Of a DNA stretch of 64,000 nt, positions 1 through 64,000 are shown piece after piece. The position numbers and the translations under genes were made by a program. Within the stretch, counting starts at the first letter, position 1; every line of letters starts with the position of its first letter. The stretch is from Trachythela sp. YZ-2020 (Eukaryota; Cnidaria; Anthozoa; Malacalcyonacea; Clavulariidae), in the NCBI GenBank assembly GCA_016169945.1, contig JADLSH010000344.1, positions 1,552,001 to 1,616,000 on the forward strand. The letters are read 5' to 3'. The notes under the pieces were generated by a model. The model saw only the letters and a program-made list of their open reading frames with translations, was not told where the DNA came from and made no database searches.

Positions 1-226
1 AAATTATTCCAAATTATAGATTAGTATATTTACTCAATGCGACAAAAGTCCGTAACTTCAAAGAAACACGAAATTGGGTGCTTTTAAATGCTTTGTTAAT
101 TGCAGCGGCTGAGAATACTCCCTGAAGTTGATAGTTTTTATAAAGCAATAAAATCTCATGTTCCAAAACAAAAAGCAATATTTCTTGATTGTATTTCTTT
201 TGATGTAGGTTTAAAACTTCCATAAG
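1..226 (+). promoter_or_regulatory. Conserved 5' flank of Ig-receptor gene A
   Basis: This stretch before the signal-peptide ATG of gene A is repeated, with small differences, before genes B (6397-6563), C (29980-30198) and D (59320-59529). Shared landmarks are the run beginning attagtatatttactcaatg, a block around ctgaagttgat, and an AATAAAATCTCATG-like piece about 75 bases before the start codon. It must hold the 5' untranslated region and probably the core promoter. No TATA box or initiator can be assigned with confidence. The ORFs readable here on the minus strand are shadows. Confidence 0.5.
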
Positions 227-3070
227 ATGCCTCGCTTCGGTTTTCTTATTTTGTTTGGTCTCAATTGCATGCTTTTTCCATGTGAAGGTAGGGCTTTTAC
301 AAATCAGTATATTTTCGTATTTATTATCACTTGTGTTTTTATGTATTGCTTGTTGGCATTGCATGCTCACTCGTGAGAAATTAGAAACACTGAAAAATAG
401 AATTTCTATCTCTGCACCATAATGTAACATCCTCTATATACTTTAAATCCTCTAGGAAGAGGTTAAGTAATGAATTGAACTTGTTGTGTTTAGTTCGATT
501 TAATGCTAAAGGGGCCCAATACGTGATAATACTGTCGTGATTGTCAGGCAACCCCCTACCCCCAACCATGCGTCATATTTTGTAAATGAGTCGAAAGAAA
601 TACGTTTTGAGAACGCTGAATGATTATTTTTATATATATTTTAATATGAACTTTTTGATTATTTTTAACTTTTAAGAACAATGGTTAATTTATTGTTGTT
701 TAGGAAAAGTCAATCTACCACCTGGTGGGAATAGGTTGACCTTTTTAAGTGGATCAACTGCGAGAATAAAGTGGACATATGTTGGTGAAACTGGCATTTT
801 TGGTCGGGTTTGGAATTTTGAAAGTAGTGATGGTTCACCAGTAGAACGGCTTGCAGCAATACGGAATGATGGTGACCCTCAAATAGAAAACTGCAGCTTA
901 CCTGGGGTTACAATAGTAAAGCCAGCAACCTTGGTTTTAAATAACGTCACTGAAAGATATAATGGAACATACACGTTTATTCTTGCTGCAACTCCTGGAG
1001 GTACATCTGTCGTTGTGGTTTATATTGCAGGCAAGTTTTGATAATATAAAACATTTTATAAAATTCTGGTATATTGTCCTGACTTTCTGCCTTGTGTGAG
1101 CATGGCCCTAGCATGACAAAGTCATGGAGACAACATCTACAAATGTTTTTTATTATTTTAAGTTTCGAAATATTCTATCTGCTGCTGAGCAACTTTGCAA
1201 TGTTGTGTTCTGCAGCGAGCTTGACTTGTTTGTATAACTATCATACTTGACATATCTATCATGGAACAAAATCCGGACATTATAGGGTACAAGGTGTAGG
1301 ATGCGCAAAACAAGTATTCGATCTTATTAAACCTTTTGAATTGTTAAATTTACCCAGTCACAGACCGTTCAATTAGGAAAATGGGTGGATCCAAAATATC
1401 GTAGTCATGAAATAATTAATTAATTGCAAAACAAACCTTTACACATGCAATCACGATCGCTCAACACATTTTGCAGCAATATCGAGCTTCACTCTGACCT
1501 TACAAAATTACTTTCAAATACTTATTGTACATAGCTTCATAACATTTCAGAAAAACCAACTGCGACAGTCCATTGTTCCAGTCCTATCACAGTAAATGAA
1601 GGTGATGACTTCACATGTGTATGTCAAGGGCAAGGTAGAAACCTTCCTGCACTTATGATCGATGTTACTTGGTACAAAGATGGCGTCCAGATTGGTGAAA
1701 CAGGAAAAGAAGAACGAACATTAACTCTCAGTAATGTTGATAAAACAGCCAGTGGAACATATAAATGTGTAGCGGAAAGCCACAGTCTAACGGATGAAAA
1801 ATCAATCGAAATAATTGTTTATTGTAAGTAGAATTGATATTAACTTTATAACAAAAGAGCCGCACATTTTATTTCAAACATTTTGTGAATATATTTCAAT
1901 ATGCAGGCAAAAGCACCTTATATCAACTGAATTCGTTTAGTCACAGATATGGGCTAAAAGCTCTGAATGCTCTGTGAAAATCTATTTAGAATAAAGACAA
2001 AGACTTATCATTTAGTATTGTGAGTTTGTTTCTTTGCAGACGCAGTTCCACCTGTAGTGATAAGCCTTACGTCCACTCCAGAAAAAGCTCTACTCGGAGA
2101 ATCCGTTGTCATATCGTGTGAAGCTATAGCTGTGCCTTTACCAAGTTATATCATAATCCATAACGATACTGAGATCGTCAGTACTCAGAAGACGTATATT
2201 ATAGCAGTTTTGAAATACAGTCATGCTGGATCATATAAATGTATTGCAACAAATCTATTTGGAAATAGTTCAAAAACCTTCAGTTTGTTTGACGTAGGTA
2301 AGATCGATATGTATTTGATTTATTACTGACTTATACGGTCTATACTATAGATTATAGGAATTTCTCTGCAAGCTTTAAGAACTTTAAATTTTCATCATAT
2401 TGCATTTTTTCATGACCTTAATTTGAATTTTTATACAGATTACTATTACAGTAATATCTCTATTATTAATTTAGTTTATATATTGAGATACCGCATATCT
2501 TTTGTTTGATATATTGCATTTTAATTAGTAATACTTATTACAGAGCACAGTCCATCAAGTCCACCAACAACGAATGCCCCAAATACAAAGAGTTCTGGGA
2601 CAGGTAAAGTTATTTAACTCATGGTCGAGAAAGTATAATTTTTGTTTTCAAGTCAAATTATTATTTGCCGACACCGCGTACGTTATAAGAGTGTCCGTCT
2701 GTGTCCTCTTTTATTTTCAGAGAAAGCATGCGCAGCTTCAGAAGAACCGAATTGCAGTGGAACTGAATGGTATATCGTTGTGGTATCATTGGTGTCTGGA
2801 ATTGTCATTGGAATTCTTCTTTCCTACATTGTCTTATGTTCTGGTCGTAAATTTAGAAGTAGAAAACCTCAATCAAACCCTGAACCGCCAACATCTCAAG
2901 TTGATACGACTTACCAAGAGCTAGATCTTACGAAAATGAACACTGAAGACAATTATCAATCGTTAACAGTAAATGCTGCAAGAAATGACGGTGCAAATGA
3001 CGATGACTCTACTTATACTGAGTTGAACACAGCCAGAGATGTTGACAACAACTATCAATCTTTAACTTGA
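227..3070 (+). CDS. Gene A: three-Ig-domain type I receptor with ITAM-like tail
   Basis: Spliced model, six exons: 227-287, 704-1030, 1551-1823, 2040-2297, 2544-2603, 2721-3070 (1329 nt, 442 residues). Every junction is phase 1 and the frame closes without correction. Residues 1-20 are a signal peptide (MPRFGFLILFG...). Residues 21-129 form a V-like Ig domain with the Trp core (IKW) and the NGTY strand but Phe where the second Cys should be. Residues 130-220 form an Ig domain with four Cys, the WYK motif and SGTYKC. Residues 221-306 form an I-set-like domain (VISC...GSYKC). Residues 307-326 are a Ser/Pro/Thr stalk. The membrane helix is about 343-366, followed by basic RKFRSRK. The tail carries YQEL (Y391), YQSL (Y405), YTEL (Y425) and YQSL (Y438). 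Exon 2 ends at a GC donor. The expected role is cell-surface recognition with tyrosine-kinase signalling, inferred from domains only. Confidence 0.85.
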
Positions 3071-3414
3071 ACCTGGAATATATAAAAGGTTAAAGACTAT
3101 GCTAACCATAGTCAATAGAATAGAAGATGTTATTGACATCAGTGTATTTCATCGAGTTATGAAACTCGTATTGCACTGCATTGCATTGACATTACTACTG
3201 CAATTTTACTTTACCTGATCTTGGCTTTTTAAACAACTTTATTAAGTGAATTTTGATGTACGTAATTTAGTCGATGGTTTCTAAAAACTCTCAATTTCCA
3301 TATTAACAACCTCAATTTTAATACAAACGTAATCCTAATTCTAACTCTAATCCTAACCTTAATACTATAACCCTAATCCTAACCACAACCCTAATCCTAA
3401 CCCTTAATCCTAAT
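3071..3414. other. 3' flank of gene A with telomere-like repeats
   Basis: The first 130 bases match the region after the stop codon of gene B (18170-18210 and 19489-19525), so they are probably 3' untranslated sequence. From about 3310 the sequence becomes a degenerate run of CCTAAT/CCTAAC units, the reverse complement of TTAGG(G)-like repeats. No gene is visible. Confidence 0.5.
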
Positions 3415-3756
3415 CAGGGACGCCGGAACTGGGGGGCCAAGGGGGGCGACAGCCCCCGTTGCCCTTTGCCAAGGGGGGCAGGAGGGGCAGAGGTGCCCTT
3501 TCGATTTCAATAATAATACTGGCAAAGAAGAGAGAATACAGCTGTAAATTAGACGATCAGTGCATAATGAAAGCTATTGTTTTCGTTCCATACTTCTTTA
3601 GATCTATATTTGTACATAGAAATAACAATTAAATGAATTGAAATTTGAAAATCATCAAAATCCCATCGAATTAAAGGGCGTGGCAGCGAAACATTTTTTC
3701 GACTGCCCTTACGTTCGCATTGCCCCCCCTGCCCTACCATCGCTCCGGCGTCCCTG
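3415..3756. mobile_element. hAT-type short inverted-repeat element, 8-bp TSD
   Basis: Terminal inverted repeats CAGGGACGCCGGA / TCCGGCGTCCCTG bound a 342-bp element rich in GGGGGGC runs. The flanking 8 bases ATCCTAAT occur at 3407-3414 and 3757-3764. The CAGGG ends and the 8-bp duplication fit the hAT superfamily. It landed inside the CCTAAT repeat tract, so the duplication is partly ambiguous. It has no transposase, so it is non-autonomous. Confidence 0.75.
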
Positions 3757-6228
3757 ATCCTAATCCTGTGACGTAAGTTCGGGAAAGTAATATGAAAAGT
3801 CACCACTATTCAAAAAATATACAGAATATTGCTCGAGTGAAACTGACACACGGTTGTTCAAAAGTTAGTTAACTCAATTCTAGGTATTTCTGATCTTAAA
3901 CTTCAAATCAAACTTCCCAACAGCTTGTTTACTGTATTAAAACATGGAAATATTTTTCCAGAAACGTTGTCTGGGTCACTAGAAGTTTATTAATAATTTT
4001 TCACACATATACAGTCATGCAGATGTACACAAACAAAAACAATGTAATGTACAGGTTAAACTGTAACCCAGGCCCACTGGTTAGCGCTAATCAGGTCTTC
4101 AGTGATGTGACTTGACGTAATCAAGCGGAAGTCACAGAAAAGTGAACTATAATGTATCATAATGAGTATCATAATGAGTTAAATTTCAGGAATTTTTGGG
4201 AAAACTAAGGAATTTAACAGCACTTCAAAGGAATTCGTGAATTTGGTTGTGTCAATTGTCAAAACAAGGAAAACGCGCCTCTCGTAGCTGTATAACCAGG
4301 AAATTGAATCAAGCATAGAGAGGATTTTGATCAGTAATAGTCGACCAAGAAAACGTCGTTGTAAGCAACATGTTATTATTGTTATTTTGTATCTTTAGTG
4401 TTGGATTTCAATGTAGGCACTATGTAGGCCACTATTTATTGAATATTAGCTTCTAATCGGAGGCTTCCGCTTTATGCGGGCGGGCGGCCATTGCTAGTTA
4501 TTGCTACCAATGCGACTAAGAACCATGGGCGAAATATGCATGTTTATTCAACAAATAGTAGCCTGAAGTTCTAAACAACAGCTTGGTTGAAGGATGTAAC
4601 CACCTCAAAAATATAAAAAGTACTTTTGCAGCGAAGCCCCTTCCGGCTTCCGCCTTCGTCTGGAAGTTAGCAGTATTGAACACCATACCAAAAGAGAAAC
4701 GAATATGTTTTGTGACTTGTGTATATAAATGTCGAATAAGTGGAATAGACCACTGGATATATATTTGCTTTTGTGTGTTATGTTTTCTTGAAGCAGTTCT
4801 GGACAGAAAGGTTATATGTTTGTAGATCGGGAGGTTATAATTATCGGGTTGTGTAATAGTTGACGGAGTTGTAAGCAGTCAAGCACACAAATAGATAAAA
4901 AGATAAATCGAGCTCACAATCTGTTAGTGTAGGCAACCGTATTTGACAAGCTTAGATTCTTAGACCCTTACCAACAGCAATGTATCTATAAATTTAGTGA
5001 CATTTTAAATCCAGTTCTAGGGAATAATGAAATGTTCTATGGTTCTAATCACACCAGACCAAACGTAGGTTCGTGTGATGTTATTCAAATACATCCGTTG
5101 TGTACTTTGCACTGTTTTTCTGTTTTGTATCATAATTATGTGTGTTGTAAAGTACAGCCGAGAATAGAATGTTACTAGTTTATAAAGAAATAGCTTTTAC
5201 TTGCAAGCTTTCAAGCCTTAGTGTTAGGGAAGGTTTCCATTGTAAATTGTAAATATGGTTAGTGTACATTCTAGATTAATGCATATTCCTGTCTATTACA
5301 GAATTATTCTCAGGGATATGAACAAATAGGTACGCGAACTCGCGAAGCGTACATGCGCCCGCTGTCACTATGGTTCAGCAGAGGTGTTACCAGCCCAAGT
5401 GCCCCAGCTATATAACTGGATATACAGTAATTTATAATGTGCTTTATATAATTCAGCTTTGACAATGCCAACAAAAAATAGCAAGTGGACAACAGGAATT
5501 TTTCGTACTCTCTCAATCAAAGTCTCACAGGGGTCAGTGTTTATAAACGCTATCTAAGTTCATAAAGGCGCTGTTACACGCAATGCAAATCATTACAGAA
5601 TCGTATAACCTCATTTGCGTTGCCATTTGTCGCTAAAAATTGTGCGACCGTGTAACATTGTCCTAAGATTATCCAAGAGGGCAAACTGACCGTAGATGTG
5701 GATAAAAACCAACAGCAAACGAAACCAGCAAAGCACAAAACAAAAGAAAGCTTGTTGTCATGTGCCCCAAATCATTCGTGTTTAGACGTCAAGGCCTTCA
5801 AGTCACGACCGTGTAGCGAACCCGTATAGATAGTGGTATCATGATCAAACACCTAAATATCGTCTCAACAATTTTTTTTAACGACTATACGCTCCGCGGT
5901 CTAAAAGACCGCTGGTGCAAAATCTGCTAATGAAAAACTAGTTTCATATTAATTCTATAGCATTAATATGAAACTAATTCCCTGTTTAATTAACTCTATA
6001 TAATAGACACTTCATATACAACTCTCTGTATAAAGAACAAACTTACTACTAGCTAGTAAAGATCAAGATATATTATCAAAGAAATCTGTGTCTCTAGCTT
6101 ATCTCACGGGGCACGTTTTTACGGCATACGTGCGCGCGGGCCCTGTGAACCCGCTAAGTATAGGTATGCGTAGGAGACTAGTATCCAATTGGATAGTTGT
6201 GAAAATTTTAAGCCCTGAATTTATAAAG
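3757..6228. other. Intergenic spacer of unit A, repeated in units B and C
   Basis: No gene is recognised. From about 4070 the sequence matches 23080-23290. From about 4290 to 5280 it matches 25055-26470 and 42440-43500 (landmarks: AAGAAAACGTCGTTGTAAG, a GCGGGCGGGCGGCCATT block, and TGTGACTTGTGTATATAAATG). Around 5990-6090 it matches 26600-26670 and 43830-43920. It is therefore part of the duplicated gene-plus-spacer unit. The 80-residue frame at 4583-4825 recurs, decayed, in the other spacers and is not considered a gene. Confidence 0.6.
5566..5664. mobile_element. Small inverted-repeat element (99 bp)
   Basis: The ends AGGCGCTGTTACACGCAATG and, reverse-complemented, AGGACAATGTTACACGGTCG are imperfect inverted repeats sharing GTTACACG. 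This matches the layout of the other TTAA-type short elements in the window. The target duplication is not clear. Confidence 0.4.
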
Positions 6229-6563
6229 TGATTAGCTGCACAAATAGATTCCTGACTGTTTATTGTCACCTGTTACAGTTCCGCCTTCAGTTCCTGACAT
6301 GACTAAAGATCAGCAATTATTGCTGAATGCCGACCTGAATTCCGAGGTCTGGCAACCAAAGTATTGCAAATTTACACTCAAGGCTATGGATAATTAGTAT
6401 ATTTACTAAATGCAACAAAAGTCCGTAACTTCAAAGAAACACGAATCAGACCTCCGTGAAGTTGATGGTTTTTATAGAGGAATAAATCTCGTGTTCCGAA
6501 ACGAAAAGCAATATTTCTTGATTGTATTTCTTTATAATTATGTAGGTTTAAAAGCTCCATAAG
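6229..6563 (+). promoter_or_regulatory. Conserved 5' flank of gene B
   Basis: It is homologous to the flanks of genes C (27990-28088 plus 29951-30198) and D (59180-59529). The shared block includes GCTGAATGCCGACCTGAATT and ends in the same leader as gene A. Conservation across all units makes it the best candidate for the promoter and 5' untranslated region. No specific factor site is assigned. Confidence 0.45.
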
Positions 6564-9500
6564 ATGCCTGGCTTTGGTTTTCTTATTTTGTTTGGTATCA
6601 ATTGCATGCTGTTTCCATGTGAAGGTAGGGCTTTTACAAATCAGTATATTTTCGTATTTATTATCACTTGTTTTTTTATGTATCGCTTGTTGGCATTGCA
6701 TGCTCACTCGTGAGAAATTAGAAACACTGAAAAATAGAATTTCTATCTCGGCACCATAATGTAATAATCCTCTATACACCTTAAATCCTCCAGGCAGGGG
6801 TTAAGTAATGAATTGAACTTGTTGTGTTTAGTTAGATTTAATGCTAAAGGCAGCCCAATTAATGTGATTGGATCAACCCCCTACCCCCAACCATCACATT
6901 TGTAAATGAGTCGAAAGAAATACGTTTTGAGAATGCTGAATGATTATTTTTAAAAATTACAGTATTTATAAACTATTTGATTATTTTTAACTTTTAAGAA
7001 CAATGGTTAATTTATTGTTGTTTAGGAAAGGTCATTCTACCACCTGGTGGGAATAGGTTGACCTTTTTAATTGGATCAACTGCAAGAATAAAGTGGACAT
7101 ATGTTGGTGCAACTGACATTTTTTCTCGGTTTTGGACTTTTGAAAGTAGTGATGGTTCAACAACAGAACAACTTGCAGGAATAATATTAGATGGTGACTC
7201 TCAAATACGAAACAGCAGCTTACCTAGGGTTTCAATAGTAAAGCCAGCAACCTTGGTTTTAAATAACGTTAATGAAAGATATAATGGAATATACAAATTT
7301 CAACTTGGAGCAACTGGTGGAGGTACATCTGTCGTTGTGGTTTATATTGCAGGCAAGTTTTGAAAATGTAAAACTTTTTTTAATTCTGGTATGTTGTCCT
7401 GACTTTCTGCCTTGTGTGAGCATGGCCCTGGCATGGCTAAGTCGTGGAGACAACATTTAAGAATATGTTTTATTATTTTAATTTTCAAAATATTCAATCT
7501 GCTGAGCAACTTTGCAATGTTGTGTTCTGCAGCGGGCTTGACTAATTAACTGGATTTCCAAAAAATTTTGTTTGTATAACTATCATACTTATTGCTCATT
7601 CCGTGGTATTATTAAACATGGTCAAGGCCGGCGAGACGGGGGGGAGGGGGCAGGGGGGGGGGGAATTACCCGGGGCCCGGGCTGTTCAGAGGGGCCCGGA
7701 AAAGTTGGGTAAAGTCCCGGTCAAACGAGGATGAGAGTTGATGAGAGTCAATGACAGTTGCAACTCTCACTCGCGTTTGACCACCAACTCTCATCGACTC
7801 TCATGCACTCTTATCAACTTTGAGCTGGTTCAAATTTTGATGAGAGTTGATGAGAGTTTTGCTCGTTTGACGGGTCATGAGAGTTGCATAACTCTAACTA
7901 TAATCAGACTAGTGTTTTGGCCTTTCTATAAGCATTAGATTAACAAAGTAACACGTTATTACTTTGTAGCAAGAAAAGCTAAGAAGGAAATATATCACTT
8001 TGTTTACAAAAATTTTAGAGTTATTCTCAGGGCTCCGTTTCGTGCGCTAAATTATTTCTGTCGCGAATCTCGTGCAACTCTTGTTCTCGTTTGACCGGGG
8101 CATGAGAGTTGAACAAACTCTCGTGCAAACTCTCACTTGCCAACTCTCGTCAACTCTCATCCTCGTTTGACCGGGGCTTAAGGATGTTCGCGTCACATGT
8201 AAAGCTTTATGAGCGCCTATTTATTTAATATATTATACATTTCTGAAATGAATGGCATAATAGAACCATAACTGCATGTCAGCCAAACACCAACTTTGTA
8301 AGTGTGGAGAAAGTGCATTGTCTGGAATAACAATAAAAATGGTTATGATTTTTCTTCAGAACTCGTCTCAGAATGCGTCAAATGCTGTTCTAGAGACCCT
8401 AGAAATTCAAAATTTCTCCGGGGGAGAATGCCACTGAATCCCCTAGCATTCTCGCACCATTGGGGGTCGTATTCCGATTCCGAATCTATGTTTGTTTTTC
8501 CCGTCCAAAGTCAAAACCCTGGCTACGCTACTGGACTGGGTCCTTGACTGGCCCTCGCCGGCTTTGCATGAACATGGTCAAAAATGCGGATATTAGGGTA
8601 CAAAGTATAGGGTTGCGTGAAGCAAATATTAGTGTTGAAGTTTTTGAATTGTTATATTTACACAGACTGTTAATCCGAAGTAACATAATCATGAAAGAAT
8701 TCATTCAATTTCAAAACAAACTTTAACACACGTTGTTCTATAATACATACAAGGTAACCGCTTGCTTACGAACGTGACACATCACGACAAAAATAGATTT
8801 GAAAAATGATTTGGTTTTTTGATAACCAGACAATATTTTTGTTAACAACAACTCATTGCACGCCAGGGGCTGGTTGTAGAAAAAAGTAGTTAAAGTTAAC
8901 TACAGTATACAGGTAGTTAGTTCAAAAGTAAACCAATCAGAATCACATATTTTAGAGATAACCACTATTTTACTGCAAAACGGGTAGTTAAAAGGTAGTT
9001 AAGACTTTTATACAACCGTCCCTGAGCACTTAATTCCAGGGATTCCCATTGTGACCAATATGCCTTCGTAACTAAGTCTAAGAAGACAGAACACTTCCTT
9101 CTAAGACTAAGACTAAGACGACAGAACACTTCCTTCTAAGACGACAGAACACTTCCTTCTAAGGGCCTGTTTACATGAAGCTACCCTACAACTAGGGTTG
9201 CCCTTCCAAGAGGGTAAAATGATAGCGAGTGTTTACATGAGGTAGGGCCGTCCAACCGACAGGGTTATCTTGCCTCGAGAATAATGTCATCAAGATAAAC
9301 CAGGCACGCGTTCCATGTTAAACCAACCAACACCAATTCCATCAACTTTTCGAAGGTGGTCGGATCATTGCACAGACCGAAGGGCATGACCACGAATTGC
9401 CACAAATCACTACAAGTAGTGAAAACAGTTTTCGCTTTGTCCTCATCGGCTCATCTTGTAACTGAACCTACCAAGCACCAATATCCGCTTTCAAGATCGC

Positions 9501-12500
9501 TCGTCGAGAACTAGCTGGAACCCAAGAAAGTACTTAGGGTAATATATTATCGACCCGCGGTAAAGGATGGGAATCTTTCTTTATTTATATCTGAGTAAGT
9601 TTTCTATAATGACAAGATTTCAACTGCAATCGATCGGAAAGAGTTTGCAGTTGGAACCTTTCTGGATTTATCTAAAGCATTTGATACAGTTAACCACAGC
9701 ATTCTTTTTGATAAATTAGAACATTACGGGATTCGTGGTTTGGCCTTAGACTGGGTCAAAAGCTACTTTTCGAATAGACTTCAATTTGTGCAATTTAATG
9801 ATTGTAACTCCAATTCCAAAAACGTGTCTTGCGGAGTACCTCAAGGTTCGATACTTGGTCTTTATTCTTTTTAATATATATTAATGATATTACTAACGTA
9901 TCGGGACTGGTATAGATTTTATTCTATTTGCCGACGATACAAATATATTTTTCTCGCATAAAGACCCAAATTATCTGATCGATACTCTGAATGCCGAAAT
10001 ATGTAAATTGTCTGATTGGTTTAGCGTGAATAAACTCTCTCTTAATTTAAAGAAGACAAAATTTATGGTATTTAAACCTAGACAAAAAAAATACTGTCCT
10101 GACATCCAGTTAGTAATCGGCAATCAGAATATTGAGCACGTAAATGAGACAGTGTTTTTGGGGATAATATTAGATAATGCATTATCCTGGAAATCACACA
10201 TCCCTTGTGTAGCAAACAAAATATCCAATCAATAGGAATAATTTTTAAGTCGAGTTTTTATTTATTTGAAAAGTCTTTATGTACTTTATACTATTCTATG
10301 ATTTATCCATATCTTGAATATTGTAATTTAGTTTGGGTTTCGACATATCCAACCAATCTTCGTCGTATCGAATTACTGCAAAAACGAGTTGTTAGAATCT
10401 TAACTAAGAGCAAATTTGATGCTCATACTAATCCTTTATTTAAGAAGTTGAGTTTATTGAAATTGCAAGATATTTGTTTGTTGCAAACGGGTCAATTTAT
10501 GTATTCTTACAAAAATAATTTTTTGCCTAAAAGATTTGATAATATGTATGAATTGAATAACCAAATTCATGCCTATAACACCAGGAATTCAACGGCTTTT
10601 CGGATTCCTTTATACAGAACGAATATTGGTCAGTTTTCTATAAGATTTCAAGGACCAAAATTTTTTTAGCACTCTTCCTATGGAATTAATTAACTTAGTT
10701 TCGCTAGCATCATTTAAAAAAAAATTGAAAGCATTTCTTTGCCTAAAATATTGAAATTACTAATTGCTGTTTTAATTTGTTGTAGTTATTTATCGTAATT
10801 GTCTGATTGTCTGTCGAAATTACACTTACACACATGTGATTGCAAGTTTTAAAGGAGCCCAAATTTATATAAGCCTGCTGGTTTCTTTTTGGGCTTCTTT
10901 GCTATTAATATAATGTATTAAATATAGATTAACTCAGGAATGTAATTATTAATAGCGAAATAAAATCATTATATCATAATCAACGCAGAATCTGCTGCTA
11001 TCGTCCTTTTTCTTTACGAACGATACTGGAGCTGCCCAAGGACTCGACAATGGTACAATACACCTTGCTTACTCATGCCCGTGATCAACTTTGAAGCTTC
11101 TTTCATTTTAAAGATTGGCAGTCATCTTGTTGGCTGTCGAATCGGCCGTGTATCTGAGTATCTCCTGTATCAAATCTTCATTTTCAATGACTTACAGTAC
11201 ACATTTGCAATTAAAAATCTATGAAAAATCCCTTTAATGATGTCAAAAACACTGCAAACTGAAATGTTTGCTGACAAGTTAATGTTACCACTAAAACAAA
11301 TACAACTAAAGAAACTTCTTTTCGTAATTTTAAGCATTTTGATAGAACTGCATTTCAAGATGATCTCTTTCGCCAGCCATGGTACACAATTGATACCTTA
11401 TCTAATGTTGACGATAAATGGAATTTGTGGAAGAAATTGTTTTTGAACATACTTGATAAGCATGCACCAATAATGTCCAGAAGAGTGAGAAACAAGGGTA
11501 ATGTTCCATGGTTGACGAGAGAAATCAGAAGTAAGATGATAAATAGAGACCATTTCAAAAAACAAGCAATATCAACACACTCTAATGTTGATTGGGAGCA
11601 GTATAAATCCTATAGGAACAGTGTAAATATTGCCATGCGAAAAGCTAAGGTAGAATATTATAGAAATAGGATAGGAAATCAGAAAAATAATCCTAAGCAA
11701 GCCTGGAAAATTGTAAATGATATTCTCGGACGTGGAAGGAAGGATAATACAATTAATGAAATCAAAGTAGATCAAGATACCATTTCATCACCAACTAAAA
11801 TTTCTGAATGTTTCAATGACTATTTCGTGAATGCGGGCCTGACTATAGCAAGCTCAATTGGTGGATGTAATTCTAATTTTGAAAATTACATTAACAAAGT
11901 TGACAATACTTCGTTCACTTTTCAAACTGTTAGTCATTCGAAATTTTTTAAATTATTTAATGAATTGGTAGTCTCTAAAGCAACTGGTGTTGACAAAATA
12001 CCGGCTAAGGTTCTTAAATTAGCAGTCCCAGTTATTACAAACTCAATAACCAAGATATTTAATTGTTCTATTGAAACTGGGGAATTTCCGTTAGACTGGA
12101 AGATTGCGAGAGTCACTCCTTTACATAAAAAAGGTCCTAAAAATTTACTGGACAATTATCGTCCAATTTCTATATTACCAATCATCAGTAAAGTCTTTGA
12201 AAGAATATTATACGAACAATTTTATGAATATTTAACAACAAACAATTTATTGTCTAAACACCAATTTGGTTTTAGGCGTTTTCATTCTACAATGTCTACA
12301 TTATTAGATTGCACGAATGAGTGGTATATAAATATGGATCGTGGTCTTTATAACCTTGTCGTCTTTCTGGATTTAAAGAAAGCTTTCGACACGGTCGACC
12401 ATGCATTGTTACTAGCCAAACTCCAATTGTATGGGATTACTGATACGGCCTTTAATCTATTTAAATCCTACTTTACTGACCGTCTACAAGTATGTTATGT

Positions 12501-15500
12501 AAATAGTAAACTTTCAAACCCAAGAACAGTAAAGTGTGGAGTACCGCAGGGATCGATTCTTGGCCCGCTTCTATTCTTAATATATATTAATGATTTGCCT
12601 AATTGTCTCCAGTTTACAACTACTCGATTATTTGCTGATGACACGAATATAACAGCAAGTGGTAAATCTATTGAGGAAGTGGAGCGGACCCTGAATCTTG
12701 ATCTCCTTAATGTCAAGGGGTGGCTTTCAGCAAATAAACTCTGTCTGAATGTTGTCAAAACTGAATACCTTTTGATCGGCTCTCCCTATAATATTAAAAA
12801 CTTGAGTTCAGAACCCAATGTTTTCGTTGGAGATGAGCCGATAAAAAGAGTTCGAGTAACAAAAGCTCTTGGAGTTAAACTGGACGAAAATTTAGCATGG
12901 AACAATCATATTGATCATATATCGAGTAAAATATCTGCCGGTATTAGCGCCTTAAAAAGAATTAAAGAATACACGGATCAAGACACCTTGAAATCTGTCT
13001 ACTATGCGCTTGTCCAACCTCATTTTGATTATTGTTGTGAAGTCTGGGACTCGATTAATACTACTCTTTCAAATCGACTACAGAAGCTTCATAATAGAAG
13101 TGCCAGAATTATAATGAATTGTAAAAATGAGCATGGTCAATCAAGTCTGGCCCTTGGTCTTCTTGGATGGAAAACCCTGGAGGAACAGAGGGCTCAGATT
13201 ACAGCCAGGCTCATGTATAAGGTTTTGCACAATATGGCACCGATTAAACTAAATGATATTTTTAATATGTCAAATACAGTCCACCATCATAGTTTACGAG
13301 GATCAGATTCTACTCTCTTCCTTCCGCGTCCGAAAAGTGAATATCTTAAAAAAAGTGTTAGTTTTAGAGGACCAAAAATATGGAATTCTTTGTCTGAACA
13401 AGCTAGAAATAGCGAATCTTTGTCCATATTTAATAGCAACATCTCTAATGCCAATGCCAGCCTGATTAATAAATAATTGATAATTATACTTATAAGTAAT
13501 ATAATTGATTTTATATATAGTTTGTGTGTACTTTTTTTTATTCATTTGTAAATATTTGTAGTTTTAAATCACGTCCCACTTGGAAATCAATCAATTAGTT
13601 GAAGTGGCTAACGTGTTAAAATAAAGTTTTACCTACCTACCTAAGTAATGAAAACGCATACCGTAAATGCTCGTTTTAGCGCCGCGGCGCTTATTAAATT
13701 TTTCTGATCCTGAGTGCGGCGCTTAATCGGGAGCGGCGCTTAACCGGGAGCGGCGCTTATTAAATAATTTTAGACCAAAGGTTCACCACCCACAAAAATT
13801 TTTATTGCCTAAATAGTGCGATTATTTGTGCATCCTATCAAGTTAACGCCGCGCTGGCCGATTGCGGTAAACGTCAAGCTTAAACTCTATATTACCCCGA
13901 TTAAGCGCCGCACTATAGTTAGACAGGTGCGGCGTTTAATCGGGAGCGGCGCTTATTAAATTATTTTAATCCTAGGTGCGGCGCTTAACCGGGAGCGGCG
14001 CTAATACGAGCATTTACGGTAAGTGCATGAGTACTGTCTAAGCTAGTTAAATTTAAATGAACATTTACAGTATAATTAACCTCAATACTTCTCTCCGTAG
14101 CTGCATTTATTTACACTCTTTAGTTTTTATCAAATATTGAGCTTCATTATATTAACCCTACAAAACGATTTTCAAACACTTACTGCACATGGCTTTATTA
14201 CATTTCAGTTGCGCCAAATGTGACATTCAATTGTTCCAGTACCACCACGCTAAATGAAAGTAATGGCTTTAGTTGTGTATGTAGAGGTGAAGGTGGAAAC
14301 CCCCCTGCAAACGTAACTTGGTATAAAGATGACGTCCAGATTGATAAAACAGGAAAGGAAGAACAAACATTGACTCTCCCTGATGTTGATGAAACAGACA
14401 GTGGAACTTACACATGTGTAGCCCAAAGCCACATCAATGCAATGGATAAAAAGTCAATTAAAGTAATAGTTCATTGTAAGTATAATTGAATGATTGATAC
14501 TAAAAAGTCGTTCAAGTCAAATATTATACAGTATTTTCGCCCCTAGTTACAGAATTTTTGAATTTAGAAGCAAAAAATTGATATACTGCCTATAGACTAT
14601 AACCTTCCTTAAAGGGATATGGCAATAAAAATTTAGTTTATCTCATTTGAAAGAACTTTTAAAATCATACATAAATCTCCCTTACCGATTTTTCGAATCT
14701 TTCTTAGTTCTTGAGATATTTTGACAGAAATAATCATAAATCAGCGAGCTGTCCGCCATCTTGGATTTTTGTGGATGCATGTTAATTAACGTCACAAGCA
14801 GGGTCACGCAAGATCTTACCCAGAAAGCCAATGGTTATTATGAGCCCAAAATTATACTTCGGTCACTATTTCAAATAACAAAATGACTGACAACTTTTTA
14901 AACATCTACTAATTGTTACTTGGTCACCTAGGAGTAGTTTTATATGGCTAACCCTGCTTGTGACGTCACTAAAACCACCGTTAATGAGATCAAAAAATAA
15001 TCCAAGATGGCGGACAGCTCATTGTTTTAAAATTCGAAATATCTAAAAAACTAAGCAAGATACGAAAAATCGGTAAGGGAGATTTAGATATAATTATAAA
15101 AGTTCTTTCAAATGAGATAAACTAAATTTCTATTGCCATATCCCTTTAAATACATGCATACATGGATGGCGTACGACCCTGTATAACTGGCTATCATAGA
15201 TTAAAGGTAGATATAGCTGACAATTCAGACGAAATATTTTGGCCAAATATCTCAGCCTTCGGCTTCGCCTGATAACACTTACCTTGACCTTGATAATTCC
15301 GGATATCACAAAAACCCCATCCAATAATTGTTAATTATTCACAAACGAAAGAAATTATTTGCCTATTTTCATCAGTAACGACAAAGAGGTTTTGTTTCTT
15401 CACAGTTAAACCTAAGAATACAACCATTACGTTTACACCAGAAAAAGCTGTAGTTAATGGCTCAGTTACCATAACGTGTGAATCTAATGGTCTTCCTGAA

Positions 15501-18169
15501 CCAAGTTATACCATAACCCATAATGGTACCCAGATCACTACCAGCAAGACGTATATCATAAATGATGTGCAGTACAGTGACAATGGAACATATAAATGCA
15601 TTGCAAGGAATAAACTTGGAAGTGATTCAGCTTCCGCTAATTTAATCGTCATAGGTAAGATTAGATTTTTAGACGCATTTTCTTCGCCGATTCTATCACT
15701 GGGAAAACACATTTGGGAGGAACATGAAAAGGGAGACCTTGCAGTATTTACACGGGGGCGAGCTGTGTAATACATGCATAAATTTATTTAGTAACGCGTC
15801 CATGCTCCGTTTACATGCAGTTTTTGTTTCTCCATAGGAACCTAATTACAGGCTTTATAAGCCTATACACGAAGTACTTGCCCTCCATTGCTATGATTTG
15901 AGGAAGAATACAGGGTTTTAGACTAATATTACCATGCATGGTGCAATATATATTAACTGTTTTGGGAGATTCTTGATTATATATGTACTATTACTGTAGT
16001 TAGTCTATATACAACCTGATATTTTAATGACGTTACTAATTGATATATCCTCTTGATTAGGAACTGTTTAAGCGACCGGTCATTAATAATGGGAGGGGGA
16101 GGGGCGGTGGGTGTCTGGGTGAGAAAACCCAAAGGATACGCTAATATTGGATAATAAATAAAAGAATGCGCTAGATGGTAATAAATAAAACGTGCTAAAT
16201 GGTTCTAAATGGTAATATAATGAGGAAGCCGCTGAAAATCGGAGCGCGGGCGGAGGAAAGAAGGAAAGAGGGAGGGATTCGCCGCCCGCGGTTATCATAC
16301 TCGATGTTCAATTACGCTCTAGCGCTTCTGAATCATAAAAAATTAAATAAATAGCCTCTGCGGAGGAGAGAGGCCCGGTATGAAGCCACTTGGAGTAGCA
16401 TCATCTAAAATGAAAAAATATGTTTAATTTGTTTCTTCACAGTTCCACCTGCGAACACAACCATTAAGGCCCGATCAAACGAGACCGCAAGTCATCGCAA
16501 GTTTTTACTTGCGCTTGCTTGTGGCTCGTTTGACCACCAACTTGCGATGACTTGCGATGACTTGCGTTAGCTTGCGAATGATTTGAACTGGTTCAAACTT
16601 CATCGCAAGTTTTTATAAACTTGCGAGCACTTGCGACACGTTTGAACACCAAGCGCAAGTTCAAGCAAGTTTTTCGTGACCAGTTGCCATGGTAACATAA
16701 AGCTAGGCTGTCCCTAGTCCTCTGTGCTCGCGCTCTATTTATCTCTGTGATTATTAAAAAAGCGGGAAACGTCGAAGTCGAATACCGTTCGTTTCAAATG
16801 GCTTCAAAAAACACCGAAAAACTGGAAAAAGTCGACGAAAATGTTTCCAATAAGAGTGAGAACATGAAAGAAAAGAACACGAGCTAAATCGCCCTAAATT
16901 TCTTGCGTATCGTTTGCATCGCAAGTCAACGCAAGTCAAAACAAATTTACTTGTGATGACTTGCGTTCTCGTTTGATCGGGCCTTAATTACGTTTACACC
17001 AGAACCTGCTGTAGTTGGTAGATTAGTATAATATACATGAAGGCGAGCAGTAATACTGAATATATTAGAATGTATTTAATGAAGCGCATGCTCCGTGTAC
17101 TGTATCATGTACAGTATGGATATTTTTGTCCGGAGACTGGGGTTAGGTCGTTTTGGATTGAATTGGGGACACGCTTGCATTGCGCACAGGTACACTCTAC
17201 ACATGAATTATTTGCCTTCCATTGCTATGATTTGACACAGAATACAGGATATCAAGACTTATAACTATAGTACCGTGTAATATATTAGCTGTTTGGTAAT
17301 ATCACTTCATGCTTATTAGTGTGGCTAATCTATATACAACCTGATATTTTGATAACTGTAGTTAAATAATTGATATAGTCTCTAGATTAGGACCTGTTTA
17401 ATAATTTTTTTGCAAGAAAATTTTGTTCAATTATAATCATTCTCTTTTCAATTGGTAAAATAGAACCAGAACCAACAACGCCACCAATAAAACCATCAAC
17501 AACACGATCAGTATCAAACTCAAGCATTACGATCCCTACGTCTACGCCTACGCCTACGAAAGGTAATGGATCAGGTAACTAATGTAAAGAGACAAACTGT
17601 ATATCATAGATTTATCAGTCCTATTAATAACAACTTTCTCACATGATCAATAATAAATAGTACTTATGGTGACTCAACCTGGGTGGTATAGATATAGACC
17701 TGGGTGATATGGATTATTACGAACATAGTTCCTGGAAATAAAGAATTGAAACAAATGGAATTTCTGCCATTGTTAATTGTTTAGCAAATTGGTAAGCCCA
17801 TATCTGTGTCCTTTTTAATTTTCAGAGAAAGCAGCTTCAGAAGAGTCGAATTGCAGTGGAACTGAATGGTATATCGTTGTGGTATCATTGGTGTCTGGAA
17901 TTATCATTGGAATTCTTCTTTCCTACATTGTCTTATGTTCTCGTCGTAAATTTAGAAGTAGAAAACCTCAATCAAACCCTGAACCGCCAACATCTCAAGT
18001 TGATACAACATATCAAGAACTAGATCTTACGAAAATGAACACAGAAGACAATTATCAATCATTGAGAGTGAATGCTGCAAGAAATGACGGTGTAAATGAC
18101 GATGACTCTACTTATACTGAGTTGAACAAAACCAGAGATGTAGAGAACAACTATCAATCTTTAACTTGA
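6564..18169 (+). CDS. Gene B: three-Ig-domain receptor with ITAM-like tail, TE-swollen introns
   Basis: Exons: 6564-6624 (signal peptide, MPGFGFLILFG...), 7026-7352 (V-like domain, 327 nt, GC donor), 14209-14475 (Ig domain 2, WYKDD...SGTYTC), 15406-15654 (Ig domain 3, VTITC...GTYKC), 17464-17574 (Thr/Pro stalk), 17826-18169 (membrane helix and tail). The total is 1359 nt, 452 residues, all phase 1. The tail has the same four YxxL motifs as gene A. Intron 2 is 6.9 kb and consists mostly of inserted transposons; intron 3 holds a TTAA element. A second copy of exon 4 downstream (16443-17019) is dead and must be skipped. The stalk exon has two in-frame donors 12 nt apart (after 17562 or 17574). 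The V-like domain has no cysteine at all. The function is inferred as a surface recognition receptor. Confidence 0.8.
7625..8570. mobile_element. Inserted element with 10-bp target duplication in intron 2 of B
   Basis: AACATGGTCA is duplicated at 7615-7624 and 8571-8580. The ends carry short inverted GCCGGCGAG / CTCGCCGGC motifs. Gene A's intron reads through the equivalent place without it. It contains a G-run tract (7638-7665) and a nested inverted-repeat element (7714-8177). The small frames at 8302-8726 have no recognisable product. Confidence 0.6.
7714..8177. mobile_element. Nested short inverted-repeat element built of GAGAGTTGATGA words
   Basis: The inverted ends contain CCCGGTCAAACGAGGATGAG followed by GAGAGTTGATGAGAGT. 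The interior repeats the same word in both orientations and includes CGTTTGACCACCAACT and a CTGGTTCAAA motif. TTAA follows the right end; the left flank is GTAA, so the TTAA target is probable. It is related in layout to 16468-16983 but uses a different internal word. Confidence 0.65.
8864..9024. mobile_element. Short CAGGG-ended inverted-repeat element
   Basis: The ends CAGGGGCTGGTTGTA and, reverse-complemented, CAGGGACGGTTGTA are inverted. The interior repeats GTAGTTAA/TTAACTAC words. The ends look hAT-like, but a clean 8-bp duplication is not visible. Confidence 0.45.
9161..9277. repeat. Truncated short-element end and small tandem repeat
   Basis: GACAGAACACTTCCTTCTAAG-type units (about 25 bp) repeat about three times at 9086-9163. 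They are followed by a GGGCCTGTTTACATGAAG end resembling the AGGC(C)-type elements elsewhere. A second copy of TGTTTACATGA at 9231 suggests a rearranged or truncated copy. Confidence 0.35.
9278..9605 (-). mobile_element. Ty3/gypsy pol fragment, part 1 (gene B intron 2)
   Basis: This is the antisense reverse-transcriptase fragment also seen at 31660-32230 and 61060-61300. It is split here by the LINE at 9611-10975 and continues at 10981-11170. It is a broken relic. Confidence 0.6.
9611..10975 (+). pseudogene. Decayed, 5' truncated LINE reverse transcriptase
   Basis: Frames carry FLDLSKAFDTVNHSILF, a GVPQGSILG motif, FADDTN and the thumb region (SDWFSVNKLSLN...). They are split by at least two frameshifts (near 9855 and 10225), then continue to GPKFF near 10669. 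ATAAT flanks it at 9606-9610 and 10976-10980, a plausible target duplication. Removing it restores the gypsy relic seen uninterrupted in gene C. It lacks the endonuclease and most of the fingers, and cannot encode an active enzyme. Confidence 0.75.
10981..11170 (-). mobile_element. Ty3/gypsy pol fragment, part 2 (gene B intron 2)
   Basis: It matches 31995-32165 and 61380-61560 (reverse-strand reading around [13 protein letters not shown]). It continues the relic interrupted by the LINE. Short and non-functional. Confidence 0.55.
11279..13642 (+). mobile_element. 5' truncated non-LTR retrotransposon with exact empty site
   Basis: Gene D carries the unoccupied site: GACAAGTAATGAAAACGCAT is continuous at 62681-62700, whereas here GACAAG and TAATGAAAACG are 2.4 kb apart. 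A 3-base AAG duplication flanks it (11276-11278, 13643-13645). The 3' end is a short ACCT repeat tail rather than poly(A). The 5' end is truncated between the endonuclease and RT regions. Confidence 0.85.
11281..13476 (+). CDS. LINE reverse transcriptase, open but 5' truncated
   Basis: The frame is open from the left junction of the element; the first ATG is at 11425 (683 residues), but upstream codons still read as the endonuclease-RT linker (NFKHFDRTAFQDDL). RT landmarks in order: the linker helix region (VPWLTREIRSKM), KIPAKVLK, a NYRPISILPIISKVFE block, FRRFHSTM, FLDLKKAFDTVDH, GVPQGSILGPLLFLIYINDL, the catalytic FADD, and the thumb with LGVKLDENLAW. The C-terminus has the usual FRGPKIWNSL close. 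The endonuclease domain is missing, so the copy was dead on arrival although its frame is intact, which implies a recent insertion. It probably belongs to the CR1/L2/Jockey side of the non-LTR tree; the clade is not certain. Confidence 0.85.
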   Translation, partial: NVTTKTNTTKETSFRNFKHFDRTAFQDDLFRQPWYTIDTLSNVDDKWNLWKKLFLNILDKHAPIMSRRVRNKGNVPWLTREIRSKMINRDHFKKQAISTHSNVDWEQYKSYRNSVNIAMRKAKVEYYRNRIGNQKNNPKQAWKIVNDILGRGRKDNTINEIKVDQDTISSPTKISECFNDYFVNAGLTIASSIGGCNSNFENYINKVDNTSFTFQTVSHSKFFKLFNELVVSKATGVDKIPAKVLKLAVPVITNSITKIFNCSIETGEFPLDWKIARVTPLHKKGPKNLLDNYRPISILPIISKVFERILYEQFYEYLTTNNLLSKHQFGFRRFHSTMSTLLDCTNEWYINMDRGLYNLVVFLDLKKAFDTVDHALLLAKLQLYGITDTAFNLFKSYFTDRLQVCYVNSKLSNPRTVKCGVPQGSILGPLLFLIYINDLPNCLQFTTTRLFADDTNITASGKSIEEVERTLNLDLLNVKGWLSANKLCLNVVKTEYLLIGSPYNIKNLSSEPNVFVGDEPIKRVRVTKALGVKLDENLAWNNHIDHISSKISAGISALKRIKEYTDQDTLKSVYYALVQPHFDYCCEVWDSINTTLSNRLQKLHNRSARIIMNCKNEHGQSSLALGLLGWKTLEEQRAQITARLMYKVLHNMAPIKLNDIFNMSNTVHHHSLRGSDSTLFLPRPKSEYLKKSVSFRGPKIWNSLSEQARNSESLSIFNSNISNANASLINK
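13661..14019. mobile_element. TA-target inverted-repeat element built of GCGGCGCTTA words
   Basis: The ends CCGTAAATGCTCG / CGAGCATTTACGG are perfect inverted repeats flanked by TA (13659-13660, 14020-14021). The paralogous site in gene D reads ACGCATAAGTGCATGAG without interruption (62696-62712), proving the borders. The interior repeats GCGGCGCTTA and GGGAGCGGCGCTTA in both orientations. The TA target suggests a Tc1/mariner-type mobiliser. Confidence 0.85.
14613..15145. mobile_element. TTAA-target inverted-repeat element in intron 3 of B
   Basis: The ends AGGGATATGGCAATA / TATTGCCATATCCCT sit between TTAA copies at 14609-14612 and 15146-15149. Gene D has the empty site with a single TTAA (around 63279-63284). 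The inverted similarity extends over 50 bp from each end and includes GAGCTGTCCGCCATCTTGGA near the centre. No coding capacity. Confidence 0.85.
16071..16442. other. Insertion between the two exon-4 copies of gene B
   Basis: It lies between the duplicated halves of intron 4. It begins near GCGACCGGTCATTAATAATG, resembling an end of the 28089-29950 element (GAGCGGTCATTAT), and has G-rich tracts. No second end is recognised, so it is probably a rearranged copy. The last 20 bases restore an intron end with a splice acceptor (TTCTTCACAG). Confidence 0.35.
16443..17019 (+). pseudogene. Dead second copy of Ig-domain-3 exon in gene B
   Basis: After an intact acceptor the codons read PPANTT, matching the start of exon 4 (PKNTTI). 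A 516-bp transposon then interrupts it. After the transposon, TTTACACCAGAACCTGCTG continues the exon (TFTPE.A) but homology stops near 17019, before the cysteine-coding part. The downstream intron (17200-17400) matches the intron after the live exon (15880-16070). It is a remnant of a tandem exon duplication that would have given a four-domain receptor. Confidence 0.8.
16468..16983. mobile_element. TTAA-target inverted-repeat element built of CGCAAGTCAT words
   Basis: The ends GGCCCGATCAAACGAGA / TCTCGTTTGATCGGGCC are followed by CGCAAGTCATCGCAAGT-like arms, giving about 35 bp of inverted similarity. TTAA flanks both sides (16464-16467, 16984-16987). The interior repeats ACTTGCGATG in both directions and keeps CGTTTGACCACCAACT and GAACTGGTTCAAA, which also occur in 7714-8177. 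Inserted into the dead exon. Confidence 0.85.
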
Positions 18170-20183
18170 ATCTGGAATGTATAAAAAGTTGAAGACTATG
18201 CTAACTATAGTAATTAGTTACTGGGGCACTGTGCCAGCAACTATAAGTTTCGGGACATTTTTCTCCTTCTCCGCAATTTTTTGTTAGACACAAAATGTAA
18301 AAATCCCACTGATCTCTATAGAAGCTCTATATGGATCTTTACACGCACAAACGTTTGCTATTTTAATCGGCTTAAAGTCTTCGTAGGTCGGTATAAAATA
18401 TATATCAAATTGTGTGTAATGACGTTCTTTCGCTTGGTGGTTTTGGGAAAGAAGCCCATCAAGAATTCGCTGAATTATCGCGACGTTTCACTATCGAGGA
18501 GCGAAGTCAATTTTGTTTTTTGTTTTTAATTCGTCGAACAATAGAAGGCTCAACTAACAACTGTCAATAAACTGTGTATAAAAACACCGATTTCCCGATT
18601 CGAATGTAAATATTAACAAGAATAATAGAGTGAAACGTTCATTACAGCTTAGCCATTTAGCTTTCTAACGGTGGGTTTTTTTAAATGGAACAAGTATGAT
18701 TTGAGAATCTAAAATTTAAGATGCTATATACTAGATGATCTGGAAACACGGAAAAAGACTGGGAATAGTCGTCAGATAGAAATCCATTTTCAGATCCAAA
18801 TTGCTAAATATCTCGCTTGTCATGGACTTGTGGTTTCCATCGTTAAACATATTGACAAAGTTTCAAATAGTTTTATAAACGAAACACAAAGAAATAAGTG
18901 ATTAAATACAGCAAAATGGATTTCTATTCTGTTGCTGGTTCCAGGCGCTTTGCTCGCCGCAGATCACCTGGAAATATAGATTGCTATAGCTACTATAAAC
19001 TATTTTTACCAAAGAAACGATAAAATTCAACATTTTGGCAATGAATCATCAAAACCAAACGACTACGGCAGTACCGGTTTCCATACACAACTAAAATACA
19101 CAACTTTCAGTAACTAACTTTGCCTTACGGTTTAACCATTATTTAAGCTTAAATCGATTTTTGTTTACATTCGCGTGCGAATATGCTATCGACGGCGTTC
19201 GTGTGGATGATCTACGTAAATTGCATTTATGGCTATTTTTGGATTGGATTAAGGAGTATGAAATAGATAAAACAACCGAGTATCTTGTTGAATGTTTTTA
19301 AATTATTACTACTCCTTTTTCTCGTGTGGAAACGACGACATTATAGTTTTAAAAACAACAACATTATAGAATTTTACACGCGACTATGCAATAGCATAGT
19401 AAAATTGCATAATTAATAAGCAGCATAATTTTCTAATTTTCATAGCCCCAGCAACTTAACGCTCTATGCCAATGGAGCGTCTTGTTGAATAGAAGATGTT
19501 ATTGACATTGCATTGCATTGCATTGTTTGGTCACCAGTTCAAGTTATTCAACCAATAGCAATGTTTTAGTCAAATTGCCCATCCATGACGTGTGCAGGCA
19601 TGAATGGATGATTAAGTAAAAAAACAATACATACGTGACGATGAACTGATATGAACCATATCGTTTTTTCTTAACGTAAACCAACAAAGATATTAGTTCT
19701 ATTGTTAAAGTTTTATTGACTTTCGAATTTGACTCGAATTCTAGATAGTACATATTATAGTAGCATGAGCTGCCGTTTTGTTTTAAAATATACAAATACG
19801 AGCTGAGGGGGAGTGGTTGTATTATATATATATCTTACACAACACGAATGCGAATATATGCTGCATATACCTTGTGATTCGTCTTGATGAAAACGTTCGT
19901 ATTCTTCAATAATCTCAGATTAGGACATGAATGATGGAGGATTATCTCGTGTCCCGCGTGTACGATTGCTTCGCGTGGAGGAAGGTAAATAAGGCAAACC
20001 AGGAAACAATGCTGTGGAAACGTTGAGAACCTCCCATGTTTTACGAACGCGGGCAAACCAGGAAACATTGTTTCTTTAAAGAGGCACTTGGGGGAACAGG
20101 GAAAGAAGATATATTCCTGAATTTATGGGGAAACATATTTACTTCTTGGGAAGCAAAATGGTAACATATTTGTTTCTGCAACA

Positions 20184-20376
20184 ATGTTTCCAATTGTTTC
20201 CTATCTCAAAGAACTTCCACCGTCATCAGCAGCCGTTACCATGGCTCAATATCAAATCGCAAGATTCTATCTTCACCTTACTGGCGGGCAAACACTGGCT
20301 CACGTCTTGGTCATATTCTTCATGCTGTATTTCCTTTATAGAGAAGGAAAACTTGTCTATAAACAACGCTGGGCTT
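20184..20376 (+). pseudogene. Possible fragment of a membrane-protein gene
   Basis: The frame reads a plausible soluble stretch (AQYQIARFYLHLTGGQT) followed by a hydrophobic helix (AHVLVIFFMLYFLYREGK) and a basic end. It is then cut at 20377 by a CAGGGGCGCCGGA-type transposon end. A second open piece at 20908-21026 codes an acidic tail (ANGDEESVEEEQEHVEVE) ending in TGA. The two could be one broken gene separated by insertions, or chance frames. No family is recognised. Confidence 0.3.
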
Positions 20377-20493
20377 ACTCAGGGGCGCCGGAAGGTAGCC
20401 AAAGCGGCGGGGGCAGGCCCATGAAAAGGGCACGAGCGCCGAAGGCGCGAGAAATTTGTAGGGGGTCCTATTATTAGCTTTGGAACTCCGATC

Positions 20494-20564
20494 CGGAATC
20501 CAGAAAGTGGAATCCAGAATCCAAACGTCTGAGGAATCCAGACTCCTGGTCATCCTGGAATCCA
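20494..20564. repeat. GGAATCCAGA cluster 1
   Basis: GGAATCC recurs about five times in 70 bases with CAGA or GA spacers. The same word clusters again at 21693-21750. Confidence 0.5.
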
Positions 20565-20766
20565 TTGTTTAAGAAAAATTGTATAAAACTAATAGATTTT
20601 CAATTAAACAATCGACTTTTTGTTCTTTTGGCAGACACGTTTACTTCGTTGCTTCAGTTGTTAACCATTTTCCTTTTTATGTGAGGCCCGACATATGTTC
20701 AGGGTTAATAAGAACTGTTTTCTGCCGTCCGCCTTCTGATTTCTAGCGGTGTTCTTAATGTCTTAA

Positions 20767-20907
20767 AGGCTGTTTTCCACTCCAACCGTATCGTAGCGAA
20801 ACGTAGCGTATTTCTTTGTTTCCTGAGCACTCGGGTAAAACTAATGACTTTGACACAAAAGAAAATGCTACGGTACGTTACGATAGGTTTGAAGTGGAAA
20901 GCGGCCT
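20767..20907. mobile_element. Short TTAA-type inverted-repeat element with TCGTAGCG words
   Basis: The left end AGGCTGTTTTCCACTCCAAC and the right end, reverse-complemented, AGGCCGCTTTCCACTTCAAA are inverted, followed by ATCGTAGCG / ATCGTAACG. TTAA precedes it (20763-20766); the right flank is TTCA, a decayed match. 141 bp, no coding capacity. Confidence 0.7.
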
Positions 20908-21692
20908 TCACGCTCCAAGTCCCTCTCGAGGAGGGCAATAGATTATCTCGCATAGCTAACGGAGATGAGGAAAGTGTTGAGGAGGAGCAAGAGCATGTGG
21001 AAGTAGAAGCAATGAAAGAAGCGTGAATCCCAGCCCCCCTGAATGAACAGGCATATCCCCGAGACTGGCAGCTGACAGGTGTAAGTCTTTCTGGAAGAAC
21101 TGACTACCCGTTTGCATTCTTGGAGGTGTATTTTTACTCCTGAGTGAAAAGTTAATAAATTTCTATAATATCTCGCTGAGATATCTTTTACCATTTCTAC
21201 CATGTATATTCTATGCATGTATTTCTACCTGAATTTAGTCAGGTAGACGAAAAATGACAACACGTTATCAAACATGCATGGGAGTAAAAATTATAACTGT
21301 CCCAGATATTCCCACAAGCTTAAGATTTTGGTACTTTCGCGCCGCAATTAGTAACCATATTAGTTCTTTTAAATAAGTAGACGTAGAAATATTTGTAAGC
21401 AAGAGCATTCTGCATCACAAATGTTAAAACATGAGGGGAAAGACTAATATATTTATGTATGCCAATTGTACCAGTTACATTTAAGTACACAATGCTTTAA
21501 AGACTTTGCTCATTTCTGAAGAAAGGACTTGCCCTGAACGCAAATAAACTTGTTTGGAATTTTTGGAATTTCATGGTTACTTCAATATATAATTTTGATG
21601 TATCTATTTGAAGGCTATATTTTATAGAATTTTTTTTTATTGGCGTCCAATATAGCAAAATAATACATTGGAATGTGGAACCACTATAGATC

Positions 21693-21750
21693 TGGAATCC
21701 GGAGTCCAAGGTGTGGAATCCGGAATCCAAGGAGGGGAATCCGGAATCCA
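21693..21750. repeat. GGAATCCGGA cluster 2
   Basis: GGAATCCGGA/GGAATCCAA units recur five times, sharing the word with 20494-20564. The pair may mark the two sides of one inserted element. Confidence 0.45.
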
Positions 21751-23377
21751 AATACCTCTTGGATTGCCTTGCGTGGGGCGAAACTTCCCCACGAAAAGAC
21801 CTACTCGAAGGTGGATGTTTGTGTGCAGAAATTGGAGCTTTTTGTGGATATTATTGACAGGAGTATGGGAGAAGATGATATAGAATTATAGAGAAACAAT
21901 CTTTCTTAGCACCAAAAGACAAACGACAAGATTTGTTCTTTCGTGTTTGTGTTTGATGGAAAGTGCACTTGGTGATGTGGACGAAAACGAACTCGGCGAT
22001 TATGAACTATAAATGAATGAGAAAAATGAATACGAACGAATCAATAGCGCGGAACACAGTTGGAACGAGTTCAGTGACGATCCGCGCAGTGACTAAGGTT
22101 GTGTTTACGTGAGACCGGGATGGGATCAAAGCTGGACGATTTCGTTTTGATCATCAGGGTTGTATACAAGCACTTTGGGCTAGGTTGGATTTAAAGAAGA
22201 AGATTGTGTTTTCTAGTAGCCAATAGTAGGGGGTCATCCGCCAGAAAATTTTTGGATTTTGTCTCAATGAAGCTCAGACAATGCTTTTGAGCAAAATTAT
22301 AACAGTTTTAAAACAGGTTTTTCGTTGCGCGTTGACAATATATTTAATTGACAGAAAAGATAGAAACGAATATACAAGAACCAAACCTTTTTTTTCCTTT
22401 TTTTAGCAAATATTCACATTGCTACAACTTCGTCCTGGTCAATACAGAAAAATAAATAGTAGAGAAAGATTGAGTTGCAAAACTCAAGATCAAGAGTAGT
22501 AGGAAAGTTCTTGCATGTATCCCTGGTCATTGTGCTGTGTCTAGTCACTGTTTTCATGAGACCTGGCGGACGAAGTCACAGAGTGGGACGATATTTCCAT
22601 TTCGTCATAATGTTGTCTCTAGGCAATGCGACCCTCTATATTTAAATAAGATGAATTATACTGCTAGACAACACTATCAGTGAATATTTCCTATTGCTAT
22701 ATTTGATCATTACAAATATTGCTTACCTGACAAGCATTATACAATGTGCTATCATTGGCAAAACTTACGAAAAAAAATTATTTTATCAGTTCAGTATCTC
22801 TAAATGTAGTAATGCATACTTATATATTGTTTGTGCAAATAATACCACGATTTCACTTTCAGTAAAAACTAGCAATTACTCACCCATTTCTGCAAAACGC
22901 CTCCTTAACTTTTTAAGGAAAAGAGAAGAGAAAAGGCTGCGTCAAAACCTGTTCTTGGCATTACTACTGCAATTTTACTTTACCTGATATTGGCTTGGTA
23001 CAACGTAAAATAAAATGAAGACAAAATATTAAACGAGTGAACTTACACATGGTTGTTCAAGCGCCATTGATGGCTAGCTCTAATCGAGCTTTGCACAACC
23101 TACCCAGGGTCTTCACCTCCGCTATCCCCGAAAAACCCGCCTTCTGTGATGTAACTGACGTAATCAAGCGAAAATCACAGAACTGAAAGTTAATAATGGT
23201 GGGTATCATGAGATTTAAGGCATTTTTGGCAAAACTAAGGAATTTCACAGCACTTACCAAGGAATTCTTGAATTTGGTAGAACAAGGAATATTCTTGGAC
23301 ATTATACGGCCGATTCAGGTTGAGTGTTTAGCGGAAATGTTTATCGCGTTACTTTGTTGTAGGCGTTACAATTTGAC

Positions 23378-24892
23378 GGGTATGGAAAACGCGGGTATGG
23401 AAAACGCAGGTATGGAAAACGCGGGTATGGAAAACGCGGGTATGGAAAACGCGGGTATGGAAAACGCAGGTATGGAAAACGCGGGTATGGTCGTATGGAA
23501 AACACATTAGACGTGCATTGCTCAGTTTGTATGGACTGCACTATATAATAAGCATTCGATATTGAACGAACGTTTGTGCATTCAATATCCAAATTTAGTG
23601 GTTTAATTCATAGACCATGCAAATAATACACCCGCAGAAAGCTCTAAAATCTAAAATACGTACTAGAGTTTTAAAATTGTTCTCAACAGTCAACAATTAA
23701 GGGCAGGTCCATAGAAATAATAGAATGATATAGAATGCGTATTCCTATTTTTTCTCAGTAAAAAATTTTGTCTAAAAAATTGCACACGCTTCATGAATGT
23801 TTCATAATTTTAGCGACGCCATGTTGACAAAGTAGTAACAAGTATTTACAAGTGCTATCCTGCTTGCAGCCTGTTTTCCAGCTAAAAAATTAAGGCTGCG
23901 GGCAGCCTATTTATTCCTAGATCTACTGACTTGACCACAGGACTTTTGCACGCGGACATAATGTTTATGATCAATTGAAAGTAATATAATAAAATATTGC
24001 TGAAAGAATCTTCAAAACATTTCTCAATTTCTCAAAAATTATTTAGATTTCCTTAGATTTTTCAAAACTTCCTTAGATTCTTCTTCCTTGAAACTCCTTT
24101 TTAGAAAAAGGAAAAAGGAAATTTCCTTGAAAGTGGAAACGCTGAGCCTAGTTGACAAATTGCAACTTTTCTATTTCTATTTTGTAATTAACCGGGGCTG
24201 TTTGGCGAGCTGAAACTGAAAGAAGCCCGATTAGGTGACAAATCTTGTTTACCAGCTAACTTTGTCACGAACGTAAAATCTGTGTTTTATGCAATAATTT
24301 TTTATAATGACTAAAAAGTACATGGACACCAAGAACAACTTAAGCTTATCAAATGTGTTAAAATTAATCACTAATTTAGATGAATATTCCCGCATATAAC
24401 GAGATTTTAGCTAGCCCAGTAAAATATGTTTTGCGAATTAAAATTGTTAGTTGCTGTGGGTGTATTATTTGCATGGTCTATGAATTAAACCACTAAATTT
24501 GGATATTGAATGCTCAAACGTTCGTTAGTGCAGTCCATAGTCTCCATACAAACCAACTGAGCAATGCACGTCTAATGTGTTTTCCATACGACCATACCCG
24601 CTACCCGCTACCCGCTACCCGCTACCCGCTACCCGCTACCCGCTACCCGCTACCCGCTACCCGCTACCCGCTACCCGCTACCCGCTACCCGCTACCCGCT
24701 ACCCGCTACCCGCTACCCGCTACCCGCTACCCGCTACCCGCTACCCGCTACCCGCTACCCGCTACCCGCTACCCGCCACCCGCTACCCGCCACCCGCCAC
24801 CGCCACCCGCCACCCGCCACCGCCACCCGCCACCCGCCACCCCGCCACCGCCACCCGCTACCCGCTACCCGCAACCGCTACCCGCGTTTTCC
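23378..24892. mobile_element. Foldback element with different satellites at its two ends
   Basis: About 150 bp of unique sequence is inverted between 23482-23637 and 24454-24600 (shared GGTGTATTATTTGCATGGTC). Outside the left arm is a 15-bp satellite GGGTATGGAAAACGC, about 7.5 copies (23378-23490). Outside the right arm is a 7-bp satellite CTACCCG, about 25 perfect copies and then decayed CCACCCG units (24594-24885). Both begin from the same GGAAAACGCGGGTA core, read on opposite strands. The middle (23638-24453) has no recognised gene. The right-hand frames are translations of the satellite. Confidence 0.75.
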
Positions 24893-25054
24893 AGATAACC
24901 TACCAAATTGATGAAGAAAAATCAAGAAAAACGAATATGAAAATCTTTGAAAATCGGGAAAATTGCGTAACGTCAGTTGATAGATGGAAACAAGTGAAAA
25001 CCTTTCAAAACCGCCTCTCTTTTTTCTTAATGAATTTTGAAAATATATAGTGTT

Positions 25055-26680
25055 TTGCGAACCAGGAAATTTATAGATCAAACTTAGAGAGAATTTTCAT
25101 CAGTAATAGATCAAGAAAACGTCGTTGTAAGTAACATGTTATTAATGTTATTATGTATCTTCAATGTTGCATTCCATGTAGGCCACTATTTGTTGAATAT
25201 TAGTTTCTAATCGGAGACTTTCTTCGAAGTTCATGTGGGCGGGCGGCCATTGCTACCAATGCGGCTATCTAAGAATCATGGGCGAAGTATGATGATTATT
25301 TAACAAATAGTGGCCCCAAGTTCTGAACAACAGCTTGGTTAAACGATGTAGCCACCTCAAAAATATAAAAAGTACTTCGAATTTTCCAGCGAAGGCCCTT
25401 CGTCTGAAAGTTTATAGTATTAACCATACCGAATTACCGAAACAGAAACGAATATGTTTTGTGACTTGTGTATATAAATGTCGAATAAGTGGAATAGACC
25501 ACTGGATATATATTTGCTTTTGTGTGTTGTGTTTTCTTGAAGCTGTCCTGCACAGAAAAGCTTTATATTTTTGTAGTTCGAGGGGTTATAAAGTTATAAT
25601 AGTAACACCATCACGAGCTTACTGCCGGGCAGATCGATGGGATGGGCATTTAGTTGACGAAAGCTGTTCCATGTAATAGCAACAGTGCATAAATAGATAA
25701 AAACAAATCGAGCGCGGCAGTTAAATGTATGAAAGATGATAAAGTGTTCTTAATATTTCTTAGATTTCAAATACACTGAGTTGATAAATTACATATGTAT
25801 CAAATTTAATAGTGACATTCTAAATCCAGTTCTAGGAAATAATGACATGTTTCTAGTTACACCAGATCAAACCTGGGTTCCTGTAATGTTATTCAAATGA
25901 TATCATATATTTGTATTAACCCATTAGCTAGCAATGTGCCTAGATGTGCCCTACTTTAGTATTTTGTCTAATGCCAGACAATTTTACTCATCAGTGGTAG
26001 GATACTGCCAGTTAATGGGTTAACAAAACTATCTGCCAGTGCCTCTTGCTAACCCATTAGCTGGCAATGTGCCCAGATGCACCCTACTTTTAATTAGTAT
26101 TTTACTCTGACTTGCACCAGAGTATTTTACTCTGTCTAACACAGACAATTTTACTTGTCAGTGGTAGGGTACTGCTAGTTAATGGGTTAACAAAACTATC
26201 AGCCAGTGCCTCTTGTTAACCCTTTAGCTGGCAATATGTCCAGATGCACCCTACGTTAGTATTTTACTCTGTCTTATACCAGACGATTTTACTTGTCAGT
26301 AGTAGGGTACCGCCAGTTAATGGGTTAAAAAGTATAGCAGAGAATAAAATGTTAGTAGCAGAATGAGTAGCTTTTGCAAGCTTTCCAGCCTTTATGTTTG
26401 TGAATGCTTCCATTGTAATTGTAAATCTGGATAGTTACATTATAGATTAATACAGCTATAATAAACAATATCCTATGTAGGAAATTCTTGTCTGCGAATT
26501 AAGAATATATAGTACTTAAAACTAAGGGCAAATATACAAAGCCAAAGGACACCATTCCGATTAGAAACTGAAAACATATAGGTAACTACTAGCTAGTCTA
26601 TATAATATGGACACTTTGTATATAGATCTCAGTATAAGGAACAAAAACTAGTAACTAAGATATATATTAGTAAAGAAATT
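25055..26680. other. Intergenic spacer of unit B, homologous to 4290-6080 and 42440-44580
   Basis: It is collinear with the spacers of units A and C. No gene is recognised. The frame at 25335-25676 corresponds to the one at 4583-4825 but neither end is conserved. The spacer also contains the threefold array at 25916-26328. Confidence 0.6.
25916..26328. repeat. Threefold array of a TTAACCCATTA...TAATGGGTTAA element
   Basis: Three copies (25916-26024, 26049-26191, 26216-26328) each start TTAACCCATTAGCTGGCAAT or similar and end GCCAGTTAATGGGTTAA, with inverted ends. They are separated by CAAAACTATC..GCCTCTTG spacers, so the larger unit is about 170 bp. Single copies lie at 46768-46883 and 38523-38608. 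Confidence 0.75.
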
Positions 26681-27989
26681 TATGCATGTTTCTTACATTT
26701 TACATGCCTCTGAGGTACATGCTTTCTATTCTGAAATTTGCATTGTATGTCTATTATGAAACTTCCACTGTGATTGTAATCATCCTCAGTGGTAGGGAAC
26801 TGCCAGTTAATGAGTGTCTCTTGTTAACCTTACATAATCTGGATGAATAAATAACCAACATTTAATTTCTTTAATTATTAATATATTGCAACAGACCGCT
26901 ATGTACATTATTTATTTTCATGTCTACCCCAGTCATCTAAAAAACAGATATCGTAGCACATTATCTTCCTTCTAATAATTTTAAAGTAAACCATAGACGG
27001 ATTTTTTGGGGGTTATATAAGGGTATAACACACACCTTAGAAAAATTCATCACACTCCCATTATAAAATTAATGATGTATATTGTAAGGGTGCACCTTCT
27101 CCCTTAAAAATGTTCATCCTCTTTATCAGAATTGAGCCTGGTCCACACCATATTTCTATATGTCATGATACTTTTATTGCAATCATGGAATGTATTGCAG
27201 TATTAATTGGATTCTGTAATGCCAGTAGCTTGCGGCAAGTAAAATACTGCTTCAGGGGAAGAGTGTGTGGCAATGTGTGCGGACAACTAATGTGTCACTT
27301 GCTTGGATTTAAATCTAGTTATTAAATATTTTGCACAATGAAATATATTCACATCTCAGCCTCACATTGTTGCTTGTTTCTGGTTGTTGTCTTTGTTTGA
27401 GTCTGTTCGAACGAACAAATCACAATAAAAATTGCCAGGCAACCCAGGCATTGGAATTAGAGAAAAAATAAGAGCAAAGTTTTTCCGACCTTAAACGAAA
27501 GAATGTCGTCAACAGGTCAGCAAGTTTAAGTTTTTAATGCAATATGGGCTCTAGTAATATTACTGACATTTACAGTATCAGGGCTTGAAATTTGCAGTAT
27601 CCTGAGATTTTAAATTGGATACTGGACATCACAAGCTCAGTATCCATTGGGACATTAAAATTGTTCTCCTCCACAGAGACTTCCTGGTTGTCTATATTTT
27701 ACCATGTTTGTAAGTGCAAATGTTTTTTATTGTTCACAGTGTTCATGTTTACAGATTTTGCATGCTTTTTTCTAGCGAGTCGTTTATTTGGCCAATGCCA
27801 GAACCTGCAACACAAGCTCTGACAACCTCTCATTTCCACAAATTCATGTTGCCTTGTTTCAATGTTTGGTTACTGCTTACTAGAAAATCTACTATCCAAA
27901 TGTCGGATACTTGACTTTGTAGGTGGATAACATATTTCAAGTTGCTAGTGCCCCGTATTAGATAGTTGTGAAAATTTCAAGCGCTGAAT
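26681..27989. other. Spacer shared with unit C (46880-47350 and 58910-59180)
   Basis: 26820-27330 is nearly identical to 46880-47360. 27740-27990 matches 58910-59140. The 71- and 76-residue frames here are not conserved as frames. No gene is recognised. Confidence 0.55.
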
Positions 27990-28088
27990 TTATAAAGTGA
28001 TTGGCTGCACAAAGAAATTCCTGACTGTTACATTCAGTTCCTAATCATTGCTGAATGCCGACCTGAATTCCGAGGTTTGGCAACCTAA

Positions 28089-29950
28089 GGGAGCGGTCAT
28101 TATATATGGGGCAGTAGGGGGTGAATGTTTTTGAGGAGGGGTTACAAAGTTTTAAAGGTCGATGAAGTTGGGGTTATGTTGATTCCTGACCTGAAGTAGG
28201 AGGGGTTATGGAAAAAACAGTTTTTATATGTGATAACCAAAATATTTATACACCCTTCTGGAAAATACTTGGCCTTGGGCCCTTGGCTATTAAGAACCTC
28301 ATTTTTGTGATTGAGACATTGGCTTTAGAGCCCTTTACATTGTTACTGGTGACACAATTACAAAATCATACGACAGTATGAAAGACTCAAATTTGTTAGT
28401 ATTGGACTCATTTTTTCCAGTGCAAGGTCTAAACATTAGAAGCCTTTTCATCAGCTGAACTTTCAGTAATGTACATTGTTTTTTAAAGTGAACATCTAGT
28501 TTGATTTTATATGAAAAAAGTGGTTTTATACTTAATATTCTAGATTTTTGGACATCTCGCTCGATAAAACTGACTATTGAAGTTTTTTGTAGATGGAAAT
28601 TTTCGAGCGAAAATTATATACAGATACCACTGAGCTACAGAGTCAAGTTGCCAAGAGGGTGATGACAGTGAGTGGTATAAGAGTAATATTCTAGATTTTG
28701 GGGCATCTCGCTCGGTAGAACTGAATGTTGAAAGTTTTTTGTTGCTGGAAATTTTCGAGAAAAGATTATATACTGTACATATTTTGGTGGTCAGAGCGTT
28801 GCACGGGAATCACAGGGCTGCAGATTCGATCCCTGCCATAGGGTCTATATCTAGAACTTTGCTTTTTTCGCAACTGGTCCTGGTTAGGTCTAAATATGTG
28901 TCTGTATATAATCTTTTCTCGAAAATTTCCAGCTGCAAAACACCTTCAACATTCAGTTGTATTGAGGGAGATGCCCAAAAATCTAGAATATTACCCTTAT
29001 ACCAAACACTGACTTCACCCTAGTATATATACATAAACTTGTGCTTAGCTTTTGGCAACTAGTTAGGTCTAAAATATGTATATTGTTTTCCATCTACAAC
29101 AAACATTCAGCATTCAGGTATTAAACTTACAATCTCCTTGAGGAGGGGTTGCAGGGCCGCACAGAAGGGGGGGGGGCAAAGCAGGGATGGATTTACTGGG
29201 GGGTACAGGGGGGTAAGCACCCCTCCTAGCCTTGGCCAAGGGGGGTGCAGGAGGGGTGCCAATTCCCATATCAAATCCAAATTTTGGATTTGACAGGCCA
29301 TTTATCAAACAAAAATATAATATTGGGCCATTGATGGGCCTTTTTGACCATCTAAGCAATCTTATTTTTCAAAAAATTTCTGTAGGGGGTCCTCAGTGGT
29401 GATTCACCCTTCCTCAGTCACCGACCATGCTCTGCTTCATGACCAAAGCCAGCTTAGCATCCCCCCTATCAAATCAAGCTGGATGCATCCCTGGGGCAAA
29501 GGCCCCCAACTAAAGGGGGCCCCCAAATAGAAATGAAGTGAAATATGGATATATATGACTGTAAATAGTCTCTCAGAATGCAGGAATTTGCCATTCCTGA
29601 GACTCTAGATTTTAAAAAACCTTCGGGGGAGAATGCCCTGGACCCCCTAAAGTACTTTAGTACTGAATGCAGATTGATAATGTTATTTAGTATCCAGAAG
29701 CTAAAAAGTATGGAAATCAGTTTTCTAAACAAGCACATGACGCCAAAGATCTTTCAAAATAGAAAATAGAAAGGGCCCCAAAGTTGTTTTTGCCCCAGGC
29801 CCCCAAATGTCTCTGTGCGTCCCTGAGGGGTTGTAATTTTTCTTGAACATCTGAAGGTCAACAATTGCTCAAGAGAGGGGTTATGGCATTTTCGAATTTG
29901 TGCCTAAAAAACATCCACCCCCTACCATACCATAAATAATGACCGCTTCC
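28089..29950. mobile_element. 1.86-kb inverted-repeat element, TAA target, in the gene C promoter region
   Basis: The ends GGGAGCGGTCATTAT and, reverse-complemented, GGAAGCGGTCATTAT are flanked by TAA (28086-28088, 29951-29953). The empty site is in unit D (59292-59299 region). A TAA duplication fits PIF/Harbinger-type (TWA) insertion, but no transposase is seen. The interior has inverted arms (28680-28755 against 28915-29000) enclosing a tRNA-like segment, and nested G/C-rich inserts at 29130-29400 and 29480-29825. Confidence 0.75.
28785..28900 (+). repeat. tRNA-like SINE module
   Basis: GGTGGTCAGAGCGTTGCAC resembles an A box/D arm and GCAGATTCGATCCCTGC a B box/T arm. The following CGCAACTGGTCCTGGTTAGG tail is shared with the better-preserved copy at 35291-35420. 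Only the tRNA-derived part is recognisable. Confidence 0.5.
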
Positions 29951-30198
29951 TAATTATTGCAATTTCTCTCAAGGCTTGATTAGTTTATTTACTCAATGGG
30001 ACAAAAGTCTGTAACTTCAAAGAAACACTTGCCACGTAAAAATGGGAACTTTTAAACGCCTTAGTTGTCAATTGTAGCGGCTGAGAAGACCTCCCTGAAG
30101 TTGATGGTTTTTATAGAGCAATAAAATATCATATTTCAAAAGGAAAAGCAATATTTCTTGACTGTATTATTTTTATGTAGGTTTAAAACTTCCATACG

Positions 30199-33100
30199 AT
30201 GCGCGGCTTTGGGTTTCTTATGTTATTTGCTCTCAGTTCCATGTTGTTTCCATGTGAAGGTAGGGCTTTTACAAATTCTATTTTTCTATTTATTAACTTG
30301 TGTTTCTATATATCGCTATTTCTATTAGAAACACTAATGTGCCTTAAATTCTCTAGGCAGCGTTAAGTAATGACTTGAGCTTGTTGTGTTTGATTAGACG
30401 AAATGGACTAGAAAAGAAGTAATATGTTAAACACAACGTTTTATAGTAATGGGTTACAAAGACATGCTTCTACCAGTATCCCATGTGACAATTGTGACTT
30501 TTCTTTCCCCCACACCCCTCCCTGTTGGCTGTTGCAGTATTTATCAATACATTGATAATTATTGGCAGTTTTTAAATATCTGTTATTTGATAATTATTAT
30601 TAAAAATGTCGATATACCGAAAACTGTTTCATTGGTATTTTCAATATTGATCATGCACAACTGCGATAAAAGTAGATAAAAAGGTTGAAATGCTATGATT
30701 TTGGTTGATAAGCCTATTTCGTGTTTGATACGCCTTGAAATTATACCATATGCATACATAAAGGTGCGCCTTATTTTTTATTTTTTTATTTTTTTGAAAA
30801 AAGTCAACATATTGTCCAATTAGTTTGGCAAAAAAGTAGGTGACCAATTTTTGGAATTAAAAATATAGATATCAGAATTTCTATAACAGCCCACCTCCTT
30901 GATATCCCGTTTTCCAAAAACTATTTATAAACTATTTGATTATTTTTAACTTTTAAGAACAATGGTTAATTTATTGTTGTTTAGGAAAGGTCAATCTACC
31001 ACCTGGTGGGAATAGGTTGGCATTTTTAAATGGATCAACTGCAAGAATAAAGTGGACATATGTTGGTGCAACTGACATTTTTACTCGGCTTTGGACTTTT
31101 GAAAGTAGTGACGGTTCAACAGCAGAACAACTTGCAAGAATATCATTAGATGGTGTCCCTGACATACGAAACAGCAGCTTACCTGGGGTTTCAATAGAAA
31201 AGCCAGCAACCTTGGTTTTAAATAACGTTAATGAAAGATATAATGGAACATACACGTTTAATCTTGCAGCAACTCGTGGAGGTACATCTGTCGTTGTGGT
31301 TTATATTGCAGGCAAGTTTTAATAATGTAAAACTTCAGATTTTGTTAAAATTCTGGTATAATATTGTCTTGACTTTCAGGCTTGCATCAGCATGGCCTGG
31401 CATGGCATGGCCAAGTCATGGACAAAACATCTACAAATAGTAGAAAATGCGGGCATTAGGGTACAATTGGAGCAAATATTTTTAAAGTTTTTTATGTACA
31501 CAGACCGTTTAATTTGGAAAATCTTGCATGGGTGGATCCAAAAGAACGTAATCATGAAAGAATAAATTTAATTCAGTTCAAAACAAACCTTAGCATGTGC
31601 ATGTAGTTCTATATAACTAATATACACACTTCCTTCAAATGCTATACTGCGGCGTAGAACATTTCGGCATGGATAATCCTGTCATCAAGATAAACCAGAC
31701 ATACGTTCAATGGTAATCAAATCAACACCAATTCCCTCAGCGTTTCGAAGGTGGTCCGATCATTGCACAAACCGAAGGGCATGACCACGAATTGCCACAA
31801 ACCACTATTAGTGAAAACAGTTTTCGCTTTGTCCTCATTTTTTAACTGAACCTACCAAGTACCAATATCCGCTTTCAACATCGCTCGATCGCTCTTCGGG
31901 AACCAGCTGGAACCCCGAAAAGCATCTAGGGTAGTACTTATCAATCCGCTGTAAAGGATGGAAATCTTTCATTATTATTTCATTAAGCTTTCTGTTGCAG
32001 AATCTACTGCTACCATCCTTTCTCTTTACGAGCACAACTGGAGCTGCCCAAGGACTCGCGATGGTTTAATAACACCTTGCTTACCCATGCCCTTGATCAA
32101 CTTTGAAGCTTCTTCCATTTTAGAAATTGGCAATCGTCTTGCTGGCTGTCGAATCGGCCGTGTATCTCCAGTATCAATCTTCTGCTTAGAACAGAAGATG
32201 CTGAAGCGTTTCTTTGTGGTCATCATTTAGGTTATCGGAACTGCGTTCGTACAGGTCACACACATGACTTAGTACTTCCGAGTCTTGGCTCGTAACAGAG
32301 CATGTAGGCTCGTTTCCAACAAGAACGCTTTCGACTACTGTACTGCGTATTGTTCGGCTACAGTCGGAGACATTTTCGACTCTGACAGGAAAACTTGTCG
32401 ACCAATGTCTTCTCTATTGTCGTCATTTGGCAGTATCCGGTTCATTGTCTGTGAAACACCTCCCCACGCTTCGTCACCACTACATTCTTCGTCTAACTTA
32501 CCTGGAAGCAACGCCTCACTTTTTGCAGGATCGTATACGTTTGTGCAAAAACGACTCGTCGACAACGCGGTTTTGATGTTGCCTCGGCACGCTTCAACTG
32601 GACTTCCTCGGACCCAATACGAAGAGACAGGCACTAGCAACATCCACCGTGCAATCGCACAGTAGAAGTTAGGAAGTCTAATGCTATTATGCAGTCGTTA
32701 TATACATCAACCACCCCACATTCGTGTTCTCTATCGGTTGAACCAATTCTAATTGTTAATTTTTCTTTTTTCTCTAATTGGTTTCGTATCTCCTGTAACG
32801 GTTTTGACGCTGCCATTCACAAGTTTTAATTTCACAGTTCCGTCCATCACACGTCTACGCAGAACGTCTAGTCTAACAATGCTGGACCCTGTATCAACGA
32901 TCATTTCACTGGGGATACCAGCCACTTCATCAGTCAACGACAAACTGTTCACGAAGTTTCCAATTATTCGGGTTTTATACAATACTTCAGGAGCTGTCGG
33001 ATATTCTAGCTTGACCTTGCTACTCAGGCCCAGCTAATCCGCATTTCCCTGCCTGCCGGGACTTCGCCTACCTGCTCTTTCTCATCGAACAATGGGCACT

Positions 33101-36100
33101 TCTTGCCAATATGATCTTTAGCATCACAACTCCAATTTCATCACAATTCCAACAGCCTTTTCGAGGCTTTTTCTGCTTTTCGACGGCCATATGGATTCCT
33201 TTAAGACACTGTTGAATCGATTTTCCAACTGATTTGTCACTTCCATTAGTTGTCGAGAATATGCCTCCGCAGTACCGTAGTCCTCGACAACTTCACAAGT
33301 TTTTACAATATAAATTTTAATAACACTCAAAAACACGAGCGATTCTCTATCTACACTCTATCTAAAGTTGGTTAATCAACGCGTCATATACATATCTCTC
33401 AAAGCGAGGCTCTTACGTCACAATTACTCCTAAGGCATTTACGTATTATATACTATTGGATTACCTACTTATCTCTGACACAGTTTCTCGTTACCACGGT
33501 GTACTTCGTGCACGTGTAAGCGGACCGAAAGACTTCCCAGGACTACCAATACTAGCCCTTTCAAGCTGAAGCAAGAAAAGCGTTCTTCTTCCTCTCATTC
33601 CAGTGGTTCACTTGGGAAATAATTTCAAATTGGGTTAAGTAAGTATCCCATGTCGTTGTTCCGGCGCAGTCTATTCGTGGTTTGTTGTCGTTCGGTTCAC
33701 CTTGATTCTAATCCACTGACAATAAATATATAGCGATCTAGGTTTTGGTACTGGTTGAAACGAGGGATACTCATTTTATTTTTCGGTCGAAACGAAATGA
33801 GTATACGAGGATTAACACTATTTGGATGGATCCTACTAAAGAATGCCCGGTGAGATTCGTTGAATGCCCGGGAATACCCGGGAGTCGGAAAAGAATGCCC
33901 AGGGTAAAATTATGTTAATTATACACATAGATCTATGGTTATACGCAATAAAAATCAATATAAGATAAAAGTTTAAATGTTCTTCTAATATTATTTGCGT
34001 TCTCATTACAAAAACCTGTTGACCGGCGGGAATGCCCGGGAATCGGAAAAGAATGCCCGGGAGTCGGGAAAGAATGCCCGGGAGTCGGAAAAGAATGCCC
34101 GGGAGTCGGAAAAGAATGCCCGGGAGTCGGAAAAGAACGCCCGGGAGTCGGAAAAGAATGCCCGGGAGTCGGAAAAGAATGCCCGGGAGTCGGAAAAGAA
34201 CGCCCGGGAGTCGGAAAAGAATGCCCGGGAGTCGGAAAAGAATGCCCGGGAGTCGGAAAAGAACGCCCGGGAGTCGGAAAAGAATGCCCGGGAGTCGGAA
34301 AAGAATGCCCGGGAGTCGGAAAAGAATGCCCGGGAGTCGGAAAAGAACGCCCGGGAGTCGGAAAAGAATGCCCGGGAGTCGGAAAAGAACGCCCGGGAGT
34401 CGGAAAAGAACGCCCGGGAGTCGGAAAAGAATGCCCGGGAGTCGGAAAAGAACGCCCGGGAGTCGGAAAAGAATGCCCGGGAGTCGGAAAAGAATGCCCG
34501 GGAGTCAGAAAAGAATGCCCGAAGTACTAATGCTTTGACAAATTTTGACTCTATGAGTAGAAATATTGCATTGCATTTTACTGTCTTATAAACTACTGAT
34601 CAGATCTGATCGAATTATGTTACTTATACAATAAAAATAACTTTTTTAATTAAAGTTTGAATGTTCTTCTAATATTAAAGCGTTCTCGTTGTAAAAACCT
34701 GTTGACCAGCGGAAATGTCCGGGAGTCGGAAAAGAATGCCCGTGAGTGATGCTTTGAAAGAATACTAATGCTTTGACAAATTTTGACTCTATGAGTAGAA
34801 ATATTGCATTGCATTTTATTGTCTTATAAACTACTGATCAGATCTGATCGAATTAAAGTTTGAATGTTCTTCTAATATTAAATGCGTTGTAAACACTAAA
34901 TTTTTTGCATGATTAAGTATTTTTCGCACTATTATTTTTGCCGGAAAACATATCTATTAAATGAGTCATGCATACCTTTCAATTCTGAATTTCTATATAT
35001 TAGCATGTCAATGTTTTTGCCAGTTTTGAGGGTGTGTAACATGTAATACTAAAAAACTCCTCTTAACAGTATTCAGCCACTAGGATATATAACAGGTTAG
35101 GTCTTAGGAATGTAAAAACTAAAATGTGGTATTTTCCCGCCATTCAACCACGCTAGTACTCTCATAATATCAATCCAGTTATACGTAGAGATCAGAGAGT
35201 AACATTGCGTCATTTTAAGATAGCTGTTGCTGATTGGCTAATGGTAACATACAAACCCATACATGAACTTGCCGCTAGCTCTTGGCAACTGAACTATGTA
35301 GCTCAGTGGTCAGAGCACTGCATCGGAATCGCAGGGGCGCAGGTTCGAGACCTTAGAGTTGCATTTTCGCAGCCGTTCCCGGTAAGGTTTCAAACTTGTA
35401 TATATTTATCACTCGTAATTCCATCAACAAACAACCTTAAAATTTAAGTCCTATCGAGTGAAAGGCATTAAAAATTATATTTACCTTATCACAACCCTTA
35501 CTTAAAAAAATTACTTATATTTACCTTGGATCAAACAAGGACAGTTTTAGGAAGACTATAAAGAAATGCCTGATCAGAAAAAGCATACAGGATGACAAGA
35601 AGTTGATACACATAATTTCCTCATATATAAACTCCTTATTATACATGCATGTGCTAGTTTTTTATATATAATGATTAATTTTTGTGTTGATTTTAGTTAC
35701 CTTTCTTTAAAAGTAAAGTTTCATGAGATATCGTTTTGTGTCATAAGTATTTACAGTTGTGTTTTCGAATTTTGATAACCTTGTAACAAGACAATTCAGC
35801 TGTAGTATTTTTGCTTCATTTGAGCCCAAATTTTTAATTAAATGTCGATAAAACACAGCTTCTCGAGGCTAAAAATAATGTGTTTGAAATTTTTTATACT
35901 TATATGTGCTTTCAACCTTCGAATACTTGTAAACATTGACCTCCACTATTAAGAAACTGGTATCCTTCGGCTTCTTCTTATATACTTTTCAAGAATATTG
36001 AGTTGCACTCTAGCCCTGTAAAATGACTTTCTATAATTAACTTTCTTATATTTTATCACATTTCACAGTAACGCCAATAGTGACGGTCGATTGTTCCCGT

Positions 36101-38783
36101 TCCACTACTTTGAATACAAGTGATGACTTCACATGTGTATGTAAAGGACAAGATGGAAACCCTCCTGCAAAAGTTACTTGGTATAAAGGAAACAAACCAA
36201 TTGCTGGCCCAGGACCAGAAGAACAAACATTAATTCTCAATAATATTGATAAAGACGCCGATGGAACATACATATGTGTAGCGAAAAGCCATGAACAAGC
36301 TCAGAATGAAACATCAATTGAATTAATTGTAAATTGTAAGTACATGATTGATCAGGCGCCACAGTATTTGAGCCATATGTAAAGAGTATACTATAGATGA
36401 AATCACCCTGTTTGTTATTGCACCTTATCCACTGTAGTTTAACTACACATGTTAAAGTCATAATGGTCAAATTGTTCTTTATTGCTATGCAGTGGCCAGA
36501 ATATTTCATCTGTCTCATTAACCTTGTATTTCTAATCTTGTGAAGCGGGTAAGAAGGTCACACTGCTTGCATGCATGCATGTGATGTATATTCTGATCAA
36601 ACACTACACGGTCGTACATACATGCAACTGGTGGATGATACATTGTTTAAACCGTCTTTTATGAAGGTTTACGCATTACGATTTGTCCGGCATATTTCTG
36701 GTTTTTCTAAAATTCTGTTGATGACAATTGATTGTTATGAGGTTTCACATGACGATTATAGCCAATATTTCAATATATCGTTAATGTGAACTTGAAAACG
36801 GCCTGATAAATCGCATAGTGTAAATGTACCTTTACCTAAAGACAAAGTAAGCCATGACCCCATGGGTGATAAAAAGACTGGGTAGGTAAACTTGATGGCG
36901 TTACCATAGCAACCTAGTAAAATATTGTGATAATATTGTGCAAACAACCATATTTCGTGTACTTAAAATAGCAGCTAAACGTCCTGAAAGTAAGTCAAAG
37001 CCACAGACCGAGATTATATCCTTGTACTAACATTAGAATTCTAATTTCTTCACAGTTCCACCTGAAGATACAATTTTGAATTTTGTTTATAAAGATGATA
37101 ATTCACTTAACATAACATGTAAAGCTGATGCTCGTCCTCCACCAACATATAAAATATTCTTCAACGGAACGTTGCTCATAAGTGGCAGTCTGTATACCAT
37201 ACCTGAAGTGAAAAAAAGTAATGTTGGAAATTATACGTGTGTTGCCGAGAATATACTTGGAAGTAAATCTTCATTGTCCCGATATTTACCCCTTAAAAGT
37301 AAGATTACATTTTACGATTGTCTTAATTTTTTTAAAGCATGATTTGAATGTTTTCAGTAAATTAGAATTCTGTATTCTATATAATCCTATATTCTAGAAA
37401 TAATTGCCATTCTACTTGATATGCCAACAAACCTATCCTATATGCATGATATTTCTTCGTCAAAGACAAGTGAATGACAATGTTTCAGTACGTAAATTAG
37501 GCTCCTGTACACTTCCCAATATACCTCATGAGTTGCCTGCCTAACGTGTAAAAATTGTTACTATTTATGGTTTTGTTTGATGATAATAATCGTTCGATAC
37601 TAATGCAGGCGAGCGAAGTTTAGTCAAAGTTATGATAGCCCATTTTTATTATAAAGTATCGTACATTTTTGCATTTTATTGTTGTACAATATAGATCATG
37701 AGCTATGTTCTTTTCTAGGATTGTTAGGGTATTTTTGTTTTTATCTTTGTTCGTTTGGTCGAGAAAAGCACAAAATTTACGGGCTTGTTATATCTAAATA
37801 TATTGTATTTATGGAAATCAATGCTCTGCCTCCGCATTTATGCAGTTATGTGTGAATTCATTTACCATGCACGCAAAGGCCACTGTTGGCTAGCAACCGA
37901 TCTAGCTGGAGATCTATGCTGTGTGGTGGGATACGACATGGCCATCAACATATTGACAATAAGATGAGAGAAAGATGTAAATGATAGATATATCTTACTT
38001 TGGTTGTATAGTTTTTTTTGACACATTTTAATAGAATATTCGACGTAATAGTTCAAACACGAGTAGGAGGACTTCCTCCGATTTCTAAACACCGAGAAGA
38101 GTTGAATATACGAGGCCAAGTCGAGTATATTTTAACGAATTTCGAGGTGCTTAGAAATCGGAAGAAGTCCTCCATACGAGTGTTTGAACTTACTTCTCAA
38201 ACGAACGTGTATTTTGCGAGAAAACCGACGTGAAAGTTCATTTAATTTATGTAATTTCTTCCTCTGATTTCAAACCATGATTTCCACGCTTATGATTCTC
38301 TTTGTTTTTGGTTCATGAATTATTAATGAGTTTGAGAAATACAAATAATGTGAGCACGAAAAAGCAAATTTTACCACAAAAATTGCTATGGTGCAACATT
38401 AAAAAAGTTGTGCTTAGAGATGGTTCCAAATTCCAAAATTGATGTACTATGCTATGTGAGTGTAATTCTCATCCGTTGCAGCTAAATGCATTGGTTAACA
38501 AGAGACATTGGCAGATTGTTTTGTTAACCCATTAGTGTGCGAGACCCAAGTAAAATCGTCTTGCCTTGGTAGAATGCATTCGGGCGTATTTCGACTTAAT
38601 GGGTTAAGGAGGAAATGCTTAATATATTTACCGTTATTTCTTTTAGCTGTATCCGAAGATGACGATGACGATGATGATGGTGGTTTAAGTGGTGGTGCCA
38701 TTGCGGGAATAGTTATTGGTGTGTTGGTGGTGGTGGTCCTGATTGTTGTTGTTGTTGTGGTATATTGCTATAAATCAAAATAA
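30199..38783 (+). CDS. Gene C: three-Ig-domain receptor with acidic stalk and almost no tail
   Basis: Exons: 30199-30259 (signal peptide, [14 protein letters not shown]...), 30985-31311 (V-like domain, GC donor), 36069-36335 (Ig domain 2, VTWYKGN...DGTYIC), 37056-37298 (Ig domain 3, LNITC...GNYTCVAEN), 38647-38783 (stalk, helix, stop). The total is 1035 nt, 344 residues, all phase 1. The last exon reads [12 protein letters not shown], a Gly/Ala/Val-rich helix (about residues 314-338) and the tail YCYKSK before TAA. There is no YxxL motif and no charged residue inside the helix to recruit a signalling adaptor. It could be a decoy, an adhesive ligand or a receptor relying on partners. Intron 2 (4.8 kb) holds an antisense gypsy relic and a satellite. 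An extra stalk exon in intron 4 cannot be excluded. Confidence 0.8.
31660..33340 (-). pseudogene. Ty3/gypsy retrotransposon relic (gag end, protease, RT start)
   Basis: Antisense to gene C, in intron 2. Reading from 33340 down: a gag-like stretch, a Cys-rich region near 33125-33155 with a disturbed frame, an aspartic protease with the DTGSS active site (near 32890), the conserved IIALDFL stretch leading into the polymerase (near 32670), and a reverse-transcriptase start with [17 protein letters not shown] (near 31990). Stops and frame changes separate these pieces and the polymerase palm, RNase H and integrase are absent. Shorter copies lie at the same place in genes B and D, so it predates those duplications. 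Confidence 0.75.
34030..34520. repeat. 21-bp minisatellite, about 24 copies
   Basis: The unit is GAATGCCCGGGAGTCGGAAAA, with a T/C variant at position 4. Because 21 is divisible by 3, it stays open in two frames as PGSRKRM and NARESEK repeats; these are not regarded as genes. The T/C variants follow a TTC-TTC-type pattern in the middle, suggesting growth by three-unit steps. The GC-rich unit (CCCGGG in each) contrasts with the AT-rich intron around it. Confidence 0.9.
34521..34870. repeat. Duplicated flanking module of the minisatellite
   Basis: A module with ACTAATGCTTTGACAAATTT and GATCAGATCTGATCGAATTA occurs at 34525-34617 and 34768-34856. The preceding TTGAATGTTCTTCTAATATT / AACCTGTTGACC segment occurs at 33975-34030 and 34665-34715. 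A larger unit was therefore duplicated, with the satellite expanded in only one copy. Confidence 0.65.
35291..35420 (+). repeat. tRNA-derived SINE-like copy
   Basis: GTAGCTCAGTGGTCAGAGCA is a good A box/D arm and GCAGGTTCGAGACC a good B box/T arm at normal spacing. The acceptor ends (GAACTAT / TAGAGTT) pair poorly, so this is a SINE head or tRNA pseudogene rather than a working tRNA. The tail CGCAGCCGTTCCCGGTAAGG resembles the copy near 28870. Confidence 0.6.
38051..38189. repeat. Hairpin in intron 4 of gene C
   Basis: Arms of about 48 bases (38051-38098 and 38141-38189) pair with few mismatches, starting GTTCAAACACGAGTAGGAGG. The loop contains a second short palindrome. It could be a folded-back short transposon. 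Confidence 0.65.
38523..38608. mobile_element. Short TTAACCCATTA element before the last exon of gene C
   Basis: It begins TTAACCCATTAG and ends CTTAATGGGTTAA, an inverted relative of the units at 25916-26328. It ends 38 bases upstream of the last exon, so it supplies part of the region where the branch point would lie. Confidence 0.55.
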
Positions 38784-38809
38784 AGTAAGTAATGTTGACC
38801 AAAAAATTT

Positions 38810-38965
38810 TGGGTGATTTTCCGTATTATTTACTATCCCGAAATTACGTCACAAGGATTAGGGTTAGGATTATCGTTGGGATTAGAGTTAAGATTAGCGT
38901 TGGGATTAGAGTTAAGATTGGGATCAGGTTTGTATTAAGATTCAGGTTTTTAATATTGAAATTGA
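38810..38965 (-). repeat. Inverted copy of the gene A 3' flank repeat
   Basis: The run CCCGAAATTACGTCACAAGG, GATTAGG-type repeats, then TTTGTATTAAGATTCAGG matches gene A's 3' flank (3280-3420 and 3757-3800) read on the opposite strand. The transposon of gene A is absent here. Either a local inversion or a dispersed repeat inserted in the other orientation. Confidence 0.55.
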
Positions 38966-39442
38966 GCATAGGGAACAATTAACCAATCCTTGACGCTAAT
39001 ATATAAGATCCACTACTCGGGATTTATAGTTATAGTATTTATGTTTACCGTTGTTTTCTTAATTTAAAACCTATTGTAAATATATATACAGCATATACCA
39101 TATAAAATTCATATAAATGCTCTGAAGATGTTGTATTGTAAACAATTAGACGTTAGCTAATAAAATTTCATTTATTAAAATTTTTGCTGGATTAGTTGCA
39201 TTTTGCCAACTAATCCAACTTTAGTATGTGATATAGTGCGTTATAGTTCAAATATTTACTATTTTCGTATCAATAAAGATCAGGTATTATTGCGAACAAA
39301 GATAGCCAATACAATACGATCCCTAATGAGTATTTAACTATCGCGTATTGGAAAAAGGTGATTTCGACAGGCAATTTTTAATCGGATCGTATTTGATCTT
39401 TTTGTTTGCAATGATACAAAGGTATACCATTGGACAGCTTAA

Positions 39443-39645
39443 AGGCCAGTTCACACGGGCGATTTTTTGCTGCGATTTCTAGTGCGATTTTCCTCTTCAT
39501 GGATGTGAACGAGTGGATTAGTTATGAATATTCTGAGTATATGTACCATCATCTGAATATTCCTAACTCATCCACTCCTTCGCATCCATCAGAAGAAGAA
39601 AATCGCACCTAAAATCGCAGGAAAAATCGCCTTTGTGAACTGGCC
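39443..39645. mobile_element. TTAA-type inverted-repeat element with GCGATTTT words
   Basis: The ends AGGCCAGTTCACACGGGCGA and, reverse-complemented, GGCCAGTTCACAAAGGCGAT are inverted, with TTAA on both sides (39439-39442, 39646-39649). The interior repeats GCGATTTT / AAAATCGC. 203 bp, no coding capacity. Confidence 0.8.
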
Positions 39646-39892
39646 TTAAGACCTGGTCTTTATTGATACGAAAAAGGTGTAACCCTAAACGCTAACATGG
39701 CTAAAGTTGAATTACCTTTTATGCACACTTGTAGTATGATTGTAAGTCACTTTACTCAAGCTTACATGAAGAGTAATTTGTCAAGGAATTCTCGGAAAAG
39801 GAAACCAATGAATTGTGTTTTTTATCGTTGAAACACGGCAAATAACGATACTCCCTTTACTCAATCCCCACTCGATATGTCCTCACTGACAC

Positions 39893-40133
39893 CGTAGAAT
39901 AGGAAATGACTAGAAGGGGCGCTTGAAGCGGAACCTTTGAAGTTTTTGACGCTGCGCACGTCGCATTACGCATGTTCATTACCATTATTCTAGCCAGTCA
40001 ATTGCATTTTCTGGCCAATAAACACGCTGGACTGGCTGGTCCGCCAATATTCTGGCCAGAAAACTGCATAAAAATAGGGGGTCACGTTGCACTGCTGAGT
40101 GGCCGGCAGCTTCTGGTCATTACCTGTTCTGTG
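39893..40133. mobile_element. Inverted-repeat element, copy 1, 7-bp TSD
   Basis: CTGACAC is duplicated at 39886-39892 and 40134-40140. The left end runs CGTAGAATAGGAAATGACTA. The interior (GTCGCATTACGCATGTTCAT...) is shared with 41452-41693 and 41987-42221. The open frame inside is not conserved. Confidence 0.75.
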
Positions 40134-40588
40134 CTGACACTCCCCAAAAGGCGGATATTGATTCGAAGAGAAAAGATTGTACTTTCACACACCCGAATTT
40201 GCTTGAATGCAACGTAATAGCGTGAATTCGAGGCTGACAATGTGATCCATATCAATCACTTTACAGCACCAGCCGCCAAATTCCGGAAGTGTCTATATTC
40301 GGGTGAAATTTTTATCTTTGTGGAATGAAATCTTTCCTTAAAAACAGGAATTTTGCGTAGTTTGAGAATCTAAGTTTTAAGAATTTTCAAAGAATTTGAA
40401 AGATTCCAACACGGGAACAGTGGGGCGAATTGCGCCAGTTTGACCCGATTAATATTTTGTCTATTTTCTGAATAGTGAATTTTATAGAAACTATCGACGA
40501 AAGGTCATGAAATGAAAATTTACTTGAGTTGTATTTGTGTCATTAGGCGTAAAAAGTATAATTCTGCTTCCGGTCAGTGCACGCGCTA

Positions 40589-40742
40589 TTAGGCAGCTTT
40601 AGCAAACACAACGCGACGTCAAAGAGGACGTGAAAATGGCGTAAAAATGGCGTGGGCAGATCCATAGATGGGCATACACGCCATTTTTACGCCATTTTCA
40701 CGTCCTCTTTGACGTCGCGTTGTGTTTGCTAAAGCTGTCTAA
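40589..40742. repeat. Near-perfect 66-bp hairpin
   Basis: Arms 40589-40654 and 40677-40742 pair with a single mismatch around a 22-base loop. The arms include AACGCGACGTCAAAGAGGAC and AAAATGGCGTAAAAATGGCG. Such complete arms indicate a recent inverted duplication or a tiny foldback element. Confidence 0.85.
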
Positions 40743-40984
40743 AACATGAAGATCACTATGTACTTTCGGGACGAACCCAATTGCCCAGTGTAAACCCACT
40801 GACCACATAATATTTTTGGCGTTACTAACAGTTCCTTACCCTGTTACCAATATTGGCTGATATGCGAATTTGGTCGTCTCGGAACAAGGAACATTCAAAA
40901 CGGTCGCCACTTGTTTCCATCTACCAAACTGACGTTACGTCATTTTTTCAACTTTGAAGTAAAGTAAAAAACTTTGTAACTGAC

Positions 40985-41075
40985 CCTATTACCTAAAACC
41001 TAACCTAAAACCTACCCTAACCCAAAACCTAACCCAAAACCTAACCCTAACCTAACCCTAACCTAACCATAACCA
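40985..41075. repeat. Interstitial telomere-like tract
   Basis: Degenerate CCTAACCCTAACC / CCTAAAACCTAA units over about 90 bases. They resemble the animal TTAGGG telomere repeat but are too irregular for a recent telomere fusion. Confidence 0.65.
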
Positions 41076-41451
41076 AATTGATGAAGAAAAATCAAGAAAA
41101 ACGAATATGAAAATCTTTGAAATCGAGAAAATTGCGTAACGTCAGTTTGATAGATGGAAAGAAGTGAAAACCATTCAAAACCAGGGTTTCCACTTTCAAG
41201 GAAATTTCCTTTTTCAAGGAAATTCTGACCCCAAAAAGGAATTTTCAAGGATGGAAAAAATTTAAGGAAATCTAAGGAAATTCAAGGAAATCTAAGGAAA
41301 TATTGTCAAAAGTCTGTAAACAGAGTTGTAAACAGTAAAAATATATATTTTTGGCATATTTGGCAGCAATTTTTTATCTATAGACAATTTAAGAACATTA
41401 TTACATGAAGTATTATAGTGTTTCCTTGGCTCATACCAGTATCACACCATA

Positions 41452-41693
41452 GAGTAAATATTATATAGAGGGTTCACTCTCTTGCGAACCTTTGAATTTT
41501 TTGGGGTCGCGCATATCGCATTACGCATGTTGGCCGCCATTTCTCTGGCCAGTCAATTGCTTTTTCTGGCTAATAAGCACGCTGAACTGGCTGATCCGCC
41601 ATTTTCCTGGCCAGTAAACTGCATATTTTTGCATAAAAAACCGAGGACACGTTGCACCGCTGAGTGGCCCTTCTGTATATATCTTTCTTCCGT
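41452..41693. mobile_element. Inverted-repeat element, copy 2 (diverged)
   Basis: It shares the interior of copies 1 and 3 (GCGCATATCGCATTACGCAT..., CTGGCCAGTAAACTGCATA, CGCTGAGTGGCC). Its ends are diverged and no target duplication is clear. Confidence 0.55.
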
Positions 41694-41986
41694 GATCACA
41701 CATTCACACGGCCCGGGGCCCCGGTACCTTAGCAAAATGCCAACATATCTGAAATCAAGCATGTCGCATGGTCTAGCAATATGAATAAGTCATGAAGCGA
41801 TCTCTTGCTGTTGATGAAGGTCAGACATCAGAGTCAGACAGCTTCGAATCTGACCTTTCCAATCAAGATGAACCAACCTTACCAACGGCCGCAACAGTCA
41901 CATTGTCACAAATTGAATTGACGAATGTCAAAATTCATTACAGCAATATTTCACTGTTTCAATGCCTTTGAAATTAGCACTATAAC

Positions 41987-42221
41987 CATAGAATAGGAAA
42001 TGACTAGAAGGCCACTTGAGGCCGAACCTTTGACGTTTTTGACGCTGCGCATGTCGCATTACGCATGTTCATTACCATTATTCTAGCCAGTCAATTGCAT
42101 TTTCTGACCAATAAACACGCTGAACTGGCTGGTCCGCCATTATTCTGGCCAGATAACTGCATAAAAATAGGGTCTCACGTTGCACTGCTGAGTGGCCTTT
42201 CTGGTCATTTCCTATTCTGTG
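41987..42221. mobile_element. Inverted-repeat element, copy 3, 7-bp TSD
   Basis: The ends CATAGAATAGGAAATGAC and, reverse-complemented, CACAGAATAGGAAATGACC are inverted. CTATAAC is duplicated at 41980-41986 and 42222-42228. Two copies with clean 7-base repeats suggest a 7-bp, or imperfect 8-bp, target, near hAT-type behaviour. Confidence 0.8.
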
Positions 42222-43632
42222 CTATAACACTAAACAGTCTAAAGATAAGTTAGTAGAGCTTTTGTAGGGCTGTAAGCAGTAAAATAACTGAAAAGTCTTC
42301 TCAAGGAAATTTCAAGGAAATTTTATTCCATGGTCAAGGAAATCTAAGGAAATTTTGACCCGAAAGTAAGGAATTTCAAAACTAAATAGTGGAAGCACTG
42401 TTCAAAACACGCCTCCAAAAGTCAATGAAATAGAATGTTTTGGTAACCAGGAAATGAATGAAATTTAGAGGGATTCTTGTTGGTAATAGATCACGAAAAC
42501 GTCGTTGTAAGTAACATTTTATTACTATTATTATGTATCTTTGTGTTGGGTTCCAATGTAGGCCGCTATTTGTTGAATATTAGGTCTAAAAATATTCCTT
42601 CGAAGTTCATGCGGGCGGGCGGCCATTTTAGCCTAGCATCATGACGAAAGAAAATCGCCTAAATTTTCGCTAAAAGGAATTACGAATTATGCCAATATAC
42701 TTTTGATAACAAATGGTATCAAATACAGTAAGAAAACGATAATTTTTGAAAGAGATTGGGTAGTATTTCGGCTTCGTCTGGAAGTTTAACAGTATTTATA
42801 AAACCATACCGAATTAGAAAGGAATATGTTTTGTTACTTGTGTGTGTAATTAATAATTGCCTTATTGAGTACATATCGAAAGTGGAATAGACCACTAGAT
42901 ATATTGCTTTTGTGTGTTATGTTTTCTTGAAGCAGTTCTGGACCGAATGGCTTTACAGTTCTGTAGTTCGGAAATTTATAAAGTTAATATATAATATCGT
43001 CACATCATTACGAGCTTACTGCCGGGCAGATGGGTTGTGTATTTAGTTGACGGGAGCTGTTCCATGCTATAGCAACAGTACATAAATAGATAAAAGCAAA
43101 TCGAGCGCGGCAGTGAAATATATGAAAGATGATATTTTTATGTTTCTTACATACCAAATACACTGAGTTGATAAATTACGTTTGTAAACTTTGTATCTAC
43201 TTTAGCGACATTCTAAATCCAGTTCTAGGAAATAATGACATGTTTCTAATTACACCAGATCAAACCTGGGTTCCTGTGATGTTATTCAAATACATCCATT
43301 GCGTACTTTTCGTTTTTCTGTTTTATATCATATATGTGTATTTTAAAAAGAGTATAGCAGAGTATAAAATGTTAGTAGTAAAATGAACAGCTTTTACGTG
43401 TGAGCCTTTCAGCCTTAATGTTAGGGAATGCTTCCATTGTAATTGTAAATATGGTTAGTGTACATTAAAGATTAATGCAGCTGTCATCTTGTCTGTGAAT
43501 TTAGAATATACTTAAAACTAAGGTCAAAGATACAAAGCCAAAGGACACCGTTCAGATTACAAACTGAAAACATACATGTAACTACGAACGTGTGGTGTCA
43601 GTGTAGGTAGAATCTAACAAAGATTGGGTGGT

Positions 43633-43825
43633 GGAGTAGGATAAAACTACTTGAAAAATACAATATGAATGAAGTTGAAAGAATTGAGTGAAGGCCCTTC
43701 ATCTGGAAGTTAATCATGTTTCGTTTTCTGTTTTATATCACTACCTTCCAGACAAAGGGCCTTCGCTCGAAACGTTGAAGTTCTTGTATTTTTCAGGTAG
43801 TTTATCCTACTCCACTGCCGTAACT
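43633..43825. repeat. Long imperfect hairpin
   Basis: Arms of about 80 bases (43633-43715 and 43740-43825) pair through GTGGAGTAGGATAAAACTAC and GAAGGCCCTTCATCTGGAAG. It is absent from the sister spacers, so it is an insertion or local inverted duplication. Confidence 0.65.
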
Positions 43826-44326
43826 ACTAGCTAGTCTATATAACATGGACACTTTGTATATAAATCTCAGTATAAAGAACAAAAACTTGTGAATATATAA
43901 GATATATTAGTAAAGAAATTTATGTCTCTTACATTTTACATGCCTCTAAGGTACATGCTTTCTTTTCTGAAACTTGCATTGTATGTCTATTATGAAACTT
44001 CCATTGTGATTGTAAATATGAACAACATCCTGTGTGAGAAATTCTTGCTTGTCTAAATATACTAAAAACAGGTCGAAGATACAAAGGACACCATTCTGAC
44101 TACAAACTGAAAACATACAAGTAAAAACTACCTCTATATTACTATAATAATTTATTATATAAAGTATAGTGCTTTATAGAGATTTCAAGCACTGATAAAA
44201 CTGATAATCTCACATGTGAGATTATTTATGATAACCTCACATGTGAAAATTATCGCTTTTGAAGTTTATGAAAATGGATATTTTATTTTGTTTGAAAAGA
44301 CTGTCCTTTATATAATAAACAGAAAA

Positions 44327-44460
44327 ATACATGGATGCTTGGAAATACCAGATTTATTTCTTGTGTTGAACATGATATCTCACTCATTCGCTGCGCTCAC
44401 TCGTGAGATATCATGTTCAACACTCAAAATAAATCTGGTATTTCCGGGCACCATGTATTA
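44327..44460. repeat. Hairpin with about 58-bp arms
   Basis: Arms 44327-44384 and 44401-44460 pair around TCATTCGCTGCGCTCAC. The shared parts include GAAATACCAGATTTATTT and TTGAACATGATATCTCAC. Confidence 0.75.
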
Positions 44461-44638
44461 TTCTCTATATAATGGACAGTTTGTGTAAAAATATCTGTAT
44501 AAAGAACTAACTACAAAGTAATTGCTTGGCATCATTACAAACTAGTGAAGATAAAGATATATTATTAGAGATTATAATATTATTGTGTCTCTAGCTTTTT
44601 GCCCATGACATATGTAACTTCAAAAGCTGCCTCATAAC

Positions 44639-45386
44639 CAGTGCTGTAAGTAACTTCGTTACAAGTAACGAAATTACAAGTAATCGTTACTTTTTTGAGT
44701 AACTATAGGGGTAACTAGTTACATTTTGCAAGGAGGTAACTGTAACTGTAACTAGTTACTTTTTTGCTCAAAATGGAACGATAACGCGTTACATATGTTA
44801 TCAGCGTTTTAGTTACTTTTCCGTTACATTTTCAGGCTAACTTCTACCATTTATTAATTAATTAATCTACAGTCAAATTTGACAAATTCAAATTGTCAAT
44901 TCATTACGTACTGTAATCGCACTATCGAAGTATTGAACATTTCAATATTTCATGCAAGGCAACATAACGTCTTGGCCAAATTATCAACGCTAATCTGCTG
45001 ACCACTGGTCAGTGGTCACGGGCGCATTATTTTTGTAAATTGTATAAATCTTCACTATTTTAAGATTTTTTCAACATAATTGTTAATTTTTCATGGGCTA
45101 TTGAGTAGCTGGTTTATTGAGTAGTTGTTGACTTGTTCCTTCATTTAAAGACAGTACCAGTGTCACAAGCTAGAAATCCGCTCTTCTCCATACCCCTGCG
45201 GTTATTGTAAATAGTAAACTGGGGGAATGTAACTTTGTAACTAGTTACAAAAATTTTGAAGTAACTTTGTAACGGTAACTAGTTACGTTTTTTTTCATGT
45301 AACTTTTACCAGTAACTAGTTCCTTTTTTGAACATGCAACTGTAACTGTAACTAGTTCCAAAAAAAAAGTAACTTTTACAGCACTG
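44639..45386. mobile_element. hAT-type element of GTAACTAGTTAC words, perfect 8-bp TSD
   Basis: CTCATAAC is duplicated at 44631-44638 and 45387-45394. The ends CAGTGCTGTAAGTAACTT and, reverse-complemented, CAGTGCTGTAAAAGTTACTT are inverted. Both ends are packed with GTAACTAGTTAC and GTAACTGTAACT words; the middle is plain AT-rich. 748 bp, no transposase. Confidence 0.9.
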
Positions 45387-45394
45387 CTCATAAC

Positions 45395-48300
45395 CAGGTG
45401 CCAAGTTGCCATTATGACACTGCATAGCCGTTGCATGGGACACGTGGAAGAATTGACTGGAAAACACCGGTTATCACCTTGTCCGCTCCTTGCACAATGG
45501 CATAGCAAACTAAAGTGCCTGGATATGAGGCAGTTTTTAAAATTTATAGCAAGCTTTGAAACTAAGTGCCTTTTGTCATAACATTGAACCAAATTCAACC
45601 TATACTCTTTTATTCCACTATCCAAGCTATCATTATAATGTACCATAAAGGGTGTATATTCTAAGACCACTTCAGGCTCATCTGGCAGGGGGGTGCACCC
45701 TTCTGTCACCAGTGCAAATTATGTCAAAATGCCATAGATTGTGAAAATTTCAGTATGAACTCGTTGAACCCTCCTGCACCACCCCCTGCCCCCCAGTAGA
45801 TATGCCTATGATTTTATCATTTCTTTCACTTACCTACCTTCCTTTTTATAGGCATAATCTTTATAACTAATCACCTCTTGACCCCTGAACCAGAAATTCA
45901 CAAATTAGATTGAGGGAAAAATAAATTTCCTGAAGGGTTTGAATCTACATATATTCATAATTATTTTTGTGTTCAAGTTATTTAGTCTGACATTTTGGGT
46001 TTCCTTATATAGTAACTATTTTCATAAACTTTCAGTTAGTTGATAAAGTTGTAAGGACTTGACTAGGACGACACAATGTTTCTGGAGAGCTGGTTTACCA
46101 AACGTGATGGGAATCGAATCAATGAATGCTGATATGCATGGAGCAAATGGTGGATTGATTATCAATGAGCATTGAACTACTATGTGAAGCACACACAATC
46201 TCAATTCAACACAAACATGCACAGGGGCACGCATTCCAAAAAAAATTGGTGGGTGGTTCCACTGTTCAGGGACCGACTTTTGATATTTGTTTGACCACAT
46301 CAAAACATAGTACGAGTTCATGTAAAAATGTGTGTAGTGCCATGACACAGGACAAACATTTTTCTGGAGGTATGCCTCGCACAATTTTCCTAAATGTACG
46401 ATATATAATTTGAAAGTAGGGGGATCTGGGAGGATTATTCCCCAGAGAAAATTTGGAATTTCAAATTTTCAGAAATGTAATTTCCTGCATTTTCAGGGGA
46501 GAACAATGCCATTAATATGGAGTACATGATTACTACATGATGATACGTTCTTAAAGTAGAGAAAAATAGCCCCCATGGCCATGCCATATGGTAAAAGTGA
46601 GATGTACAAAAAACGTTAGAAGTTTATTAACAAGTTCCGCCTAATTTTACTCAGGTTTTGGTCATATCTATTTTATGCAGACACTGCACAAGTGTCATAA
46701 AGTATATCACATCAATCTGCTGCTGAATGCTATCAACTAAAAGTTAACATCAGCCTAAATAGAAGTTACTTAATCCATTAGCTTGCAATACGCCCGGATG
46801 CGCCCTACTTTAGTATTTTACTCTGTCTAATGCCAGACGATCTTACTCATATGTGGTAGGGTACTGCCAGTTAATAGGTTAACCTTGCATAATCTGGATG
46901 AATAAATAACCAACATTTAATTTCTTTAATTATTAATATATTGCAACAGACCGCTATGTACATTATTTATTTTCATGTCTACCCCAGTCATCTAAAAAAC
47001 AGATATTGTAGCACATTATCTTCCTTCTAATAATTTTAAAGTAAACCATAGACAGATTTTCTGGGGGTTATATAAGGGTATAGCACTTTAGTGATGTATA
47101 TTGTAAGGTGCGCCTTCTCCCTGAAAAATATTCATCCTCTTTATCAGAATTGAGCCTGGTCCGCACCATATTTCTATATGTCATGATACTTTTATTGCAA
47201 TCATGGAATGTATTGCAGTATTAATTGGATTCTGTAATGCCAGTAGCTTGCGGCAAGTAAAATACTGCTTCAGGGGAAGAGTGTGTGGCAATGTGAGAGG
47301 CAGTTGTGTGCGGACAACTAATGTGTCACTTGCTTGGATTTAAATCTAGTTATTACAATGACGTATGTTTCACGAGGATCATTACATCATTCAATTTGCC
47401 TGTTCGCAGGCACAGAGTAGACACTATACAGAGGTCTCACTTCAGGCAAAATGCGTAACCGGGCGCTATTCTGTCAGATGATGACTTTAAAATAGAGTGG
47501 AAAATTCACAGTCTCTCAAACTCGTCTTGTTTTATTCCTATTTTGAATTTCCAAATGACATTGTTTTTTTCCTTTATTTTCTTAATTTGTCGGTCGGCCG
47601 CCATGTTCTTAGCCAGTGCGGTAACGAGAGGCATTCACCCCGAACAAGATGGCGGCCGATATTTTCAGAAAATAGCCGGCATAAGAAACTCTTGTTACTT
47701 TCTTTATAACGGTTTACCTTGACTGAAGTTGTGATTAACAACATTAAATAGTTAACTCGAATGTTTGCGGTATTTTTACGTCTAAAAATGCCCTCCATTT
47801 TGAATGTTTTAGGGGGAGGGGCGAGCCTCTCCTTTGCGCACTGGCTAAGCATCGGTTACGCTCAAAACATTAGGATTTGATACACAGTGAGACCTCGCAG
47901 GCTAGATCTTAAATTCAACATGGCGCATATGTTTTGAATCGCTGCGTTGATTGCCGAGAAAATATACTTCATATCGATCGAAGGGGTGAGCACATTTCCA
48001 GCAAAACATTCTCTTTGCAACATCTCTGGTCCTGTTATGAGGTGAGTGTGCCTATTCAAGATCGTTCAGCAAAGTATTATTGACAAAACGTCGTTAGTCG
48101 GAAATACGAAGGTTTTCAATACGAAAGTATCGACTAGAATGAAAGTCAACTTGACTACCATGAATACTAGCTAATATTTTAAACTTTGTTACCAATTCCA
48201 CATTTAGTAGTTATTGTTGTTTGGATTTATATTGATTATTTCAAGATGGCGGACTACAGAAGTGCGAGAATTGTAAAAACGAGTAAATATATTAATTTTA

Positions 48301-48970
48301 TGAAGAAAATTATACATCAAACCAACGATATTTTTATTTTCTGTACTCTTTTGAGCATGGCAAAGGTCGAGGGAGTATTTTTGTAAGTATTGGAAGTCTT
48401 TTCATAACATTTTAAACTGGAAATGAATCGCCAATTTACACAAAGTATTGACATTGACATTGACTTGACTATATATTAATGTCATTTGAATCAGGAAACA
48501 AGGGAAGCCTTTTTAAACATTGTACGAATATTCTGCATTATTCGAGCTTCTATTTCGATAAAATCCACTCATAAAAGTGTTAAAATATTATTATATGTAT
48601 CAACACTATTGGGTCAAATCGACAATAGTTTATTCGTCATAACGTAAGCGTCAAGCCCCCCCCCGGTTGCCACGCCCCTGTGCCTTTAATTACTTTATTA
48701 AATTATACAATTATGCAAATACGCATGAGCAGATACATGTACGCTTGTTCAGCGACGAGCTTATATCAGCCAATCGGCGATGGCGGACTACTGAAGGGCG
48801 AGCATTATTTATAATCATGAGGAATTTAAATTTTACGACGAAAATTATACTTCAAATCAACAGCATCTTTATGTTCTATACTATTTTGAACATGGCAAAG
48901 TTCGAGGGAGTTTTGATCACATTTACGTTGATTTTACCCGTGAAAATGATTCGCCAATTAATTACAAAGT
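45395..48970. other. Unit C spacer, no gene recognised
   Basis: 46768-46883 is a TTAACCCATTA-type element and 46880-47360 matches unit B (26820-27330). The rest is unit-specific. Around 47592-47662 CGGCCGCCATGTTC / GAACAAGATGGCGGCCG are inverted. 48240-48530 is repeated at 48780-48975 plus 49364-49430 (ATGGCGGACTAC..., GAGCATGGCAAAG...). Frames of 66-154 codons exist, but the longest minus-strand one (45245-45709) runs into the hAT element and none has a recognisable domain. Confidence 0.45.
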
Positions 48971-48978
48971 ATTGACTT

Positions 48979-49355
48979 CAGGGTTGGCAATCTTCTTTAA
49001 TTCAATCTTCTTTAATCTTCTTTAAATAATTAAAGAAGATTTTGGATTTAAACAAAAATCTTCTTTAATCTTCTTTAATTATTTTATCATTTTTATGTTG
49101 ATTATTTCGTCAATACTTCATGTTGTGCATGTGTGGCGTTTGTTATCCTCGTTTCCAGGCTCTTTACTTTGCGCCACGAGGTAGCGAAATAGTTGAATTT
49201 GCATTTTGCAGTATCAAACAAACACTCATTGAAATTCCTTTGTAAAATTCACATTATGAAAGTCAACTTTTACAAAATCTTCTTTAATCTTCTTTAAATG
49301 AATTAAAGAATAAAGAAGATTTTTTTCTGAAAAAATCTTCTTTAATCCATCCCTG
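48979..49355. mobile_element. hAT-type element of CTTCTTTAAT words, perfect 8-bp TSD
   Basis: ATTGACTT is duplicated at 48971-48978 and 49356-49363. The ends are CAGGGTTGG and, reverse-complemented, CAGGGATGG. AATCTTCTTTAAT repeats in both orientations near each end. The element sits inside the second copy of a local duplication. Confidence 0.9.
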
Positions 49356-50185
49356 ATTGACTTGACCTGCTAAATGCCTAAATATCAATGACATTTGAAT
49401 CAGGAAGAATGGTAAACACTAGCAGGTAGCAAATTGTCCTAAAACCTAGCGTTTAAATTTTGCTACTCGTAAATATCCTATCGTTACTCATTTGAATGGG
49501 TCTGCCAACGTTTGACGAATACGTGCGCGCGATTAAATGTCTCGCGTACTCCACTGGCATTGTTGTCGTGAGGAATCAGGAATGCGTCTCACTGAATACA
49601 TATATGAGTTATATCGAGTCTGTTCAAGCGTTTGGGTCAAATTGAAGTATAACAATAAGGAGCTAAATGATCATCTTACAATATTGCAAGACTTCGGGAG
49701 AACTAAGCTCTTCGGTTTTGTTGTAAAAACTTGACCCGTTTACAGTGTAATAATTATCAAGAATATGTGATAGCTGACCCTTGAACTCTAATAAATAAAG
49801 TTCGTTATTATGTCTGAATTATTTCAACACTGATTTCTAGACATTCTAGTTTCTCTTTAGTTTCCCACAAATACAAAAAATACCAACGTACTGTTCGCTA
49901 AAACTATTGAGTATTGTAGAGTATAGATGTTTTAGAGCGATGCGCTTTACGATCTTCAAGTCTTGAAGGCGCAATGTTGTTGTTGGAACTTGGAAATATA
50001 ATATCCCTCATATAGACTGAAGTATGTCGAATATTTTACACAGTGCGTGACGAATATCAGCAAGATTTGTACGTTTCTCGTTCGTATTGCACTTGTAAAC
50101 TATTTATCGTATTGCTTCGTTAGTACGTAACTAAAAATGCACAATTATTCTAAGGGACCGATTACGAGGTGGGAAATTTTACCGA

Positions 50186-50373
50186 TACCGCGGTAGCCTG
50201 CGAAGCAGTCGCTTTATTTTTGAGTGGTTATTATATAAATGGGCGATAAAATAATCGGGCGGAAAAAATTAGGGCCTCCGCCCGCTAATTTTTTTCGCCC
50301 GATTATTTTATCGCCCATTTGTATAATAACCACTCAAAAATAAAGCGGCTGCTTCGCAGGCTAATACCGCGGC
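50186..50373. repeat. Long hairpin, arms about 87 bp
   Basis: The arms begin ACCGCGGTAGCCTGCGAAGC and include TTTTTGAGTGGTTATTATA and GGGCGATAAAATAATCGGGC, pairing with few mismatches around a CCTCCGCCC loop. No coding sequence. Confidence 0.8.
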
Positions 50374-50614
50374 TTTTATAGTAGATACAGGTAAAACAAT
50401 ATTGCGATTATATCGCAGCCGGGCCAACTCACCTAGCCGGGACCGCGGTTGTCGCTTGTTAGTCAACTCACTTAGCCGAGTTGAAAATTGCACTTTCTGT
50501 CCATGTAATCGCACTTTCAGCTGAGTTGTCCCGGCAAAGCAATTTGGAAATCGCACGTGCACTGCTTTTTATATTGAAAATATAAACATATATAACGTTT
50601 AAGAAACATAAACT

Positions 50615-50840
50615 ACAATCAGTGACATAATTATTGGACCGCTTAGCCTGAAAAGGCAAAATTCCCCCCTTCCCCCTTTTCAATGTTGGTAGTCTAACAT
50701 GCATTTTCTATGTTACATGCTATTGTCTCGTATTAGGCTGTCGATGCTTTTTCTAGCAGATAAACCAGTGAATTTTGCACAATAGTGTACAAAAATACCC
50801 TTTCTATACAAGTGTCCCAAATTTCAATGTCACTGATTGT
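50615..50840. mobile_element. ACAATCAGTGACAT-ended element, copy 1 (internally deleted)
   Basis: The ends ACAATCAGTGACAT / ATGTCACTGATTGT are inverted. The interior is nearly identical to 53079-53333 but lacks about 28 bases around AACATTGAACCGGGGGGAG. Confidence 0.7.
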
Positions 50841-51335
50841 CTGAGTTTTTTCTTATGGCTTGCTGTTAGTTAGGAATTTGTTGGTATTAGTTTGCTAGAT
50901 AATGAAGTCTTATAAATTGCAATGGTGGTTCTTTAAACATCGTTCTATCATATAAAGATGTGATTCGTATGAAATTGTACCCTAAAGCTACGTTTGCTGC
51001 AGATTTTGCTATCTATATATATATTTTATGTATAGTGTAGCTTAAAACGCGCGCGCTATATTATTGTAATTTTGCGTGGTTGTAATACAAGCTATGGCAC
51101 ATCATTTATTTTTTTGCTAGCATGAATTACATTTCAAGTATTTGGACAAATACACTACCAAGTCTAATTTTACAAACAAAATGTGAATTCCCTATTTGTA
51201 GACAAGTAATTATCATGCGGGAAAGTCTAAATAGCACAAGTAACCGCATGTCTCCACAAGTAACCATCTTTAAGCACTCAAATATGATGCAATGTGTAGT
51301 TATTTTGGACAAATATAACTGTCTAATGTTGCACA

Positions 51336-52144
51336 CAAGGGCGTCAATCCATCCCAAAAATTGGGGGGGATGGGCTCTTTTTTTGAATTTTGGTACACTG
51401 AAACGGCATTTCCAACGTTTTGGAGGCACTTTTAAAGATTATATCGATTAGCAAAACGAATTATTGTCTCATTCAGCGCAGTTTGCCAGTTAGAACAGGA
51501 AGTGAATACGACCAATAGTGCCTTTATGTAAATGTTTATAAAATTACTGCACAAATTTGAATTCAATTTGAATATTGTTTTACTATTTACATTTTATTAA
51601 TTTATTTACATAACATATGCGATGTCAGTATTTGCTCCCAGCGGTTACATAAAGGTCATGTACGTCATGACTGAAGACTTATTATGGCTTTTGGTTCATT
51701 TTGTTCTCTGTCTTTAGATGTTGCCGTTTACCTTTATACCTCTAAGCGTGTTGATTTTGCTTCATGTTTACACGGTCGTTAGGCATTCATTTTCTTCACT
51801 TTTAGATAAACAGCTTTCAAGAAAAGCAGCACTTAAATGTTCCAGGACGTGTTATTGTTCGAACTTTTTCAACGAACATACTCAAATGCTCTTTTATTTT
51901 CATCTAAATGAAATTTCCCCACAAAATCTTACCGGTCTGGAAAAAGTGTATTCTGTCTTCGTTCGAACCACAATTGAGGATGAATAGCATATTAGCCACT
52001 AGGTATTAGGTTTTTAGATTACCAAGAAACAAAATTTCATTAAACATGTTAAAAAGTGGGGGGGATAATTAGATATTCGTCCCCCCCACTCCAAAAACTG
52101 GGGGGGACGCATCCCCCCCATCCCCCCCAGGATTGACGCCCTTG
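51336..52144. mobile_element. hAT-type 809-bp element, perfect 8-bp TSD
   Basis: GTTGCACA is duplicated at 51328-51335 and 52145-52152. The ends CAAGGGCGTCAATCC / GGATTGACGCCCTTG are perfect inverted repeats, next to G and C runs. An 89-codon frame (51718-51987) inside has a hydrophobic start but no recognised domain. Confidence 0.9.
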
Positions 52145-52199
52145 GTTGCACACAAATTGTGAATTCGCTATTTGTTAACGAATAATCATCATCCAAGTA

Positions 52200-52335
52200 T
52201 AAATAGCGCAAGTAACCACAAGTAACCATCAGTAAGCATATATAAGTAAGTATATCATATATAGTTATTTAATCAAATGGTTACTTGTGGATACTTGTGG
52301 TTACTTGTGGTTACTTGTGGTTACTTGTGCAAAAA
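52200..52335. repeat. GGTTACTTGT tandem repeat with inverted partner
   Basis: GGTTACTTGT recurs about five times at 52279-52330. CAAGTAACCACAAGTAACC lies just upstream (52209-52227), so the two can pair. The same CAAGTAACC word also occurs at 51238-51266 on the other side of the hAT element. Confidence 0.6.
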
Positions 52336-53078
52336 GTCTGTTATTTTTAGATAAACACATGGTTACTTGGCATTAATATATATATGTGTATTATATATAC
52401 ATATATAATCTGTATATAAGCATAATATACGCAATAAACACAACAATTTTGTTTGCATTAGCCTTGGCTATAAGCATTATGTAATACGACACCAATGCAT
52501 TAGTCAGGCAAATTTGCGAGATTTAAAAAATATTTTGCTACTAAATAAAGCGTGTTTAAATAAAGTTTTTCTATCTATCTATGTATTCAGTCAACATTAT
52601 ACAACAATAAAATAAAATAAGTATGATAAGTATGAAATTAGGATTACTTTCTCGGAGTTGCATAATTGCTCTTTTCAGATTGCGCTCATGCATGCATCTC
52701 GTTGTGTCAATGATTTACGCCGACCTTGATAAGACTTTTTCAGCTTTTCGGTATTTTTATTTTAGGTATCAAACCGCTTAATAACTCTTAGAACACTTGA
52801 CTTTGACATGTTAACGCAATTTTCCGATACGAATATTTGAATTCGCGCCTCAGCAAGAGGGCTAAAGCTCGCTGCTCTGCAGTTAAATCATGAATTCGTG
52901 CCATGTTTGTATATTAAAATGAAACTATTGTTACGCAGTATAATTAATTTTGGAATGATATCGACCTATCAATAGCTCAATTGCCACTGAATTCTTGCTG
53001 AAAGTTTCATAAAGATATCTTGTTTAGTTTTCAAGTTACAGACATTTCAAAAGTATGATAACGCAGTAAAATACTCAG

Positions 53079-53333
53079 ACAATCAGTGACATAATTATTG
53101 GACCGCTTAGCCTGAAAAGGCAAAATTCCCCCCTTCCCCCTTTTCAATGTTGGTAGTCTAACATGCATTTTCTATGTTACATGCTATTGTCTCGTATTAG
53201 GCTGTCGATGCTTTTTCTAGCAGATAAACCAACATTGAACCGGGGGGAGGGGGTTTACCAGTGAATTTTGCACAATAGTGTACAAAAATACCCTTTCTAT
53301 ACAAGTGTCCCAAATTTCAATGTCACTGATTGT
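53079..53333. mobile_element. ACAATCAGTGACAT-ended element, copy 2 (fuller)
   Basis: It has the same inverted ends as 50615-50840, and retains an internal inverted pair (CCCCCCTTCCCCC..CAATGTTGG against AACATTGAACCGGGGGGAG). The near-identity of the two copies indicates recent movement. Confidence 0.7.
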
Positions 53334-53995
53334 AGCATTAAAATGTTTATTAATTTGTGTTTCAATAGACCCTTAGAAATTTCAGACAGCAAAGCGACTG
53401 TATTTTACGAACGTACAAGCGAAAAAACTTGTTTACGCTAATACTGAATATAATCACACCAACAAACATCAATCGATACGTGAGGAATAGCAACGATTAT
53501 TCAACAGTTGAAAAAATGAGTTTATTTCAAACCGGCTTACCGGGTTAGCCCGAACCATGTAATCGCACCTATAAAGAGCCAACTCCCCCCATTTAATCGG
53601 CCCCTGCGTTTTGTGCGGGTGACTTGAGTGACCTGTGGAAGTGCAAGTTTGGGAATACTTGCCTAGAGACATGCTATTGTTCATTGTTGCTTTATTGTGT
53701 TTGCCCTCTTTGGCACTTTGCTAAATGGCGCCCGTAATTGCGAAATTGCCTATTGTTGAATCACCATGAGCAGATACATGTACGCTTAGCGTACCTATTT
53801 TTTTATATTTTGCCATGTTTGTTGGTGCAAATGTTTTTTATTGTTCACAGTCAGCGCCATCATGGCGGTTGGCCGGAAATTTTCCGGCTCCCGCAAATTG
53901 ATACTTTTTACATACATATAATTTATGTAGTAATTGTGGAATATTTCATCCAAAAACCAGTACATCCACAAGCGTTTCCACCTGGCAAAGTTTTT

Positions 53996-54649
53996 ATGTG
54001 CCGTATAGAAGTCACAAAAGTGAAAAGATTCAACAATGTTGTCAAACGTCGACGAGCTTCGAAACAGCAACCGTTAATAAACGTTTTGAAACTGATTATT
54101 GTATTGCGCCTTATTCTATACGTTTTGTATGCGGTGTTTTTCATCAAATTATCAGGGGATGTTGAAATCAACCCGGGACCCAAAGACGACGCGATTCGAA
54201 GTTTAAAAGGTCTTGTCTTAAATGCAAGAAGTTTGACAAGTTCGGTTAAAACTGACAACATCACGGAAAGTAATCTCCAACGTTTTCAGAACCTTGTTTA
54301 CTCCGAAAATTTGGATATAGTCTGTGTTAATGAAACTTGGCTTTCAGAACGTATTTACAACTCTGAAATTTTACACTCTGAAATTTTACACTCGGGTTAT
54401 TGTATTGTTTTGTTGGGAATTAAAACTTCTGTGTTTAAATCTGTGCGTGAAATCGAACATAATCACGATCTAGAGATTGCTATGGCAGAAATTACAACTG
54501 CGAAAGACATGAAAATGCTCATTTGTTCGTACGCTGATAAAACTTGGATTGATAAATTTGAAACTTTTCTCCAAGATGTTTGCACACGTCATTCAAAAAT
54601 TGTAATCGCTGGCGATTTTAATTTTCCGCGCGCAAGCTGGAACCAGTGA
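53996..54649 (+). pseudogene. LINE N-terminal region, 2A-type motif and endonuclease start
   Basis: From the ATG at 53996 the frame gives a basic stretch (KRRRASKQQ), a hydrophobic segment (LINVLKLIIVLRLILYVLYA), then GDVEINPGP, then the endonuclease start with LNARSL and NLDIVCVNETWL, through GDFNFP. The frame stops at 54649 after WNQ, and continues in another frame from 54685 (TPTRGENILDLVIT, STDHNAV) to 55140. Endonuclease-type LINEs of invertebrates are known to carry 2A-like sequences near the N-terminus. Confidence 0.75.
54155..54181 (+). other. 2A-type ribosome-skipping motif
   Basis: GDVEINPGP matches the D(V/I)ExNPGP consensus exactly. Skipping would occur between the Gly codon at 54176-54178 and the Pro codon at 54179-54181. 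The hydrophobic segment directly before it resembles a signal sequence. Confidence 0.75.
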
Positions 54650-55222
54650 ACTCAATAATCTGGTAATCTGATATTAAAAAAATTATGGAGTTCACTGGCT
54701 GGAACCCGCGGGAAAATGTTAGTGACGTTAATGAGAACTCATTTATCAAACTATTAAATGACTTTTTCTTGGAACAACTGAACACAACTCCCACTAGAGG
54801 CGAAAACATTCTCGATCTTGTTATCACCAGTGTTCCCGACCGAGTCAAGATATGTGAACTTTTAAAACCAAGTGATTCAGACATTTCAACCGACCATAAC
54901 GCTGTTGTATTCGACCTCTTCCTCTCATGCAATCCTTTACCAAAGATAAAACGAACAGTGTTTGATTACCGACGTGCTGACTTTGATGGTCTACGAAGGC
55001 ATCTTCAATCCCTCGACCTCAGTCAACTCGTATCAGAAAACCGCGATATTAACCAGGATTGGCTCGCGTGGAAAAATGCGTTTTTGGGTGCGTTATCGAA
55101 ATTTGTACCGACAAAGGTCGACATCACCTCCCTTGGATGAACAGTACGATACTTCACTACATCAAGAAGAAAAACTCTATAAGAACGAGAATTAAAAGAT
55201 CCTGTCATCCAAGTGAACACCT

Positions 55223-56758
55223 GGAAGGGACCAATTCGAATTGGGAAAAAGTTAATGCTGGAGTGCCTCAAGGCAGTGTACTTGGGCCACTCCTATTTCT
55301 TATTTACATCTGATATTACTGATAATATACAATCTGAGGCTTTTTTGTTTGCTGACGACACTATGATTTTAGATGTGGTAGATTCTCCAGTAAAATCTGC
55401 TGCAAAGCTTAATACTGATCTTGCTTCTATAACTAGTTGGGCCGATAAATGGATGGTAACCATGAATCCCGGTAAAACACGATCTATGATTTTCTCTGTT
55501 AAGAAAAACAAGCCTGATCATCCTAGTCTTTTGTTAAATCAAGTGATTATACCAGACGTTGACGTACATTGTCACTTAGGCATTAATCTTTCAAGTGATC
55601 TTTCTTGGCAACATCACATAAGTATTATCAGCGAAAGAGCAGCCAAAAGATTGAATATGCTCAAAGGTTTGAGATTTCGTCTGAACAGATCAACATTAAA
55701 TAGCATGTATATCTCTTTAATTAGACCTTTAATGGAGTATGGTGATTTTATATGGGATGGTTGTGGATCTGAGTGCAGTAATGCTCTTGATAGAATTCAA
55801 TTTGATGCAGCTCGCCTTGTTACTGGCGCTATAAAAGGCACTAATCGGGTATCTTTGTTAGAAGAACTTTCTTGGGATAAATTAGAAACCAGACGATATA
55901 TTCATAAATTGTCAGTTCTATATAAAATTAAAAATAGATTGGTTCCCGACTATCTTTATTCTGTCTTACCAATGTCTGTGTCTCAAATTTCTAATTATCC
56001 ACTCCGTAACAGTGATGATATATGCAATTTTTCATGTTCTACATCTAGATTTCAGCAGTCGTTTTTTCCATCGGCCATTTTTGCTTGGAATTCCCTATCT
56101 GATTCAATTAGAAATTCGTCCTCTTTTATAAATTTTAAAAATTCAATTAATGGGCTATTTTGTAAAAAAAAATGTCCGAAGATTTTCGAAGTCGGCGCTA
56201 GGTATCCTTCTGTTTTACACACAAGACTTCGGTTAGGTAATAGTACTTTAAATGATGATCTTTTTCGTCATAACTGTATACCGTCTCCTGCTTGTGCGTG
56301 CGGATACCATCGTGAAACCACTGAACATTATTTGTTGCACTGTCCTCTTTGGGATACTTACCGTTTGAGTTTACTTACTACGGTTGCAGAATGTCTTGGG
56401 AATTGTTGGTATAACTCTAACAGAACTGGGAAACTTTCTTTTTTGCTTTTTGGATGTTACAGCGTTGCCTTTGATGTAAATTATAGATTGTTTTTTGCTG
56501 TACAAAGATTCATAATTGACACATCTCGTTTCTCAGTTCGTAAGTAGGGAAATAAAAAAGACTGTAACAGTTGGTAATGAACCTGATTTAAGACGTTGGG
56601 CTGATAGCGATATTTAAAAAAAAGTTTGTTACTAATGATGTTGTGTGGTTCTCGCATGTTGCCTAAATTTATGTAAATCTTTATTTTCGTGCAAGAGCCC
56701 CCTAGATGAGCCAATGTGTGCTCTTGGGGCAATTGTGGCAATTAAATATGTTTAAACT
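55223..56758 (+). mobile_element. Nested 5' truncated LINE, 12-bp TSD
   Basis: AAGTGAACACCT is duplicated at 55211-55222 and 56759-56770. The element codes the second half of an RT: GVPQGSVLGPLLFLIYI (55258-55310), a frameshift, FADDTMILDVVD, WADKWMVTMNPGK, and a C-terminal CACGYHRETTEHYLLHCPLW zinc-binding-type motif, ending at 56547. It belongs to a different LINE lineage from its host. The 3' end has no poly(A). Confidence 0.85.
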
Positions 56759-56770
56759 AAGTGAACACCT

Positions 56771-58730
56771 CAAACTCAGATTTCGAGAGCTTCGCACGAC
56801 AATCAAAAGAATGTTGCGTGAAAGTCGCTTGGACTATATCAACTCAATCTGTGCGTCTCGTGAACACAATCCAAAACGTTTCTGGTCGTTCTTCAAGATC
56901 AAGTCCAAGGTGTCAAATATTCCTTTGAAAGTTTCGGGTAAAGCTGGTAAAAATGAAAATCAAAGAACGTATATGCTGGAAACAACGACGAAATTGCTAA
57001 CACTTTTAATGAATATTTTGCGTCCATTTTTACTCGTGACGACAATAGCGACCTCAATACAGATGAATACTCGGAACCGGATATTATTCTCGAAGACATA
57101 ACACTGACTAACGACGAAGTGATAACGGTCTTAGCTAATTGGAATAACAACAAAGCCTGTGGTCCGGACGGAATCCCAGCACGATTATTGACGGAAACTT
57201 CATCCCAAATCGCTCCTTCGCTCTGCGCCGTCTTCAACAAATCCCTACGTTGCGGTGTACTTCCTGATGGTTGGAAATTGGCTAATGTCGTGCCTGTATA
57301 TAAACGCGGCGTCAAATCGTACGTAGAGAACTACCGTCCAATCTCGTTGCTCCCCCTCATTTCCAAAGTCCTAGAACGTTGCGTGTTCCATAACATCGAA
57401 CATCACGTTTTCCAACAAATCAACCCTTGTCAACATGGGTTTGTCCCACGAAAGTCTTGTGTAACACAACTGATTGAAGTGTTTGAACATATAGGTCGGC
57501 AATTAGATAGCGGTAAACAGATTGACGTGATTTACTTGGACATGTCGAAGGCATTCGATAAAGTTAGTCACGCTCAGCTACTGCATCGATTACGCGAGTT
57601 CGGTTTTCGAGGTAACCTCCTGAACTGGTTTTCGTCATACCTCAGCAATCGTTACCAACAAACAACAGTCGGTGGAGCAACATCAAGACCGATAGCAGTG
57701 ACATCCGGGGTACCGCAGCCCGCAGGGCTCTATTCTCGGTCCATTGCTGTTTCTTTTATATGAAAACCACCTCTCTGAAACCGTGGTCACCTCAAACATT
57801 GCAACCTTTGCGGACGATAAGAAAATTTTCAAAACCATAAACTCCGTTGCTGACGCGTCATCGCTACAACAAGATCTGACGATCTTTGAAGAAAGCTCCA
57901 GCAAAGTGAACCTTGTACTGAACGCGGAGAAATGCAAAGTCTTAAGAATCACAAGGAAACTCAACAAGACCGATTTCCCCTAGAAGCTGCATAATTCTGT
58001 CCTAGAAGGAACTGATCACGAAAGAGATTTGGGGGTGTGGACTGCATACAATCTGACATGGTCCAAACATGTTGAAGTGCAATGTGCTCAAGCAACAAAA
58101 ATGTTAGGCTACATAAGAAGAACTATACCCTAGACATTAAAACTATCTCGGTTCGTCGTACCCTATATTTGACCTTAGTACGTTCAAAACTATGCTACGA
58201 TTCCCAAATCTGGGCTCCGCAATCTGTGTAATTGATCAAACGCTCGGAAAGAATTCAACGACGCGCGAGCAAATTTATTCTAGATCTGCCGTTTATGTGC
58301 GAAGTCAGCTATACGCGAAGACTCGAAATGTTGGATCTCCTCCCACTCTGCTATTGGCACGAGTTTCTAGATCTCGTCCTCTTCTTTAAATGTATCCATG
58401 GGATGATAAACATTAACAACAGCGTTCTACCACCAATACAGAACCGGGAAAGAATAACAAGATCAGCTGACCCAAATTGTTTGATGTTCACCACCGCGAA
58501 GTGCAGGACTGCAACATTCCAGAAATCGTTTATATCCCGATGGAATATACTACCGAACGAACTGACATCGAAAAACGCTAGCTTTAGCAGTTTCGAGAAC
58601 AGATTGTATGATTATTACAAAGCAGCGTTAGACATTTATGATGTTGAAAATCCTAGAACATGGAAGTCTATATGTTTGTCTTGTAACATGTCTCGTAACT
58701 TGTTTCGTTCGACTTCGTGTTGTTATTAGT
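56771..58730 (+). pseudogene. Reverse transcriptase of the host LINE, frameshifted
   Basis: After the nested insertion the frame resumes (LKLRFRELRTTIKRML...), shifts near 56950-57120, then reads KACGPDGIPARLL, NYRPISLLPLISKVLE, CQHGFVPRKSCVTQL and YLDMSKAFDKVSH. It shifts again at the GVPQ motif (57715), then LGPLLFLLYENHL and FADDKKI, and two further shifts before the C-terminal region ending near 58729. The catalytic motifs remain legible but the protein cannot be made as one chain. Confidence 0.8.
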
Positions 58731-58910
58731 TCTATAAATGTTTCTTCGTTTTGTCTTGTCTTGTGAGTTGCGTTGTGGTCAAGGGCCGCTGTAATTGGCG
58801 TGAGCTGTAGCGTATACCCTGCCTTGTGATTGTATATTATCTTTGTTGTTATTGTAAACTGTAAGTTTGTGTGAAATTGGCAAAGCGTAATAAATAAATA
58901 AATAAACAGT

Positions 58911-59529
58911 GTCCATGTTTGCAGATTTTGCACGCTATTTTCTAGCGAGTCGTTTATTTGGCCAATGCCTGAACCTGTAACACAAGCTCTGACAACCTCT
59001 CATTTCCATAAATTCATGTTGCCTTGTTTCAATGTTTGCTTACTGCCTACTAGAAAATTTACTATCCAAATGTGGGATGTGACTTTGTAGGTGGATAGCA
59101 GATTTCAAGTTGCTAGTATCCCATTGGATAGTAGTGAATATTTCAACTTTGAAACCCTGTTTATATAAAAGTGATTGGCTGCACATTCCTGACTGTTTGT
59201 CACTTGTAACTCAGTTTTACATTCAGTTCCTGAAATTACTAAAGATGAGCAATCGTTGCTGAATGTCGACCTGGATTCTGAGGTCTGTCAACCTAATTAT
59301 TGCAATTACTCTCAAGGCTTGATTAGTTTATTTACTCAATGCAACAAACTCCTTTACTTCAAAAACACACAAGTTTGGGAGCTTTTAAACACATTGTCAA
59401 TTGGAGCAGCTGAGAAGACCTTCCTGAAGTTGATGGTTTTTTAGAACAATAAAATCTCATGTTTCAAAAGGAAAAGCAATATTTCTTGATTGTGTTTCTT
59501 TTTAGGTATAGGTTTAAAACTTCCATAAG
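58911..59529 (+). promoter_or_regulatory. Conserved 5' flank of gene D
   Basis: It is collinear with 27740-28088 plus 29951-30198 of unit C, without the transposon. It includes GCTGAATGTCGACCTGGATT and the common leader before the signal-peptide ATG. Confidence 0.5.
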
Positions 59530-62500
59530 ATGCCTGGCTTTGGTTTCCTTATTCTATTTGGTCTCAGTTCCATATTCTTTCCATGTGAAGGTAGGGCTTT
59601 TACAAATTCTATTTTTCTATTTATTAACTTGTGTTTCTATATATTGCTGTTGAAAGCCAATTAGTGCATATTAAAAACACTAATGTACCTTAAATCCTCT
59701 AGGCAGCGTTAAGTAATTACTTGAGCTTTGTTGTGTTTGGTTAGATTTAATGCTAAAGACAGCCCAACATGTTGTACCCATCTGGAGAATGAAAGGGACT
59801 AGAAAATAAGTAATATGTTAAACACAATGATTTATAGTAATGGGTTACAAACACATGCTGCTTTTTGCCAATTTTACCAGTATCCCATGTGACAATTGTG
59901 ACTTTCTTTCCCCCACACCACTCCCTGTTGGCTGTTGCAGTATTTATCAATAGATTGATAATTATTGGCAGTTTTTAAATATCTGTTATTTGATCATTAT
60001 TATTAAAAATATCGATATACCGAAAACTGTTTGGCATTTTCCATATTGATCATGCACAACTGCGATAAAAGTAGATAAATTTTCTTAATTCAACATATTA
60101 GGTTGAAATGCTATGATTTTGGTTGATAAACCTATTTCGTTTTTGATACGCCTTGAAATTATACCATATGCATACTATATGAACAACATAAGGGTGTGCC
60201 TTATGTTGAAAAGTCAACATATTGTCCAATTAGTTTGGCAAAAAAGTAGGTGACCAATTTTTGGAATTAAAAATATAGATATCAGAATTTCTATAACAGC
60301 CCACCTCCTTGATATCCCGTTTTCCAAAAACTATTTATAAACTATTTGATTATTTTTAACTTTTAAGAACAATGGTTAATTTATTGTTGTTTAGGAAAGG
60401 TCAATCTACCACCTGGTGGGAATAGGTTGGCATTTTTAAATGGATCAACTGCAAGAATAAAGTGGACATATGTTGGTGCAACTGACATTTTTACTCGGCT
60501 TTGGACTTTTGAAAGTAGTGACGGTTCAACAGCAGAACAACTTGCAAGAATATCATTAGATGGTGTCCCTGACATACGAAACAGCAGCTTACCTGGGGTT
60601 TCAATAGAAAAGCCAGCAACCTTGGTTTTAAATAACGTTAATGAAAGATATAATGGAACATACACGTTTAATCTTGCAGCAACTCGTGGAGGTACATCTG
60701 TCGTTGTGGTTTATATTGCAGGCAAGTTTTAATAATGTAAAACTTCAGATTTTGTTAAAATTCTGGTATAATATTGTCTTGACTTTCAGGCTTGCATCAG
60801 CATGGCCTGGCATGGCATGGCCAAGTCATGGACAAAACATCTACAAATAGTAGAAAATGCGGGCATTAGGGTACAATTGGAGCAAATATTTTTAAAGTTT
60901 TTGAATTGTTAAATGTACACAGATCATGGATCCAAAAGAACGTAATCATGAAAGAATAAATTTAATTCAGTTCAAAACAAACCTCAGCATGTGCATGTAG
61001 TTAAGCTAAGATACAACACTTCCTTCAAATGCTATACTGCGGCGTAGAACATTTCGGCATGGACAATCCTGTCATCAAGATAAACCAGACATACGTTCCA
61101 TGGTAATCAAATCAACACCAATTCCCTCAGCGTTTCGAAGGTGGTCCGATCATTGCACAAACCGAAGGGCATGACCACGAATTGCCACAAACCACTATTA
61201 GTGAAAACAGTTTTCGCTTTGTCCTCATTTTTTAACTGAACCTACCAAGCACCAATATCCGCTTTCAACATCGCTCGATCGCTCTTCGAGCCCCCCCCCC
61301 CCCAGTCCCCATGCCCCCCCAACGGCTTCCCACACCTGTAATACACCACCTACTTGTTACGTCCCTAAAAAAGGCCCTGATCAACGCAGAATCTACTGCT
61401 ACCATCCTTTCTCTTTACGAGCACAACTGGAGCTGCCCAAGGACTCGCGATGGTTTAATAACACCTTGCTTACCCATGCCCTTGATCAACTTTGAACTTT
61501 GAAGCTTCTTCCATTTTAGAGATTGGCAATCGTCTTGCTGGCTGTCGAATCGGCCGTGTGTCTTCAGTATCAATCTTCTGCTTAGAACAGAAGATGCTGA
61601 AGCGTTTTTTTTTCTGGTCATCATTTAGGTTATCGGAACTGCGTTCGTACAGGTCACACACATGACTTAGTACTTCCGAGTCTTGGTACAATAACACCTT
61701 GCTTACTCATGCCCGTGATCAACTTTGAAGCTTCTTTCATTTTAAAGATTGGCAGTCATCTTGTTGGCTGTCGAATCGGCCGTGTATCTGAGTATCTCCT
61801 GTATCAATCTTCTGATTTATCTCGAACGTTCTTCCCAATTCGTGAGATGCCTTTGAGAAATCATCAGAAAAATCACATAGAAGATTTTGAAGAGTTTCTT
61901 TTTGGTTATCATTTAGGTTAACGGAACTGCGCTCATACAGGTCACACACATGACTTGGTTCTTCCGAGTCTTGGCTCGTAACAGAGCATGTAGGCTCGTT
62001 TCCGACAAGAACGCTTTCGACTACTGTACTGCGTATTGTTTGGCTACAGTCGGAGACATTTGCGACTCTGACAGGAAAACTTGTCGACCAATGTCTTCTC
62101 TATTGTCGTCATTTGGCAGTATCCAGTGCATGTGTTGTCAGTGAAACGCTTCCTCGTCACTATATTCTTCGTCTATCTTTCCTGGAAGCAACGCCTCACT
62201 TCTTTCAGGATCCTATACGTTTCTACTAAAACGAGTTCACTGGGGTTACCAGCCACTTTACCAGTCACAGACAGGTATTCTTTGGAAAAGCTGTTTCCGA
62301 AAACGCCCAGAATGCAGTTCTGGAGCTTCAAAAATGCAAAAGATCCCATAACTTAATCGTTCACCAGAACCCCCTCTTAAATTTTACAACATTGTTTATA
62401 AACTATGTAAACAGCACTATTCAAGTAATTTTGTCGCAATAACTTTCAAATTCAAGTAAAACTTTTTGACAGCCCATAACTTGTAATTGCAGATGCTTTG

Positions 62501-64000
62501 CAGTGGCAACGTCCGCCTTGGTCTTAACAGAATGTTTTGAACAATGTTTATTGTTGACAGCATTATATTTTACAATTATCAAATCTTCATTTTCAATGAC
62601 TTACAGTACACATTTTCAATTGAAAATCCATAAAAAATCCCTTTAATGATGTCAAAAACACTGCAAACTGAAATGTTTGCTGACAAGTAATGAAAACGCA
62701 TAAGTGCATGAGTACTGTCTAGTTAAATTTAAATGAACATTTACAGCATAATTAACCTCAATACTTCTCTCCGTAGCTGCATTTATTTACTCTCTTTAGT
62801 TTTTATCAAATATTGAGCTTCATTATATTAACCCTACAAAATGATTTTCAAACACTTACTGTACATGGCTTTATTACATTTCAGTTGCGCCAAATGTGAC
62901 ATTCAATTGTTCCAGTACCACCACGCTAAATGAAGGTAATGACTTCAGTTGTGTAGGCAGAGGTGAAGGTGGCAACCCCCCTGCAGACGTAACTTGGTAT
63001 AAAGATGATGTCCAGATTGGTAAAACAGGAAAGGAAGAACAAACATTGACTCTCCCTGATATTGATGAAACAGACAGTGGAACTTACACATGTGTAGCCC
63101 AAAGCCACATCAATGCAACGGATAAAAAATCAATTAAAGTAATAGTTCATTGTAAGTATGATTGATACTAAAAAGTCGTGCAAGTCAAACATTATACAGT
63201 ATTTTCGCCCCAATTTACAGAACGTTTGAATTTGGAAGCAAAAAATTTGATCTACTGCCTATAGAATATAACCTTTTTTAAATACATGCATACATGGATG
63301 GAGTGCGACCCTGTATAGCTGGCTATCAAAGATTGGAGGTAGATATAGCTGACAATTCAGATGAAATATTTTGGCATGCAATTATGTTAACATTGACCAT
63401 GCTGGTGATATTGAAATATGAATGTTAAAAGATATACTTATATCTATTTAGGATCTAACGGGAGGCAGTTGCCATAAACCTTTAGCAGTGTGTTCTATAT
63501 GCATGATGAGATGCTAAAAATTCAGAAAATGTCCGCCACGTTATTTACTGTTTAGGTCGGTTCGTACTTCGATAATATTTTCCCTCGTTGCCAGGAGCAT
63601 TGCTAGACGTTTGGTCTCAATCCGCTTGTAAGACCACAGGAAAATATATTTCCAGACATCCAGTACGAACCTACCAGCCTGTAAATATACTTTGAGTGTA
63701 CTGTATATATTTTTTACCAATAATCAATATTATTCACAAACGAAAGCAATTATTTGCCTATTTTCATTAGTAACAAAGAGGTTTTGTTTCTTCACAGTTA
63801 AACCTAAGAATACAACCATTACGTTTACACCAGAAAAAGCTGTCGTTAACGGCACAGTTAACATAACTTGTGAATCTAATGGTCTTCCTGAACCAAGTTA
63901 TATCATAACCCATAATGGTACCGAGATCACTTCCAACAAGACGTATACCATAAATGATGTACAGTACAGTCACAATGGAACATATAAATGCATTGCAACG
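59530..64000 (+). CDS. Gene D: Ig-domain receptor, 3' end outside the window
   Basis: Exons: 59530-59590 (signal peptide, MPGFGFLILFGLSS...), 60395-60721 (V-like domain, GC donor), 62885-63151 (Ig domain 2), and 63798 onward (Ig domain 3: KPKNTTITFTPEKAVV...NITC...GTYKCIAT), cut by the window edge. All junctions are phase 1. The V-like domain is identical at nucleotide level to gene C's; domains 2 and 3 are close to gene B's. In domain 2 one of the four cysteines is Gly (SCVG instead of SCVC), leaving three. Intron 2 has the gypsy relic but not the LINE or the TA element of gene B. The stalk, helix and tail are not visible, so its signalling class is unknown. Confidence 0.8.
61060..62250 (-). 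pseudogene. Ty3/gypsy relic in gene D intron 2, rearranged
   Basis: It is homologous to 31660-32490 in gene C. A C-run (61291-61304) and unrelated sequence replace part of the RT start, and the NCYLY-side segment is duplicated: 61380-61690 and 61690-61980 both carry the GACTGGCAATCGTC-type / GGCTGTCGAATCGGCCGTGT block. Non-functional. Confidence 0.65.

Follow-up and report, generated by a model that had tools for sequence, protein, structure and literature searches.

The four genes in the window (the whole 64,000-nucleotide stretch that was analysed) are best read as recognition receptors of a paired-receptor-like design, here found in a cnidarian and combined with exchange of exon cassettes. 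It is probable (about 0.7) that they belong to a tandem set of type I membrane receptors in octocorals, diversified by such exchange, which recognise, at the cell surface, a target that varies. Swapping of the recognition domain, the middle domains and the tail between neighbours makes the set a promising candidate for a complex that serves immune or self/non-self recognition. For tests of self/non-self recognition in octocorals it supplies specific loci and a delimited variable domain, and it predicts where to look: the face of the first domain, D1, together with the haplotype.

Gene structure

The genes lie head to tail on the plus strand, and each encodes a signal peptide, D1 and two Ig domains (D2 and D3):

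227..287, plus strand: gene 1 exon 1, signal peptide, with phase-1 donor GTAGGG
704..1030, plus strand: gene 1 exon 2, D1 (Cys-poor V-set domain), GC donor
1551..1823, plus strand: gene 1 exon 3, D2 (Ig; Pfam Ig_2, 1.5e-11)
2040..2297, plus strand: gene 1 exon 4, D3 (Ig; Pfam Ig_3, 7e-11)
2544..2603, plus strand: gene 1 exon 5, Ser/Thr/Pro-rich stalk
2721..3070, plus strand: gene 1 exon 6, membrane helix, tyrosine tail (TYQEL-x10-NYQSL, STYTEL-x9-NYQSL pattern) and stop
6564..6624, plus strand: gene 2 exon 1, signal peptide
7026..7352, plus strand: gene 2 exon 2, D1, GC donor
14209..14475, plus strand: gene 2 exon 3, D2 (Pfam Ig_3, 2e-12)
15406..15654, plus strand: gene 2 exon 4, D3 (Pfam Ig_2, 3e-14)
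17826..18169, plus strand: gene 2 last exon, helix and tyrosine tail (93% amino acid identity to gene 1)
30199..30259, plus strand: gene 3 exon 1, signal peptide
30985..31311, plus strand: gene 3 exon 2, D1 identical to gene 4 D1, GC donor
36069..36335, plus strand: gene 3 exon 3, D2 of a separate lineage (groups with D. gigantea P0010, 100/97)
37056..37298, plus strand: gene 3 exon 4, D3 of a separate lineage (groups with P. clavata P0049, 99/98)
38647..38783, plus strand: gene 3 last exon, Asp7 stretch and membrane helix
59530..59590, plus strand: gene 4 exon 1, signal peptide
60395..60721, plus strand: gene 4 exon 2, D1, GC donor
62885..63151, plus strand: gene 4 exon 3, D2 (95.5% nucleotide identity to gene 2)
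63798..64000, plus strand: gene 4 exon 4, D3, cut by the window edge and completed on the contig

The exons of these genes are real. In Paramuricea clavata and Dendronephthya gigantea, predicted proteins match the domain series end to end, and the series is thus not a product of chance; the best protein match for gene 1 (E 8e-167) shows 62% identity over 99% of gene 1. The exon models and the octocoral homologues together bear out the initial annotation in its description of four head-to-tail genes with a signal peptide, a V-like D1 and two Ig domains.

In the gene models, signal, D1, D2 and D3 exons join one another in phase 1. Acceptors are AG and donors GT, except for a GC donor (AG/GCAAGT) 3' of D1 in all four genes. 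The proposed 1-1 symmetry of the exons holds for every complete internal exon inside the window, each a multiple of 3 in length, but not for one tail exon of gene 4 outside it, which is phase 1-0. Completed beyond the window, gene 4 D3 measures 249 nt and is followed on the contig by three helix/tail exons, with a stop ending at C72:1621568. Candidates for a stalk exon in genes 2 and 3 were unconvincing, and the gene models require none.

Exon-cassette exchange

Genes 3 and 4 share a 694-bp tract that includes D1 and parts of both flanking introns:

30799..31492, plus strand: 694-bp tract, identical to 60209-60902
60209..60902, plus strand: partner tract, identical to 30799-31492

The identity suggests gene conversion or a very recent exchange. 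D2 and D3 of gene 3 belong to lineages apart, while its D1 is that of gene 4. Genes 2 and 4 are alike in D2 (at the level listed above) and in D3 (93.5% nucleotide identity) and have different tails. Judged from these sequence relationships, D1, the middle domains and the signalling tail have been swapped between neighbouring genes, and the ancestry of the genes is mosaic. The exons had been described as exchangeable without breaking the frame; the identical tract and the mosaic domain lineages indicate that exchange has in fact happened.

New receptors would arise by duplication and by movement of exon-sized cassettes between neighbours, through gene conversion or unequal crossing-over, and such cassettes stay in frame because the introns are phase 1. 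Exchange would place the same or a similar recognition domain on ITAM-like, ITIM-bearing or absent tails, as in vertebrate paired receptors.

The first domain

Sequence searches with D1 were uninformative (a Pfam scan of three D1 exons, among ten exons scanned in all, gave no Ig match in D1, and a PDB sequence search returned chance matches only), and the fold was assigned by structure prediction, which identifies a V-set domain. D1 lacks diagnostic V-set sequence motifs, a feature also of Alr D1, and lacks the Ig disulfide; the Cys pair is present in none of 34 distinct D1s from outside the window. Structure comparison of the model places adhesion V-sets (P0, CAR, MPZL1 and nectins) among the nearest folds, along with the heterophilic receptors TIGIT, PD-L1 and TCR. 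The PDB structure matches listed for the D1 model include no Alr chain, which decides nothing on kinship with Alr. The window genes continue with I-set-like Ig domains, a helix and a tail, the last two read from sequence. A full-length model of P0003 has a mean pLDDT of 71.6, with D1-D3 mostly confident and the helix (350-376) and tail low.

The core residues of D1 are conserved, and its changes are nonrandomly placed, with variation concentrated on one face of the model (the partition into front and rest was set after the variable sites had been seen). We propose that D1 is the membrane-distal domain of a receptor displayed at the surface and may bind ligand through its CC'C''FG face, with D2 and D3 as Ig spacers. 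Omega is 1.3-1.6 for D1 and 0.29 for the tail. The D1 values are not significantly above 1 (2dlnL 2.4 and 0.3), so that relaxed constraint could also account for them; one D3 group has an omega of 1.72, likewise not significantly above 1, and D1 and D2 have N:S counts (genes 2/3 compared with 2/4) that are not significantly different (p 0.086). Gene conversion is able to distort omega.

Adhesion V-sets among the fold neighbours, and relatives with the database names hemicentin-like, NCAM-like and contactin-like, would fit tissue adhesion or neural recognition molecules (IgLON/NCAM-like) under ordinary constraint. We consider this improbable, given the contrast in omega between D1 and tail, a D1 family that is multicopy and octocoral-only among named records, and names that are automatic and inconsistent between close relatives. 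Orthology to a conserved single-copy adhesion receptor, which the initial annotation had named as an observation that would speak against its reading, was rejected: the retrieved relatives are multicopy and include no single-copy orthologue.

Cytoplasmic tails

A tyrosine tail had been attributed to the family as a whole. Genes 1 and 2 do share one, but gene 3 ends about 5-6 residues past the helix (TAA is the last codon ahead of a donor shared with gene 4), and the gene 4 tail is different. By pattern match, which predicts sites, the tails of genes 1 and 2 carry tandem YxxL motifs and are ITAM-like, that of gene 4 is ITIM-bearing, and gene 3 has none. The textbook ITAM spacing is 6-8; because the spacings in the genes 1/2-type tail are 10 and 9, and the same tail contains an ITIM match (STYTEL), the sign of the signal cannot be read from sequence. 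The YxxL tyrosines may be phosphorylated, and the tail would then recruit SH2 signalling proteins. Tail exons of the P0010 type occur after gene 4; in the window downstream of gene 3 they gave chance-level matches only.

The tail is conserved (omega of 0.29 tested against 1 in nine units, 2dlnL 45.8). Matches to its core, TYQELDLxKMNxEDNYQSL, and to the D1 signature (I-x-W ... W ... Y-x-F) came only from named octocorals and from unnamed records.

Array and genome-wide family

The initial annotation described an array of four genes; the contig in fact carries 11 units across ~163 kb, of which the window holds the last four. The D1 frame is open in 8 of the 11 units, split over two frames in 2 and not found in 1, and part of the array is therefore decaying. 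The units might be mostly decaying duplicates in a repeat-rich region, their mosaics a by-product of transposon-driven recombination and their D1 divergence a sign of relaxed constraint. In line with this are the LINE fragments and RT frame that the window contains, the split D1 frames of two units, the truncated gene 3 tail, a D1 omega not significantly above 1, and a pair of near-identical haplotype-like D1 copies that both have a stop codon. The constraint on the tail, the open D1 frames, the conserved D1 core and the nonrandom placement of D1 changes make it very unlikely.

In the 578-Mb genome as a whole the family has 67 D1 and 105 tail-exon matches, spread over many contigs. These numbers, the decay and turnover in the array, the variable recognition face and the signalling tails are compatible with receptors for microbes, parasites or symbionts, in which D1 binds foreign or damage ligands and an arms race drives diversity; an oyster ITAM-bearing IgSF receptor binds bacteria, according to a passage in PMC11999971. 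The ten exons scanned gave no hit to a lectin, LRR or scavenger module, and we regard this possibility as rather unlikely.

At another cluster, two haplotype-like contigs differ in copy number and amino acids (a comparison based on nine short stretches), and of the three haplotype-like D1 pairs, one shows no difference. L049/L050 was rejected as an allelic pair (247 bp at 77%) and left out of the SNP count. Binding by Hydractinia Alr is homophilic. A specific form of the recognition-receptor reading, which we put forward tentatively and at less than even odds, is an allorecognition complex, in which D1 would bind its own allelic form on an adjacent colony and the tails would set fusion or rejection. 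The colonial habit of the animal group, the haplotype differences and a variable V-set D1 with adhesion folds nearby are in line with it, as are clustered genes with ITAM/ITIM-like tails, reported for Alr and Botryllus FcoR in parts of PMC12065747 and PMC11067881. Against it, label genes need discriminating alleles, and D1 is identical in genes 3 and 4, exchanged among neighbours and identical in the one haplotype-like pair; its fold neighbours also include heterophilic receptors.

Named relatives with D1, among those retrieved, are all octocoral. Among 187 candidates, a D1-region protein search gave no match at E <= 10 other than the query itself; it was insensitive and missed known family members, so this result is not evidence of absence.

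Comparison with other receptor families

In vertebrate paired receptors, shared or near-identical modules for ligand binding sit on tails that are ITIM-bearing, ITAM-like or truncated, with similarity maintained by gene conversion. The suggested parallel to LILR/KIR-type clusters is supported by near-identical ectodomain modules on different signalling tails in one cluster, and like KIR, LILR, Siglec, SIRP and PIR the octocoral genes are tandem IgSF genes. They differ in that the ITAM-like motifs lie in the receptor's own tail rather than in an adaptor and D1 lacks the Ig disulfide; the retrieved vertebrate proteins contain no full D1, at limited sensitivity. In CEACAM proteins the membrane-distal V-set domain has no canonical disulfide and is followed by Ig spacers and by tails of ITIM or ITAM type, and the family shows species-specific expansions. 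The octocoral receptors resemble them in these respects, and some members are named CEACAM-like, but the best match among the retrieved vertebrate proteins (P0045, E 0.017) is confined to the final third of the D1 model.

Alr proteins reportedly (in work attributed to Huene et al., 2022) have an atypical V-like D1 followed by I-set-like domains. Compared by description rather than with Alr sequences, both systems consist of type I IgSF receptors that a colonial cnidarian encodes in clusters. Parts of PMC11067881 and PMC12065747 describe ITAM/ITIM motifs in some Alr tails and many related pseudogenes. Unlike the octocoral matches, spread over many contigs, the Hydractinia Alr genes span one large region (PMC11067881, in part), and the octocoral tail core and D1 signature have the restricted distribution given above. 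Botryllus FcoR, at the fuhc allorecognition locus, is likewise multigene, with V-type and C2-type Ig domains and ITIM, hemITAM or core tyrosine tails, as described in part of PMC12065747. It has a sushi domain, which was not matched in the ten octocoral exons scanned; in our gene models the D2 exon directly follows the D1 exon, with no domain between them at the sushi position of FcoR.

More speculatively, and on balance doubtfully, octocorals may possess a germline-encoded recognition complex distinct from Hydractinia Alr. Gene conversion would shuttle a single disulfide-free V-set cassette among receptors with activating-like, inhibitory-like and silent tails, and multi-ITAM-like tails with up to five YxxL pairs would act as built-in amplifiers. 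Such a complex would parallel vertebrate paired receptors within the Cnidaria and supply the missing molecular explanation for histocompatibility in octocorals. Open-access titles and abstract openings on octocoral or anthozoan Ig/tyrosine-motif receptors (subscription journals being mostly outside this scope) describe no such family. In the sections consulted, PMC7563517 treats anthozoan allorecognition biology without genes, and in the literature sampled the known cnidarian allorecognition genes come from hydroids. A 2026 Podocoryna preprint mentions, in a passage of PMC13119343, unpublished work on allorecognition genes homologous across cnidarians, and related findings may therefore be coming.

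Gene structure in the window

Gene models for the four plus-strand genes were reconstructed exon after exon, and they bear out the initial annotation of a head-to-tail set in which each gene encodes a signal peptide, a V-like first domain (D1) and two Ig domains (D2 and D3). The exons are as follows.

Signal exon, + strand, 61 nt, first exon of genes 1-4
D1 exon, + strand, 327 nt, second exon of genes 1-4
D2 and D3 exons, + strand, 243-273 nt, after D1 in genes 1-4
Stalk exon, + strand, 60 nt, gene 1

The D1, D2 and D3 exons are divisible by three in length and of phase 1-1, the symmetry previously described; the D3 exon of gene 4 (249 nt) ends beyond the window edge. At least one Ig Pfam model scored above cut-off in each of the six D2/D3 exons scanned in genes 1-3, and an Ig family match was absent from all three D1 exons scanned with Pfam. 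No additional family exons were found in the window by tblastn using the 46 proteins retrieved with gene 1 as queries (E 1e-3). Four cysteines of D2 are invariant across 14 aligned family members, and the sequence suggests a second disulfide in this domain. The D2 of gene 4 (window 62885-63151) has CVG in place of the CVC of genes 1-3.

In all four genes, D1 is followed by a GC donor, AG|GCAAGT (window 1031, 7353, 31312 and 60722). The same donor class follows 8 of the 10 D1 exons of the contig (C72), and 38 distinct D1 ends from other contigs comprise 20 GC, 15 GT and three whose class is not settled. Splicing of GC-AG introns is often regulated.

Extent of the cluster

The array of four tandem genes stands, although it proved to be part of a larger one. 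The window corresponds to C72 1552001-1616000. Within C72 1442001-1635418 (the contig end), the stretch examined, there are 11 head-to-tail units on one strand: seven upstream units (U1-U7) and then genes 1-4. The D1 is open in eight units; U3 and U4 each have it split between two frames, and none was found in U2. Across the 578 Mb assembly (396 contigs), gene 1 D1 has at least 67 matches and its tail at least 105; these are lower bounds on exon pieces, with some exons counted as two rows and alleles possibly double-counted.

Mosaic ancestry of the domains

At the nucleotide level, the likeness between genes changes from one domain to the next. Genes 1 and 2 are 88.6% alike over 1.1 kb of signal-D1 and 92% in the tail, genes 3 and 4 are 92.8% alike over 1.5 kb of signal-D1, and genes 2 and 4 are 93% alike in the D2 and D3 regions. 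For pairs 1/2 and 3/4, the likeness around D1 covers the exon and about 100 bp per side, with introns farther out near chance. Genes 3 and 4 share 694 bp of identity across D1, with both flanks diverged. Excluding genes 2/4, dS in the five remaining pairs is 0-0.11 for D1, 0.39-0.58 for D2 and 0.51-0.81 for D3; for genes 2/4 it is 0.04, 0.09 and 0.10, respectively.

Domain trees were built from genes 1-4 and 17 of the 34 D1-bearing proteins. Genes 1-4 form a single clade for D1 (99/98). For D2, gene 3 groups with P0010 of Dendronephthya gigantea (100/97), genes 2 and 4 pair (100/96), and gene 1 groups with P0001 of Paramuricea clavata with support of only 79/88. For D3, gene 1 joins P0001 and P0003 of D. 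gigantea (97/96), and P. clavata P0049 is the partner of gene 3 (99/98). By D1, U1, U5 and gene 1 form class I, and U3 and genes 2-4 form class II; five of the six combinations with D2-D3 classes x, y and z are present (I-x, I-y, II-x, II-y and II-z), with U2, U4, U6 and U7 outside one or both class sets. In topology tests, with groups picked after the trees had been seen, a constraint that keeps genes 1-4 together is rejected for D3 (p 0.00026) and, only just, for D2 (p 0.048), and gene 1 with P0001 is rejected for D1 (p 0.0026). In AU tests, D2 (1e-8) and D3 (3e-56) reject the class II grouping, and D1 rejects an x-class grouping (2e-4). U4 and U7 are 92-94% like gene 1 in D3 and tail, but just 69-70% in D1. 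Trees and AU tests give conflicting ancestries for D1 and D2/D3 among the C72 units, in agreement with the earlier proposal of exchangeable exons. Assembly error seems an unlikely source of such a pattern across many units.

Variation and selection in D1

Pairwise dN/dS is 1.16-2.34 for D1 (distinct pairs), compared to 0.21 for the gene 1/2 tail. The excess of dN over dS in D1 is not significant in the two pairs tested (p 0.12 and 0.32). The N:S ratio of D1 differs from that of the tail (p 0.006 and 0.013), and does not differ significantly from that of D2 in genes 2/4 (p 0.086). Maximum likelihood omega for D1 is 1.60 (five rows) or 1.30 (six rows); elsewhere it is 0.35 and 0.43 (D2), 0.36 and 1.72 (D3) and 0.29 (tail). 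For D1, omega of 1 is not rejected (2dlnL 2.4 and 0.3) and the tail value of 0.289 is (2dlnL about 40).

Variable D1 positions of genes 1-3 are concentrated in the front region (20/48 vs 8/60 elsewhere, p 0.0017), a partition defined with these variable sites already seen. With the same partition, mean entropy in 34 non-window D1s is 2.29 bits for the front and 1.57 bits for the others (p 9e-5). Face names for D1 follow V-set usage. The pattern fits diversifying selection on a putative binding face, and relaxed constraint on that face is an alternative that these values also allow.

Cytoplasmic tails

A tyrosine tail had been described as common to the family. This holds for genes 1 and 2, which end in a helix and such a tail, but not for gene 3, where an Asp7 stretch accompanies a helix of another type and a stop follows, or gene 4, which has a different tail. 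Beyond the window, gene 4 has three more exons after D3, one for an Asp6 helix and two for the tail, its TGA ending at C72 1621568. The helix exons of genes 3 and 4 are similar, the last codon before their common donor being TAA in gene 3 and GGA in gene 4.

Tail motifs were labeled by the ITAM/ITIM consensus. The tails of genes 1 and 2 are of the TYQ[EAG]L type, with spacings of 10 and 9 and one ITIM-pattern match (STYTEL), and this type also occurs in U1-U7. Among the four YxxPhi sites of the gene 4 tail is one ITIM match (SEYASI). Of the 90 proteins of both searches, 45 have the TYQ[EAG]L core; using YxxPhi-x6-12-YxxPhi as the pair pattern, 36 of these tails have two pairs, five have one, one has none, and three have four or five. 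In P0021, P0029 and P0060, tandem copies of a TYQxLDLxKMNxEDNYQSL unit make up a multi-ITAM-like tail with four, four and five YxxL pairs, respectively. Any activating or inhibitory sign given to a tail is inferred.

Relatives and possible function

The gene 1 protein search retrieved 46 proteins: 42 named P. clavata, D. gigantea or Xenia, two unnamed records and two vertebrate Ig proteins. A 14-member family profile, scored on the 7,997 candidates with most words in common, retrieved 80. Named octocorals and unnamed records fill rows 1-54; a ray comes at row 55, two more P. clavata come next, and the remaining rows hold other animals, one bacterial bin and further unnamed records. Among the 90 pooled proteins, 34 (32 named octocoral, two unnamed) carry 35 D1 domains that pass E 1e-20 and cover nearly the whole model. 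This distribution points to an octocoral origin for the window. Automatic names are misleading for P0021 (potassium channel subfamily T), P0042 (neuronal cell adhesion molecule) and P0044 (High Incidence of Males).

The evidence points most strongly to a tandem complex of receptors that shuffle exons, in which a variable V-set D1 is joined to signaling tails that are either conserved or alternative, an arrangement resembling vertebrate paired receptors. The colonial habit of the animals makes an allorecognition role plausible, as does the presence of the same ingredients in the Hydractinia allorecognition family (Alr) and in Botryllus fester co-receptors (PMC11067881, PMC12065747; see also PMC11999971, PMC13119343, PMC7563517 and PMC12018476). 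Recognition of microbes is nearly as likely. We do not class the octocoral cluster as an Alr member.

Haplotype-like contigs and repeats

Among D1 matches in the assembly, a second C72 haplotype was not seen (best identity outside C72, 59%). Two other contigs, C290 and C333, resemble a haplotype pair from a separate cluster; recent duplication may be an alternative origin. In one D1 pair, identity is 98.0% across 1.38 of 1.75 kb, and in a second it is 99.2% across 1.75 kb; a single C290 D1 has two counterparts on C333 (97.0% and 96.7% identity), themselves 99.7% alike, leaving one extra on C333. By our count, the three pairs differ by 0, 2 and 8 in D1 (nine protein-changing, including one stop, and one silent), the second extra copy having the same differences as the first. 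Both C333 copies (190344-190688 and 201251-201595) contain an in-frame TAA, which is absent from the C290 copy.

Introns and intergenic regions of the window contain the following repeats.

11275-13476, reverse-transcriptase frame, 733 codons without a stop, inside gene 2 intron 2 (RVT_1, 2e-32)
9599-9874, 53738-54649 and 56957-57763, other reverse-transcriptase or endonuclease pieces
24595-24885, minisatellite, 7-bp unit x 42, between genes 2 and 3
34030-34521, minisatellite, 21-bp unit x 23.4, gene 3 intron 2
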